A stretch of DNA of 64,000 nucleotides from Owenia fusiformis (taxonomy: Eukaryota; Annelida; Polychaeta; Sabellida; Oweniidae), in assembly GCA_903813345.2 (NCBI GenBank), contig CAIIXF020000004.1:13228196-13292195 (forward strand). Direction: 5' to 3'. Below are positions 1-64,000 of the stretch, in pieces; the first letter of the stretch is position 1; every line of letters starts with the position of its first letter. The notes beneath the pieces are model-generated. The model made no database searches. It saw nothing but the letters and a program-made list of their open reading frames with translations, and was not told the origin of the DNA. The position numbers and the translations under genes were made by a program.

Positions 1-41
1 TACTAACCCAAAATTTCAAAAAGGCCTTCGTTGAGCTTTAA

Positions 42-181
42 TGTCCTGTTTAAGAACCCATATTCCTAGTATTTAAAATGGATTATAACAATACTATCCC
101 ACATGAATGTACTTGTTGAGACTCGATCAACTTGAGTTCTTCTGAGAAAATAATGTTTTCAGCTAGTTCTTAAACAGGACA
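42..181. repeat. Short inverted-repeat element (MITE-like)
   Basis: Perfect 16 bp arms TGTCCTGTTTAAGAAC at 42-57 and its complement at 166-181 enclose about 108 bp. This is the shape of a small MITE. No target-site duplication is clear. Confidence 0.45.
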
Positions 182-1110
182 TAGGTTGCTTTAAAAAAAA
201 ATGTTGGTTCTTATATCTTAGCAACTTGAAATAAGTTATTCTAAACCACTATTTTTCACATACAGTGAATGGAGGGCCAGACGACAAATGTAGACAGTTT
301 TTTAGATTTTCTTAGACTGCATTATTTACGCTGTTGTAATTACTCTACGGGACAAATGGAATAATCACTTGACGGTTTCTTCGATATTTTGCCAAAACGA
401 AAATCATATACTTGATTTCTGTTAAGAAATTTCAGGTTAAGTCAAAGATGTCAATATTCAATGTTGACTGTCGAGTTTGTCGGGACGGGAATTTTGTTTT
501 TTCTCATATTCAATTCGGGAATAAACAGAACAATCATATTCGTATATGTCATAATTTACATAACTAACAATACAATGAAGATAGTTAAGTAGATATAATT
601 TATTATACATCCACACACAAAGAGACATGAGCAATAAAACATAGAATGTGGTACACCACAGAACGCGCTTAAAATGACAAATGATAATGCTCATAAAAAC
701 TTAAAAACACTTTCTTATTATTATACAACATGTACAGCTTCAAGAGTCTCATCAAAATATAGCCAACTATTGTTTTTAAAAGTAAGTATTTGTTTGTGTT
801 TATTCATTAACAGAGTATTTTTGGCTTTGAAACAATAGCGCGAACTAATATTCAAGAGTATGCCTAAAAATAGCATGCCAGGGATAAATATAGACAAGTG
901 GGAACTATATTTAGTTCATAATTCTATATTAAGAATTTATTACATCCGCATCTTAATGTTGACACTCTCTAATAGTAGTATAATAAATGCCTCTTAGTAT
1001 GCGTCAAAATACTTATATGATATATACCTGTCACTAGGTTTGAATAATAAGGTATTGAAATAAACCGTGATCGATCCAACAAGATGCGCTGTCTTTCCAT
1101 CGCACAATCA

Positions 1111-1150
1111 CAATGCAATACAATACAATACAGTACAATATGATACAATA
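1111..1150. repeat. Pentanucleotide microsatellite (CAATA)n
   Basis: About eight imperfect copies of a CAATA/CAGTA pentamer in a row. Confidence 0.6.
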
Positions 1151-1948
1151 AATACGTGGTATTCATGGTACAGTGTACACTCTCTTAGAAATTAATTGAT
1201 CGTTGTGGGTTTTTAATTCCAATTATCAGTTAAGGCAGTCTGCAAAGTCGAAGACCGTATTATCATTAATGATTGATATGATATAATTTGAATGTGCTTA
1301 TTTATATCATATTAACATTACAGAATTTGTTTGAAAGCTATAAAGGGATAATCATATAAGGTTTTGTGAGATTATGGGCGTACAATTTGGCGTTGTGTAG
1401 TTTGACTAGATTTTTGTATTTTTACACTATTCACACGCCATGGACTACCGATAGACCTTGAAAAGCACGTTGAACATGAACCCTGTACATTTTCCGCTTT
1501 CGCGTACTTTGTTACAAAACTGTCTCCTTCCTCAGATGCCTCAGATATACATAATTGCAGTTAATTGCCAGGGTGAAATATATCCAACCAAGTTTTAAGA
1601 CAAAGAATAGCCACATCATAAACATGGACCTGTTTTCGGAGAGATCAGTCACACACTATGCAGCGTTTAGACTATTCAGATATTCCCCAGAAATCCCCGA
1701 GTTAGTTGTATTGATTTCTCATGTAAAAGCCTATCTGTGATGCTCTACACACATCAATTATCCACCAATCAAACCAAATTCAATAATATAACAGATACGC
1801 AATTCAAATTTAGCTCACTGTGTTTCACGTACAGGTTATAATTTGGATTTTACTGTTACAAGGTGCTACGAATGCGTTTCACGTTCGGGTTTCTGATGCA
1901 ATCACAAGGTCTGTGCTATGGCAAAATGAAAAAGAAATATAGAATATC

Positions 1949-2413
1949 GGCCAAAATGCCCTAATACGTCACTTCCGCTGAATAGAAAAAAGTAGTATTC
2001 AAAAATAAATGTAGTCCCAACACAATTGTGATCATGACGAGTCAGTAAGCTAGTATGTAGGCACAGTTGTAATCTTTTTGCAATGGCAACATGCCATTTC
2101 TTCTGAAAATGCGTTTATTTGGGTTATCTGAAGGAAAATTTCGAGTCAAGTGGCGTATTAATTTTGCCTTCATTTTTGTGAATTTCAATTTGTGTCTGCA
2201 GAGAGAGGGGGTAGTGTCACAATTGACCAATTATTTCAAAAAGTAGATGATTGGCCCCTATTGAGTTTAGTGTCAAGATGTAGCTTAGACATAGCTTTAG
2301 AACCTCAGATAGGCCAGTGAGGCCACATAAATCCATAACTCGAGATAAAAAGTCAGGCGTTTGCCCTTTTGCCCATTGACTAGTATGGTGACGTGAATTA
2401 GGGCAGTTTTGCC
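1949..2413. repeat. Direct repeat A, copy 1
   Basis: First copy of the 465 bp block; seemingly identical to the second copy, so the duplication is recent or homogenised. Confidence 0.85.
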
Positions 2414-3278
2414 TATTAGTCACATGTGAAAGTGACCAAAATTTTTTAAAACTACTCAGAATCCCCCAGAATTGAAGTTTATTAGTGTGAAACATATTTT
2501 GGACGGAGGCAAAAAGGGGAATTTTCATGAACAAATTTAATGTTTTTGCTGAATCAGCAGTTTTCGCTTTTTACCCCAAAAACCACTGATTTTGACGATA
2601 TTTGGCTACAATTTTGTCCTTAGTGACCCCTAAATGTCATTTGTTGTCGTAAATGGGGAAGCCAACGAGTTGCTATTCATCATAAAGATTGAATTTTCCA
2701 TCTTATGGTTTCCAGTATAGAAAGAAGGTACATATCGGGGATGCAGTCAGAAATTGGTGAGTTAAGTGTCAATTTTTGATGTATTTGTTCACTCTGAATG
2801 ACTACATTCGAGCTAAAAAATATCTCAAAAGTCCCAATTCTCTAGGCCAGAGTCAAAACTAATCAAATTTGTCATCATTTTTCAAATCAGGAGGTTGTTG
2901 AATGGAATAAAATATGAAAAAGTGATGATTTTAGTAAGATTTTGCCAAAAAGTGGGCCAAATTTGTCCAATTTTCTGGTTCACGGTTCAGTGATTTTGGC
3001 TAAAAATCGCAATATGCAATAAAATACTCAATTTCTTGACACGATACTGAAAAATGTCACCATCAGGCAGTGGATTTCATGATGTAAATGAAAAACTAGT
3101 CAAATTTAAAGGAAAACCATTGGGTTCTTGGAAAAATGACCCCAGGGGTAATGAAGTAGCCATATTTTTCATAATTGCTGTCAGAATACTCTTAAACTGC
3201 ACAAAACTACTTGAAAAACTCTAGTTAATTGGAAAAACGCAATTTAAAGCCAGAAATCATCCAACCATGTGGCTATTA

Positions 3279-3743
3279 GGCCAAAATGCCCTAATACGTC
3301 ACTTCCGCTGAATAGAAAAAAGTAGTATTCAAAAATAAATGTAGTCCCAACACAATTGTGATCATGACGAGTCAGTAAGCTAGTATGTAGGCACAGTTGT
3401 AATCTTTTTGCAATGGCAACATGCCATTTCTTCTGAAAATGCGTTTATTTGGGTTATCTGAAGGAAAATTTCGAGTCAAGTGGCGTATTAATTTTGCCTT
3501 CATTTTTGTGAATTTCAATTTGTGTCTGCAGAGAGAGGGGGTAGTGTCACAATTGACCAATTATTTCAAAAAGTAGATGATTGGCCCCTATTGAGTTTAG
3601 TGTCAAGATGTAGCTTAGACATAGCTTTAGAACCTCAGATAGGCCAGTGAGGCCACATAAATCCATAACTCGAGATAAAAAGTCAGGCGTTTGCCCTTTT
3701 GCCCATTGACTAGTATGGTGACGTGAATTAGGGCAGTTTTGCC
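3279..3743. repeat. Direct repeat A, copy 2
   Basis: Second copy, same orientation, 1330 bp downstream. Identity stops exactly at the GCC at its right end. Confidence 0.85.
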
Positions 3744-3760
3744 ATCATTCAAAGGGTTTT

Positions 3761-3828
3761 CATTCACAAGTACGTTCATCGTTCGTTCAAACATCATTCA
3801 CAAGTACGTTCATCGTTTATTCAAACAT
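3761..3828. repeat. Tandem duplication of a 34 bp unit
   Basis: Two adjacent 34 bp units starting CATTCACAAGTACGTTCATC, differing at two positions. They lie directly beside the right end of the A-B-A element. Confidence 0.7.
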
Positions 3829-5235
3829 ACGATTCTATTCGAGCGACGCTTATCGTTAATGTAGCTTAGACTTAAACTCGCTTCATGTGCTGCACTGCTT
3901 TAACCCCCTTCAGTTCCATCTCCTGAAAAGACAAGAACAATCATTCTCACTAAAATGAGTATAGTTACGTTTGTTTTTTTACGTTAGTTTAGTTTTTGCA
4001 TTGCTTTTTCTATCTTCATTAAATTAAACATAACACGTGACTATGAAGAAAGTATAAGGATTTTACGATTTAACTCATAATCGAAATCCCGTTTTGACGT
4101 TCGATTTCCTGTAATAAAAATATTAAAGATGCACTTTATTCAACGGTTCATTGTCCAAGGCTAGACTTAATGATCCGGAAATTTCCCACGTGAATAAATA
4201 TAATACTAATAACTGTTTCCGCTTCTTATGAGCACGCTTCCGGAACAAAATATATATTTTATTGAATAGTATCCTATTGTCTTAGTAATTCGTTTCGTTA
4301 TGTGACATTCAGAAAAAAGTATAAGATTGTGCATTTACATTTTGGCAGAATGAATAAAAGTACGCCGGTGAAGCATATCTAGGTTTGCACCACAATACAT
4401 TATGTAAAGAGTAAGGACCACTTGGAAATGCAGTTGCAAAATATTATTTGAAAAGGCATTCAAATAATGTAAATTCAAATGATACAATTATTTCATGCTT
4501 CGAGAAATCTCTATGTCATTTTTTGCACTAATAATGATAATGGAAAATGTATTCAGCCGTATATACTCGTACGTTTATTGGTCGAACAGTAAATACAAAG
4601 AATAAAAACAATTCTTATAGATATTGTCATTCGTATTCTTATCCGCTTTTTAGAACAAAATAATTTGAATTGGATCGGTGACTATGCGTTAGTATTTTTC
4701 CAACCGTTTCTTCTTAATATCTTGTTAAAATAGAATGAAACAAAAAGTTGGACGTTGGAAGTTCTTGTACAAGGGTAACTTGATTGCCATATTTTGATTC
4801 ATAGTTTGAAATAATTGTATTGACTAAAGCCTCAATTAAATGCTTTACGGTGGGCGAACGGCGGCCGACACTGTATAGAAAATCTGCTTCTGCTTATCCC
4901 TATATTCTATGCCTGCATATTTCTCTCAATTTTACGGCCGCCGTACGGCTGCCGTAGATCATAAATATTAATTCTACTTCACTTTACTTTACGTGCGCAA
5001 AGTTAAACGAAATTGAATCTTATTCATGAGAAACTATTTGTCTTTTCAAACTTAAAACATCGAGGTACAGCTAGTAACAAAGACAATAGGTCGACATAAT
5101 AATAGATGTGTTCTGACTAGAGATATCTTCATGACGGGTACCAGTACTGCCATCTTTCGGTCGACCTATTTCCTTCATGTGATGTGTTATGCTCTCGATA
5201 GATATATAGTAAGTCGCTAGTATAATCTTAGCTGT
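3829..5235. other. Non-coding stretch with one hairpin element
   Basis: No gene recognised. Contains only the GC-rich-ended hairpin repeat at 4845-4956. Confidence 0.55.
4845..4956. repeat. Hairpin MITE with GC-rich ends, copy 1
   Basis: The left arm TACGGTGGGCGAACGGCGG is complementary, with mismatches, to the right arm ending GGCTGCCGTA. The core TATAGAAAATCTG and TTATCCCT..TTCTATGC is shared with the copy at 12905-13040. Confidence 0.6.
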
Positions 5236-5430
5236 ATGGGGCTAGCCCCTATTGCTCGTGGTAGAGCGTCTGACTCGAGAGCGGAATGTCCTGGGTTCGT
5301 ATGGGTTATTGAATTTAACACACTCTCTTTCAAGTCAAGTATCTGGCTCGGAACAATACAGCTACCAAGACGGATGTGCCCAACGATCGTAACAGGTGTA
5401 TGGCTGAATATTCATCTTGGGAATAATGAC
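5236..5430 (+). mobile_element. tRNA-derived SINE, head region
   Basis: 5245-5306 resembles a tRNA: D-stem GCTC/GAGC in GCTCGTGGTAGAGC (A-box region) and a B-box-like GGGTTCGTATG about 35 bases later. The T-stem does not close and the acceptor arms do not pair, so it is a degenerate tRNA-derived SINE head and not a working tRNA gene. The extent of the SINE body to about 5430 is a guess. Confidence 0.5.
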
Positions 5431-5769
5431 CTTCTATCAGTTTTCTTCGAGAATCATTCTTTTTAAGACATATATGGTTTGAGTATCAGGATGAAAAATA
5501 TTAGAAAGTATTTACTTTGTACATTTCGTATCGAATTTAAGAGAATGAATATTAAAACAGCGGTCTTACTCTCAATCAATATGCTATGTTTTAATTGATT
5601 ACTGGCTATACGTTGCATCATGGGAATTCGAATCTTCACACTTGATATATGAAACAATATAATGACGGTACCAGTTTAATTTGGTTAACGTCTTGAGAGT
5701 TACAGACGGCAATCGATTATAGAATTACACAAGATTATACCTTCGTAAAAGAAATTCTCAATATATATA
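5431..5769. other. Non-coding stretch
   Basis: No gene, RNA or repeat recognised. Confidence 0.5.
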
Positions 5770-6302
5770 CAGGGTGGGCCAAAAAACCAATACCCAAGTT
5801 TAAAGATGAATGATCCATATGATATATGTTACACCATGCAATGTATTATAATCATTTTAAGGATAAATCATCTCCTAACAATATGACACCATCCAATCGA
5901 AAGACTTTTGTTTTCTCGTGGAGTGCCAACCAAAATAAAAAAATGTAAATTCCCAAATTTTACCGCAAATATTGCAGTCACAGCTGCACTCAATATGACT
6001 GACTAAATCATCATAAATTTATTTAAGAGTAATACACAATGTACCTCTTTTGAAGGTGCCAACGTTCAAATTTCCCTCCATTTTCTACAATTTGGAAATC
6101 CGCAGTGAATGCTTTTTGGTCACTCATGACACCCCTGGTCTCAACTTTAGCCTCTACTCCACAAAAAACAACGGTTTTCAATCAGATGGTGTCATATTGT
6201 TGGGAAATGATTTATCCTAAAATGATATACAAGGTATGGTTTAACGTTATATGATATAATATTCATCATTAAACGTGTGTATTGTTTTTTTTGCCCACCC
6301 TG
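5770..6302. mobile_element. Tc1/mariner-like MITE, 533 bp
   Basis: Terminal inverted repeats start CAGGGTGGGC, and both ends are flanked by TA, the target duplication used by Tc1/mariner elements. The inverted similarity runs far inside: AGGATAAATCAT..CAACAATATGACACCATC occurs on both arms in opposite orientation. It has no transposase frame and is non-autonomous. Confidence 0.8.
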
Positions 6303-6756
6303 TATATTTTATAAATCACATTAAAACGAGACTTGACGAAATTTCAAAGTTATACAGCAAAGCAACTACGCCAGTTTGGTTTGTCAATGGTCTGGCAGAA
6401 ACATTGAATCTATTAAACCAATCTGTCATACGATGCTTTGGTGCTGTGATATCGATCTCTATTATCAAGTAATGCCTAAAAGTGTGTTTTCTGAACTATT
6501 ACGTAGGAGTCTATTGACTCGAACCATAAATGAGTTCCCCATTAAAGGCCCCCGGGATTAGTGTCAGAGCTTAAATTATCAATTGATTCCCGTTTTCTAT
6601 GACACAAGTGTATCCATGTATCTTTGTTGAAATCTCCTGAACGGAAGCGTGCACACTTGTTCCTATATCTGCAATAAACCTCTTCTTAAAGGGGCAACAC
6701 GGTTTGTAGAAAGAAAATTCAAAGTTTTTACTTTTTCTGAGCTATCAGGTCAATAT
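6303..6756. other. Non-coding stretch between MITE and LINE
   Basis: Short open frames only; nothing recognised. Confidence 0.5.
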
Positions 6757-8645
6757 ATTATTATTATGAGCTTTATTATACTTGTATCCCACATTTGGGC
6801 AAAGTGTACAGCTTAAACAGAAAAAAAATGAAAAAAGCTTAACTAATTATCTATATAGTATATTAACTAATCAAAGGGTGCTTGATCATTGCAAGATTTT
6901 ATTGGATGCATTTCGTGTTTTTTTCTCTCTCGATAAAAATATTAGATATATATTTTGCTAGTATATTTAATATTATTCCCTCTGAATTAAATAGAAACAT
7001 TAATTTATGTTCCACGTTATTCATGTTTTCTAAATTTTGACAGTGTTTTTTTATTTTATCCATGTAACTTGACCGAACATCTTTTAACTTATTGCATTCT
7101 AATAGGTAATGACATTCTGAACCGGTTTTCTTGTTACACATTAAACATTTTCTTTCTTCAATAGGGGTTATTGGTTTTGTGTAACGACCTGTTTCGATTT
7201 CTAATTTATGTGCGCTAATTCTTAGCTTTGTCAAGTTATTTCTGTCTATTTCATTTTTGATTAAATCCAAGTAGGGTTCCTTGTTCCATTTTGCTTTTAT
7301 TATCTTATAAAACCTCAATTTACCATTATTTGATTTTATTTTAGTTTCCCAAAATTGTATGTATCTATTTTCCAGTAATTTCTTAATTTCTCTTGGTTTT
7401 AAGTTTAAATAGTTTGGTGAAGTACCATTGTAAATATATTTAAGTACATCATTGATGTGCGTGAGCCATGATTGTTTATTCATATCTGTCAGTTGTTTAT
7501 TTACCTCAAGGGCTTCACGTAGAAGCGAGTCGGTTCCTTTATTGTTAATATGATTAAGATATTTCATTTGTTGATAAAACAAAGAAATAAATAGTGGAAA
7601 CCTACCTAAATCGCCTCGTGTAGCGTCATTACTGGCCTTTCTGTTAACACCGAGTATCGATTTCATAAATGATATATGAAGAGATTCAAATGTTATTCCA
7701 TCATATCCCTTTTCTAATGCCCATTGTGGGTCTTTTTTAATTTTACTCGAGTTTAAGATACCCGTACCCCATATATCAGATCCATAGAGGCATATGGGCT
7801 TTATGAGTTGATCAAATAGTTTTAAGCATAATGATGGTTTCATATTACCATTAGAAATTAGACTTAATAATTTAAATTTTGCCTTTTCAGCTTTGTCTTT
7901 GATATGCTGGGCTGCAGGTCTCATTGACCCACTTATGCTTAATTCCATTCCCAGGTAAATGTATCGTGAAACAGATTCTATTTTGTAATTTCCTATAAAG
8001 AAGTGATTATCAATAAGTCTACCATTTTTATTCATTACCATAATTTTGGTTTTATCAGTGTTGATATTTAAGTGCCATTCTTCACAGTATTTTTCTAATT
8101 TGTCCAATTTGGTTTGCATTTCATCTTTTGAGGATGCGATAATTACTAAGTCATCAGCAAAAAGGAGGCTTCCAATTCGCTTATTATTTAATAATGGGTC
8201 TGTTTTGAGATCTAATGTTTTAATAATGTCATTTATATATATATTAAATAGAAGAGGACTCAGGGGGTCCCCCTGTTTTATTCCCTTGTTACAGTCAAAT
8301 TCATTGGTAAATAAACCCTCATTATCTAGTCTGACTCTTGCTTTTGATTGTGAATATATATGTTTTATCATTTTATAGAATAAACCGTTTACACCCGATT
8401 GCAAAAGTTTCAAAAATAATCCATCATGCCATACCGTATCGAAAGCTTTCCTCAAATCAACAAAACACATATATATATTCCCTTTTTCACTTAGTACATA
8501 TTTATCCACGAGGGTTCGTATTATGAACATGTGGTCAGTTGTTCGTGCTTTCTTTGTGAAACCGGCTTGATTTTCCGATATTATTTTTCTGTCATGTACA
8601 AAGGCGTAAAGTCTATTATACAAAATTATTGAAAATAATTTGCCA
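6757..8645 (-). mobile_element. 5'-truncated non-LTR retrotransposon (LINE)
   Basis: Minus-strand LINE remnant that keeps the reverse transcriptase, C-terminal region and 3' UTR. The 3' end has an AATAAA-type signal just past the stop and finishes in a short ATA repeat tail near 6757-6767, as in CR1/RTE-type elements. On the 5' side homology fades about 20-30 bases upstream of the open frame, so the endonuclease and first RT block are missing. This is typical 5' truncation. The clade (CR1/Jockey-like) is inferred from motif style only. Confidence 0.85.
6899..8623 (-). CDS. LINE reverse transcriptase, N-terminally truncated
   Basis: A 574-residue uninterrupted frame. Reverse transcriptase blocks in order: ENQAGF near residues 17-22, FVDLRKAFDTVWH at 54-66 (first catalytic Asp), GIKQGDPLSPLLFN at 114-127, LLFADDLV at 153-160 (the catalytic Asp pair) and HLNINTDKTKIM near 184-195. 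A C-terminal C-x2-C-x8-H-x4-C zinc-knuckle-like motif lies near residues 492-509. The enzyme copies element RNA into DNA at the target site. The start codon shown is only the first Met in the surviving piece; the true ORF2 would begin further upstream with an endonuclease domain that is absent. The lack of internal stops suggests a fairly young insertion. Confidence 0.9.
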   Translation of the reverse strand: MYNRLYAFVHDRKIISENQAGFTKKARTTDHMFIIRTLVDKYVLSEKGNIYMCFVDLRKAFDTVWHDGLFLKLLQSGVNGLFYKMIKHIYSQSKARVRLDNEGLFTNEFDCNKGIKQGDPLSPLLFNIYINDIIKTLDLKTDPLLNNKRIGSLLFADDLVIIASSKDEMQTKLDKLEKYCEEWHLNINTDKTKIMVMNKNGRLIDNHFFIGNYKIESVSRYIYLGMELSISGSMRPAAQHIKDKAEKAKFKLLSLISNGNMKPSLCLKLFDQLIKPICLYGSDIWGTGILNSSKIKKDPQWALEKGYDGITFESLHISFMKSILGVNRKASNDATRGDLGRFPLFISLFYQQMKYLNHINNKGTDSLLREALEVNKQLTDMNKQSWLTHINDVLKYIYNGTSPNYLNLKPREIKKLLENRYIQFWETKIKSNNGKLRFYKIIKAKWNKEPYLDLIKNEIDRNNLTKLRISAHKLEIETGRYTKPITPIEERKCLMCNKKTGSECHYLLECNKLKDVRSSYMDKIKKHCQNLENMNNVEHKLMFLFNSEGIILNILAKYISNIFIEREKNTKCIQ

Positions 8646-8991
8646 AAGTATATGGCTTAACACCTTCTTTGACATACCTATTTTCTTAAAATGTATGGAT
8701 AAACTATCAATTGCAGCATTAACGGACATAGTGTAAATTCAGTTCAAAGCTACTATAAAGAGAGTCCCACTTATAGATTTTAAAGATCCATCGCGTTTCA
8801 AGAGGAATATCAGCTGAAATAATGTTCATCTAGATGGTTTCTCAGGAGAAAATAAAAATATATGTTAGTCTTGATGAAATATCCAAACTTGAATATATTT
8901 TGACACTGGTCCATGATCGTTGAATGGCCTCTCTGCACTAATTGTTGCACCTTTAATAGCAGGCGGAAGATTTTTGAAGTTAAAGCATTTT

Positions 8992-9175
8992 ACACTCCCC
9001 TCCAAGTTTGGCAAACGGAAGTTTGGAAGTCGGAAATCTACATTGGATAACATATCGACGCTTTTTGATGTTTTTAATCTTTATTTTGGAAATGATAATT
9101 TTTTCTTAAACCGCCAAGCATCAACCCAAGTGACCTAAAGGGGATTCCAGTTGCCAAACCTATGGAGAGGAGTGT
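8992..9175. repeat. Short MITE with ACACTCCCCTCCA ends
   Basis: The left arm ACACTCCCCTCCAAGTTTGG is complementary to the right arm TTGCCAAACCTATGGAGAGG plus AGTGT. The same terminus appears near 26690 and near 37190, so this is a family. Confidence 0.6.
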
Positions 9176-9304
9176 ACGTCTAGGTTGTCAGTCTCTTGCC
9201 CGATATGTATTTTGCATCTTTATTTCATAAAGCATTTGTCGGTGTATTGTTCTCTTAGGTTAAGACAAACTTGGTTTATGCCTTTTGTTCAAGTTCATTC
9301 CATT

Positions 9305-9650
9305 GTCGAAGGTCAATATCTTGGTATTTGGCGTTTTAATGCATTTTCGGGTTGTTGGGACTTTTGGTGACCAAAGATTATCTCAGGGTTAAAGGTTAAT
9401 ATCTAAGTATTTGCCGTTTTAAGGACTTTAATGGCTTCTGGGACCCTTGGTGACCTATGAATCGGTGACCTGAGGTCAAGGCTATCGTTATATTGGTCAA
9501 TATCTAAATATTTGACATTTTAAGGAACTTGAAGGACACTTTGACCCTTGGCGACTCATGATTAGGTGACCTAAGGTCAAAGTAAATGTTTAGGGGACAA
9601 GGTCATATCAGGGTCAAATGTGAATATCTAGGTATTTGACGTTTAAAGGC
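9305..9650. repeat. Minisatellite, about 110 bp period
   Basis: About four diverged units. Each carries GGTCAATATCT..GTATTTG.CGTTTTAAGG followed by GACCCTTGGTGAC and GGTGACCTAAGGTCAAAG-type blocks. Unit starts lie near 9310, 9389, 9497 and 9619. Confidence 0.6.
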
Positions 9651-9879
9651 CGTTTGACAAGTTCACCTCAATTCAAGAATCAGCCAAGATCGTCTCAAAG
9701 TCGAAATATTACAAGTTCACGTACAGGTTCCCTTAAAAAGTGTACCTTGACCTACTTATCAGGAATACAAACACATGAACTGACAAAACGTGCGGATGCA
9801 AGGATATTGACACTATATGTAAGCTAGACGATAGAAGTAATAATACGTTCTTATTATTATCATGAAATAACACACGTTG

Positions 9880-12800
9880 TTAAAGATTGTAATCGAGACA
9901 CCATGCGCACTTAGCTTTGGTGATTATGTAAGTAGTATTCACATCTGTCTCAGTTTGATCTGTAAAAATGATTAGAAAATGAAATAAACACCTACTATCG
10001 TCATTGTATCGCCTGTTATTGTTTTAGTGTGTTTTGCAACCCATCCCTTGCTGGCTGCAACGTGAGACTCGACGAACCTACCATCTTCAAATCGGACAGT
10101 GGACTGAAATGAAACCAAATGCGTCAATGTTACTCAGGAATCAGCGAGTGCGACCGTCACTATGTTATAGATTACAGTACCCATGATATAAGTTTTTGAA
10201 TGATTTGAAGTGCAATACAGGATATTCTGCTCGAGAAATTCCGTATTGGAACGAGACGAAGTCGAGTGCCAATACAGAATATATAGGGCAGAATATATCC
10301 TGTATTGCACTTCAAATCATTCTATAACGTTTTTATCGTATGATCCTCTGTATTGCTACTGAGAATGTCCCTCCGTACCAATATTTTCTGTATTGCAACG
10401 GAGATGATCAATGGGGACCATCTCAGTAGCAATACAGATTGGTACAGCATAAGAACTGACCAATCAGAAGGCTTCATTTTACAGATCATACGATAAGGGG
10501 GAGACTGGTCAACAATTGTATCAGTCATGCGAGACATATACTCTGTACTCAGTTATTTGTAACATACCTTAACAGGGATACCTCCAACTCCCATATGGTC
10601 AAATTCCTCATTAAGTTTGAAATCTTTGTCAGATTTAAATGTCCCAAACTGTGCACAAAAATGCCATGCGTCGCCGTTTTTTGAGTATTCAACGTCACCT
10701 TTTATATTTTTGGCCACGTGGCGTATTTCCTGAGGGGCATCTGAAACGATTTTATAAACATGAGTGTAAGTTGGATAGACATAAAGACCATAAGACAAAA
10801 ACATCAACAAACACGCATATTTTGAGTAGGCAATATGTTGTTCGGCAGAAGTTCGATTTCCTAAAAGCTGAATAACACTTTTCCGCGAAAGGAATTGGCA
10901 GGTGAATACTGAATACCATATTCGTGCGAGGAATTAGGGGGACAATATGGTTTGTTTTCAACATGAAAAGTATTCCTCGGTATTATAACATGGGGGTAAA
11001 TATAGGTTATTTAATGGGAGGTTTGTAATGTGAATTTTATTCCGAGGGAAATGTGATATTGGCCAAGGAAAATATGATATTGACCGAGGGCGATAGACCG
11101 AGTGATCCCGATACTAGATTTTTGAATATCAATTTAATTCCCTGTTATTTTCCCGGGGACTACAAATGATTATGGAATAAATATTTCTATAGTATCGTTT
11201 TTAATCGTATCGTATCGTACAAAATAGTATTATATTGATCAATTTGCTGTGCAATGCATTACATTTAATTGCGTTTTTGTACTGTATATCATTGTATTGT
11301 ACTTGATTCTTATTTTCAATATTAACTTTGCCTAATGTATAAGGTATAAATAGGTTCTTACTCAAAGAGTGCATTCATAAAATCACTGGATTTAGCATTG
11401 ATTAGCTATATAGATTAATCTCCGGAAGACTCCAAGCGATTTGATGTTAACATAGCCTTCATTAACAAGTAGAAATGTTAAGTTCATGATATTATGCAGT
11501 ATTTATCGATATTTTTGTGGAACTAGTTATCTTGTAGCCAAAACACAGACATTGGAGACCTAATATCCCAGCGTAGTTATTAAGGCAAATTGATATTCTG
11601 TATCCCCATCATTTGGAATTAGGCAGACTTAACGAGGGACAGAAAGTCGACATAGAGCTCATCAGTACGTTCAATGGAAAAAAATGTTATTGAAAAATAT
11701 GTTCAGTTATGAAATTTGGAAGTTCTTTAATTTACCAATTGTAACTATTTCATCATTGTGGGATCCATAGTCTTACTATGCATTGGAATACACATCTCAA
11801 GCATTAGATAAAGACTGGCTCTGATAAATCAGAATGTTTATTTTCCAGTCAAGCATATCCTACGAAACAAGCTTTCCGAATAAATTCACGAAACCATCAC
11901 AATCTAGATATTCGAATCGAATACTTTGATTGGTTTAAAGGAGGAGGGAAAGTATCGCAACAGATTTTTGACAGACATATGTTGGATTTTGGCTATTTTC
12001 TCAGGATTAAAACAGGTGCATATGTTAGGCCAATGCATTTCCTCCAGGAAAAGTACTAATAGAGATGATAAAATGATTTCGACTTTGAGACAGGGAAGAT
12101 GAAAACAACCCACCCACATGTTTTTTCGTAAATGTTGTCTTAATTTTCAACCTCTTACCCCTGCTTTTTCAATTTTTGTTGCATTCATTTCAAACTCGTA
12201 CATGCCGATTTGTTTATCATTGCAAACTATCCTCCATTATACACTGTACATACCCGGAAATCGAAGATTCGAAGCAAAAACGAACCTGTCGCAGATAACA
12301 TCTGAAGAAAGGAGAAGGCAATAGCGAATACTAGATTAAATGCCGTTAATAACTGGGGGGAGGCGAAATACAGGTGCAGCAAAAACTGTTATACAATACC
12401 CTTATGATTGCTATAGGGTAAACCACTGTGATTATCTTACACCCTTGTGTGACGTTTTTATCGAAGAGTTATTCTGCTTGATAATGTTTTGTGGTAAATA
12501 TATTGAAATAAAAAATATGCTTTCGATTGCTGTTGTGGTACACATATTGTGTACAAACAGTGAAACGAAATTCTGCCAGGCATTAAAATAGCTCTTGACT
12601 TTTCTAAATGTCCTATTGAAACTTTGGGGATGGAAATGGTAATATAACCCTTTGAAGTCTAGGTGGCTTCCGACAAGCCACTTTATTGGTATAATAGATT
12701 ATAATGAATTGCTCTCAGTTTCCGTAATATTATACAGCATAATTTTGCATAGGAACTTATATTTACTTATTATTACCATATTATATATGATTGACAGTAA

Positions 12801-14319
12801 TTAAGACGGAACAGTGCACAACTGTGATGAGGTCATAGTGAAATTTACTATAATCTCTAGTGCTAGTATATAGTTTCATATTCACCATTCCCAGTTACAT
12901 TTGCTCTACGGCGGGCGTGCAGCGGGCGTAAATTCACAAAATCGATATAGAAAATCTGTACATCGTACTGATTATCCCTGTATTTTATGCTGCTATTTCT
13001 CTCTGTTTCGGAAGCTACAGCTTCCGTACGGTTGCCGCAGATCAAATCTGACTCGAGCATAAGCTAAAAGCGAACCACAAATTACAGCATGGACAAAAGG
13101 TGGTAGTAATTTTATCTATCGGTCCGTTCATTGTATAATGGTTTATTATAGAAACTGGCCAATTTTGACGAAATGGTTACACAAAATTGTTATTTATAAT
13201 TTACTATTAAAGCTAGTTTGAAGCATTATAAAGACTTGTTGACTTGCTGGAACCTTTTGGTAAACCAAAGAATTGGTTAAATTGATGAAGTTATTGGTTG
13301 TACTTTTCAAAATTAACATGTACTAAGCTTGTATTCGCAAAGCCAACTAACGACTAACGGCTACCGGATTAACCTATTCATTTGAAGCTGTAACTTACGA
13401 ACAATGATGATCGGGTGACTTTTTATGCCATAGTCACATGATCGAACACACTTAACATTTATTTTGCGTCAATGCGCATGCGCCAGGTTTGCAAATTGCT
13501 ACAAACAACCAAAAGGAATGGTTTATTCAACAGGAGACATTGAAATATACGGAAGACTGCACTTAATGGTATTATAAATACTTAACGATGATGACGAAGA
13601 CGACAACGACGATGATTATATTAGGAATACGTTTTGTTAGCTTATAGTTGTTAATGTACTCAATGAAATGTCAAATCGAGTTTTTCAAATACACGGGGAC
13701 AATAAGCTCAACAAGTTGCCAATAATTACTTATTTCCTTCCGAAAAATAAATTCAACTAGTATCTAAGTTCTAGTCAAATACCAATATATTTTGAACTCT
13801 TCTTAGTATAATCGTTTGTGCATATTGTCAATACAAAATATTACCTAAGCGTACTTACATTACAGTGAAAATAGATTAATTGTCATAAAATATGTGAGAA
13901 AATGTGTAAAACTATCTTGTTCCAATCAAATAGAAACAGTGACAAAAGTAATTTCCGGTTTGACACGCTCGTAGACACCTAAAATTGTTCATTGACATTT
14001 TATTGGCTGAAAAAGATTGAGCATATAGCATCAACAATTCAATACACCAGTCCTATTGCTCTCTACACATTTTCTGAATACTATATATTAAGATGATTAT
14101 ATAGCATTCGACGTTATTTTATTCAAATTTATATTGTGTACGACGCGGTGTATATATACAATCCTGAGTAAAATATATATTGGGTAATTATCCACAAACA
14201 ACTGGCCTTAAATTAAATTATTCTAAATGTAAACACAAAAACGTACCTGCGGCATCTAGAAGACCATCTATATTTTCAACACTTCCGACTTGCTGCCATT
14301 TTCCTATTAAAGCATCCAT
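9880..14319 (-). CDS. Fatty-acid-binding-protein-like lipocalin, 4 exons
   Basis: Predicted 145-residue intracellular lipid-binding protein, a cytosolic carrier of fatty acids or retinoids in this family. Exons: 14247-14319, 10568-10740, 9992-10103, 9880-9959. Exon 1 (73 nt, 24 codons plus 1) encodes MDALIGKWQQVGSVENID; exon 2 is exactly 173 nt, the length and phases typical of FABP genes, and carries NGDAWHFCAQFGTFKSD and FKLNEEFD (residues 46-72). Exon 3 encodes STVRFEDGRFVES and ends TGDTMTIV. Donors and acceptors are GT..AG. Intron 3 would be only 32 nt, yet it is the only join that keeps the frame and adds a final strand (DVNTTYIITK). The usual C-terminal Arg-x-Tyr ligand motif is not visible: the aligned positions read Tyr and Ile. 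If intron 3 is retained, the protein ends after about 125 residues. The family call is strong for exons 1-3 and moderate for exon 4. Confidence 0.8.
10198..10322. repeat. Hairpin element in FABP-like intron 2
   Basis: Arms of 33-35 bp (10198-10230 and 10288-10322) starting GAATGATTTGAAGTGCAATA are almost perfectly complementary around a loop of about 57 bp. Confidence 0.7.
10334..10495. repeat. Nested hairpin in the same intron
   Basis: Outer arms TATCGTATGATC (10334-10345) and complement (10484-10495). Inner arms CTGTATTGCTACTGAGA (10348-10364) and complement (10421-10437). It shares the word CTGTATTGC with the hairpin beside it, so the two may be related. Confidence 0.65.
12905..13040. repeat. 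Hairpin MITE with GC-rich ends, copy 2
   Basis: Same layout as 4845-4956: TACGGCGGGCG at the left, CGTACGGTTGCCGCAG at the right, and TATAGAAAATCTG in the core. It lies in intron 1 of the FABP-like gene. Confidence 0.6.
13473..13483. promoter_or_regulatory. NRF-1-type palindrome TGCGCATGCGC
   Basis: An exact match to the known NRF-1 consensus palindrome, in intron 1 of the FABP-like gene, within A+T-rich DNA where such a word is unlikely by chance. Function is not shown. Confidence 0.25.
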
Positions 14320-14967
14320 ACTTTATAGTAATTATAACTAATGTGAGGGGTGGAATAACCTACAAGAAAAAGGAAAAATGCAGTACTTGATAACCTATAT
14401 ATTAAGAAAAAGTTCGAGGTTGAACCATCGTGTGTGTCTGCTTTCGCACCTGGTAATAGAATGTAGTAGTTTCTGCTAAACACAGATGTTTGTATAATTT
14501 TTTTTACAAAATATGCGAGCAATGGTAAGGTACTTAATCAAACACCAGGGTGCTACCATCAGCTCTACATTTTACTATTTATGTATTCGATAGAGAAATG
14601 GAGAAAGGACGTAGCCTACTAGGACTACAGCTACACTGTTCAATATTCTAGATCAGTAACATGGAATAAATTACGATCCTCCCTTCAGTCTTGATCAATC
14701 TAAATGCTTTTTGAAATTGAAATACAAACCATGATCAGGTTTATTGTTTCCTCATTGAATCTTATTTGTATTTTCTTTGTGTTTTCAATTTATATGTAGT
14801 GCAGGCATTTATTTTGCATTTTTATATTTTGTTTTAGTATGTAATCTATGAATTATAGTTCCTTCTCTTTCCCAAAATATTGTCTTATATTTTCAACGAA
14901 CACATTTGATATATGCAAGTCTAATATATATTTACCCTCGTATTGGTATATAGTGCCCACCCTGTAA

Positions 14968-15347
14968 ATTAAAGGCAGAATCAGATCTATGGGGATGACA
15001 AAATTACAAGCAACATGTACATTTGACCTACCGATCTATTCCTTACAATCCAAAATACAAAATCTCCCAAAAGATCTTCGATATATTATAAATTGGTGAA
15101 GTTATAGTGGATTTAAAGTGCAAAAATAAGTGAAAATGTTTAGATTCTCTCAAATAATAAGATTGGTAACCATTCTTATAGAAAAATAATACATTATATA
15201 ATTGTAAAATCTTAGTTTTCCTGAAATAAAGCGTGTACTTTTGGGATTTTTAGAGAATAGACATGAAAAAGAATGATATACAAGCCAGAAATATTCTGAA
15301 ATTGGAACAATGATTTTTGGCTGCTCGCTATATCTGATTCTCTCTTT
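14968..15347. repeat. Dispersed 380 bp repeat, copy 1
   Basis: Begins ATTAAAGGCAGAATCAGATC and aligns over its length with 20293-20661 in the same orientation. It follows a CACCCTGTA end word like those of the Tc1/mariner-type MITEs. Confidence 0.75.
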
Positions 15348-15917
15348 AATGTTTGACAATTATAGTAAATAAATGAGAAAAAATTGTTGTCAGTGAAAAT
15401 ATCATCAATTTTGTAGGTGAAAATATCATATATTGTTTATGCAAGTGAGATTATCATAAATTTGTTTGACCCTGTATGAGTATTTATCAGTCACCAGAAA
15501 AATACCCTCAATTCATTGGTCGTCGTGAAAATATCATAAAAACGACAAGCTATCGGAATAATATCACAATGTTTTTTCACTAATTCTGTGAGAATATCAT
15601 GAATTAAGTGAACATTGCACGATTAGTAAAACACGTTTATAAATAGCACGAATGAATAATGTATCTTTAATTTTTTAGTTAATTATTTCCACTGTTATCT
15701 TCTCATAATGATTAAGTAATCATGCAACTTGTAACATAAAGTAGAAACGTAGAAAACGAAAATACTATACTTACAGTCTATTTAAGGAATATTTCCAATT
15801 GCCTTTCCGATATCTCAATGCCGACTATTTTCTTATGCTTCACTCTTTATTTAAAGTTCGCTATCGATTATATACGATTCTGCAGCAAAGGGAACCTCCC
15901 CCGTGGCATCTCATTCA

Positions 15918-16195
15918 TGTTCTGGAATCGTTAGCAGACGACACTCCACACAAGGTATCTTCCCAGTGAACATTCTTGTATTTGTTCTAGCATCGCTTGC
16001 AGACGACACTCGACACAGGGTATCTTCCCAGTGAACATCTTTTATTCTTGTTCTAGCATCGTTAGCAGACGACACTTTACACTAGGTATCTTCCAAATGA
16101 ACATCTTTAATTCATTTTCTGCAATCGTTACAAAGCTACATTACAAAGAAGGTAGTCTCCCAGTGAAGATCTCTTATTTATTTGCATCTCATACT
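15918..16195. repeat. Minisatellite, about 66 bp period, four units
   Basis: Units start near 15918, 15984, 16050 and 16116. Each has GTTCTAGCATCGTTAGCAG, ACGACACT and GGTATCTTCCCAGTGAACAT. The last unit is the most diverged. Confidence 0.75.
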
Positions 16196-16945
16196 AGGTC
16201 CAAGGCCCGGGGGTTCAATGCATAGAAATTTTGGCGGGAGGCCTTGGCTGAACCCTCAGATATCAGTATGTTCCCATCAAATTTCAATGTGTTCCCATAC
16301 TAACCAAAATAAAGTCCAACAGACATACCAAATGTTCAGTGAACCCCCCGGGGTCCAAGATTCTTAATCAAATATGTGACCAAGACTTATTAACTGAATT
16401 TGAATATTTTTTCTGTATCATGTCAAGGATTAATAACGTTGTTTATGTCATTCCGGACTGTTTGGCTTTCAATATTATCTTGATATTTGACAACATTTTT
16501 ATCGGTTCATTTCAGCATAGAGGGGGCTTTATAAACGTCAATAGAAGCATTTTGGATCTACTTGGTACGTACATATAATGAATGTTATGCAAATCATAAT
16601 ATATCGTCCAACAATTCATATTATTGATCAGGTGACTCGAATATCATTATTATTTCACTTGCCTCATTTTGTCTCTTGGGTATTCGATTTTGTATTGTTT
16701 CTTGTATTGGATATTAATCCAGTGTTCAAAGCCCTTGGGAAGACAGAACGCTTCTCTCTACCAATCTATATTTAACAATTAGCCCAAGACATACGTTTTG
16801 GGTTGCCTCAATGACTTAAAAGACTTAAGAGAACAATATCAACGACATTCTCATGGTTTAAACATGAATATTTCTCAACACACTACCGTCTCTAAAATAA
16901 ACAAACGAAAATACCAAGATGGTAATAATGTTTCTGAGTGCTTAG

Positions 16946-16961
16946 CCCCCCCCCCCCCCCC
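16946..16961. repeat. Homopolymer C run (16 bp)
   Basis: Sixteen consecutive C in A+T-rich DNA. Confidence 0.9.
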
Positions 16962-17474
16962 TCACTACCCGCACGTCAACTTACGTGTACTGACGAAGAA
17001 GAGTAAAATTCGTTCTCATAAGTTTCTGTAATTTGCACATCGGTGTGGTGTTTGCATGCGGAGGTCTCTTTTCGGAGAGCTTCGGACGACTTCGGAATCA
17101 TGCGCAAAGTCGCACTTCGATCGGTTCGCATGTTTACGTGTTCCCAATCACCAGAATTGACAATTTATCCAATTCACAATCCTGCGTTTAGTGGATTCGT
17201 TTAAATGTGAGGGGGTCTTTAGGGATTTGAATATGATCCAATGCTTTGCTACTTGTATAACTGTGAGGAGCAATCAGACATAAATCATTCGAGTAACACC
17301 AGATTTAAGTTGCGTTACTTCTCTCCACGCATTATTGATATCTGAAATAACTAATTGTTTATAAAAAAGTACAAATAATTGACGAGTATTGTATACATTT
17401 AAATTCAACATGATCTGAATTGAGAAGCAATTCTCTTTTAATAACATCGATCGTATCATGGGACCTATTTTAGA

Positions 17475-18109
17475 GACTGCTCTGATGACCCGGACTACGA
17501 AGGTGTTAAAACAATCAACACAGCCGAAGGAAGAATTTTCAAATCCTATTGCAAAGAGGGGTGATTGTATCTTTCTAGGCGTTTTGACGGAGGTGTAGAC
17601 TTTTAAAGAACATATAAGGAATACCAGTTAGGTTTTGGTGATCGTAACGGGGAATACTTTCTTGGACTTCACAATCTGGTGAGTGTTTTGAAGCAACTTG
17701 AATACACCCTACGTGTTGATTTAAAGATGTGGCCACCGTCCAACACAATCGCGCGCGCACAATATTCGGTATTCAAAGTAGCTGACTCTGGGGACGGTTA
17801 TCGTCTGCATGTCGGGGGTTATAGTGGAACTGCGGGAGATTCACTCAGTTACCACGATGGCATGAAGTTCAGCACAACATATATGGATCAGGACATTCAT
17901 AATTCTTATCAATGTGCATTGAGATTTAGAGGGACTTGGTGGTACAAGAGGTGCCACAGTGCAAATCTATTTCGGTGTTTACAACAAAGGACCCGTGTGC
18001 CCAAATTATGCTACATGCATGGCATGGTTTCATTGGCCTGAGTTTATAGGGCGTCCGGGTAATTATTGGTACTCATTTAAGGAAGCTGCTATATTAATTA
18101 AAATAAACC
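17475..18109 (+). pseudogene. Fibrinogen-related (FReD) pseudogene
   Basis: Decayed C-terminal fibrinogen-like domain, the fold of ficolins and other secreted recognition lectins. Visible in order: DCSDDPDYEGV (domain start with a conserved Cys), RRFDGGVDF, GFGDRNGEYFLGLHNL, YTLRVDLKMW, YSVFKVADSGDGYRLHVGGY, SGTAGDSLSYHDGMKFST, a Cys and WWYKRCHSANL, then, in a shifted frame, GVYNKGP and WYSFKEA..IKI. In-frame stops replace the Trp of GGGW and a Tyr after VDF, one frameshift follows SANL, and part of the N-terminal block is missing. It is intronless over about 210 codons. The conserved core reads cleanly, so inactivation looks recent. FReDs form large families in molluscs and other invertebrates. 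No other lectin gene is seen nearby. Confidence 0.88.
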
Positions 18110-19063
18110 ATTTTTGCCATAATTTGAAGAAATATTTTCCCTTATAAAGTCAAAGCATTAAAGCCCGCATTAAAAGTTTAAACCACTTTGGCTTATATTG
18201 AAGTGTTACCCAATGTTATCAGGAAAAAATGGGTTTTTGAACGACTTTTTGTTCGTAAAATTATGAATTTATTTAAAACTAACTTTAAGAGATCCCATTC
18301 AAGAGAATCCTTCAATATGAGTTAATTTATACCAAAACATAGCATTCATCCTCACATGTTTTTGCCGAGAAAATTGAGAAAAACGGTTCGTAAATAAGTG
18401 AGAAATGAACTCATCAATGCATGGAAATGGTTCAGAGAAAAATACATCTCAAAATTTTAGTTCTCATAGCAACCAATGGTACAATGGTATCTTAAACACA
18501 ATACATTCTTCCTTTAAACCTCTTTGACAATCAACATTGGTTTATTTTTAAAGTTTCGCATATTTTGAAAAGATTGACATTGAAAAACGATTTTCAATTT
18601 TTTCAAAAAGTTTTTTGTCACCTGAGTGAGTCCTGATGACATCACTGCAAAACATTGTTTATATGCTGGAAAATTTCTAGAATATTGTACAGAGAATGCA
18701 AAATGCTAAACGATTAAATAGAGCAAAAATTATCATTTTGAATTTATACAGTATTAGAAACAAGATAATTATCAATATTTTATGTATTGCATTGGCATCA
18801 AGTTCTAACTATGATAACTGTTGCCACCCTAACTAATAGTTAAATCAACTGAAAAAACTATCGAATCACAAATTAATTTAGGACAAAGCATTCAGTTTGC
18901 AACATATTGCTGTTATTGCAAATTATAGCAAAAATGTTCTGTCCTAATGCATTGGCTTATATTTTAGATATAATACGACATGTTTTGCAAAATGTTTAAT
19001 GCTTTTTAATAGATGTCGTTGAATTAAAAAAAATTGTAACACTTAAGTCACCCAATGTGATAA

Positions 19064-19215
19064 TAGAGAGTTTAAGCTCGCTCTTTTTTCACAACATGAA
19101 CTCGAACGATAAGTCCAAGAATCAATATACAGCGATAAATGTACATGACATTTATATGGGTGATTGAAACGTATACGTTTTCGTTTTGCTTTTCTATGCT
19201 AGCTTAAACTCTCTA
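19064..19215. repeat. Short MITE with TAGAGAGTTTAAGCT ends
   Basis: Arms at 19064-19081 and 19198-19215 are complementary (17 of 18). The interior is unique in this window. Confidence 0.6.
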
Positions 19216-20292
19216 CTAATGATTTTAATTGCATTCCTTTTATTTGTAATGAGTGTCACTATAGGATATCGAGGATCATAGAATAAATGTTCAATTAATG
19301 CTGTTATTTACATTAATTCCGTCACGCTTCTGCCATGCACTGTACTATTTATGGAATTGTAGGAATATCATGAAGATGTAAATCATACTTAGTTCGAAAT
19401 ATAAAGTAGTAATATCAGATACATTTACATATTATCTAAAATAATAGAGGTCGCTAGGTGAAATACGTTACTGATATTACTTGCAATATAATTTGGGAAA
19501 TAATAAGCTAATACACAATAAATAATATGTAGATATTTGCATACGAAAATTAGTAATAGTTATATAATGTCCATATTGACAGTGACGATTCAATGAAAGC
19601 ATAAATACCCATGGCAAGTGTCCATATAAACGATTGGATATTTTCAACATGGAAAATCCTCATTTCAGTAGATCCATTACTTATTATTTATTGCCCAATC
19701 TGTACTCGTTCAACGTTTCTAATTTTGCTGATTATCTGTGGAATCATCGTCAATTGGCCCAAGTTGATAAATTATATTTAAATAAACAGGCTCTGAAATT
19801 GTCTGCCTTATTATCAACCCGTTTTGTGTCAACATCCTTTGAACATTTTCTGTGGTGTCAATTATCCAATACATATGGGCAACAGTATATACATGCATTT
19901 CTACATGTCCTAATTTGACCTAATTATAAGCAAATCTTAAACAGGGATATAACATTATAGAGAAAGACTTTAATTGATTTAATTTAATCATAATCATTTC
20001 AACTCAAGGTTTGTTTTAATTATAAATATTTAAAAAAGTAAAATCAATACATAATGTCGGGCCATACTAACATCTGTTTTTTTAAATCAATAAATGCAAC
20101 AGATTCATAGCTACAGCGAAACCTATATATCCGTTCACCTTTTTCTACACCAATTTCTTTTTTTTTCAAATGATATATAAACAAAAAATAAAAAATATGA
20201 GACACAACGTGTATACAATCAAAGTTCAATTATATTTCACGACGAATAATAAGTACACTAAACAAAGTGTAGGATTCGTTTTTGCAATGGGA

Positions 20293-20661
20293 ATTAAAGG
20301 CAGAATCAGATCTATGGGGATGACATAATTACAAGCAACATGTACAATTGACCAACCAATCTATTCCTTACAATCTCAAATATAATATCTCCCAAAAGAT
20401 TCACGATATGTTATAGATTGGTCTAATTATAATGGATTCAAAGTGCAAAAATGGGTGAAATTCTCCTAAATAATAAGAATGGTAACCATTCTTATAGAAA
20501 AATACTACATTATTGTAAACATCTTTAATTTTCCTGAAATAGAATGTGCATTTTTGAAATTTTTAGAAAATAGGCATGAAAATGAATGACACAAGCCAGA
20601 AATATTCTAAAATTGAAACAATTTTTTTGATAAGCTGGTCGCTATATCTGATTCTCTTTTT
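20293..20661. repeat. Dispersed 380 bp repeat, copy 2
   Basis: Direct-orientation copy of 14968-15347 with scattered substitutions and small gaps. Confidence 0.75.
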
Positions 20662-22233
20662 AGGTTACGGACAGTACCAATATGATGAAACAAATTGGTA
20701 TATTGCATACCTACCAGGACACTGATATACATTGTACCGACTAGAGATATATAACGCCTATGCGCATCTCTCTAAGGCAAACATCTACAGATGTGAACAC
20801 TTTTTGAGGTCACAATTTTTATTTCCACTGTTCAAGAACCTAGAAGAAAATACTTTCCAATTTGAAAAAGTTACTGTAGTCAAAGTAGAACTTAAGTCAT
20901 ATCTGATGAAAAATATTTATTAACGCTTATAAGGTATATCAATACTTTTCATGATTCATGTTTCGCACAAAATGCCTTAAATTATTTCATATTAATGAGA
21001 TTCCATATTGCAAATTCATTTGCCAATTTTCATTGTGTATTGTCATGTTACATAGTAAATTAGGGAATGTGTCTGGGGTGATGGGAAATTAGGTCAAATT
21101 ATATCTCGGTCAAAGTTCAAGAACTAGGTCAAAATTTATATGTTTACGTTCTGTCAATTATCATTGTTATTTATCCTACCTTATTGATCTTTATTCCATC
21201 ATGTAGCATAATACAGCCCTTTTATGATTGTGTCATTTGTTTTGACTACTCTTACCGACTTTGAGATATCTGGAAAGTAGGTCAACGAAAAATCTCCCCA
21301 AATTCGATGTATTAAGTGTCAACATTTCGGAAATGTTTCTCAGGATTGTGAATCTGCAATCAGAAATTTAATTGACATCTGGTAAAGATTCTATGACGTT
21401 TTGAAATCTTGAAATGGATATGAATCCAGCTCCATGTTAAGTCAATGGGGGCAAAGAAAAAAATATAAATTGATAAAAATCAGACACTGGCAACACACAC
21501 GTAAAATTAATGTTAGCCTATCTGGAAAGTACCTCTAAAGGTAAATTAATACAACATATGACAGTCAAATGACAAGGTCAAAATATAGGTCAAACAATCA
21601 CAATTCAGGACCCAAAAAATTGAAAAATGATAGCCAATACTCATAACATCATGCTATTATTAAACAAAACTAAAATGCAAAATAATGTTATCAATGTTAT
21701 GTCATATTTTTGATTCATTTGAACTGTTTATGTATGATAATATGTTCATATGTAAAACCCTTATATCATCACATTCTATCTGAAAGCTTCCAATTAATTA
21801 GTTCGTATGAGACAGGTTTTACTGCACACTGCAGCATTGACATCGAACAGTATTCACTATTACACCTCATGGGAATACACACTAGCAAATAATTAATTGA
21901 ATGCTCACAATGGAAAATAGAAAACGATGAAGTAAGAGTTTTGTCTTCATAATGACGCAGAAACAGGTTGTACTAAAGGAAAGGCAAAACAGGAAGAAAC
22001 TGACTTGGGATTCCCCGATTTGGAATGCATGTTGAATTCACCCACGTACATTACTCTCAACGCATAAATTTGCAGAGTTGAAACGGAGTCTTCTTACTGA
22101 CATACAATACTAATAAATCAAACGGTGTTCAACAACTAAGGATCAGAACTGTGCTACCTAGATCATTACAATTTTGTAATTTACCTTTTTGAAAACCAAG
22201 TAAAAATAGGCTCTTCTTCCAAATATTTTAAAA

Positions 22234-25090
22234 ATGGCGGAACAGTACACAGCCGGTGGGTCAAAGGAACTGAACAAGGACACTGAACGGGACAAGTTGA
22301 AGTTCATGATCAACCAGGAGCAAATTGGACCAAGAGTAAATCAGATAAGCGCCAAAGATGATATCGTGAATCCCGAAGTCCAGAGGGATATGGAAGGTAG
22401 GTGAACAAGGCGTAGGCCGCCATTTTGGATTAGTTCCGAATGATACCTTGTCATAATTTCATGTCATTAGATGTAAAAGTACTGTTTAAGTTAAGGTTTT
22501 CTGAATACATTTCTACATCCGCTGTATGCACCACCGAAATTTGATTGCATGACTGACTTTTATTACGTGATCAATCGGATGTAGTCGGTGCACTATTTTA
22601 TCATGCGTAGGCTTACATGTTAATATTTAGGGTAACAAGGTTGAAGTTGGACAGCATCGAGAACATTCTCATTCAAAAAACGAATTAGTTTGGCATTATG
22701 AAGCAGAGGGTTAAAATTACTCCGCTTTTGATGAGATTGACCTATTTACTATCCATTCAGATATGAATACTAAAATGCGCCAACAAACATAATTAAAACA
22801 AGATGGCGTACATTTATGCCCTACCCATTGTAACCAAAGGGTTCTTCATATATATTTTTCGATTTATTCTGATTCACACGACTAAACATTTAATTTGGTT
22901 AAGATAGTAAATGCAATATACATTTTGTTAAAATATTTGGGGAATAGTTTATTTAGTGGCTCTCTAATCGGGTGTAGTCGGCGCACTATTTTGTTTAGGG
23001 TGATAAGGTTGATGTTGGACTGGTTCGAGTACATTCTCATACAAAGAGGTTTAAAATTACTCCGCTTTTGATAAGATTGAAGTGTTAATTATTCATCCAG
23101 ATATGAATACTAAAAAAAGCCAATTGACACAATTAAAACAAGATGGCGTATGCCCTGAACGACCGTGTTTTCAACAAAAGGCGTGAATTATCAGACGTTT
23201 CTAACTCCACCATCATCAATGCTTTTACATCGATACACATGACTAAACGTTTAATTTGGTTGAGGTAGAAAATGCAATAGACATTTTGAATAATTATTCT
23301 CATGTGGTTGAAATATTCAGCGACTAGTTTACTATTCTCGCTCGGTTCCTTGATATGGCAGTGACACTGCATGAAATTGCCTCATCGACTTACAGTACAG
23401 CAAATTATTTCTTGAATGAGAATTAGTTGCGAAACATTTGTTATTTTGGAATGCGAATTGGGGTACCTAAACCGTCTAACTCAAAGAAAGAAGTTGATTA
23501 ACAGGTCGTTATCCGTATACAGCTTATAGGTTAGGAGTATATTATGTAATCATAATAGTTGGAAATGGTATTTTATGTGGTGGTCTCTATAAGGCAAAAA
23601 AAGATAAAAAATGTTTAATTACACTTTTTCGGGTTATTCATCCCTATTGGGACGAAATATTCCAATATTTAGCCTACATATAAGAAATTAAAATGTCGAA
23701 CCAAAATCATATGATTTCTCTTATATCATGGAAAGGAATGCGCCTAGTTTTACATTAAAAGGTACAAGTGTTGGTGTTCCCATAATACAAAAAATGGGAT
23801 TGGCTTTTTGAAATTTAACCAGTAATGAAATTACTGTTTCTATATTTTGATTACCCGAGCAACTGAACATTTCTCATCAATTTTTCATATATTAAGTATA
23901 TAAATGTGTCAATTTTATGAGTCCGACATGGACATTTACATTTCAAATATTTCAGTTGCCAGATGGTTCGTTAGCTTATTAACTGTGGTAACCCTTATGT
24001 AACAAAGATGAATGTTCTAAGTGTCCAATGTCCCCAAATCATTGATCTGTAAAATGGTTAAATTATAATACCAGCCCATTTTGGCCAAACACAAGAGGAC
24101 ACCTCTCCGAGGGATCTTTAAATATGTTACTCTGGAATTTTGAGGCATTACGTGGGTCAGACGAAAGTCATGAAGCGATTCGTCGGTGCTCCAGAAATCC
24201 TTGAGAAAAAACATCGTAAAAAGATGTTCACCTAATGAATAGGACCAAGCACCGAATGCAAGACACACCCACGTCATTTCACAGATGAACCAATCAGAAC
24301 CTGACACAACCTGTCATTGCAACATGGTATTCCAAAATGATTCATGAAAATAACTTTATTCACCCCAACTGATGCAATTAAACTTGCCAATTAATGAATC
24401 ATGAATGGACAACTTGCCAAGGATGAGGAGTAGAAATTCCAAAACTTAGAATCCAATCTAAATATATCAAGAGTGTAGGTGTTACTCATAATCAAAGAGA
24501 TAGAAATCAGGTGTTGAACTTTTCTTAGTTGAACTTTTCTGTTTAAAATTGATTAGGAAAAACTCTATATATCTAAATTGGTTCAATTTCTGAAAATAAT
24601 TTACGCGAAAATAGATATGCAACTCTTCTATTTAAAAATGACTAGAAAAAACTCGATATATTGAAATTGGCTCAGTTTTTGAGAATACATTCACGCGAAA
24701 ATATGGATTTTTAGGTGATCAACCAGGTTGATATCGATTATATGCTAATTGTAGACAAAAAAGACATGTTGCATTGTAGGACAATAATATATGTTGGTAC
24801 TTAAAGGTGTTAAAACATAGCACTAAATTATCATAAAATCGAAGATTGGAAATCGACCGCTTTAATTAAAAACCATTACTTAAATTACTTTTCCAAATTT
24901 TGGATCGAATCGAAGAATATATCACGTAACATTTTTTTATATTTAACTATTCAAACATTTCAATTTTCAACAGTGATTTCATTACGAATAAGAACCTATT
25001 ATTGTATTTGCAGAATTAGAGCGAAAAAGACACGAACGAGAACGGTTGCGGGAAGAGCAAAAGCGTTCGAATGCAGAATGCAGGAAATAA
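22234..25090 (+). CDS. Small charged coiled-coil protein, 2 exons (complexin-like?)
   Basis: Predicted 79-residue soluble protein. Exon 1, 22234-22396 (54 codons plus 1 nt, Kozak-like AAAATGG), ends at GTAGGT. Exon 2, 25014-25090, follows TATTTGCAG and ends in TAA. The join keeps phase. It opens MAEQYTAGGSKELNKDTERD, runs through KDDIVNPEVQRDME, and ends in a Lys/Glu/Arg helix (ELERKRHERERLREEQKR, then SNAECRK). No signal peptide or membrane segment is visible. The order 'NPEV..' then a basic-acidic helix faintly resembles complexin, but the motif that contacts SNAREs is not evident and the protein is shorter, so I give no symbol. The 2.6 kb intron carries tandem duplications. Coding quality (even codon use, clean splice sites, proper stop) is good. 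Confidence 0.65.
22573..23335. repeat. Diverged tandem duplication in an intron, about 380 bp unit
   Basis: Two head-to-tail units (about 22573-22954 and 22963-23335) share GTAGTCGGYGCACTATTTT, TTAAAATTACTCCGCTTTTG, ATATGAATACTAAAA, AATTAAAACAAGATGGCGTA and GACTAAACRTTTAATTTGG in the same order. Confidence 0.75.
24513..24706. repeat. Two-unit tandem repeat, about 95 bp
   Basis: Both units run AACT(T)TTCT.TTTAAAA.TGA, AGGAAAAACTC, ATATAT..AAATTGG and end in ACGCGAAAATA. Confidence 0.6.
24716..24790. repeat. Direct repeat upstream of last exon, copy 1
   Basis: Shares GTAGACAAAAAAGACATGTT, preceded by GATTATATGC and followed by AGGACAATA, with 25360-25438. The two copies flank exon 2 of the charged-protein gene. 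Confidence 0.65.
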
Positions 25091-25359
25091 ACATTGTTGC
25101 AAATAACAAGTGCGAAATCGACCTATAAGTTACTTCCGGTTAATAGTTGACGAGGAACAATATGCAAAACTCGCTGATTGATTATCATTGCATATCACAA
25201 ATTAACTTACATTCGATTTTGTCTTGTTCATCCAATGACAAACGCAGCAAAACATTTATAATCAATCACTTGATCAAACAAAATGGTATTTGACAGAATT
25301 TAACATTTCAAATTTGGAACCACACAGCTGAATAAACGTTTACAGATTTCACTTTTTAA

Positions 25360-25438
25360 ATGATCAACAAGACTCCTCCAGATTTTGATTATATGCAAGC
25401 TGTAGACAAAAAAGACATGTTGGATTGAAGGACAATAT
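25360..25438. repeat. Direct repeat downstream of last exon, copy 2
   Basis: Partner of 24716-24790, same orientation, 644 bp downstream. Confidence 0.65.
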
Positions 25439-25849
25439 GAGTCAGAGTATAAATATTGGTGCTATATAAGATTGATATTACATTTCTGATAATTTGGAAC
25501 ATTAAAAATTAAACATGAATGATTTTATAAGCTATATACTGTCATCTAAACATTTATATTAAAAAGTAAAGAAATAATTAATGTTCTGCTTGTGTTCATT
25601 GTATATGCAACTTATTTTAAACAATATACCGGTTTTTAATATTATATCATGTGTTTTCTTACTTATCTGTTTGGTGGATATAGAGGTTCTCCATTATTGG
25701 TGAGATTTGATAATACTTTATCAAATTGAAGTCGATACATTATCAAAGCAAATCAACGATGAACGATCTTTCGTTTGGTGTTAAACAGCTTCATATTGAT
25801 TGAGCTTCATATTCATATTGTTGTGATGTCATAATGTAAATTGTAGAAA

Positions 25850-26045
25850 TATTTAAGCACAATTGTGAAAGGGAGGGGACCAAAAATTGTGAGGAAACCT
25901 AACAAATGTAAACCAGTCATAAGAAAAAAAGACCCTATATACCCCCAAAACGACTATCTAACGTGAAAAGAAATAGTGCCTAACGCTTCCTCCACTCCAA
26001 TCGAGAGTCAATATCACAATCAAAGACCAGAACACAGAGGAAAAA
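25850..26045. repeat. Dispersed 200 bp repeat, copy 1 of 3
   Basis: Shares AGGGGACCA..AAATTGT, CAGTCATAAGAAAAA.AGACC, CTATATA and CTCCAATCGAG..TCAATATCACAATC with 28615-28835 and 44330-44515. Possible SINE body; no convincing Pol III boxes. Confidence 0.65.
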
Positions 26046-26369
26046 AGTTCAATTCACAAAAATAGCCTACACACATTCTGCCAACTGGCTGTGGTTTTCA
26101 TTACATCTGGGAATTGTATTACACTGTCATTCAAACACAGGTCATTACACTACATGTTGAAGATAAAGTCAAAAAATGATAATCAATACTCATAACATCA
26201 AGAATAGATACTATAGGCTACATGTACTTGATGAAACATAGAGCATTCAGTCTCAAATGATGTGGGACAGATGAAATCCAGGCTCGAAATCCATAGGCAA
26301 CTCAAAGATTTTGCATATAGATACATATGTCAACGAAGCTCCATAGTAATGACATTAAAATTAATTCTA

Positions 26370-26590
26370 GAAAAAGAATGAACACTCATAGAAACAGTGT
26401 ATGTAGCCATTTTATTGTTGTTTAAAAAGAAGTGATGTCATAAGAAACTCACCTTGCACACGTGACTTTTCAGGAAAAGGAAATGAAAAATGGTAATATC
26501 TTGTATGGGGTCTTGTATTGGGTAAAGATGGCTGTATCTTGTTTATTTATACGAGAAAAAAATATAACAGTTACATGCTGAAACGAAACA
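26370..26590. repeat. Dispersed repeat, diverged copy
   Basis: Aligns with 59020-59255 and 62375-62625 through AGTGATGTCA.AAG, CTTGCACACGTGACTTTT, GGTAATATCTTG and GATGGCTGTATCTTGTT. Confidence 0.6.
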
Positions 26591-26637
26591 TCACCTTAAT
26601 TATTAAGATAGTTTCGTTTTTTTCTACGGGTGTGGTA

Positions 26638-26693
26638 GGGGGGGGGTGGTGGTAAAGTACCAGACTGCTGTTACAACCCCCCCCCCCCTCCCC
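26638..26693. repeat. G-run/C-run potential hairpin
   Basis: Nine G followed by TGGTGG (26638-26652) lie 25 bp before a run of 12 C, then TCCCC (26677-26693). The two runs can pair. A second small palindrome (AAACGAAAC/GTTTCGTTT) lies at 26581-26619. Confidence 0.6.
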
Positions 26694-27320
26694 AATAAGT
26701 TTGACAACCCTAACTCCCTCATTGGACTACGTGTTAAAGCTTCTTCATATTTGAATTCTTATTTACATAACCAGCAATGAAAATACTTATGATGAAGATG
26801 GAAATGTAACTTGACTTCAATTCCAATGTCTCTTAATTTTCAAAAGTCAAGTCAAAAATTGATGACAAAGTTGATGAATTTTTGAAAATAGTCATTGCCA
26901 TGTAAAACAATGGGAAATGGTGGGTTCAGACCAAACCAGATTTCTGGATATCTATTCAGTAAATGCTTCACCAACAAATATTTATATATAGAAAATTGAA
27001 TTGTCTAACCTTTTGCAAGTTTATTTCGTAAGTATTAAAGTTACAAAGATTTGAAGTCATTTTTAAAATCATTTTCGCCTTTTGTGTTATTTCAATGGTT
27101 TTTGGAAGTTTCTTGAAATATAATTCTGACTTTGGAGACCTATAACTTTGTTGAACGTAAACAAACATATCATTTTTTGTTACACAATATTAATGTTTCC
27201 AAATTCAATTTTCCTATTTTTGCGAAAATTTGGATAGATTAATGTTCCGTTATATGACTTGCAGCAAATCTATTAGTTCCCATTGCTTTCACATGGGAAT
27301 GACAATTTTCAAAACTTCAT
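26690..27320. repeat. Dispersed repeat with partial inverted symmetry
   Basis: 26690-26955 matches the complement of 36893-37195 (AAGTTTGRCAACC, GACTACGTGTTAAAG, GCAATGAAAATACTTAT, TTGATGAATTTTTGAAAAT). 27245-27320 repeats one end block in the opposite orientation, so the full element may be a fold-back. Its terminus matches the MITE at 8992-9175. Confidence 0.55.
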
Positions 27321-28614
27321 CAGATTTTATTATGATACATTGCCTATGGAATTTAATTCAAATTTGATTTATATTGGTCAGTTAATTTGTTATGGCATAA
27401 TTAAGATATCATGTCATATAACCAAGGTTTATTTTGTGACAATTGTTCAGGATTTGTCGCTTGTAAGATAAATATTATTTTTGAAATTATTAGCAATTCT
27501 TTACACAACAATTTACACAGGATTATGTTCAGACTGTTTTCAAATGAATATACATATAATGTATTTGCAAAATATTATATCCAGTTTTAGAGCTGTTAGT
27601 TTTAAACCTCTCCTTGAAATACTACTTTTAGGGTTGATATCATATTTTGTACCCCCAAATGTTCCTAAATATTTGTTTTAAAAATTAATTGGATAACTAA
27701 TTCGATATGTTTGTTCAATGGTACATACAATTATAGTTATATCAATGGTGCGAGGAAATTTTTTAGAATTTATTTGAAGAACTATTGAAAACACAACATG
27801 CATTCATTGACAATATAAAGAAATATAGTATATTTTATTATTTACTGTTATATTTTTCACACTTTTACAATCATTCAAAAATAAGGCCCATAAATTGCCA
27901 TAACAATTCATCCCATCACCTTGTCGCGTTATTTATTACCGTTCGGAAAAATAACCAATAAACAATCAACTCGACTTTCTTCTCAACAATGGCTTTCTTC
28001 CACGGTATGCTTATTACCATATAGTACCATATAGTACATATACATGTATATACCGGGGATGGGATACATTGGATTCGTTTTTAATTCATTCACTTGCATT
28101 ATGTTTGCAAATCTTCTGCAATGGTAGAACACACACCTTGACGTTACAGTGTTCAACCAGCCAAGATCAGAACCTGTCTTGATGTGTACTTGTTTTTATT
28201 AAAAGCATACGTTTTTTATTATTAATTCTAAATGTAAATTCACTCTCTGACTAAGAATTTTAAGTGATTTGAAGTACCTGATCGTGCCAATAGATTAATT
28301 TCTTGCATGAGGCTGTTATTAATTTTCAACAGTCTTGTCACACTCAAATGAAAAAGGTAAGCATACTCAAAAATAAAGACATTATTCATTTAGAATATAT
28401 ACAGTATCTGCCCATTAGATGTCTATTATGTTCTTTTCCCACAAGTAGGTCCACGTGCACACTTGAAATTTTAATACATATATAAAATTAAAAGTTATGA
28501 ATATTAGCAAGTACGTGTATGTTGACTTTGATTGAAGTACGATCTAAATGTTTAAATGAAGGTATTGTCTGATGGAAGTAATATTCAAATATTAAAGTGC
28601 AAATAGTTATACGT

Positions 28615-28835
28615 TTGAATATCTAAGCAGAACTTTCAAAGGGAAAGGACAATAAGCTGTAAGGCAACCTAGCAAGAAAAGCAAACTTTAAGTGTAAGCC
28701 TGTCATAAGAAAAACAGACCCTATATATCCAAAAACATGATCTAATGTGAAGAGAAATAATGTCTAACTCCCCTCCCGCTCCAATCGAGATTCAATATCA
28801 CAATCCTGGATCAGGACACCAAGGAAAATGGTGGT
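28615..28835. repeat. Dispersed 200 bp repeat, copy 2 of 3
   Basis: Same orientation as the other copies; CTCCAATCGAGATTCAATAT and GGACACCAAGGAAAA are well kept. Confidence 0.65.
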
Positions 28836-31800
28836 GGTTTAAAAACGTTTTAAAAATGTTTAATTAATACATCAACAGCCTATATAGACACTGCCAATTG
28901 ACTCTGGTGTTCATGACATTGATAAATTCCGACAGTATAACATTCACATTTTTGAATATATTTGCCATTGTTAATACTTTCATACTACTGATCTTATGAT
29001 AATATAACTGGGGAGAATATGGTTATTTTATAATACATTATATATTTAACTTATGTTATTTCATTTTATTTATAAACAGCCGACCAGCATAAGTTATTTC
29101 TTGTAAGATTAAAACAAAGTTAAATAACATTTACCACAACAACATCAACGTCTAAGATAAAAGAGCCTACACTTTTTATAGTACCTTTCCACTGGTATAA
29201 TATACGTGTGTAAAGCTAGACTGCATTTAAATATTAACTGATCGTGATATCGGATTAATCATTTCGGTGAAATATCTTTAACTAAAATTTGTTAAGCTTA
29301 AATTGCCATCTTTGGTATTTCACGCGATAATACAAAATGTTTAATTTGTATTTTTGACGACTCTGAGTAAACATATGATTGATGGCTGTTTTGTGATCGA
29401 CTTGAAACGCTTTATTTACATTACAAAGATATAACACCGGAGCAGTAAAACTCACAATTGAATGGAATGTAATAGCTAGTATTTGTTAACTGAACAAATA
29501 AAATCCTTAAAGCGTTGAAATGAATACATACAACCTATTTAGATAATATGCCAAGTTAACAACAAAAAAACATTGACGAGGTGTGAGAAATAACAAGTCA
29601 TTAAAAATCAGCTAGAAAGAAATGGTTCTGTATTAAACCCAGCAAAAGTTCAATTGGTACCTCAGATTTACATTGTATTGTTGATAAACTTCTTGAGAGT
29701 ACATATCATTTAATGTCCCCATAGTTACTAAAATTGAGATTCATTAATTGTAAGTTAACATAATATATCAATTGAAAAATATCAATATCTTTATCAAAAC
29801 CTATTCAATATGCACAGCAAAAGGTCGATTGATTAAATAAAATTTCATGAATTGTTGCCACCTGTGTGGAATTCCGTTTATTGAGGTCATATCTCATTAT
29901 GAGTAATAGGAAGGCGTGAATATTAAAACACGCTTAAACATATGAACATCTTTATATAAAATCGAAAACATATTGTTGCCACTCCCTCAGGATACAACCG
30001 ACTAACATCCAAAGGCCGGAGAGGGGGGGGGGTCAAATCGGAGCCCATTGAAAAACGTCCCTCCTATTCAAAAAGCCTAGTTTTATACTTAAATTGTGTC
30101 ATTTTTTTAGATTTTCTTTACGAGATTTGTAATCTTCTAGCCAAGCCTGCATTGTCTTTGATTGCGATTTGCAATTATCAAGTCACAAAAATAAACACAG
30201 CTATCTTTACGAGATCAATTTAAACCGTTGCCACAACTGTTTTCTATATATTTGAATCGTAATGGAAAATGAGTAATAGTAGTATAAGTTATTCCAAACA
30301 TGAAGTAACGTTGGATAATCATATCGAAATGTAAAATATAATTGTTTGAAGATAAATTAGTTATTTTACTTTTATTGAGATATGCAAAATTTGTATCGTA
30401 AAAGGGTCGATAAATGTACATGTATGTTAGCTAATACTCTCAATGTGATTTACTTGTTATTCTCTTGGTTTGTGTAGGGGGGAGAACAAATCACAGCCAT
30501 TTTACAACCTAAATATACATTATTTTAAATATATTTTCTGTCTATAATACAAATTAAAGTTCTCAATATCTATCTATCTCAATATTTATAAGAACAGTTG
30601 ACACTTAACATGAGACAATTAAGTATGTATATAAGAGATGACAAACTACTATAATGACAGATAGCTGGCGACATACTTATCTTTTGATTTATTGAAGTAT
30701 GTTCAATGTATTTAAATTTAAGACATAAGATTCCGTGTGTGGGTTGTCGTGTGAAGTTGTCAAGCTGAACGTTTTGGCAAAAATGATTATAGTATGGTAA
30801 AAGTGCTTCATAATATCGGTAATCATAGCATCTGCAAAATATGATATAAGTTATATATGTTAAGTAACACTATTCCATTGTTTTTTAATTTAGATTTATC
30901 TGTACAAAACTTTCGAACGACCCCAATACATAAACTTTTATCATATCTGTTTATGTTTATCTTAAGTCAACATATAAACTGTTTTAAATAGTCACTCTCT
31001 CATTATGATAGATAAGGATTCATTGTACCTGCTACTTGGCGGTTGTGTCACTCATGAATAAAACACTTGTTTAAATTTATGAGAACATAAAACTACTTCA
31101 GTTAAACGTTTCTTATCTTTGAGAGGTCTATCCCTAAGTTTAGATTTATTAAATAGTTTAAAGGCTGTCGCCTCCGAGTGCATAATAACTTGTATTTAAA
31201 CAAATCATTAATGTTCAATATTTTCTATGTTTGGTTGAAGCGTTTATATATATTTTTCTTAACACTGAGAAACTTTTTACGTCATTTAAAATTAATGCTT
31301 TGGACGCACATTGGAAACATATACGAAATCATATAAATTCGTTTGGTCCAAATTTCGAAATATACACTCCCGTTCATAAGGTTTACAACCCGAATTTCCC
31401 AAATTAGATCTCGCCTTTTAAAGTCTGACTGTATAGGTATTAGACCCACAAAATGCTCTTCATTTTAATTAGTGGTAATAAAACTCTAATTTAGTATTCA
31501 AAATACTACCGCATACCCAGCATAATTTAGCAATTCTAGAAAACGGTGACAAGAGATTCCATGACGTCGTACAAGAAGCTCCTGTTTTTAATGATAACTG
31601 ATAGGTGACAATGCTGCTATTTCCTTATATAAGCGATGTTGGTATGTAATGACTTTTTATATAAAGTCCTAGATAAAGTGCTATTGTGATTGTGAAAAGA
31701 TGAACATCTTGGCAAATAGTAGAATTTCCAAGTCAATAGAATTGTGTAAAACTTCTGATAACAGGAGAATCTGAGACTTCTCCATCTTATTTCATCATTT

Positions 31801-33488
31801 AAATATTAATACTAATTTATAAATTGATTAATATTTTAACTATTATTGTTTTCGATTTCAAATTACTCATTTGTGCAATTCCACATAGGTTTTACATGAT
31901 CTTTTTGTATTTTGCAGAATATAAAGAGCAGCTTTAACCACGAGGAAAATGAAGGACGAAATATATTATTCCCAAGAGACATTAAAGCAGAAGCAAAGTG
32001 CAAAGCAGACAAAAAAACACATAAAAATCATATATCTTCACTTTGGGGATTGCGCGTGGTAGTATCTTTGAAACCATCAATCAATCTTATATCAAATAAT
32101 TTCTTTGTATTATATTAGCTATAGGCTACTAGATACATATATTTATACATTTATTGTTTTAGATACAACACAGTCATGGGCACAGTAGATTCATTACGAT
32201 AAAGATTTGGGAGACAATAAGATCCACGAGGAGAAAAAGCAATAGACATTTAAAAAGACAATGCAGTTTGAAACAAGAGTCTCGAAACTCGTATTATAGT
32301 ATATGCTATGCCTATGTATATTGTTATGTAAGCAGAGCGTCATAAGGTGAAGGATCAAAGAGCATAAACATAAACATACCATTTAAGACATTAAGATTCA
32401 GGCAATCCCTTCATTTAGGTGCTAAGTTAGTACTTAATGGTGCTGTAATATAGCTCAAGTATAAACTAAATGTGCTTTATGTGTACTAGGTTACCATTTT
32501 GAGAACTGAATTAGCACACATTAACAAAAGACGGACCTTCAATGGCGCCATCTTTATAACAGTGTCATTACAACATCGTGCTCATATATATGAACTATTT
32601 AGCTTCACACAAATCAGTACTTTTCCAACTAGACTGAAAAATGACAAATTTCAATTGTATGAACGTATGCAAACATGGGTTTTACTGTCTTGATATGAAG
32701 GTTATTCCAGGAAAGGTCAATTTGTCTTAAGAATTCCCTCTTTTAATAAAATATTTCCATAGATTTATGTTGGAAAACATCGGATTTAATGCTGAAAAAT
32801 AAAAATGTTGAAAAGCATTTGGGTCACATTTCTTACCAGACTGTTTGAAAATAAATTTGAAAAGTATATCAATTTATCAAACTTTGAGATGAAAATACAA
32901 TCAATGAGAGTATGAAAGAATCATAAACAACATATGTGTAATAGCAAATGTGTATTATACAGCATCACGTTGCTTTATTGGATGTGTATGTCAACCTATG
33001 AATATTTGTACTTTTGTATATTTATAAGATTTACAGTTTTAATAGTGTCATCCACTTAATATGTAGAATTATCATTGTGTGATTTTGAAATAAAAATATC
33101 ACCAACATTTGAATATACATGTATTTGTTCAAAGTGTATCCATGACGTGGTTTGCATTGAACTCTTCCTATTTGCATCGAACTCATTTCTACCCTCTACA
33201 ACTGAATTCTTTTCAGAATAGTATTACGTAGTGAATGTATTATTTAAAGTCATTGAAACAGATCTAAGTTAAATATGGTGAAACAACCTTTTAGTCAACC
33301 TTTACATCTATTTTCATCTTATTTTTTGATGTGATAGTTCACTTTTTAAAGAGCTCATTGTATAAGATCAAATTTCTAAATTGTCTTCAAAAAGGTAAAA
33401 TTTACTTGTCTGCAATGTAATACAAATTAATGACAGAAAATGTTTGATCCTGATGTTCTTATTCTCAAAATACATTATAAAGGAGTTG

Positions 33489-34167
33489 TATCGATATGGA
33501 GAACTTTTTGAACACACGTTTCTCTTAAACCAGTCATAAAAAAATCTAAAAATTTAACACATCGTCATGTGAATGGTAACAATATAATTTGAAAATATAC
33601 AAATGTATATATATACTTTCATCTATATTGATTAAGAAAACACATCAAACACTTGTTTTGTTCTTGGTATCATATTTCCAGAGTGAAATGAAACATCCGT
33701 CCGAACCTCATTGGAACAAAAAGACATAAACACAACATGTTTAGGTCTCTCAATATTGTAATTGTACACAGGCAATTTTGGTTGATTTAAAAAAATATCT
33801 TGTTAACGAAATAATTGATTTTTATCAATTTTGGAGGATTTTGTTTTAATTTTTTGAATACTTTTTTAAAATCAACCAAAAATTCCTTTGTATAACTATA
33901 ATATTGAGAGGTCTAAAAACATGTTGTATATGTTATTTTGTCCCAACAAGGTTGGGAAAGATATTTTATTTCATTCTCAAAAATTAGAAGGAATGGGAAA
34001 ACACAGTTACACTAAAGAAAACAAAAAATGTTAACAAAAAACAGTAACATAAAATATTTCTAAATAATTTTCGCATTAAATTGTTGTCAATCAGTCAACA
34101 TTACAAAAAATATCGTGTTTTTTTACAGAATGTTTTCAATGATTGGTTTCAGTTCTCCATATCGATA
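33489..34167. mobile_element. Fold-back element, about 680 bp
   Basis: Outer arms TATCGATATGGAGAACT (33489-33505) and complement (34151-34167). Much longer inner arms (about 33718-33792 and 33865-33940; ACATGTTTAGGTCTCTCAAT and TTTGGTTGATTT against their complements) surround a loop near 33828. No coding frame. No clear target duplication. Confidence 0.6.
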
Positions 34168-34674
34168 CCAATCATTTACATTTTGTAAAATTTGATTGAC
34201 GTGCCATCTTTATCAACAATCAAACAACTTTATTCATCAATTTCATAATCATGATAAAACGTGTTTTCGAAATTTGTTTTTCGACATTATAGAATGGACC
34301 AAATTATATTCAAATATAGTTTTTAAAATATAAAGCAATCAACAATATTTATTATCTCATAGAAACATCTAAAACATACTCTACATACATGTAGCAATAT
34401 GAGAAAATGATAACGAGAAAACGTTGACGACTTTGTGTCACGAAATGCGTGGAGAAATATGCTTTTAGAAACCAATTTTTACGCGCCATCTATCTATCAA
34501 TTAGCAAACAACTTTCTTTAACTTCAATTTAAATGATTATTGGAGAACATATTTGTCTACGTCTAAGAATAAATAGACTATATCTAAAATGCTGCTCATT
34601 ATGGAGATTTCATCAACCATAACACATCCAGTTTCTAAACTATCATTTCCAAACTCGATATTGGCATTCAAAAG

Positions 34675-35230
34675 TATGATTGAAGTACGACGGTTCCGTT
34701 CGTAGTACGTCCAGCTCGTCGTTAGTACGTTGTCACTCGTTCTAATTGTAGAACGTGACGACCACGAGAGCATTTTGAGCATGTTCTAAGTTCTAGAGGA
34801 CCTACCCGTTCAAGTACGTTCGATGAAGTTTGTAAATAGACCCCAAACGGTTCTAAGTACATCCAGTCCGTTCGTACACAGTTGAAGCTCGTTTTCGAGA
34901 ACGTAGTGAGAACTAGTTTGGTGTGATAGTAGGGTTAACCAGTTTGCAAAAATATAGCTATCACACCAATCAAGTTGCCACTGCCTTCTTCAAAATGGGT
35001 TTTAAACTATACGCGAACTTCATGAACGTAACTGCAACTTTCTATGGTCTATTTATCTATTTACGAACTCCATGAACGTTCTCAAACGGGAAGGTGATTT
35101 TAGAATTTTGAAATGATTCAAAATTCGATAGCAACCATACCGTTCTGTAATCAGATCGTGTGACAACGTACTTCAAACGAGATGACCTACTAGACCAGGA
35201 ACGCAATCACTGTACTTCTACAAATACTGT
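34675..35230. mobile_element. Diverged inverted-repeat element rich in GTACGTT words
   Basis: The left arm (GATTGAAGTACGACGGTTCC, then GTTAGTACGTTGTCAC) matches the complement of the right arm (GTGTGACAACGTACTTC and GGAACGCAATCACTGTACTTC). Inner matches include GTAAATAGACC/GGTCTATTTA. It appears old. Confidence 0.5.
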
Positions 35231-35582
35231 AAATCGATTGAATAACTATTATGTTATATTTAATAATTTAATATAATTTTATTTTTATTACTCAAACAAC
35301 TTTAATTATGTAATATAAAGCTTTTCCATAAATATGTATAGGGATAGGAAACAGGTACATATATGACTCGTATGTAGTTATCATAAGAAAGCAAAATTAC
35401 ATTAAACATTATTATGCGTTAAAAGTACGTAAAGGTTTTTATGTATCATTTAATATGTATTTTGCATATAACAAGATGCACATATTTAGAACCAAAACGT
35501 ACATCAATGCATTCCATCTTCATCGATGTGATCGTACACTTTGGTTTAAACTAAGTGCAGGAATTATAAATTTTATAAAAAT

Positions 35583-35766
35583 TATTGTTGCAATGGTGAC
35601 CTATTGTATTGTTGCAATGGTGATCTATTGTATTGTTGCAATGGTAATATATTGTATTGTTTCATTGTTGCAATGGTGATCTATTGTATTGTTGCAATGG
35701 TGATCTATTGTATTGTTGCATTGTTGCAATGGTGATCTATTGTATTGTTGCAATGGTGATCTATAG
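35583..35766. repeat. 24 bp minisatellite, about seven units
   Basis: Units read GTTGCAATGGTGATCTATTG plus TATT. Two irregular units insert a short CATT-type stretch. Because 24 is divisible by 3, a plus-strand frame stays open through it; this is not evidence of a gene. Confidence 0.85.
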
Positions 35767-36829
35767 TGATAATCAACGCGTTCATCGTTCGTTGTCTGTT
35801 GTTCGTTGTGGAGTTTGCAATAACAGCCATTTTTGTTGAATATGAATTTAAAATGAAATAAATGAATATAAAATGTACTAGGGACTTATTATATAAGCAC
35901 TATCAAAGTAGAATCATCGATTTTAATTGTTTGTCCAACAACTTGCGTCTTCTGTAAATCACACGTTAATGTTCCATTTGTAATCGTTCCAATCCAGAGT
36001 GTCTGATATTAGTCATTTCGAGATGTCTTCGATATTAGTTAGCGAGATAATCCTTGTTTAATTCGTAATAGCCTTTCAGCACAGTGTTCATTTCACACCT
36101 CCAATTTTATTTTCCACCACGATTTGGATCGTTTCTCTGAAAATGGAAGTAAAATTAGTTATGATAGAAAAGTAATAGCGGGTAGTAATGGATGGTCTTT
36201 TGAAATACAGCGTCGATCAAAAGTAACAAATGTAACGATTAGTTTATGCACAAAGCATATTGAATAGGAAGGCTAATTATAATAGACAGCATGTTGTACG
36301 TTATTTTAACAATTTTTTCTTGTGTAAGGCTCAGTTTCCCGCTCGTCCAGTAAAAGGGTAGGAGATCCTATCAAATTGTGGTCCTACTCTCCATTGATTC
36401 ATATTGTGACCTTAATACAAATCTTCCCCTCATTATCTTATACGCAACCAGGGCCAGTAAGGGCCGTTAAGAAAGGGGACCATAATCCCTGGGGGACCAT
36501 AATTTCTTTCACACCGGCAAACATATGCAAAGCCAAAACATATTACACACTTAATCACACGAAATAATCATGTATAATGCAATAGCTTGTCAGTAACAGA
36601 AATCGTACAGTACGCTGTATGCATTTATCATTTTGCAAAATGTCTTCCTTCCTCCTGCAGCACTTGAAATGTATTATCAAAAATAAGACTAACAACCTAG
36701 GTAGACATGATACGGATAACATTTTTGACAAGATTTAAGTAAGTGTTTTTCGAGAGAAACCATTTTAGTTTTATAACTATTTATTAAGCACATTTACGGA
36801 TTTCTTAGGTGCTGAACAGGTATATGTAC

Positions 36830-37600
36830 TGTACGAATCCTGATTGAAAAGGCTAGTTCATCAGGTTACTGCACGTTACCCCTGCTTTGGACAATTTTGG
36901 ATGGATGGATCTTCTGCCATATGACTTGCGGCAAACCTACCGTTTCCCATTGATTAACATGGGAATGTCGATTTTCAAAAATTCATCAAATTTATCATCA
37001 ATTTTCGACGACCAATTGTAATTGAGGGAAAAAATTGAGAAAATTTAGAGGTATTGAAAATAAAGTCAAACTATGTTTCCATCAATAGTATAAGTATTTT
37101 CATTGCAGGTTAAGTAAATAAAAATTCAAATGTAAATAGCCTTTAACACGTAGTTCAATGGGGAGCAAAGGTTGCCAAACTTATGGAGGGGATTGTACGA
37201 ATCCTGATTGAAAAGACTAGTCTCGGTTTGGAGATTGAAGTTCATCAGTCTACTACAAGTTACCCCTGATTTGGACAATTTTTAAATTTTTACGTATTGT
37301 AGATTTGAAAATCCTCTTTTGAATATCCATAATTTCATTTAGATGATATTTCTATATTTTTCATAAAAATGATTAGCGCAGAACAATTCTTTCTCCAAAG
37401 CGAGACTTGTCTTTTATTGAATCGGTCTGCTGCAGGTTACGCCTGCAGGACAATTTTGATATTTTTTACATCTTGCAACTTTAAATGTCCTCTTTTGAAT
37501 ATTTATAATCTAATTTGGTTGATATTTCTATATTTTCATGAAAATAATTATTAGCCCCGGAGTTTATTCTAAATCGAGGCTTGTCCTTTTTAAAGTGTGC
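36830..37600. repeat. Short-period repeat cluster
   Basis: ACGAATCCTGATTGAAAAG..CTAGT.., GTTACCCCTG.TTTGGACAAT and the block TTTGAATATTTATAATYTAATTT recur near 36830, 37195, 37380 and 37550. An inverted relative is at 43530-43700. Confidence 0.5.
36893..37195. repeat. Inverted copy of the 26690 repeat
   Basis: The complement of this stretch aligns with 26690-26955; it ends in GGTTGCCAAACTTATGGAGG, the family terminus. Confidence 0.65.
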
Positions 37601-38499
37601 GCCTGACCCGGCTACGTATAGCGCAGAGTTTATACTGGCGGATTAGACTAGTTCATTTTTTATATGTGTGTGAAAGCTTTCTCTTATTTGCGTTTTTTCG
37701 TTTAGTACGGTTTTGTTATAATTGCCGAGGTCATATAACCGGGATAAAACAATGATTATCGTTGACTGCCCACACACAAAACATACGTTGAGTGAACAGT
37801 GTTATTACAAACAACAGGCTTTAGAATACAAAGCGTAGTGTGATAATAAGCTGCACACTACCACTGCTGCATGTACATATTACTAATTTACTAGGGCTCC
37901 CAAAGAGTGGATAGGGAGGTTGTGTTTGTCACTTTTAAATTTTACATTTCAAAATTGTCATTTTACATGTCATAATTTGTTGGTTTCATTCGTTTAGCCA
38001 ATCAAAACATTAATAAATTGTCTGTTACGTACAATCAATTTTGTTCAGTTTTTGATTAGTTGTCAGAATAAAGTTACGTTCATCTGAATCCATGTATCAA
38101 AACAAAAATCCTATTTTCACTTCAAAATACTTCAGTGAGATGAAGGCTCGGAATTGTCAAATGCAATAACTTATTGTCGTATTCGTTATTTTATCTTCTC
38201 GATAGTAGCATTTAGTCGCACATTTGATGCCAGGTCACCTTGTCGCGTACCTCTTGGGGAACCCCACATTTATGTGTGTACTCATGGAAGTAAATGCCCC
38301 GGTGTAGCCGAGAGCCACAAACTTTTCAACAGTTTCGAAATGACCAATTTCTCTCATATATACTCTAAATATTTTATTATTTAGCACCTACAAAGTATTG
38401 CTAATAACCATATGTAATTTCAATAAGGAAACTTATCTGGCTACATATAAATTCAATATCAACACTAGCTGTTCTTTCAACACGTCCTGGCTTACCTTG

Positions 38500-38570
38500 T
38501 GGTGACAAACCCTGGATTTTCGCTATTTATAGTTTATCAACACCTGGACGCATGCGCATTTTATACTTTA
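38500..38570 (-). promoter_or_regulatory. Candidate minus-strand promoter and 5' exon
   Basis: Reading the minus strand: a GCGCATGCGTCC box (NRF-1-like), then ACTATAAATAGC (TATA box, near 38545), then about 30 bases later CACCACAAG followed by a GTAAGC splice donor. The spacing fits a transcription start with a short non-coding first exon. No downstream coding exon is confirmed. The 39.1-39.3 kb stretch upstream of it (in minus-strand terms) is paralogous to promoter-distal DNA of the clustered genes. Confidence 0.3.
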
Positions 38571-39344
38571 TCGGGCACTTTAACAAACGTTATTTTGATA
38601 AGAGGATTTTTAATTCTATCATGTACAATTCATCAGTTGTTTTTGCCACGTGAATAACAGGCAAATTGCTCAATTTTTCTTGATCAATTATCTGCCAAAT
38701 ATGTATAAACGTTAGGAAATGTCTTTGATTTGTTGTGATTTTATAGCCGTCGCAAATCTGTTTTCTCTAAAAAGCTGGCGAATTCTTTTTTGACGGTTGA
38801 CGTGATTGAATAAAAAACACAATGTCTCCTCCGATTTATTATATATTTTTTTATTTATTAATTGGAATCACTTTTAAAACAGTGGCACACACATTGAAAA
38901 TGTGATTCATCCACATACAAACATGCTTATACAATTACAGTCAAAATTAAAATACATAAGAATGTCACTAAAATTACATCAATCCTTATTATAGGTAATA
39001 TAAATTGCTTTCAGATATTTCTTTACACACTGATCTAAAATATGACCTTGTTCACTTCCCCAGTCAATGAACAATTATATAGACGATATTATACGCAAAG
39101 AAATGTATTATAGATTATATTAGTATGCTCTGTTACCCATGGATACTGGTAGCAATCGGTATTGGATTATCAGATTATCAGTCTTAATAGTTGATTGGAG
39201 TTACTTGGGTAAACCGGTTGTAGTTTCAAATGAATCGACTCAAAACATACTATTTCTAAATTCTAAATTCGGATAGGTCCCAGGGGAATCTTCATGTTGT
39301 TTAATAGTATTCGGATAGGAATTATATTCAACTGTTAATGTATA

Positions 39345-40204
39345 CACGGGCTGGTATCAAAAGATTTGTCAGCTTTACGAGAGAGTGCTAATTTCATAAA
39401 AACACTAACAAAACTTCAACATTTATTTTTAACTCATATGTATCGTTATATATGAAATTACCTACTCCATATAATGGATATATCATTTGCGGATAACCTT
39501 CGCAAAAGTGTGTCATACTCTAAAATGTATCATTTCTTGTACTACTTTTAATGGCACGATATAGTGTTACGATAATATTCACATATGTTTACACCATAAC
39601 TCTGAAGGTATCAATGAGATTTGGATGTATTATTTGGTATTTTTATTTTTTCTCAATGTTTCAATTTTTGTCCGCTGTGATGGAGCAGTTTTAAATGCGA
39701 AAAGGCTTAAGGAGTAGTCGTATTTATATCTCAGGATTTAAGTTTCAGAATACTTTTCATAAGTTAGGAAAGGGGTTTGACACTTTCGCTCCTCTAAATA
39801 ATAGTTTTAAAATATATATGATAAATCTTAAATTCTTAATGAATTTCACATTTGAAACTGCTCCGTCACAGCGCCCAAAATATAAAAAAACAAAAGTGCC
39901 AATGAAAACATATCTAAATATAACCATGTCACTTTATCGTGCCATTGAAAAGTAAAAAAGAAATGGTAGATTGTAGAGTATGATAATCTGGCGCCATTTT
40001 CAATACATATGAGCTTTTACTTCTAGCATTATTGGACTTCGACATGAAGATTACCCGCAAATGATATATCCATTGCATGGAGTATGTTATTTTCTTTGGT
40101 TTAATGAAACAAATGAGTTAAAAATAAATTCTGAACTTTCCTTAGTGTTTTATGAAAATATTACTCTCCGGAACAGCGGACAAATCTTTCGATATTAGCC
40201 CGTG
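39345..40204. mobile_element. Fold-back transposon, 860 bp, 5 bp target duplication
   Basis: The ends are CACGGGCT at the left and AGCCCGTG at the right, and both flanks read GTATA (39340-39344 and 40205-40209), a clear 5 bp target duplication. The arms stay complementary for roughly 300-400 bp each (ATGGATATATCATTTGCGG, TATCGTGCCATT and others) and meet near the centre. No transposase. Arm divergence is moderate. Confidence 0.8.
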
Positions 40205-40733
40205 GTATAACTTGAGAATCGTCTTTAACCCCGTCCAGTGAAATTAAGGTAATTGTGCATTTTTAATATTACTTAGTATACATTTTAATTGTATTTGCAT
40301 GTCTTGTTAGTATGTTCATGTAATTCTTTGTATTGTAATAAATATATATTTTCATAGTATATGAGGATGAACAAACTGGCACATACAGGTTTAGAATGCA
40401 TCCACTGTATCCATTTATTCGCTGAGCATTTTTTAATTTCAATTTCTAAATCTATTTTTACTTTAATTTTTCCTCTCCGTTCTGTTATTGTTTGGTTTAT
40501 TTTCGCTTATGTTTCATTTTTTCTGATTTAAAAAAATCCTTAAATTATAATGTAATCGCTCGTGTAAAATATAAATATCAATTGATACGATAAAATGACA
40601 TTCATTATTTATTCACCAATAATTTTAGTGCAGCTATAGGTAATATATCACATTATAACAATCATATAAAATATAATCCATAATCCTTCCATTTGATTTT
40701 TATATTTCAAATGTAACCTTCACAAGGTCTTAC

Positions 40734-40868
40734 CGCATCATTATTAGGAGTAGTGTTATAAGACAAATTGCCCGGTGATTGTGTTTCATTTGTTTGTGGC
40801 CGAGGTCCTAAATCTTCAGCGACATCGTCTGGTAGTGGAGGTGGCGGAGGACATAAAAGACCACCCAT
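40734..40868 (-). pseudogene. Cluster gene relic, exon 1 only
   Basis: 45 codons starting MGGLLCPPPPPLPDDVAEDL, ending at a good phase-0 donor (GATGCG then GTAAGA). It matches exon 1 of the clustered family: Met-Gly, Cys6, poly-Pro, E-D-L-G, the SPGNLS block. No exon 2 is found downstream before 38.5 kb. The family's distal upstream block (TGATTGACATACTCAAAACA) is only 162 bp upstream here, against about 400 bp in the two neighbours. The TATA/TGACGTG core is missing, so a deletion of about 240 bp seems to have removed the promoter. Probably dead, unless an unseen exon 2 and promoter exist. Confidence 0.6.
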
Positions 40869-41556
40869 ATTTTTAAATCTTTCTTATATGTCTTAAATTG
40901 TAAGCGCTACCTTGTACTTTGTTATATCAGTGCAACAGCAAATCAAATTCCTCTAGCTTTCGAACTATTGATTTGTCTTCCTTTACATTGTTTTAAACTG
41001 AGGGACTTATGTCGACCGTAACAACAGGATGATTGACATACTCAAAACATATACTCCTTCTAAATTATAGACAGTCATTGGTCTTAGGGGGAAATGTATC
41101 TTCTAATTTCAACGTTATATAACTTACCTATTACTTAATTATCCGATTAGATGAGAATTTAATATTTTTGTTGATTCTCAGTTAACGTTTCAATCAACAA
41201 ATTAATACAGAAAAAGTATTTGTTGAGTATTAAAATATGTTTTGGTTACACTACATGTCATCATGGTATTTATTTTAATGGTGATTTATAAGAGACCTAC
41301 ATGGATAGATTGCAACCGTAATCATATTATGCTATTCATTGGTAAATCATTAGCGTCTCACAAATCACGCAAAACATTCAACCAAAACCTTTGCTAGTTC
41401 CGAAAATGTTAAGGCTGTGTGTTTATCTCTATAATACACTTGCGGTGGCCATCTTGGATTATGATGAAAACACAGAATGATCGACCGGGGACAAATCAGG
41501 TCTGTTTAAAAGCTGTCTAAGGATGTTTAAGGTTTATCGACCTTTGCCATACTTTG

Positions 41557-42291
41557 TAGCCGGAACAGAACAAGCGATCCATTTTTTTCCTGATAACTTT
41601 TTTTGATTTTCATCAATTTTTCACTAAATAAACTGAAAACCATTCCTAACATGAACATGTTTAACTCATAAATAATATTCCTTATAATTACAGCTTTTCA
41701 AAAATGATTGTCATATTGTGCTAATATACGAATTTTGCGTTTGTTGTTTGAAAATGATAAATTATCTTATTTTTCTTAATATAATAAGTATTGTCTTTAT
41801 TTCAATTAAAATCATATTTTTCTTAATATGACCTTTTACCATATGACACAAATAATTAAATGTGTTACCTATTTTTAAAACAGTGTATGTGTATTGACCC
41901 TGTTTAAGATGTAATATAAATTTAGACCCGATAAGTCAGGCCTATGCCTACCTGAGATATATTGTCATGCTGCTCTACTACTAATACAAAAATAGAAAAG
42001 TTTAGGGTCAGTGGAGCAGAATTACTTTATATATTATTAATTTATTAAAATAAATTGTATTATTTTAATAACTACAAGAATTGTCCTCCATCTCCAACAA
42101 AATTGTCCCTCAACAGAAGTTGGCAATCATTTTAAAAACCTGTCATTATAATCAAAATCCACTATGAGTAAAACAAACAATTTTGCAAAAATGCTTTATC
42201 GTTAATCCAGTCGAAATTCTATGAAGAATTAATGAGAATTGAAAATGTTATCAGGAAAAAAAGAGGTGGATGATTTGTTCTGTCCCGGCTA
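41557..42291. mobile_element. Non-autonomous TIR element, 735 bp
   Basis: The left arm TAGCCGGAACAGAACAAGCG continues to TTTCCTGATAAC. The right arm is its complement (GTTATCAGGAAAAA .. TTGTTCTGTCCCGGCTA). Arms are about 42 bp with a few mismatches. No frame resembling a transposase. It sits just downstream of the 42.75 kb exon 1 relic. Confidence 0.7.
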
Positions 42292-42616
42292 CTATAACGT
42301 TTTAAAAATAAAATTGTTACAAATGTATGTTCCAATAAAATAAAATCTAAATTTAAGTTTTAGATTTCCTTAATGAAATGTGCTTTTTAAGGTTAGATCG
42401 ATGGTAAGTCATACGTCTACTTAGTGAGTTGTAACAAGTGTACTTTCCATATCTCATATGGGCATGAGAAAAATGTCCCAATTACACGGGTACATAAGAT
42501 GCGTCCTCTGTATTCACATTTTCAAGCATTGATTTTAAAGGTAATTTAAGGCAATATTATGCATTTAAACGATTAAGTAAATTATTTACGATATTCTTTG
42601 TAGCGTATTTGTATCT

Positions 42617-42751
42617 TCACATGATGTTTGAACCATCACACAATTTAACATCAGACAAATTTACTGGAGATGGTATACAATTTATCTGTGCTCGACATCC
42701 TAAATCTTCAACATGATCGTCTTGTGATGGCGTTGAACAAACACAACCCAT
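42617..42751 (-). pseudogene. Cluster gene relic with lost splice donor (44 codons)
   Basis: Frame starts MGCVCSTPSQDDHVEDLGCR and has the family pattern (E-D-L-G, A-Q-I-N, SPVNLSD). Where the 47.16 kb paralogue has its donor (HA then GTAAGA), about 10 bases are missing here and the frame runs on to a TGA 14 codons later. No exon 2 is found downstream. The Met-Gly-Cys-x-Cys-Ser start is a textbook Src-family-like acylation signal and meets PROSITE PS00008, so a short lipidated peptide is conceivable, but loss of function is the simpler reading. Its promoter core (TATA, TGACGTG, ATTGG) is intact. Confidence 0.6.
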
Positions 42752-42840
42752 ATTTTTACTATCCAAATCTGTGAAATGCGCTTCAAAAGGAAAGACTTGG
42801 CGTATGGTGATCTCTGAAAACTTAGTCACTAACAGAAAAT

Positions 42841-42905
42841 TTATTGGTTATTGTTGAATGCAGTTTACAAGTGACGTGCTTTGATATAAAACACAATACT
42901 TCCTC
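42841..42905 (-). promoter_or_regulatory. Subfamily I promoter core (42.9 kb)
   Basis: On the minus strand: GAGGAAGTATTGTG, TTTTATATC (TATA-like, about 137 bp before the ATG), CACGTCAC (CRE/ATF-like) and a CCAAT box. The same order and spacing occur at 47381-47433. Confidence 0.5.
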
Positions 42906-44329
42906 AGACAAAGGAAAAAATGTATACGAGACATTATAGTTTAGACGTTTATATGAATCATATAAATATGCTAAGTGACCATGGATACGTAGCAGTCACT
43001 GCTGTATTATCAAAATGTACATTTGATAGGTGTCAGCAATAGGTGTTTATTTCTCTAAAAGAAGCCTGCAGGATTGCCAAATATGGATTTTTTAATTAAC
43101 AGAGCCCCAAAAGTTGACTCGAGGGAATTATGCCGGCTATAGTAACAGAATGATTGACATGCTCAAAACATATGCCCCATAAAATTCTAGACTGTGATAG
43201 GTCCTCCTAGGGGAATATTTATCTTCCTATCTCAATTCTACGTTCGTTCTTACCCATCGCTTATCTGTAATGTTTAAATAGGAATACACTACCCAAATTG
43301 CTGATAACTCTTAAGTCCGACTTAATATAATACTGGTTGGAGTAACATTAACATGTGGAATATCCAATTGAGACAGGTAATGAATTTCATCTCACTGTAA
43401 TTGAAAAGGGTAATGCACAGTTGCTTATTCGTAGGGAATATTGGAAACAAAAAATAAGTTCACTCTCTTAACTTTGTATTGCTTGTATAATTGTATAGAC
43501 TCCAGCAAGAATTTTTCTAAAATGTCAAAGGACGAGTCTCAGTTTGAGAACAGTCTCCTGGACTAATATTTTTATGAAAAATATAGAAATCCCACCCAAA
43601 TTAAATTATAAATATGTGTAAACTATCAAAATTGTCCAAAGCAGTCGTAACGTGCAGTAGATTGATGAATTTCGTTCTCCAAACCGAGACTAGCTTTAGA
43701 ATTATACCAATCGTTATTTAGTATAAAAAATATGCTCTTTTCCTGAGCAAACTATGATAAATATTCTAGGTGCATGTCAAAATACACAATAGAATAGTCT
43801 CCCAACTTCTTATATACAGCTAATATTATTACTATAGTATGTTTTTTACCTCTACGGATTTTGATCAGTATAATCTGGATAACTACATTATAAATATTTT
43901 GACATTTCTCACTAAACACGCTTGTTTTTTGAGAGAACATCACTAATGGTAACTTATAGATACCTTTAAGTTACTCAGTAACATTTTTCAAAAACTGGTT
44001 TATCCATTGCTTTTGAAAGACTTGTCAACAAGAGGCTAACTTTTTAGGACACCCAATATAAACGAAATGACAGTGTATTTTGGTATGGTTGCATACTTGT
44101 CTTGACGTTGTACTCTTGTCGGTTGTTTAACTAATAAAAACAGTTTTAATGTCTAATGATGAAGTATATATTATATTGAACAAACTAAAACAATGTAGAT
44201 TTAGACTTGACATGTTGTTTTTTATTTCAAATACAAATGTACAAAATATTAACAGTGTTTCTACTCGTGTTTTAATTTCAAATAAAATACTTTTTTGAAA
44301 TATGAATTCAAAAATATCAGTTTAAACGT

Positions 44330-44515
44330 ATAAGCGCATATATCCAAGGGAAAGGACCAGAAACTGTAAAGAAACTTAGTAAGAAATGAAAACTCGAATT
44401 GTGAACCTGTTGTTAGAAAAAGACCTAACGTGAACAAATAATGTCTAATACTCCCTCCCCTCCAATCGAGAACCAATTTCACAATCCAGAACCAGAACAC
44501 CAAGGAACATTTCAT
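44330..44515. repeat. Dispersed 200 bp repeat, copy 3 of 3
   Basis: Begins near CCAAGGGAAAGGACCAGAAA and ends GAACACCAAGGAAC; same orientation. It lies just downstream of the 44747-47273 gene. Confidence 0.65.
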
Positions 44516-44746
44516 TCATATTGAAATCATACATGTTGAAGGAAAATTAAGGCAATACTAATTAAGTCAATACTCATAAAAATAGTTGTAGATGATAGTA
44601 CTCAAATGATATAGCATTCAGTCTCACATTTTGTGTGATAGATAAAATCCAGTCTTGAAGTCCATATGCATTTCAAAGGCTCAACAATATTGTTCGGTAT
44701 GTGTAGATTCAAGACACCCATGGGAATATAATGGTAAATCTTGTCA

Positions 44747-47273
44747 TCAAGGATATCGTCCTCTGACTAAAGCTGCAAGGCATAGTCGGACCTGTACTTC
44801 TGAGTGACCTGATTTGTTCATCAAGCGTATTACAGTATGGGATCCATTTTGAACGAACTTCAGGATCTCAATGGACTTTTCTCTTGTGTTATATCCGTGG
44901 AAGTATTTATCAAATAAATCATTCACGTCGTGTCTTTTTTTGATGTAGTAGTCGTGGACATCGTCCGATTCCGAACACGTTTCGTACACACTCTTGAGAT
45001 CATCAATGGTCACCTGAAAGAAAAATGACATCGACGCTATACAGAAATATTTCTATCAAATAATTTTTTTTTCTAAAAGTACGTAATTCGTTTCGTTATT
45101 ATTTGATTTTACATTTTCGATTTATTTTGCATGATTTATTCATTTAATATTGGAGTCAATTAACCATTTACATATATTATGTGCAGGGCCATTTGCAATA
45201 ATCTGACATTCCGATATACAATTGTCATCCCTGTATTCTGAACTTGGGGATGGACTAATATATTGGTTTTAAAGATTATAACCAGTAATTGAACGAAGTC
45301 TAATAAATTAATTAACATACAGTTACAGTCACAAAAATCACATTTTGCATCTCACTTCTGAAAATGTTATATATTATGCCTGTGACTGGTGAGTATGACA
45401 TTTCAATCTACAAGTATATCACATTTAAATCGAGAGAAGAAATACTTGGCTTTTCTAGTATGTTGATCTTTATAATGACGTAACATTATTTTTCTAGATA
45501 CACTAGCTGGCTTATTGGTTGTAATATTCAGATATGACTGACAAACATGTTGTCTTTCTGGTTGATACTTTTTAAGATCAGAACTTAGATTCATACCACT
45601 CCATAACGGTTCAGAAAAACATAAAGATAATTGATGTTCGGCTCATAATTATGTCATCTGAAGGAGCATTGCGTTTTAACCCATAAAATATAACAAATAA
45701 ATCCACATTTACTAAGAATAACTGAAATGGCGGAACGAAATCATATTTGGAATTTTATTTGAATAACGACCTCCAATTTGAAACATATTGTTTAAAGCGC
45801 ATGATTCATAAACATGTAACAAATTATTAATCTTTGAAAATTAAGTAATGGAATTAAAAGGTATAAGGAAATCGGCAGTTTTTATGATTTCATCATTCAG
45901 TTGTTCAAGAAGATGAATTACAATGCTGAATTAAAAATATCAGTTTATCAAATCAAACATTTTTGACACATAGTGTTCATAAGAATTGTCCATATAAAAT
46001 GCATTTTGCTCAAACTTGTTTCATTTATTTTTATGTCACCACCAAAAAGTGGTGACATATTGTTATGGTCTCCGTTTTTTGACGGCGGTTGGCGAACGGC
46101 GTCTGTAACAAATTATTACAACTTCAAATAACTTAAAAAATACTGTTTAGACTGACTTCAATATTTATCAAAATCATCTACGTGTTTCCAGAAGTTCAAA
46201 TCTGACTTTATATCTAAGATTTGACCTTAAATTACCTATTCAAGGTCAAAAATGTATTTTTTTCAACTTGCTCCAAATTGACCTTTTTTCCAAATCATCT
46301 ACAAGTTATAAGAAGTTCAAATCTGACTTAAGATTTGAGATTTGACCTTCGTCCTTCAATGACCTTCTCAAGGTCAAGGTCCATAAAGGTCTATTTCAAC
46401 TTGCTTCAAATTGACCAATCTCTTTTTTCAAAATCATCTTCAAGTTTTCAGAAGTTCAAATCTGACTTTAGATTTGAGATTCAATGACCTTCTCAAGGTC
46501 AAAAAGGTATATTTCGACTTGTTTCAAATTGATCAATATTTTTTTCAAAATCATCTGCAAGTTCTCAATGACATTCTCAAGGTCAAAAAATATTTGACCT
46601 TCAATGACATTCTCAAAGTCGAAAGGTCTTTTTTTATCTTGCTTCAAATTGACCAATATTTTTTTCAAAATCATCTACAAGTTCTCAGAAGTTCAAATCT
46701 GACTTGAGATTTGAGATTTTACCTTCAATGACCTTCTCAGGGTCAAAGAGGTATTTTTACAACTTGCTTCAAAATGACCAATTTATTTTTTCAAAATTAC
46801 CTACAAGTTCTAAGAAATTCAAATCTGACTAAGATTGAACTCATTATATTGTGAGCAATAAGGTGGTAACATTTTGTCATTTTAATGCCTTGTCATTTAT
46901 GTTTTCATTGTTTCATAAACAGTTATATTATTTCTTAATATTTGCTCAAATTATCATTTCTACTATCAGACGCACCAGCTCTTGTAAGTATCGATAACAC
47001 TCACGAAAATCGTTGGATATTTTTTTTATTTATTCAGCAAGCATTTTTGAAACATGTTATTTATTGAACTGAAAATATGAAAATAAATTAATAAGTAATC
47101 AACGTTTTTCAATTCAAAACTTTATCAAATATATGATTTGAACGATCGTGTGTTCTTACCGCGTGGATATCAGACAAATTCCTTGGAGATCGTAGTTTAT
47201 TAATTTGTGCTTCAGATCCCAGTTTTCTAACGGGATCTTCTATTGGTGGAGGTGGACAAAAATAATTACCCAT
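44747..47273 (-). CDS. Cluster gene 1 (subfamily I), 2 exons
   Basis: 126-residue protein of unrecognised function. Exon 1, 47160-47273 (38 codons), begins MGNYFCPPPPIEDPVRKLGS and ends SPRNLSDIHA at GTAAGA. Exon 2, 44747-45013 (88 codons plus TGA), follows TTTCTTTCAG and encodes VTIDDLKSVYE, DDVHDYY, DVNDLFDKYFHG, NTREKSIEIL and the C-terminal VQVRLCLAALVRGRY, then P. Both junctions are phase 0. Features: Gly2 and Cys6 (possible acylation, though Pro7 breaks the standard myristoylation pattern), a proline tract that could bind SH3 or WW domains, and a predicted mostly helical domain without signal peptide or membrane segment. Likely cytosolic or membrane-tethered. The intron holds the 46033-46872 repeat. 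It is the best-preserved subfamily I member. Confidence 0.72.
46033..46872. mobile_element. Tandem-repeat-cored element with ATGTCACCACC ends
   Basis: Left end ATGTCACCACCAAAAAGTGG; right end is the complement of ATGTTACCACCT. Between them lie about six diverged 100-130 bp units carrying AGAAGTTCAAATCTGACTT, GATTTGACCTTC, TTCTCAAGGTCAAAA and AACTTGCTTCAAATTGACC. Inverted ends around a tandem core recall bivalve 'pearl'-type elements; that comparison is from general knowledge. Inside the intron of cluster gene 1. Confidence 0.65.
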
Positions 47274-47380
47274 TTTCTTGTCTAATTTTTCGTAATACTT
47301 CTCCAAAGAAGTAAACGTTGGCTTATGGTGGTCTAAGAACGGACACAAATCTGCTTTCTTGAATAGAGATTTTCTTGATT

Positions 47381-47433
47381 TTTATTGGATACAGTTGACA
47401 GATGACGTGTTGGAATATAAACACATTACTTCC
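47381..47433 (-). promoter_or_regulatory. Subfamily I promoter core (47.4 kb)
   Basis: Minus strand: GGAAGTAATGTGTTTATATT (TATA-like, about 145 bp before the ATG), CCAACACGTCATC (CRE/ATF-like), then CCAATAA. Conserved with 42841-42905. Confidence 0.5.
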
Positions 47434-48374
47434 CACTGATAAATAAAGAGACGACACATTATATCAAGATGAATTATCTAAAATGTTCTTTCACCATGGG
47501 TATATGTAGCATTCACTGTTAGATTACCAGTATGTACATTTGTTGATCGATTTAACTTTTAGAACGGTTTATTATTTAGAAGTCTGTATGATCGTCACCG
47601 ATGTCTATCGATTTTTTTCCAAAACTTACCGAGCCTTAAAAGCTGATTGGAGTGACAAGTGCAGAGTGTTGTAACAGATTGATTGACATTCTCAAATCAT
47701 GCTCCTACTTAATTCTATACTGTAACAGGTCCTAGGGGTGGAGTTCCAATGAGGTATTTCTTACCTGTTGCTAAACTGTATTATTAAGAAAGAGTCATAC
47801 TTTCAGATTTGCTGAGAACTCAGTAGTAGAACTTAACATTATTTGGAGTAACGTTCACATTTCGATTGCTTCATATAAGATAAGTAATGAATTAAGTCCA
47901 CTTTATTGAAATTAAAAAGGGGGGATACACATATGCTAATGTATATACATATATGTATATTTATGAAATATGACAACACCTCACAACAATAAGTTCACCT
48001 TCTTAACTTTGTATTGTGTAAATTATATAAACTAATGCAATAATGATTTGTCAAATGTCCAATTTAAAATAAAACTCCATCAATCGTTATATTCACAGTG
48101 TATTATCAATAATGTGTTATTTTACAAGCATTTTTGAAAATATCAGTTCACAATGACTGACTTATTCTTAGGTTCATTTTTTCGAGCATACTGTGAAAAT
48201 ATTCTCTTGAGAACCAGGGCATGTTATAAAGTTTATAGATAAATGACCTCTCAACTGCTAAATATACAGTTCGTGTTGAGTTCTACGATGCCCCAAAAGT
48301 CAATCCCTTGATTATCAACCAAAATGCGTTCGCCCTACTAAAGCAAGTGTGAAACCATCAAAAATATATTTGTT

Positions 48375-48480
48375 ATGTCATCACCAAAAGTGGTTACATA
48401 TTGTTATGATCTACGTTTTTGTGACGGCGGTTGACGTCCGGCGGTCGGTGTCTGTAACATATGACATGTGGTGTTATTTT
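48375..48480. repeat. Fragment of the ATGTCACCACC element
   Basis: ATGTCATCACCAAAAGTGGT, then TTACATATTGTTATG, TTGTGACGGCGGTTGACG and GTGTCTGTAACA match the left 105 bp of 46033-46872. Confidence 0.65.
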
Positions 48481-48907
48481 GCATGTTAATACTTGAATAC
48501 TTACATATTGGATGTAGGAAAATTGAAAAATGGGAATCAGTTGTCCTGTTATTTTATGTGCTCTTTGAAAAAGTAACAAGTAACACTTCCAATTTCCTCG
48601 TGGATATACATTTAAAAAGTTTGCAATTTCTAATTTGACAATCTTTCCATCTGTGGCAGAGATAAAATCGTTATACAAGGATTATTATAGGCTTTGTAGA
48701 ATCTAAAGAGAATTGTCTATACAGGTGAGACGTATGATGTTAGTAAAACAGAACAATAAATTTTTGAGTTTACGAATTTCCAATGTATAACTTCTTCAAG
48801 TAAACAGAATCTTTGAGTTTAACTAAGAATATATCAAAAACTAGGTAATATCAAACAATAAGCAGTTGAGTCAAAATTTCATCATTTACCTAAATGATTT
48901 TTGATCA

Positions 48908-50256
48908 GAATACTCTGATACGACGTCAGATACTGTACATCGCGGCATTTTACTGCATTTTTACATGCGTACTTACTTTTAAAACCGCAATATCTCGACA
49001 GCAAAATCATATTTTTCTACAATTTTTCGTCATCAGTTGAAAACGTATGTCCATGAAATATTTTGCCTATCAGAATTCCAAATAACTGATTTGGGACTTT
49101 TTAAATGAGAATCACGCAAGCCGTATTATGCGACTTTCTATGCTAAAACCGGGTGTGGACTGTAACATTTTGAAGAAAAATGATTTTAATTTTAAACGAA
49201 AAATGAAGATAACTTTTTCTTTTCTTAACGGATCTTTCTCAAATTTTCTCAATATTTTAATTCACTAATTTGGAAAAGAGAAATAGATTCTGTGTGATGA
49301 CGTCATAATATAACAATGCTAACTTAACGCTTATATTTATGCAAAAAAAGTGTGGACAGGCAGAATTTCGTACCAACAAGATATATATTTTGATCAATTA
49401 AACATTAAATCGTTTGAAAGGTGAATTATTCTTTTTTGATTCCTGAAAGGCATATCATATTCTATATTTTTATCAAAACACTATACCATTTCGATTAAAA
49501 TTCAGTCTGTAAGAAGCATAAATTGAAAGAAATATGAAGTGAAGCCATGTGAAAAATTCACAAAATTACGTTTCATTTTTTGAGTTCAAATATTTCTAAT
49601 TAAGGGATACACATTCAAAACTTTCCAAGGTTTCAGCATGTTCTTTTAAATATACCCCTTACAACATACAATTAATTTCATTTAATTTGAACCAGTATAT
49701 ATTGAGATAGACATCATTTTATCACCGCAACCCCAAGTGAAGCCTTTACAAAATAAGACGTTACGCCGTTAGCGTATTATATGTTCTCCTTTATTATTCA
49801 TTGCTTTAAATAAATAAAACTAAATATTCGAGTTAAAATAAATTACAAATAATGCATTTAACAATCCTTAATATCTTCCCGTCTGTGTATATCAGTTGAA
49901 TATGACAAAGGGCACTGTGAAAGAGTCTAGAAAGACGATGCGACAACGAGAGCGCAGGGCCGAAAAGCGCGACAAAGAAGAAAACGAGTAGGGTTTGAAA
50001 TGTCTACTTTCTGGTGATTCTAATTCTGTATATCGTGACAAAACCTTTTTGAATATAGAATTGTATTGAAGCGCACATTAATCTGAACAAAATTTGAAGT
50101 TTGTAAGAAGATTCCACGAATATTAAAACTTTTGCAATTACTTGGAGGAGCATTGCGCATATTTATCGCGTAAATCTTTGCATTTTGTCGGTAAAATGAA
50201 CAATTACAATGTTACGCCGTGATGTACAGTATCTGACGTCGTATCTCTAAGTATCT
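48908..50256. mobile_element. TIR element of about 1.35 kb with a small charged ORF
   Basis: GATACGACGTCAGATACTGT, then ACATCGCGGC (48917-48946), is matched in inverted orientation at 50216-50245 with one or two mismatches; weaker similarity extends about 10 bp outward. The outer boundaries are approximate. It contains one short GC-richer ORF (49902-49991). Its family is not recognised. Confidence 0.6.
49902..49991 (+). CDS. 29-codon Arg/Lys/Glu-rich ORF, possibly a terminal exon
   Basis: Starts MTKGTVKESRKTMRQRERRA and ends KEENE at TAG. TGTATATCAG, an acceptable acceptor, ends 6 nt upstream in the same frame, so this may be the last exon of a plus-strand gene or of a transposon-encoded protein. 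Its base composition is clearly richer in G+C than its surroundings, which hints at coding constraint. No upstream exon is identified. Composition resembles the tail of the 22234-25090 protein, but I see no alignable motif. Confidence 0.35.
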   Translation: MTKGTVKESRKTMRQRERRAEKRDKEENE

Positions 50257-50688
50257 ACACAGCACCCATTTTTCACTAAATTGTTCCGTACTTCAATCTT
50301 ATATGAACAACATCCCGTACGTTATGAATGACTAAAATGATGTTAAAGCACATAAAATGAAGATATGTCGATATTTATCATATTCCACCAACAAAAACAG
50401 TACAAGAATAAAAGTGATATGTTTTTATTATTTCAAATACAAATGTACAGAACGTGAAAAAATATTTTCCACTCATGGTTCACTTTAAAATATTATTTAC
50501 ATTCTTTATTTTTAAAAATGCAAACACCAGAATATTTATTTAAAGTATATATCTTTGAAATTGCAAATATCATGGTAAGGCTAAAGTCATATTGCGAATG
50601 GATTAGATACACCCCGAACTATGCCCAGGGTCATTCAGTGTTTTTAGACTTAGATAGACTCTGATAGACTTTGTCATTAAGAGAATGT

Positions 50689-52521
50689 TTAGTATCGTCC
50701 TCTAACTAAAGCGGCTAAGCACAATCGGACCTGTACTTGTGTATGACGAGTATACGTCATCAACTTTTTGACAGTGTTGTATCCCCTACGTACAAGGTCC
50801 AAGATTTCATAGGATTTTTCCCTTGCATTAGCTCCATGAAGATGTTTATCAAACAAATCATTCACATCATTACGTAATTCCAAGTAATACTCATGTACAT
50901 CATCATCCTTAGGGTATGTTTTATAGACCCTCCTGAGTTCATCAATGGACCTACTCTGAAAGCAAAATTATATACCTTTAGACCTTAAATCAGAAATACA
51001 TGGGTAACAAAACTACAAGTATTATTCACTCCAACTATAGTACGGCATACAGTAGCTGCGTTGGAACACACCAGGATTCCTTGTTTTTATGAGATTTTGA
51101 CACCATACAATGTATGTGTATATATATGCAATAATTTTTGTTAATCAAATACGGATTTTATTTAGTTATTACTGAATTTGATGTTTAATTTGTTTTGCAC
51201 GATAATTAGAAATAAAATCATGGCTGACAATAAGAAACTCAATAATGGGAAAATATTCATTTCTACATCTTTTGACCTTACCAGCACCTTTGGCACGTTG
51301 TCATATCGTGTATTTAATTTTGAATGGCAATCTAATCTGTTTATTTTAGGCTTTACATGTGTGCCAAATATTTGGGCAAAATTTCTAAAAAATGACAAAG
51401 ATATGAGGAAAATTTAGGGCTGCCGTTTTTTTACCACCCTGTAACATTATAACTGCTATGATATCACATATCAAACCCGTTTGTCCATATTTCATTATTT
51501 ATCTTCAAGCATGATCAATCAATCATAAGTAATGAAAAATCAACCTCAAATCGAATCAATACATAAGGACATTATCGGTATTGGTTTCTGACAACGCTTG
51601 TTGATATTACAGATAGAAAAAAGTTGAAGAGTTATATATTATCAAAAAGTTATTGTTCAATAAACCTAACAAGTACTTGGGTAAGCGACGTATTAAGAAC
51701 ACTGGACGTGCAAATCAAGAGGATGTAAATGTACCAATTAGGAGAATGAAACTACGCTTTTAAAAAGATTATTCTTTACTTTAACGTTATCTTATTTTTC
51801 ATTAACATTTACGATATCGATCGTATGAAATGATTACGCATGCGCGCGTTATTATGCCAATGTCTAGCATAAGAAAGTAGTTCCGTCCTAAAATCGATGA
51901 ATACCGCTCTACTTAACATCAGCGATTTGACGAACATCGACACATCTACCAGTCATTGAAAAGAATGCTGCAAAACTGTTCGAATTTTTCAACGAATGAA
52001 ATCCAGAAATCAGTTATATAGGTATAAATAGCAAGTTAATTGTCAACATAATGCCTTCGACATTACATTCGGATTAATGGATAAACGGAGGAAATGTATA
52101 TATAGATTCTGTCAGGTAACATATTTTAAATATATTTTGCGTTTTGATTAAGAAACAAATACGTTCTGGTCAACAAGAGGCAGACGCAGGGTAACCCATC
52201 GCCAATTTTTCTAGAAAGCTGTGAGTTCAGACGATTCCTTCTTTTTGGAACAAAGGAAATGAAATGTTATGCTTCGCCTATCTGTGAATCCTACCTGTGA
52301 CTCTCATATTGATATTTTTAATTATTGCATTAAGAAGATAAGTTCGAAATAACTATTATTAATTAATTTAAATTATTTCTTTATATCATTTTGATAATTT
52401 TGGGTATACTTCTTACCCCATCAACTTGATCTCTAGGTGATTGATATAAATTTGGCTGTGCTGCAGTTCCATATTCTTCAGTTACAACTGCTCTCTCTTG
52501 GGGTTGATTTGATTGTCCCAT
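50689..52521 (-). CDS. Cluster gene 2 (subfamily I exon 2), 2 exons
   Basis: 123-residue protein of unrecognised function. Exon 1, 52417-52521 (35 codons), starts MGQSNQPQERAVVTEEYGTA and ends SPRDQVDG at GTAAGA. Exon 2, 50689-50955 (88 codons plus TAA), follows TTGCTTTCAG: SRSIDELRRVYKTYPKDD, DVHEYY, NDVNDLFDKHLHG, NAREKSYEILDLV and VQVRLCLAALVRGRY. Exon 2 has the same length as gene 1. Exon 1 is intermediate: Met-Gly as in subfamily I, but no Cys and no poly-Pro, and E-Y-G-T-A-A as in subfamily II. Gln at position 6 makes myristoylation unlikely. A TATA box and CCAAT box lie about 110-130 bp upstream. Confidence 0.72.
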
Positions 52522-52627
52522 TTTATTTAATTTATACTAATTTCTATTTAATTATACTATTATTGTTAACTACTGTTGATTAAGTAATAAATCTTAATTG
52601 CAAATAATCTTCGGGAAACACCCCCGG

Positions 52628-52655
52628 GATATTTATAGCGCCGATCAACCAATAG
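52628..52655 (-). promoter_or_regulatory. TATA and CCAAT boxes of cluster gene 2
   Basis: Minus strand: GCTATTGGTTGATC (inverted CCAAT) then GGCGCTATAAATATCCC. The TATA box (52630-52637) is about 110 bp before the ATG, the same spacing as in subfamily II. Confidence 0.55.
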
Positions 52656-52922
52656 CAGATCAACACATCTGGTATTAAGGGATTCCCCATTCCTTGACCA
52701 TGGACAATTCTAGAATATCATTTGATGAATTTATTATATTCTTCCATCAGGTTTATCATAATGTCTAACATGAAACCATATTTATTTCAAAACCGGAATC
52801 TACGAACAACATTTCGTGCCAGGTATTTTTGTTAAAATTTGGAAGACAAAAAGCAATTAAAATGTCTTACCAAAATCTCCCTCCGGAAGTCCTGTCATGC
52901 TGAAATAAAGGGGCAATGACCG

Positions 52923-53408
52923 TTGATCATCATTAAATGTCTTCATATAAAGACACGTGCCATTTATTACATTGTGTCGGTACAGTTGTTTCTGTTGATA
53001 CTGGGAATATATTTATGGTATCTTAATATATTGAAATCTTACTATTTTGTAAATATGGCTCGGGGTCAAACAGGATCTTTTGAATTGGTTAATAATGGAC
53101 TTCTTCACTGGATTTCGTCTATCCCACATCATTTGAGGCATTTTATGAGAACTAATATTTACAACCATATTTCATGTTATGAGTATTGGCTATCAATTTT
53201 TCATTTTTTCTTAAATATGTATCGTAATAATTTCATTATGAATAAAATGTCACTCGGTTTTCTGGTCCTGGATTGTGATTTTGGTTCTCGATTGGAAGGG
53301 AACGGGGTGTTAGACAGCATTTATTTTTACGTTAGACAGTTGTTTTTTGGATATGTAGGGTATTTTCCTAATGACCGTCATACACTAAGAGTTTGCTTTG
53401 CTTACTAG
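52923..53408 (+). other. Orphan 161-codon ORF, unrecognised
   Basis: One of the longest open frames in the window outside the LINE. It has a hydrophobic N-terminal stretch (residues about 16-35, VSVQLFLLILGIYLWYLNIL) that could be a signal anchor, and an internal Met at codon 45 (MARGQTGSFELVNN). The body is rich in Tyr, Phe and Asn. It lies on the opposite strand to the gene cluster, between genes 2 and 3. No domain is recognised and no splice partner is seen. A chance frame or an old transposon piece remain possible. Confidence 0.25.
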
Positions 53409-53880
53409 GTTTTTCAACAGTTTTTGCTCCTTTCCCTTTGGGATTTGTGCTCAGATGTATATTTGTTTCCTATGAAAGATGATTTTTAAGGAATTCCTGA
53501 AAACAAAACAAGTTCCCATCATCCTATCTCAGCCATACTCCGATCACATCGATTTTTGCACGAAACATGGTTTTTATCCATACCCATAGCTATTACGATT
53601 ACAAAATATATCCGGAGGTGGTTTGACCATCCGACCCCTACCCGCATTCGGTTTAAAAGTCTGAGAATTTAATGAAGGGACCTCGGGTTTTCCCCATTAA
53701 GGTTTGTACAATTATTACAATAATTATTTTGTGGCCCATGATTTATTTTGTCTCACAAAGGAACGTTGCGTATTTAAAACAACACATAGATTTTATGTCA
53801 TCAAATTATTAGCAGAAATGTATAACATGTGGACACTACATGTACATATTATTAACTGAACGTTGGATTCGTCAATAAAT

Positions 53881-54828
53881 TTAATTTTTAACAGAGAAAC
53901 GTCCATGTAAAACAGCTGCAACACTCAAACGAATCTTGTCTGTACTATAGGTGGTGAAACTATTCATGTCTTTCATTGTTGGATAGTCTTTAATATTGTT
54001 GAAAACTTTTCTCGCCATGTCGATGCTAACTTTGTATTCTTCGATAAGCTTGCGCCCACGCTCCTGACCCCCATCTAAATAGTATTGATGAATTTCATCT
54101 GTTGTGATCAAGTCGCTGTTGTATAAAGCGACTAAGTCCTTCGTTTCTTGTTCCTGAAAAAATAAACGTACAGCGTAAAACTGAAGGATATAATTTAGTG
54201 TGTTGCTCAAATATTGTCACATTATCTAAAATTCCTCTACTCGCAACTTTTATTGTTGTGTAGATCACTAGAATTAAAGGGACACAGCAATACTGAAAAT
54301 TGTGGTGTAGGAATGAATATAATTAAGAAAGTAGACCCGACCATAATAAATAAAATATTTCAACTTCTTCCGAAAGGATATTATTTTAAGATGCGGTTTA
54401 GAACAAATTGATAGAAACGGCTTAACGTAAATTTTATATATAAGGCAAAATGTTAATAAATTGAATAATTCCATTGGACTTCAATACAACACGAAAATAT
54501 AAACACATGACATAGCTTATTGAAATTTGGAATTATTATTGCATTGGATAAGTTGTATGTGTGTTAGTACTGGTATTAAATCAAAGATCAAAACAGGACG
54601 GCAAAACAGAACAATGTGAATATTAATAAGTAGTTTTGTTGGTATTAATAAAATTCATATATTCAGAATACAAAATTGATTTCATTAACATATTAATAAT
54701 AACGAAGTTAATTTAATTACCGTCAAATTTTCAGAATAGGATTTTGGCTGAATATGATTTCTCGCTGCTCCAGAACCATAGTCAGTAGCATCTTGTTGTT
54801 GTACTGCGGGCGTGTTTGTTTCAGGCAT
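53881..54828 (-). CDS. Cluster gene 3 (subfamily II), 2 exons
   Basis: 126-residue protein of unrecognised function. Exon 1, 54721-54828 (36 codons), starts MPETNTPAVQQQDATDYGSG and ends PKSYSENLT at GTAATT. Exon 2, 53881-54153 (90 codons plus TAA), follows TATTTTTTCAG: EQETKDLVALYNSD, TTDEIHQYYLDGG, IDMARKVFNNIKDYPTM, YSTDKIRLSVAAVLHGRFSV, then KN. Gly2 is absent, so no myristoylation. The intron is 567 bp. The TATA box is about 107 bp upstream of the ATG and a shared octamer module sits about 200 bp upstream. The 3' flank (TTTGTGGCCCATGATTTATT) is paralogous to that of gene 4, showing whole-unit duplication. Confidence 0.75.
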
Positions 54829-54930
54829 AATATCGCTTATTTCCTAAATCCTTATTGGTAAATCTTAATTAACTGAACTATAGAAGGCTTCAGATGGAAA
54901 CAATTTACTATGAAACAAATTCAAATGAGC

Positions 54931-55029
54931 CTTATATATATGTATATATATACATATATATCATACTATGCAATGAGATCATACGATGATTAGAAACCTT
55001 AGTCTCCGCCCTATTTGTGTGATTTGCAT
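54931..55029 (-). promoter_or_regulatory. Promoter module of cluster gene 3
   Basis: Minus strand order: TTATGCAAATC (octamer ATGCAAAT at 55022-55029), AGGGCGGAGACTAAGG (GC box), CGTATGATCTCATTGC, and further down TATATATAAGG (TATA). Shared with genes 4 and 5. Confidence 0.55.
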
Positions 55030-55149
55030 AAAATTAAAACAATGGTATTAGTAGTTTTATTCATGATGGGCATTATTTATTATAAGGATATCTCTGAAAA
55101 CAGGAAAGACGGCAGCTCTGTTTCACATAACTATTTAAGGTATGACTAA

Positions 55150-55265
55150 ATTATAGTTAATGTAGTTGCGTGTATCATACCTTCACAGTTACGTGGGCAC
55201 ACCAATAATGTTACAGTTCTTGGTCTGGGTTCAACTCCCAGGTAGCTGGGTATGCTTGCATCATG
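55150..55265 (+). repeat. tRNA-like block upstream of gene 3
   Basis: CATACC..GGTATG ends enclose CTGGGTTCAACTCCCAG, a perfect T-arm-like hairpin with a B-box-like GGTTCAACTCC. Probably the head of an old tRNA-derived SINE. Copies sit at the same relative place upstream of genes 4 and 5; a half copy is at 55338-55388. Confidence 0.5.
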
Positions 55266-56267
55266 TATACAAGTGTTAGTTTTTCAAATCAAATGTCATT
55301 ACATTGCAATCTATCTAATGTATCATCGTTTCCAGTGCGTAGACACACCAAGAATGTTACAGTATTTGGTCTGGGTTCAGGTTGAAGTGCTATTAATACC
55401 AAGTAAACGAAGATATCTATCATTTTGTCACAGCTATAATCTCATTTAAATTTCGATAAATAAAATGTATAAGGTTGGAAAGAAGCGTTGAATAAACAGA
55501 CAGTGCAGTACAGTTTGGGAGGATATTTCGATGATACATGCATAGCATTGAAATTGCAACGAAATCACATCGATTTGTCATTCAATCCATCAGCTGCAAC
55601 AGGTTTTACTTGAGGTTAATAATAGAATCCCTTGTCATTTAATAGTACCAAAAATAGGATATACTGTGCTATATATGTTGTAGGTAGAATTATTTTAAAC
55701 TACCTCGTTACATTTTGCTGGGAGTAGAATTGCTTCTCATTAAAAACCAGGGTTTCAATTTTTTGACAGCGAAGGAGGATACCAAAAATCCATGCCCACC
55801 CCTTCCAGGAATTTGATTGGTTCTCTGAATCATTTCGGCCATCTCCGTGATATAAGCATCTTCGGCCATCTTCGTGAAGTGACTTGAGATTCATCTAGCT
55901 GATTTCGGACCGCAGTCGAAGATGGCTGAAGATCTAACCCTAACCCTCCAAGGAATTCGATAGGTTCCTTGAAGCATCTTCGGCAATTCTTGTGATATAA
56001 ACATCTTCGATTGTCTTCATTTGTGCTTCCCGTGTGTGGCTTTAACTATCATCTACTTGTCCACAATAATCTAACATCCCGATGTGTATTTATCATTCCT
56101 GTATTCTGAACATGGGGGTAGATTGATATATTGGTTTCGAAGATTAGTAGCCAGAATTGCCAGAAAATATGGCAGGTAGAGGACTGTTATTACATTTAAC
56201 ACTGTCTTTTGGGAAATATTAACTTCGAAATGACTTATTTAATCAGTGACAAGGATCATATTAGTGC

Positions 56268-56492
56268 CTAGGTCACATTTGCTCCGATTCAGCGGCCGGC
56301 GACTTGCCGATCGAGTAGTATGTTCAAAATTAAAGGTCAAATCTCAAATTTGAGGTCAGATGTGAACTCCTGAGAACTTGTACATGCTTTTAAAAAAGGT
56401 TTTGTCAGTTTGATGGAATTCGAAATCAGTTTTGAACAGAATACTGCAATCGGCCGGGCGCCGGCCGATTAATCGGGGTAAATGTGACCTAG
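56268..56492. mobile_element. MITE with CTAGGTCACATTT ends, 225 bp
   Basis: The left arm CTAGGTCACATTTGCTCCGA plus a GGCCGGCG block is complementary to the right arm (CGGCCGATTAATCGGGGTAA, then ATGTGACCTAG). Arms are about 35 bp. Confidence 0.75.
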
Positions 56493-56892
56493 ACATAAAT
56501 CATATTAGCCGGGATGACTGCTCAGACTCACATATAAATCAAAAATGAGGGATATATCAAAATGTGTATGTTGACATAACAGTGTGGATGTTTTCTGGAC
56601 TGCCATTTCTTGATATAACTGACAAGATACATGATTTGTTCTTAGAGTTCTGAGAATTTAGGGAATAAGATCTCAGTTTCCTTCCATAGATGTTGAGAAA
56701 ACATAACAATGAAATTTTTGCGGTCCATAATTTATTTTGTCATATAAAGGAACATTGCATATTAAAACATATCAAATGGCTTTAAAACGCCGAGAAATAC
56801 AATTGAGGTTATCAGAAAGTGCATAAAGTGTATATCATGCGTTAATTGTGCATACATCTCATTGTTTTCAATAGGCCATCAAGCCGTTTGGT

Positions 56893-58193
56893 TCAAACCG
56901 AGAAACGTCCATGTAAAATGGTTGCGACAATCAATCGAATCCTGTCTGTACTATAGGTTCTGCCTCTGCGGGTGGTGAAACTTTGCATTGCATATATCGT
57001 CGGATAGCTTTTAATATTTTTGGAAACCTCCCTCGCCATAACGATGTTAACTTCGTGTTTTTCGATAAGCCAACGATCGAGGTTTATGCCTCCGTCTCCG
57101 TCTAGATAGTACTGGTGAATATAATCAGTTGTTGTGACCCCTCCCGATTCACTGTTGTATAATTTAACAAGATCGTCCTTTTGATCTTCCTGAAACATAA
57201 ACGTACAAAATACTATAAAACTAAAGGGAAAAACTTAAAGTTACTCTTTGTTTTTGGCTCTATAATGTAAAGCTTAGCACTCTGGGCTTGTCAAGCCAAG
57301 GTCCTGGATTCAACCCCAGGATGTGGCAAAAGGAGCCAGCTTGGTAGTTGATTACTGTGCTACTAACTCGATACTAAAAGGCTGAGTTGGCTTGAGTTGG
57401 CTGTCGGTTGTCCTAGTCAGGATAAAGATACTAGTTCCTGTCAGATTAATGCGGGGAGCTGGTTCTACCTTGAGATATTAATTAATTTCATTATCCTACC
57501 ACACTTATACGCCTTGTGGTGTCTGTGTGAGATAATTGGAACTTAAATGAAATCAAATCAAATCACGTGTTATTAAGACGTACTCTCTATCAATCATTGC
57601 GTTTTTTCGATGAATAGTATATAATTTGGATTGTCGATTCTTTACAATAACTGGAATCAAAGGGTTACAACAACTCATACAAAATGGAGTATGAAAGAAT
57701 GTGGCTTATCAAGAAAGTAGATCCGACCGTAAACAAATATTTTAAAGTTTATTGCGTTTGTGTTATTTCAAAATATAACTTCGGACAAACTGATAGATAA
57801 AGTTAAAAGTAAATCTTATTAAAGGCACAACTTTGTCAAGAATTAAAATATTTTACTGAATTTGGATGCAATACTAACAAATACCGCAACGGATAACTAA
57901 AGCAATTGGGGATATGTGTCGCATTTGATATATGTTTAGGTATGTAAAGACTAATGTAAGAATGAAGGTCGATCAGCTGAACCATAACAATAAACAGTTT
58001 AATAAATATTAATTAAAATAGCATTTTCACAATAAGAGTCTTATTTACATAATGATAACAAATAATTTTGTTAAAAATAACTTACCGTCAAGTATTCAGA
58101 ATATGATTTCGGCAGAATTAGATTTACCGCTGCTCCAGAACCATAGTTAGGAACGTATATTTGTTTAGATCTGGGTATGTTAGGCCGAGCCAT
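56893..58193 (-). CDS. Cluster gene 4 (subfamily II), 2 exons
   Basis: 134-residue protein of unrecognised function. Exon 1, 58086-58193 (36 codons), starts MARPNIPRSKQIYVPNYGSG and ends PKSYSEYLT at GTAAGT. Exon 2, 56893-57189 (98 codons plus TGA), follows TTTATGTTTCAG: EDQKDDLVKLYNSE, TTDYIHQYYLDGDGG, VMAREVSKNIKSYPTI, RTYSTDRIRLIVATILHGRF, then SV. It has the longest exon 2 of the cluster, through small insertions (GG after NSES, and RRGR before TYSTD). The 896 bp intron contains a tRNA-derived SINE. The TATA-like CAAATATACG is about 105 bp upstream, and the octamer/GC-box module is kept. Confidence 0.75.
57255..57545 (+). mobile_element. tRNA-derived SINE in intron of gene 4
   Basis: The head GGCTCTATAATGTAAAGCTT .. 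GGGCTTGTCAAGCC .. CCTGGATTCAACCCCAGG has a good T-arm hairpin and B box. The body includes GAGTTGGCTGTCGGTTGTCC, and the tail ends in AAATGAAATCAAATCAAATC. The tail alone also starts duplicated unit B at 60947, so the duplication breakpoint lies in this SINE. Confidence 0.65.
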
Positions 58194-58293
58194 TCTTTCG
58201 CTTATTTTAAATGTTCTGTTAATAAATCCTAATTAACTGATTTACAAATGCATCAGATGGAAAAACTTTACTCTGGAACTGATGCAATTGCGC

Positions 58294-58376
58294 GTATATT
58301 TGTGCTTCGAAGGAGGCGATGAGATCATAAGATGCTGGGAATACCTTAATCCACGCCCCATTTAGTTCATTTGCAT
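58294..58376 (-). promoter_or_regulatory. Promoter module of cluster gene 4
   Basis: Minus strand: TTATGCAAATGAAC (octamer, 58369-58376), TGGGGCGTGG (GC/CACCC box), AGGTATTCCCAGCATC (Rel-like half match) and CAAATATACGCGCAATTGC (TATA-like). Confidence 0.55.
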
Positions 58377-58784
58377 AAAAATAAAACAATCGTTTTAGTA
58401 TTTATGATTAAGATAAATTTATTATAAGAATTATAATGAAGACAAAAAATATAGTAACTTTATTTTAACTTTATTGAATGTTTATTTTATTATTTTTTAA
58501 TAATCAGTACTTGTTAGGCTCGCTATTAAACCATGACACGTTCAAGAAGTACAGGGCGAGACAATAACTTGTTTGATTTTTAAGGATACCTTATACATAA
58601 TACATCAAAAAATAGTCATGCATTCGACAATTAAAGAATATTTATTTTTGTCTTTATGGTTATGTGAGTATATTGATGGTTTCAAACAGAACTTTTTCTG
58701 TTTTTCATGAAGACATTCTCAGATCGAACGGTTGAATCACAAAGTAATAAACAGGGTATAGTTAAGATAGTTGGAAAATATAAA

Positions 58785-58905
58785 ATTGATGAAGTTAATG
58801 TAGTTACGTGTAACATACCTTCACAGTTACGTGGGCACACTAAGAATGTTACAATTCTTGGTCTGGGTTCAACTCCCAGGTAGCTTGGTATGCTTATATC
58901 ATATA
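58785..58905 (+). repeat. tRNA-like block upstream of gene 4
   Basis: Same CATACC..CTGGGTTCAACTCCCAG..GGTATG structure as at 55150-55265. It was carried by unit duplication and not by fresh insertion. Confidence 0.5.
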
Positions 58906-59019
58906 CACCATATACAGCTGTAATCATTTCCTTCCACTATGTCATGCTTTTTATGCAAATTTTGATATAAATCAAGTCAGTGAAACAGATAAAGCTACTT
59001 TTATGGGTGTAGTCAGGAT

Positions 59020-59255
59020 TGATTGAGGCAAAATTGATAATGCTTCGACTCGATAAAGAATAAACATGGATAGTCATAGCAATGTTGTATTCGTTCCCAT
59101 GTTCTTGATATTTTTAAACGAGTGATGTCACAAGTAAATCTCATCTTGCACGTGTGACTTTTTAGAATGAAAGATGGCAAGATCGTGCAAGGGGTAAATA
59201 TGGCTGTATCTTTGTTAGTCATATGAGAAAGGGTTATGTTATGCATACTGTACTC
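59020..59255. repeat. Dispersed repeat, copy in duplicated unit A
   Basis: Nearly identical to 62375-62625 through the local segmental duplication; a diverged third copy lies at 26370-26590. Confidence 0.65.
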
Positions 59256-59477
59256 TATAAAGTGAAGAAGAGGAATTTTTACTGTCCCACTCTGTAGGTT
59301 TTCTTGTATTTATATTTACTATACAACAAACAAACTACAAATACGCTGTTTTTACTAAATTATATATTTCATCTAAATACATTTCATTTCTAAATTAAAT
59401 TTTTGTTCGGAGGTTGAAAATGTAAAGTCTATCTTTATGAAATGTTCAATTTGTTGTACACCATTTGTAGATCGATA

Positions 59478-60546
59478 CAGGGTGTTCCAAAAGTAACATA
59501 TTTTGTCAATTTTGCACTGAGTGTCTTCGAATTTTTACAAATTGTACTTTGAAGTATTGCAACTAAAATTGTTTCAAGTAAAACTAAAAAAAAGTTTCAG
59601 AAAAAATGATGAAATGCGGTTAGAGTTATGGTTACTATAGTAACGTGACATCCCAATACCCGGGGCAACTTTTTTCCTGAAAATGTGATATCTAATATTT
59701 TTGTATTACTGAAGAAAGTATCTAATTCACCTATTATAATACAACATTTTTTTGTTTATTTTATAAGTTGCTTTGTTGTAAAATGTTGCTAAACAACTCA
59801 GATTCAAGTATAATTTCATAATGCTAACATTTATTCAATTTCCTTGAATGTCACTATGTATAACAGTCTGAACAATTCATGGTTGAGTTTTGAAAATACC
59901 CAATTTGGAGCCAGTCATCCACCTTGATAGCGTGCCTGCCCGCAGGTCACCATTACAGACCATGCAGCTATAGAGGAGCTAGGTCTTGAGGTCTAAAACC
60001 ATGCACCATGCTCTTCTGATAATGCAACATCTAATTTTTACTTATATTAAGAACGGAATGCTAATCAGTGCTGTACGACCTTTAAAGATGAGAATGACCT
60101 TCTCCAAATTGTCAAATCGACCCTGCGTGACATGTCCTCAAATGGGCTCACTCATGTGTTTGGGTCATGGATACAGAGTACTACTCTTGTACTGACCAAA
60201 GAGGAGCCTATTTCAAAGTAGAGGATACATAGGAATATAAAATGATGTAAAACAAATGTAATTCCCACCAGATGTTGCATTTCAACTTTGATATGGCATG
60301 TACAAAATGATATGGGATGTACAAAATGCTTAATGTCTCTGTAACTTTTTGCGTGGAATGTTTCCCCGGGTATTGCGATGTCACGTTACTATAGCAACCA
60401 TAACTCTACCCGAGTTTCAGATATTTTGTTGAAACTTTGCAGTCTTAGTAACGATACATGAAAGTACATTATGTAATATTTTGGAGACGATTGGTGCATA
60501 TTTAACAAAATGCCAGCACCAGTCCTGTTACTTTTGGAACACCCTG
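59478..60546. mobile_element. Tc1/mariner-like MITE, 1069 bp
   Basis: Ends CAGGGTGTTCCAAAAGTAAC and complement, with TA on both sides. A second inverted block (CTATAGTAACGTGACATCCC near 59636 and its complement near 60376-60395) lengthens the arms. No intact transposase frame. The paralogous DNA at 62.8 kb lacks it, so it inserted after the tandem duplication. Its right end lies only 43 bp past the stop codon of gene 5. Confidence 0.85.
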
Positions 60547-60588
60547 TATGCTGTACCGAACATTTGTACTATTGTACTATCATAATAT

Positions 60589-61619
60589 TCACTTTTTAAC
60601 TTTAAAACGCCCGTGCAAGATTGCGGCTACCACAAGCCTAATTGTGTTTGTACGATGGCGAGTGACCTCTCTCATTTTAGTCATTGTAGGATATTCCCAA
60701 ATGTTTTCGAAGACATCAATTGCCGTTTCTAGGGTAACAACTGTACTGTCGTTAATCCTTTTCCTTAGGTTACTTTCGAGGATGCCATCTTTATAGTAGT
60801 TATGTATATCGTCAGCAACACTAATCGTGTGGCTCTCATAGAGAGCTCTTAGGGCGGCCTTTTCTGCAGACTGCAATTATAATATAACATGATATACAGA
60901 TGGAGAAATGTTCATTTTAGGCTTATAAGAGATGTACATGTAGAAAGTGTGAGATAATTGTAACTCAAATGAAATCAAATCAAATCACATGTTATTTAGA
61001 CTTACTCTCTATTGATCATTGCGTTTTTTTCGATAAATAGTATATAATTTGGATTGTCGATTCTCTACAATAACTGGAATCAAAGGTTTACACCAATACA
61101 TACGAAATGGAGTATGAATGAATGTGGCTTATCAAGAAAGTAGATCCGACCGTAAACAAATATTTTAAAGTTTATTGCGTTTGTGTTATTTCGAAATATA
61201 ATTTTGGACAAACTGATAGTTAAAGTTAAAGATAAATCTTATTAAAGACACGACTTTGTCAAGAATTGAAATATTTTACTGAATTTGGATGCAATACATA
61301 TAAATACCGAAATGGATAACTAAAGCATTTTGGGATATGTATCGCATTTGATACATTTTAAGGTATGTAAAAAATTATGTAAAAAATGAAGATCGAAAGA
61401 GCATCGAAAAACTGAACCATAACAATAAAGTTTAATAAATATCGATTAAAATAGCATTTTCAGAATAAGAGTTTTATTAACATAATGATAATAAATAATT
61501 TTGTTTAAAATAAGTTACCGTCAAATCATCAGAATATGATTTCGGCTGAATTGGATTTACCACTGCTCCAGAACCATGGTTAGAATTTTTCCTTTAGTTC
61601 CGGGAATGTTCAATGCCAT
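60589..61619 (-). pseudogene. Cluster gene 5 (subfamily II), exon 1 frameshifted
   Basis: Exon 2 (60589-60870, 93 codons plus TGA) is intact: SAEKAALRALYESHTISVAD, DIHNYYKDG, SNLRKRIND, ETAIDVFENIWEYPTM, RTNTIRLVVAAILHGRFKVK, then K. Exon 1 (61519-61619) matches gene 4 exon 1 but is 101 nt and not 108. Starting at ATG GCA the frame shifts near the middle and meets a stop (LEQW then TAA), while the downstream frame would read NHGSGAVVNP and PKSYSDDLT up to a GTAACT donor. No in-frame upstream start is seen. Either the gene is newly broken, another start or 5' exon is used, or the assembly has an indel. Promoter module and exon 2 look under constraint, so I keep the gene/pseudogene status open. 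Confidence 0.6.
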
Positions 61620-61720
61620 TCTATCGCTTATTTTAAAATCCGAATTCCTAATTTCTAATTAACTGATTCACAAATGCTTCAGATGGAAAAACTTTACTCT
61701 GGAACTGATGCGATTGCGCG

Positions 61721-61802
61721 TTTATTTATGCTTCATGCGAGGTGATGAAATCATAAGATGCTGGGAATACCCAAATTCACGCCCCATTTTGTTCATTTGC
61801 AT
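61721..61802 (-). promoter_or_regulatory. Promoter module of cluster gene 5
   Basis: Minus strand: TTATGCAAATGAAC (octamer, 61795-61802), TGGGGCGTG, GGGTATTCCCAGCATC (its complement GGGAATACCC fits the Dorsal/Rel pattern GGGWWWWCCM) and GCATAAATAAACGCGCAATC (TATA-like, about 106 bp before the ATG). Confidence 0.55.
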
Positions 61803-62124
61803 AAAAATAAAACAATCGTTTTAGTATTTATGATTAATATAAACGTTATTTATTTTAAGAATAATACTAAAGACAAAAAGAAACTTTATTTTAATTTTAT
61901 TGAATGTTTAATTTATCATTTTTTACTAATAACCAGTAATACATCAAAAAATAATCATGCATTCGACAATTAAAGAATATTTATTTTTGTTTTTATGGTT
62001 ATGTGAGTATATTGATGGTTTCAAACAGAACTTTTTCTGTTTTTCATGAAGATATTCTCAGATCGAACGGTTGTATCACAAAGTAATAAACAGGGTATGG
62101 TTAAGACGGTGGGGAAAATACAAA

Positions 62125-62245
62125 ATTAGTATAGTTAATGTAGTTACGTGTAACATACCTTCACAGTTACGTGGGCACACTAGGAATGTTACAATTCTTG
62201 GTCTGGGTTCAACTCCCAGGTAGCTTGGTATGCTTATATCATATA
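62125..62245 (+). repeat. tRNA-like block upstream of gene 5
   Basis: Third copy of the CATACC..CTGGGTTCAACTCCCAG..GGTATG block, in duplicated unit B. Confidence 0.5.
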
Positions 62246-62374
62246 CAGCATATACAACTGTAAACATTTCCTTCCACTATGTCATGCTATTTTCATGCAA
62301 ATTTTGAGATATATCAAGTCAGTGGAACGGATAAAACTACTTTCCTGGGTGTAGTCAGGATTGATTGAGGCAAA

Positions 62375-62625
62375 TTGATAATTCTTCGATACGATAAAGA
62401 ATAAACATGGATAGTCATAGCAATGTTGTATTCGTTCCCATGTTGTTGATATTTTTAAACGAGTGATGTCACAAGTAAATCTCATCTTGCTCGTGTGACT
62501 TTTTAGAATGAAAGATGGCAATATCTTGCATGAGGTAAATATGGCTGTATCTTTGTTAGTCATATGAGAAAGGGTTATGTTATGCATACAGTATTGTACT
62601 CTACAAAATGAAGAAGCGGACATTT
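62375..62625. repeat. Dispersed repeat, copy in duplicated unit B
   Basis: Partner of 59020-59255; the shared blocks include GAATAAACATGGATAGTCAT and ATGGCTGTATCTTTGTTAGT. Confidence 0.65.
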
Positions 62626-62833
62626 TACTGTCCCACTCTGTAGGTTTTCTTGTATTTTATATTTACTTTCCAACAAACAAACCTTAAATACGTTGTTTTT
62701 ACTAAATTATATTTCATCTAATTACATTTCATTTTTGTTCGGAGGTTGAAAATGTAAAGTCTATCTTTATGAAATGTTCAATGTTGAACAGCATTTGTAG
62801 ATCGATATATTGTACAAGGAACTATCATAATAT

Positions 62834-63115
62834 TCACGTTTTAACTTTAAAACGCCCGTGCAAGATTGCGGCTACCACAAGCCTGATTGTGTTTGTACGA
62901 TGGCGAGTGACCTCTTTCATTTCAGTCATTGTTGGATATTCTCCAACGTATTTGAAGACATAAATTGCCGTTTCTAGGGTAACAACTGTACTGTCGTTAA
63001 TCCTTTTCCTTAGGTTACTTTCGAGGATGCCATCTTTATAGTAGTTATGTATATCGTCAGCAACACTAATCGTATGGCTTTCATAGAGAGCTCTTAAGGC
63101 GGCCTTTTCTGCAGG
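62834..63115 (-). CDS. Cluster gene 6 (subfamily II), exon 2 only, partial
   Basis: 93 codons plus stop after the acceptor TATGATTGCAG. Begins PAEKAALRALYESHTISVAD and ends RTNTIRLVVAAILHGRFKVK, then T. It differs from gene 5 exon 2 at 9 of 93 residues, seven of them packed in one stretch (DVFENIWEYPTMTKMREV against YVFKYVGEYPTMTEMKEV). The reading frame is intact. No family-type exon 1 is found between 63115 and 64000. Introns in the cluster range from about 0.57 to 2.1 kb, so exon 1 is likely just past the window edge. Confidence 0.7.
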   Translation of the reverse strand, partial: PAEKAALRALYESHTISVADDIHNYYKDGILESNLRKRINDSTVVTLETAIYVFKYVGEYPTMTEMKEVTRHRTNTIRLVVAAILHGRFKVKT

Positions 63116-63193
63116 CTGCAATCATAATATAACATGATATACAGATGGAGAAATGTTCATTTTAGGCTTATAAGAGATGTACATGTAGAAAGT

Positions 63194-64000
63194 AATGATG
63201 TCACGTGCACTATTCGAAAAATATGTGCCACGAATTAACATGAACAAATTGAAATCGAATTTGAATTAAGGCATTCGATTAATCTTCGTGTTTTATAATG
63301 TATTTATACTTCTCACTAAACTACCGAAAAATTAATGAACTCAAAGATCTTAGTAGTATAAGGGTAACACGATACATTGGCAGTGACACGTTTTGTTGAA
63401 GTGCAAATGTCTCGAATTGAGAAAGTAGTCCGGTCATTCTATGAGTGCGTTATTTCAAAATGATACATTATAGAACAAAACGATAAATGTATACCATAGA
63501 CAGGACGGACAAATTTAATAATTATAAGTCATATTTATCAATAATTCAATAATTAAGAAAGCGTTTATAAGTGAAAGCAATCGATCGTATGCATCACAAA
63601 TCCACGAATTTGGAATATTGATATATGAATATATATTTTTAAAGATCAACTCGAGAACTACAGGTAGACATGCATTGCATAGATTAGTCAACGAATCATT
63701 CATTGGATTCATCCTGTGAAATCATCTTATATTTACAATCACAAATAAATATTATTTATCGAGCAATTATGGATCAGATAACCGAGGGAGAATTTCTTTA
63801 AGTAGGCAGGCGTAGGAAAGGCGAAGAAGATTAATTTAAATTCACAATATTAGATATCAACATTTATTGTTTGGTTAGCGATTGCGAAATCCAAATTAAT
63901 TCCAAAGGACAACAGACAGACGTATTCATTCATTATGTGCTTATATTGTTCATCAAAATACGAAAATAACTTTGAAAAATACAGTACTTATTTTTCCTTA
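63194..64000. other. Non-coding, probable intron of gene 6
   Basis: Beyond the right breakpoint of the segmental duplication. No exon, promoter block or repeat recognised. Confidence 0.45.

Follow-up and report, generated by a model that had tools for sequence, protein, structure and literature searches.

The window, that is, the whole 64,000-nucleotide stretch of Owenia fusiformis DNA analysed here, contains a tandem array of two-exon genes. Our preferred explanation, held tentatively and with a little less than even confidence, is a birth-and-death family combining a helical binding domain, possibly nucleic-acid-binding, with a variable tail. Judged from their sequences, the copies are very probably real genes. 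The preliminary description had called them real, fast-turnover genes, and purifying selection on exon 2, kept splice sites and the occurrence of broken beside complete copies do give them the look of real genes with turnover, although they are not eight equal loci.

Layout of the array

Between them, eight loci on the minus strand contain seven leader exons and six copies of exon 2, and the complete two-exon plan is found in four of the eight (a-d). Several related genes lie adjacent in one cluster, as in a tandem array. The features are as follows.

38674..38774, minus strand: promoter-like remnant, perhaps from an additional dead leader locus (nhmmer: 10.7 bits, E 0.013)
40734..40868, minus strand: leader exon, 45 codons, MGGLLCPPPP..., donor GCG/GTAAGA intact (leader HMM E 3.3e-19)
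42647..42751, minus strand: leader exon relic, MGCVCSTP... (leader profile match)
44747..45013, minus strand: gene a exon 2, 88 codons and stop TGA, acceptor TTTCTTTCAG (family profile)
47160..47273, minus strand: gene a leader, 38 codons, MGNYFCPPPP..., donor GCG/GTAAGA (leader profile)
50689..50955, minus strand: gene b exon 2, 88 codons and stop TAA (family profile; confident AlphaFold2 model)
52417..52521, minus strand: gene b leader, 35 codons, MGQSNQP..., donor GGG/GTAAGA (leader profile)
53881..54153, minus strand: gene c exon 2, 90 codons and stop TAA (family profile)
54721..54828, minus strand: gene c leader, 36 codons, MPETNTP..., donor ACG/GTAATT (leader profile)
56893..57189, minus strand: gene d exon 2, 98 codons and stop TGA (family profile)
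57525..60948, no strand assigned: tandem duplication unit A, holding the d leader and e exon 2 (blastn, sliding identity)
58086..58193, minus strand: gene d leader, 36 codons, MARPNIP..., donor ACG/GTAAGT (leader profile)
60589..60870, minus strand: locus e exon 2, open, 93 codons and stop TGA (family profile)
61519..61619, minus strand: locus e leader, a frameshifted copy of the gene d leader (leader profile)
62834..63115, minus strand: locus f exon 2, open, 93 codons and stop TGA (family profile)

The six exon-2 reading frames matched the family profile at E 2e-41 to 3e-35, against E 0.1 for the best non-family frame among 2131 stop-free window frames of at least 20 residues; because the profile was built from the same six copies that it scores, these values express coherence and are no independent test. 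The leader profile recovered its six builder leaders at E 1e-22 to 2e-18 and the locus e leader at E 6e-6. All six exon 2s have AG acceptors, and GT donors in phase 0 are intact in six of the seven leaders, in agreement with the phase-0 leader end described earlier.

The exception is the 42.7k leader, where the homologous position reads GTT/AAATTG and the donor is lost. Protein and DNA profile searches found no exon 2 for the 40.8k or 42.7k leaders. A weak exon-2 candidate at 39932-40117 (9.7 bits; 27 of the 88 profile positions covered) was not accepted. The relic at 38674-38774 aligns with the 42.7k and 47.3k promoters, a leader coding sequence was not recognised in it, and by its promoter-like sequence it may be a ninth, dead locus. 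In the locus e leader the frame breaks between ATG and donor. The f exon 2 lies within a 373 bp block 95.7 percent identical in DNA to e, and no leader was detected for locus f within 40 kb beyond the window. Unit A has been copied as unit B (60947-63193), with blastn blocks of 86.8, 91.7 and 95.7 percent. A terminal-inverted-repeat element is present inside the array at 59475-60549.

Upstream, the octamer ATGCAAAT and a GGGCG block are common to c, d and e, the octamer standing 201 bp upstream of the c leader and 183 bp upstream of the d leader. The 42.7k and 47.3k leaders have their own promoter block, different from that of c, d and e, and gene b has TATAAA 116 bp 5' of its ATG. In b, c and d an AATAAA is found at a distance of 136-159 bases from the stop codon (136 in c, 159 in d).

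The preliminary description had given eight loci with a shared two-exon plan on one strand between 40734 and 63115. The span is correct (f exon 2 begins at 63115), as are the minus strand and the lengths of 35-45 codons for the leader and 88-98 for the domain exon, but the plan is complete in a-d only; e, f, 40.8k and 42.7k are incomplete. The motif D-[DE]-[IV]-H-x-Y-Y needs amending at its second position, which is not confined to D or E (copy d reads DYIHQYY), and promoter conservation applies inside subgroups and not as one promoter common to all.

Predicted fold and its resemblances

For copy b, AlphaFold2 gave a confident model of a domain with six helices (pLDDT 87.9, pTM 0.81); the model of copy c was poor (pLDDT 56.1, pTM 0.44) and has six helices too. 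On these models the family domain is very likely a compact six-helix unit. The last three helices of the copy b model (H45-57, H63-70, H74-85) are spaced like a helix-turn-helix (HTH), a weak resemblance in which none of the similarities is individually significant. None of the Foldseek matches was as good as E 0.001. Among the 50 of 64 PDB matches listed, those with a query TM of at least 0.38 were a sigma factor, four MarR-type regulators (two of which we take to be of this type) and an archaeal RNA polymerase chain; this choice by TM was made after the fact, and the six rows have an rmsd of 7-17 angstroms. When the PDB rows are ranked by E-value, just one of the leading ten, the first, has a title that denotes a helix-turn-helix protein.

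Profile comparisons gave no significant match to any known HTH family, in Pfam searches of the halves or in hhalign. HTH_9 was the sole Pfam row for the C-terminal half of copy b (E 0.082, 13.5 bits vs a cut-off of 23.4) and appeared in one of the six C-terminal halves, while the rows of two other halves were non-HTH families. Against nine E. coli winged-helix regulators, the C-terminal halves scored 12.8 in hhalign, which falls inside the shuffle range (8.8 +/- 1.9, maximum 17.2; 18 columns aligned, default settings), and the whole domain scored more weakly (11.9 vs shuffles of 9.1 +/- 1.9).

There is a considerable chance, somewhat short of even, that the domain is instead a helical protein-protein interaction module that has no role involving nucleic acid and whose fold is new or unrecognised, its helix-turn-helix look being a coincidence of three short helices. 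The lack of any Foldseek match at the above threshold fits this, as does the last helix, which by eye is hydrophobic (VRLCLAALV, IRLVVAAIL) and more core-like than a recognition helix would be; against it, no positive evidence points to any partner.

A length of about 90 residues and six helices are also shared with CARD and death-fold domains, and helix spacing was what first suggested that fold. An innate immune cluster of adaptors with a divergent, CARD-like death fold, a six-helix protein-protein interaction module, their tails used for recruitment, would suit the six helices in both models (b, c), the at least 38 CARD matches in the genome and a fibrinogen C-terminal exon in the same window. 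We nevertheless consider it very unlikely and dropped it: hhalign against 29 of the 38 own-genome CARDs gave 12.8, a value that shuffles also reach (10.1 +/- 2.1, maximum 16.9) and lower than the 17.0 of the reversed profile; no death-fold title stood among the 50 of 64 PDB matches listed for the copy b model; and Pfam gave no CARD, DED or Death row for the exon-2 copies. The family differs from such domains in having neither profile support nor a structure match among the matches listed.

Two further readings were discarded. A retroviral matrix protein was suggested by an HIV-2 p17 row obtained with the poor copy c model only, and its E of 8.5 is noise. N-myristoylation was hinted at by MG and a nearby cysteine in the leaders. 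Its N-terminal pattern is G-{EDRKHPFYW}-x-x-[STAGCN]-{P}, and the complete genes fail it: four leaders start with MG and, in translations checked by eye, only the 42.7k relic fits; the pattern is absent from a and b, and c and d have no G2.

Constraint, turnover and relatives

Exon 2 is under purifying selection. The codon-level comparison proposed in the preliminary description gave an omega of 0.197 for the six copies (lnL -1573.88 vs -1612.0 at best at omega 1), and an omega of 0.258 for copies c-f (lnL -1001.60 vs -1016.49 at omega 1). By NG86, the exon 2 of a and b differs by a dN of 0.28 and a dS of 1.63 (dN/dS 0.17), and that of c and d by 0.25 and 0.78 (dN/dS 0.31). The leaders are less constrained than the domain, and their constraint is weak. 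Leader dN/dS is 0.59 for a/b and 0.83 for c/d and, wherever dS is finite (14 of 15 leader pairs), lies between 0.47 and 1.39; the leader is not conserved like the domain. Between the close pair e and f, exon 2 has a ratio of 0.40, from roughly 6 changes that are synonymous and 9 that are not; with so few changes the ratio means little, and conservation of the exon does not exceed that of the adjoining intron.

Could most or all copies be dead, and the open frames be what is left of a family that has only recently lost its function? Four of the eight loci are visibly incomplete and the leader ratios just given would fit such decay. We regard this as highly improbable, since genes a-d retain frames, donors, acceptors and stops despite the exon-2 dS of 1.63 (a/b) and 0.78 (c/d), and b, c and d retain a nearby AATAAA.

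The earlier statement that the domain fits no known family was upheld: none of the six exon-2 copies reached a Pfam cut-off, and none of the five searched against NCBIfam reached one there. No credible relative was found in PDB-sequence, phage (copy c as query), viral or prokaryote searches, and Rfam at gathering scores had no match within the window. In the species' own genome (498 Mb), searched with five of the six copies (f was left out, and match counts are lower bounds), convincing matches lay solely in this cluster; a 381-base stretch of leader and promoter occurs at three places, all in the cluster. Several lesser matches were rejected: EF-hand_FSTL1 (E 0.0058) and DUF6834_C (0.007) in Pfam, both below cut-off and for copy a only; PHROG 37816 (E 0.0008 over 35 residues), for copy b only; an ankyrin-repeat PDB chain (E 0.009), for a half-domain of copy a, the only half searched there; and the own-genome places L022 (E 1.46), L023 (7.59) and L028 (0.777), where the profile reached at best 11.2 bits over 21 positions.

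With convincing matches of the five query copies confined to the cluster, the family is not a multi-copy transposon, and the dispersed copies expected had the exons belonged to a known transposon, a possibility raised in the preliminary description, were not found with copies a-e. Transposon or other mobile-element remnants with coding exons captured here are a very unlikely explanation, as the inverted-repeat element inside the array, a reverse-transcriptase-like frame at 6899-8656 in the window and the one PHROG row for copy b are outweighed by the cluster-only matches and 381-base stretch, by the lack of a confirmed relative in viral contigs, prokaryote genomes and phages (phages: copy c only), and by the spliced plan and exon-2 constraint.

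Proposed explanation and comparison with known systems

In the birth-and-death family that we favour, the short first exon of a-d would encode a variable, probably disordered tail of 35-38 residues and be spliced in phase 0 to the second and last exon, encoding the six-helix domain of 88-98 residues. The predicted products, of about 123-134 aa, are probably intracellular, because no signal peptide is apparent by eye. The domain would be the constrained part of each product and the face of its last three helices would bind a partner, for which nucleic acid is our best single guess; the variable tail may tune partner or location. Taken by itself, nucleic-acid binding by the domain is rather unlikely. 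The more specific version is improbable: a new animal domain family, born within one lineage, whose six helices end in a helix-turn-helix and whose members, small proteins that bind DNA or RNA as regulators or in genome defence, form a fast-turning cluster and have rapidly changing N-terminal tails. The family is probably restricted to one lineage; this, like the tail's disorder, the cell location, the helix-turn-helix identity and nucleic-acid binding, is a weak inference. The reading frames, the sequences at the splice sites, the purifying selection, the history of duplication and the broken copies were shown, and the six-helix fold is a prediction, confident for b only.

An orphan-looking family with a confidently predicted fold makes a good case for studying the origin of new folded domains, and the contrast between tail and domain is testable, since a constrained domain is joined to a weakly constrained tail and complete and broken copies are adjacent. 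If the helix-turn-helix reading is true, this is an animal nucleic-acid-binding family absent from the libraries searched; if false, it is a well-documented yet ordinary orphan cluster.

Like winged-helix and HTH domains (IclR, AsnC/Lrp, sigma factors, the HTH_9 of RPC82), the family domain has three helices in succession and, in copy b, a three-residue gap ahead of the last (H63-70, H74-85). Unlike them, it has three extra helices in front and a hydrophobic last helix, it leaves little room for a wing because the chain stops shortly past that helix, and it has no significant sequence or structure match to them.

Orphan, or taxonomically restricted, tandem gene families are a known kind in animals. 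In the portions of that literature consulted under general terms, none names this family, which could appear there under another name. The array resembles such families in its small proteins, few exons, single cluster and broken beside complete copies, and in the lack of a match in any curated library of families that we searched; no structural feature sets this cluster apart from them. As a kind of system it is familiar: an ordinary, young-looking gene cluster.

Anatomy of the two-exon loci

A profile of the six exon-2 copies was scanned against the window's stop-free frames (contig C4, 13228196-13292195, in a genome of 498 Mb and 525 contigs). The six family frames scored between E 2e-41 and 3e-35, any other frame no better than E 0.1; as the profile was built from these same copies, the E values measure coherence. 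Exon-2 protein identity is 60 percent for a/b, 64 percent for c/d and 91 percent for e/f; when a or b is compared with any of c-f, it is 20-29 percent. The preliminary description gave eight loci a common two-exon plan. The plan is complete in genes a, b, c and d, with the order promoter, leader exon, intron, last exon on the minus strand; the four others are incomplete. The genes are very probably real. Splice and polyadenylation-type signals are as follows (slash, donor boundary; intron lengths from coordinates; AATAAA, nearest to the stop codon).

Gene a, minus strand: leader donor GCG/GTAAGA; intron about 2.1 kb; AATAAA at 523 bases, ATTAAA at 473
Gene b, minus strand: leader donor GGG/GTAAGA; intron about 1.5 kb; AATAAA at 151 bases
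Gene c, minus strand: leader donor ACG/GTAATT; intron about 0.57 kb; AATAAA at 136 bases
Gene d, minus strand: leader donor ACG/GTAAGT; intron about 0.9 kb; AATAAA at 159 bases
Locus e, open exon 2: leader donor ACG/GTAACT; AATAAA at 756 bases
Locus f, open exon 2: AATAAA not found within 800 bases of the stop
40.8k leader, 40734-40868: donor GCG/GTAAGA retained
42.7k leader, 42647-42751: GTT/AAATTG at the position homologous to the donor

AG directly precedes exon 2 in all six copies, and an alignment of six leaders gave a core of approximately G-x-x-[AP]-x-x-N, common even across subgroups. Promoter conservation, also claimed earlier, holds within subgroups only: the 42.7k leader and the gene a leader (47.3k) have a common upstream stretch unlike the c/d/e block. 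In the latter, the octamer ATGCAAAT lies 201 (c), 183 (d) and 183 (e) bases upstream of the ATG and is followed by a GGGCG block; as the e promoter duplicates that of d, it is the match between c and d that carries information. Gene b has TATAAA 116 bases upstream of its ATG.

Duplication and lost loci

Dead copies had been proposed to lie beside intact ones, and this was borne out. In locus e the frame opened by the leader ATG is closed by a stop codon ahead of the donor, and no ATG is present in the leader frame in register with exon 2. A leader for locus f was not found in 40 kb beyond the window using leader protein and DNA profiles, nor was an exon 2 for the 40.8k and 42.7k leaders with protein and DNA profiles. 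Turnover of the family is documented. Part of the 42.7k/47.3k upstream stretch seems to persist at 38.7k, and this promoter-like sequence (38674-38774) may be the trace of one further lost locus. Around d, e and f, three blocks are duplicated.

57525-58504 and 60947-61930: 86.8 percent identity
58598-59477 and 61937-62807: 91.7 percent identity
60576-60948 and 62821-63193: 95.7 percent identity

These blocks show that a unit of about 2.2 kb, bearing the leader of d and exon 2 of e, was duplicated in tandem (unit A, 57525-60948; unit B, 60947-63193). Because exon 2 of e is joined on the map to a duplicated d leader, locus e looks chimeric, made by the duplication. Unit A contains an element of about 1.07 kb (59475-60549) whose terminal inverted repeats, ATACAGGGTGTTCCAAAAGTAACA, are perfect over 24 bases (59475-59498 and 60526-60549); a second inverted repeat lies inside. 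The element is missing from unit B, from which we infer that it probably entered unit A after the duplication.

Corresponding places of the duplicated unit hold minus-strand candidate open frames at 59013-59309 (98 aa) and 62282-62656 (124 aa; no Pfam match at E 0.01). A short repeat of SINE-like look occurs at 55152-55264, 58793-58902 and 62130-62242, the first copy being about 92 percent identical to each other copy; no Rfam family was found in the window. A tandem repeat of about 120 bases at 46159-46836 (TRF array 46385-46823, 3.6 copies) has several AAGGTCA/TGACCTT motifs, which we take to resemble nuclear-receptor half sites, and related sequence lies reversed at 56329-56413. The plus strand, opposite to the family, has an open frame at 52920-53408 (162 aa) in the interval separating genes b and c; it had no Pfam match and may be repeat-derived, as 53227-53316 recurs inverted at 44442-44530. 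Elsewhere lie a plus-strand exon with a fibrinogen C-terminal domain (17607-18038, Pfam E 2.2e-32) and a minus-strand 585-codon frame (6899-8656), LINE reverse transcriptase-like as named by eye; a 1045-codon frame beyond the window (71595-74729) looks similar, also by eye.

Constraint on the exon-2 domain

The codon-level comparison suggested in the preliminary description places exon 2 under purifying selection. Across the six exon 2s a Goldman-Yang model gave omega 0.197 (kappa 1.51; lnL -1573.88 versus a best of -1612.0 at omega 1), and c, d, e and f gave omega 0.258 (lnL -1001.60 versus -1016.49). Pairwise NG86 rates were dN 0.28 and dS 1.63 for a/b and dN 0.25 and dS 0.78 for c/d; synonymous sites are saturated in seven of the eight pairs of a/b with c-f, and the e/f pair is uninformative on selection. 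The leader differs, with dN 0.60 and dS 1.01 for a/b, dN 0.33 and dS 0.40 for c/d, and dN/dS of 0.47 to 1.39 across the 14 of 15 pairs with finite dS (relic leaders in, e leader out). Constraint is mainly in the exon-2 domain.

Family searches and predicted fold

The preliminary description could not place the domain in a known family; no row reached the cut-off in Pfam (six whole domains and six C-terminal halves) or NCBIfam (five of six copies). The sole PHROGs row below E 0.001 was PHROG 37816, function unknown (E 0.0008, copy b residues 12-46), a match absent from the other five copies. Against PDB sequences the whole-domain profile had no row under E 1.5; an ankyrin-repeat chain (E 0.009) and designed helical proteins, obtained with the copy a half-domain, were read as helical-repeat noise. 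Neither 29 pattern matches in viral contigs nor 22 in prokaryote genomes contained a confirmed relative, and phages searched with copy c gave none. Own-genome searches with five of the six copies (e, b, c, a, d; f left out), whose counts are lower bounds, returned this cluster only, bar places at E 0.777, 1.46 and 7.59 that failed closer inspection as family members.

AlphaFold2 with copy c first of six sequences gave six helices at pLDDT 56.1 and pTM 0.44; with copy b first, the same sequences reached pLDDT 87.9 and pTM 0.81, with six helices at 2-12, 21-25, 32-40, 45-57, 63-70 and 74-85. Foldseek found nothing at E 0.001 or better in the PDB (both models) or among viral predictions (model b). 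For model b, six of the best 50 of 64 PDB rows had a query TM-score of at least 0.38 (rmsd 7-17 angstroms): a sigma factor (0.47), an archaeal RNA polymerase chain (0.43) and four regulators at 0.39 each, of MarR type by title in two cases and presumably in the other two. Ranking these 50 by E-value gives mostly unrelated helical proteins, so the helix-turn-helix likeness picked by TM-score is a hint chosen post hoc.

The likeness was also scored with hhalign against an alignment of nine regulators of E. coli K-12, each cut to its first 100 residues (IclR, MhpR, AllR, KdgR, PlaR, XynR, Lrp, AsnC and DecR). C-terminal halves scored 12.8, against 8.8 ± 1.9 for 150 column shuffles (maximum 17.2) and 9.6 reversed; whole domains scored 11.9, against 9.1 ± 1.9 (maximum 15.4) and 11.1. 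By default 18 columns aligned, covering the motif's first helix; a looser setting continued across the second and into the third, with a three-column gap. Pfam returned rows for three of the six C-terminal halves, HTH_9 (b, 0.082), GP11 (c, 0.075) and DUF2860 (e, 0.19), none at cut-off. The hhalign scores hint at a helix-turn-helix by about two standard deviations and no more. Any mechanism for these proteins would be a modest guess.

A CARD identity was dropped: hhalign against 29 same-genome domains (30 had loci, of which one, a shorter match, was omitted) scored 12.8 versus 10.1 ± 2.1 for 200 shuffles (maximum 16.9), and the reversed profile scored higher, 17.0. The genome's own CARD repertoire is large, with at least 38 domain matches, several paired on contig C3. 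Altogether, the two-exon family is a clean, orphan-looking one with a predicted fold, of a familiar kind.
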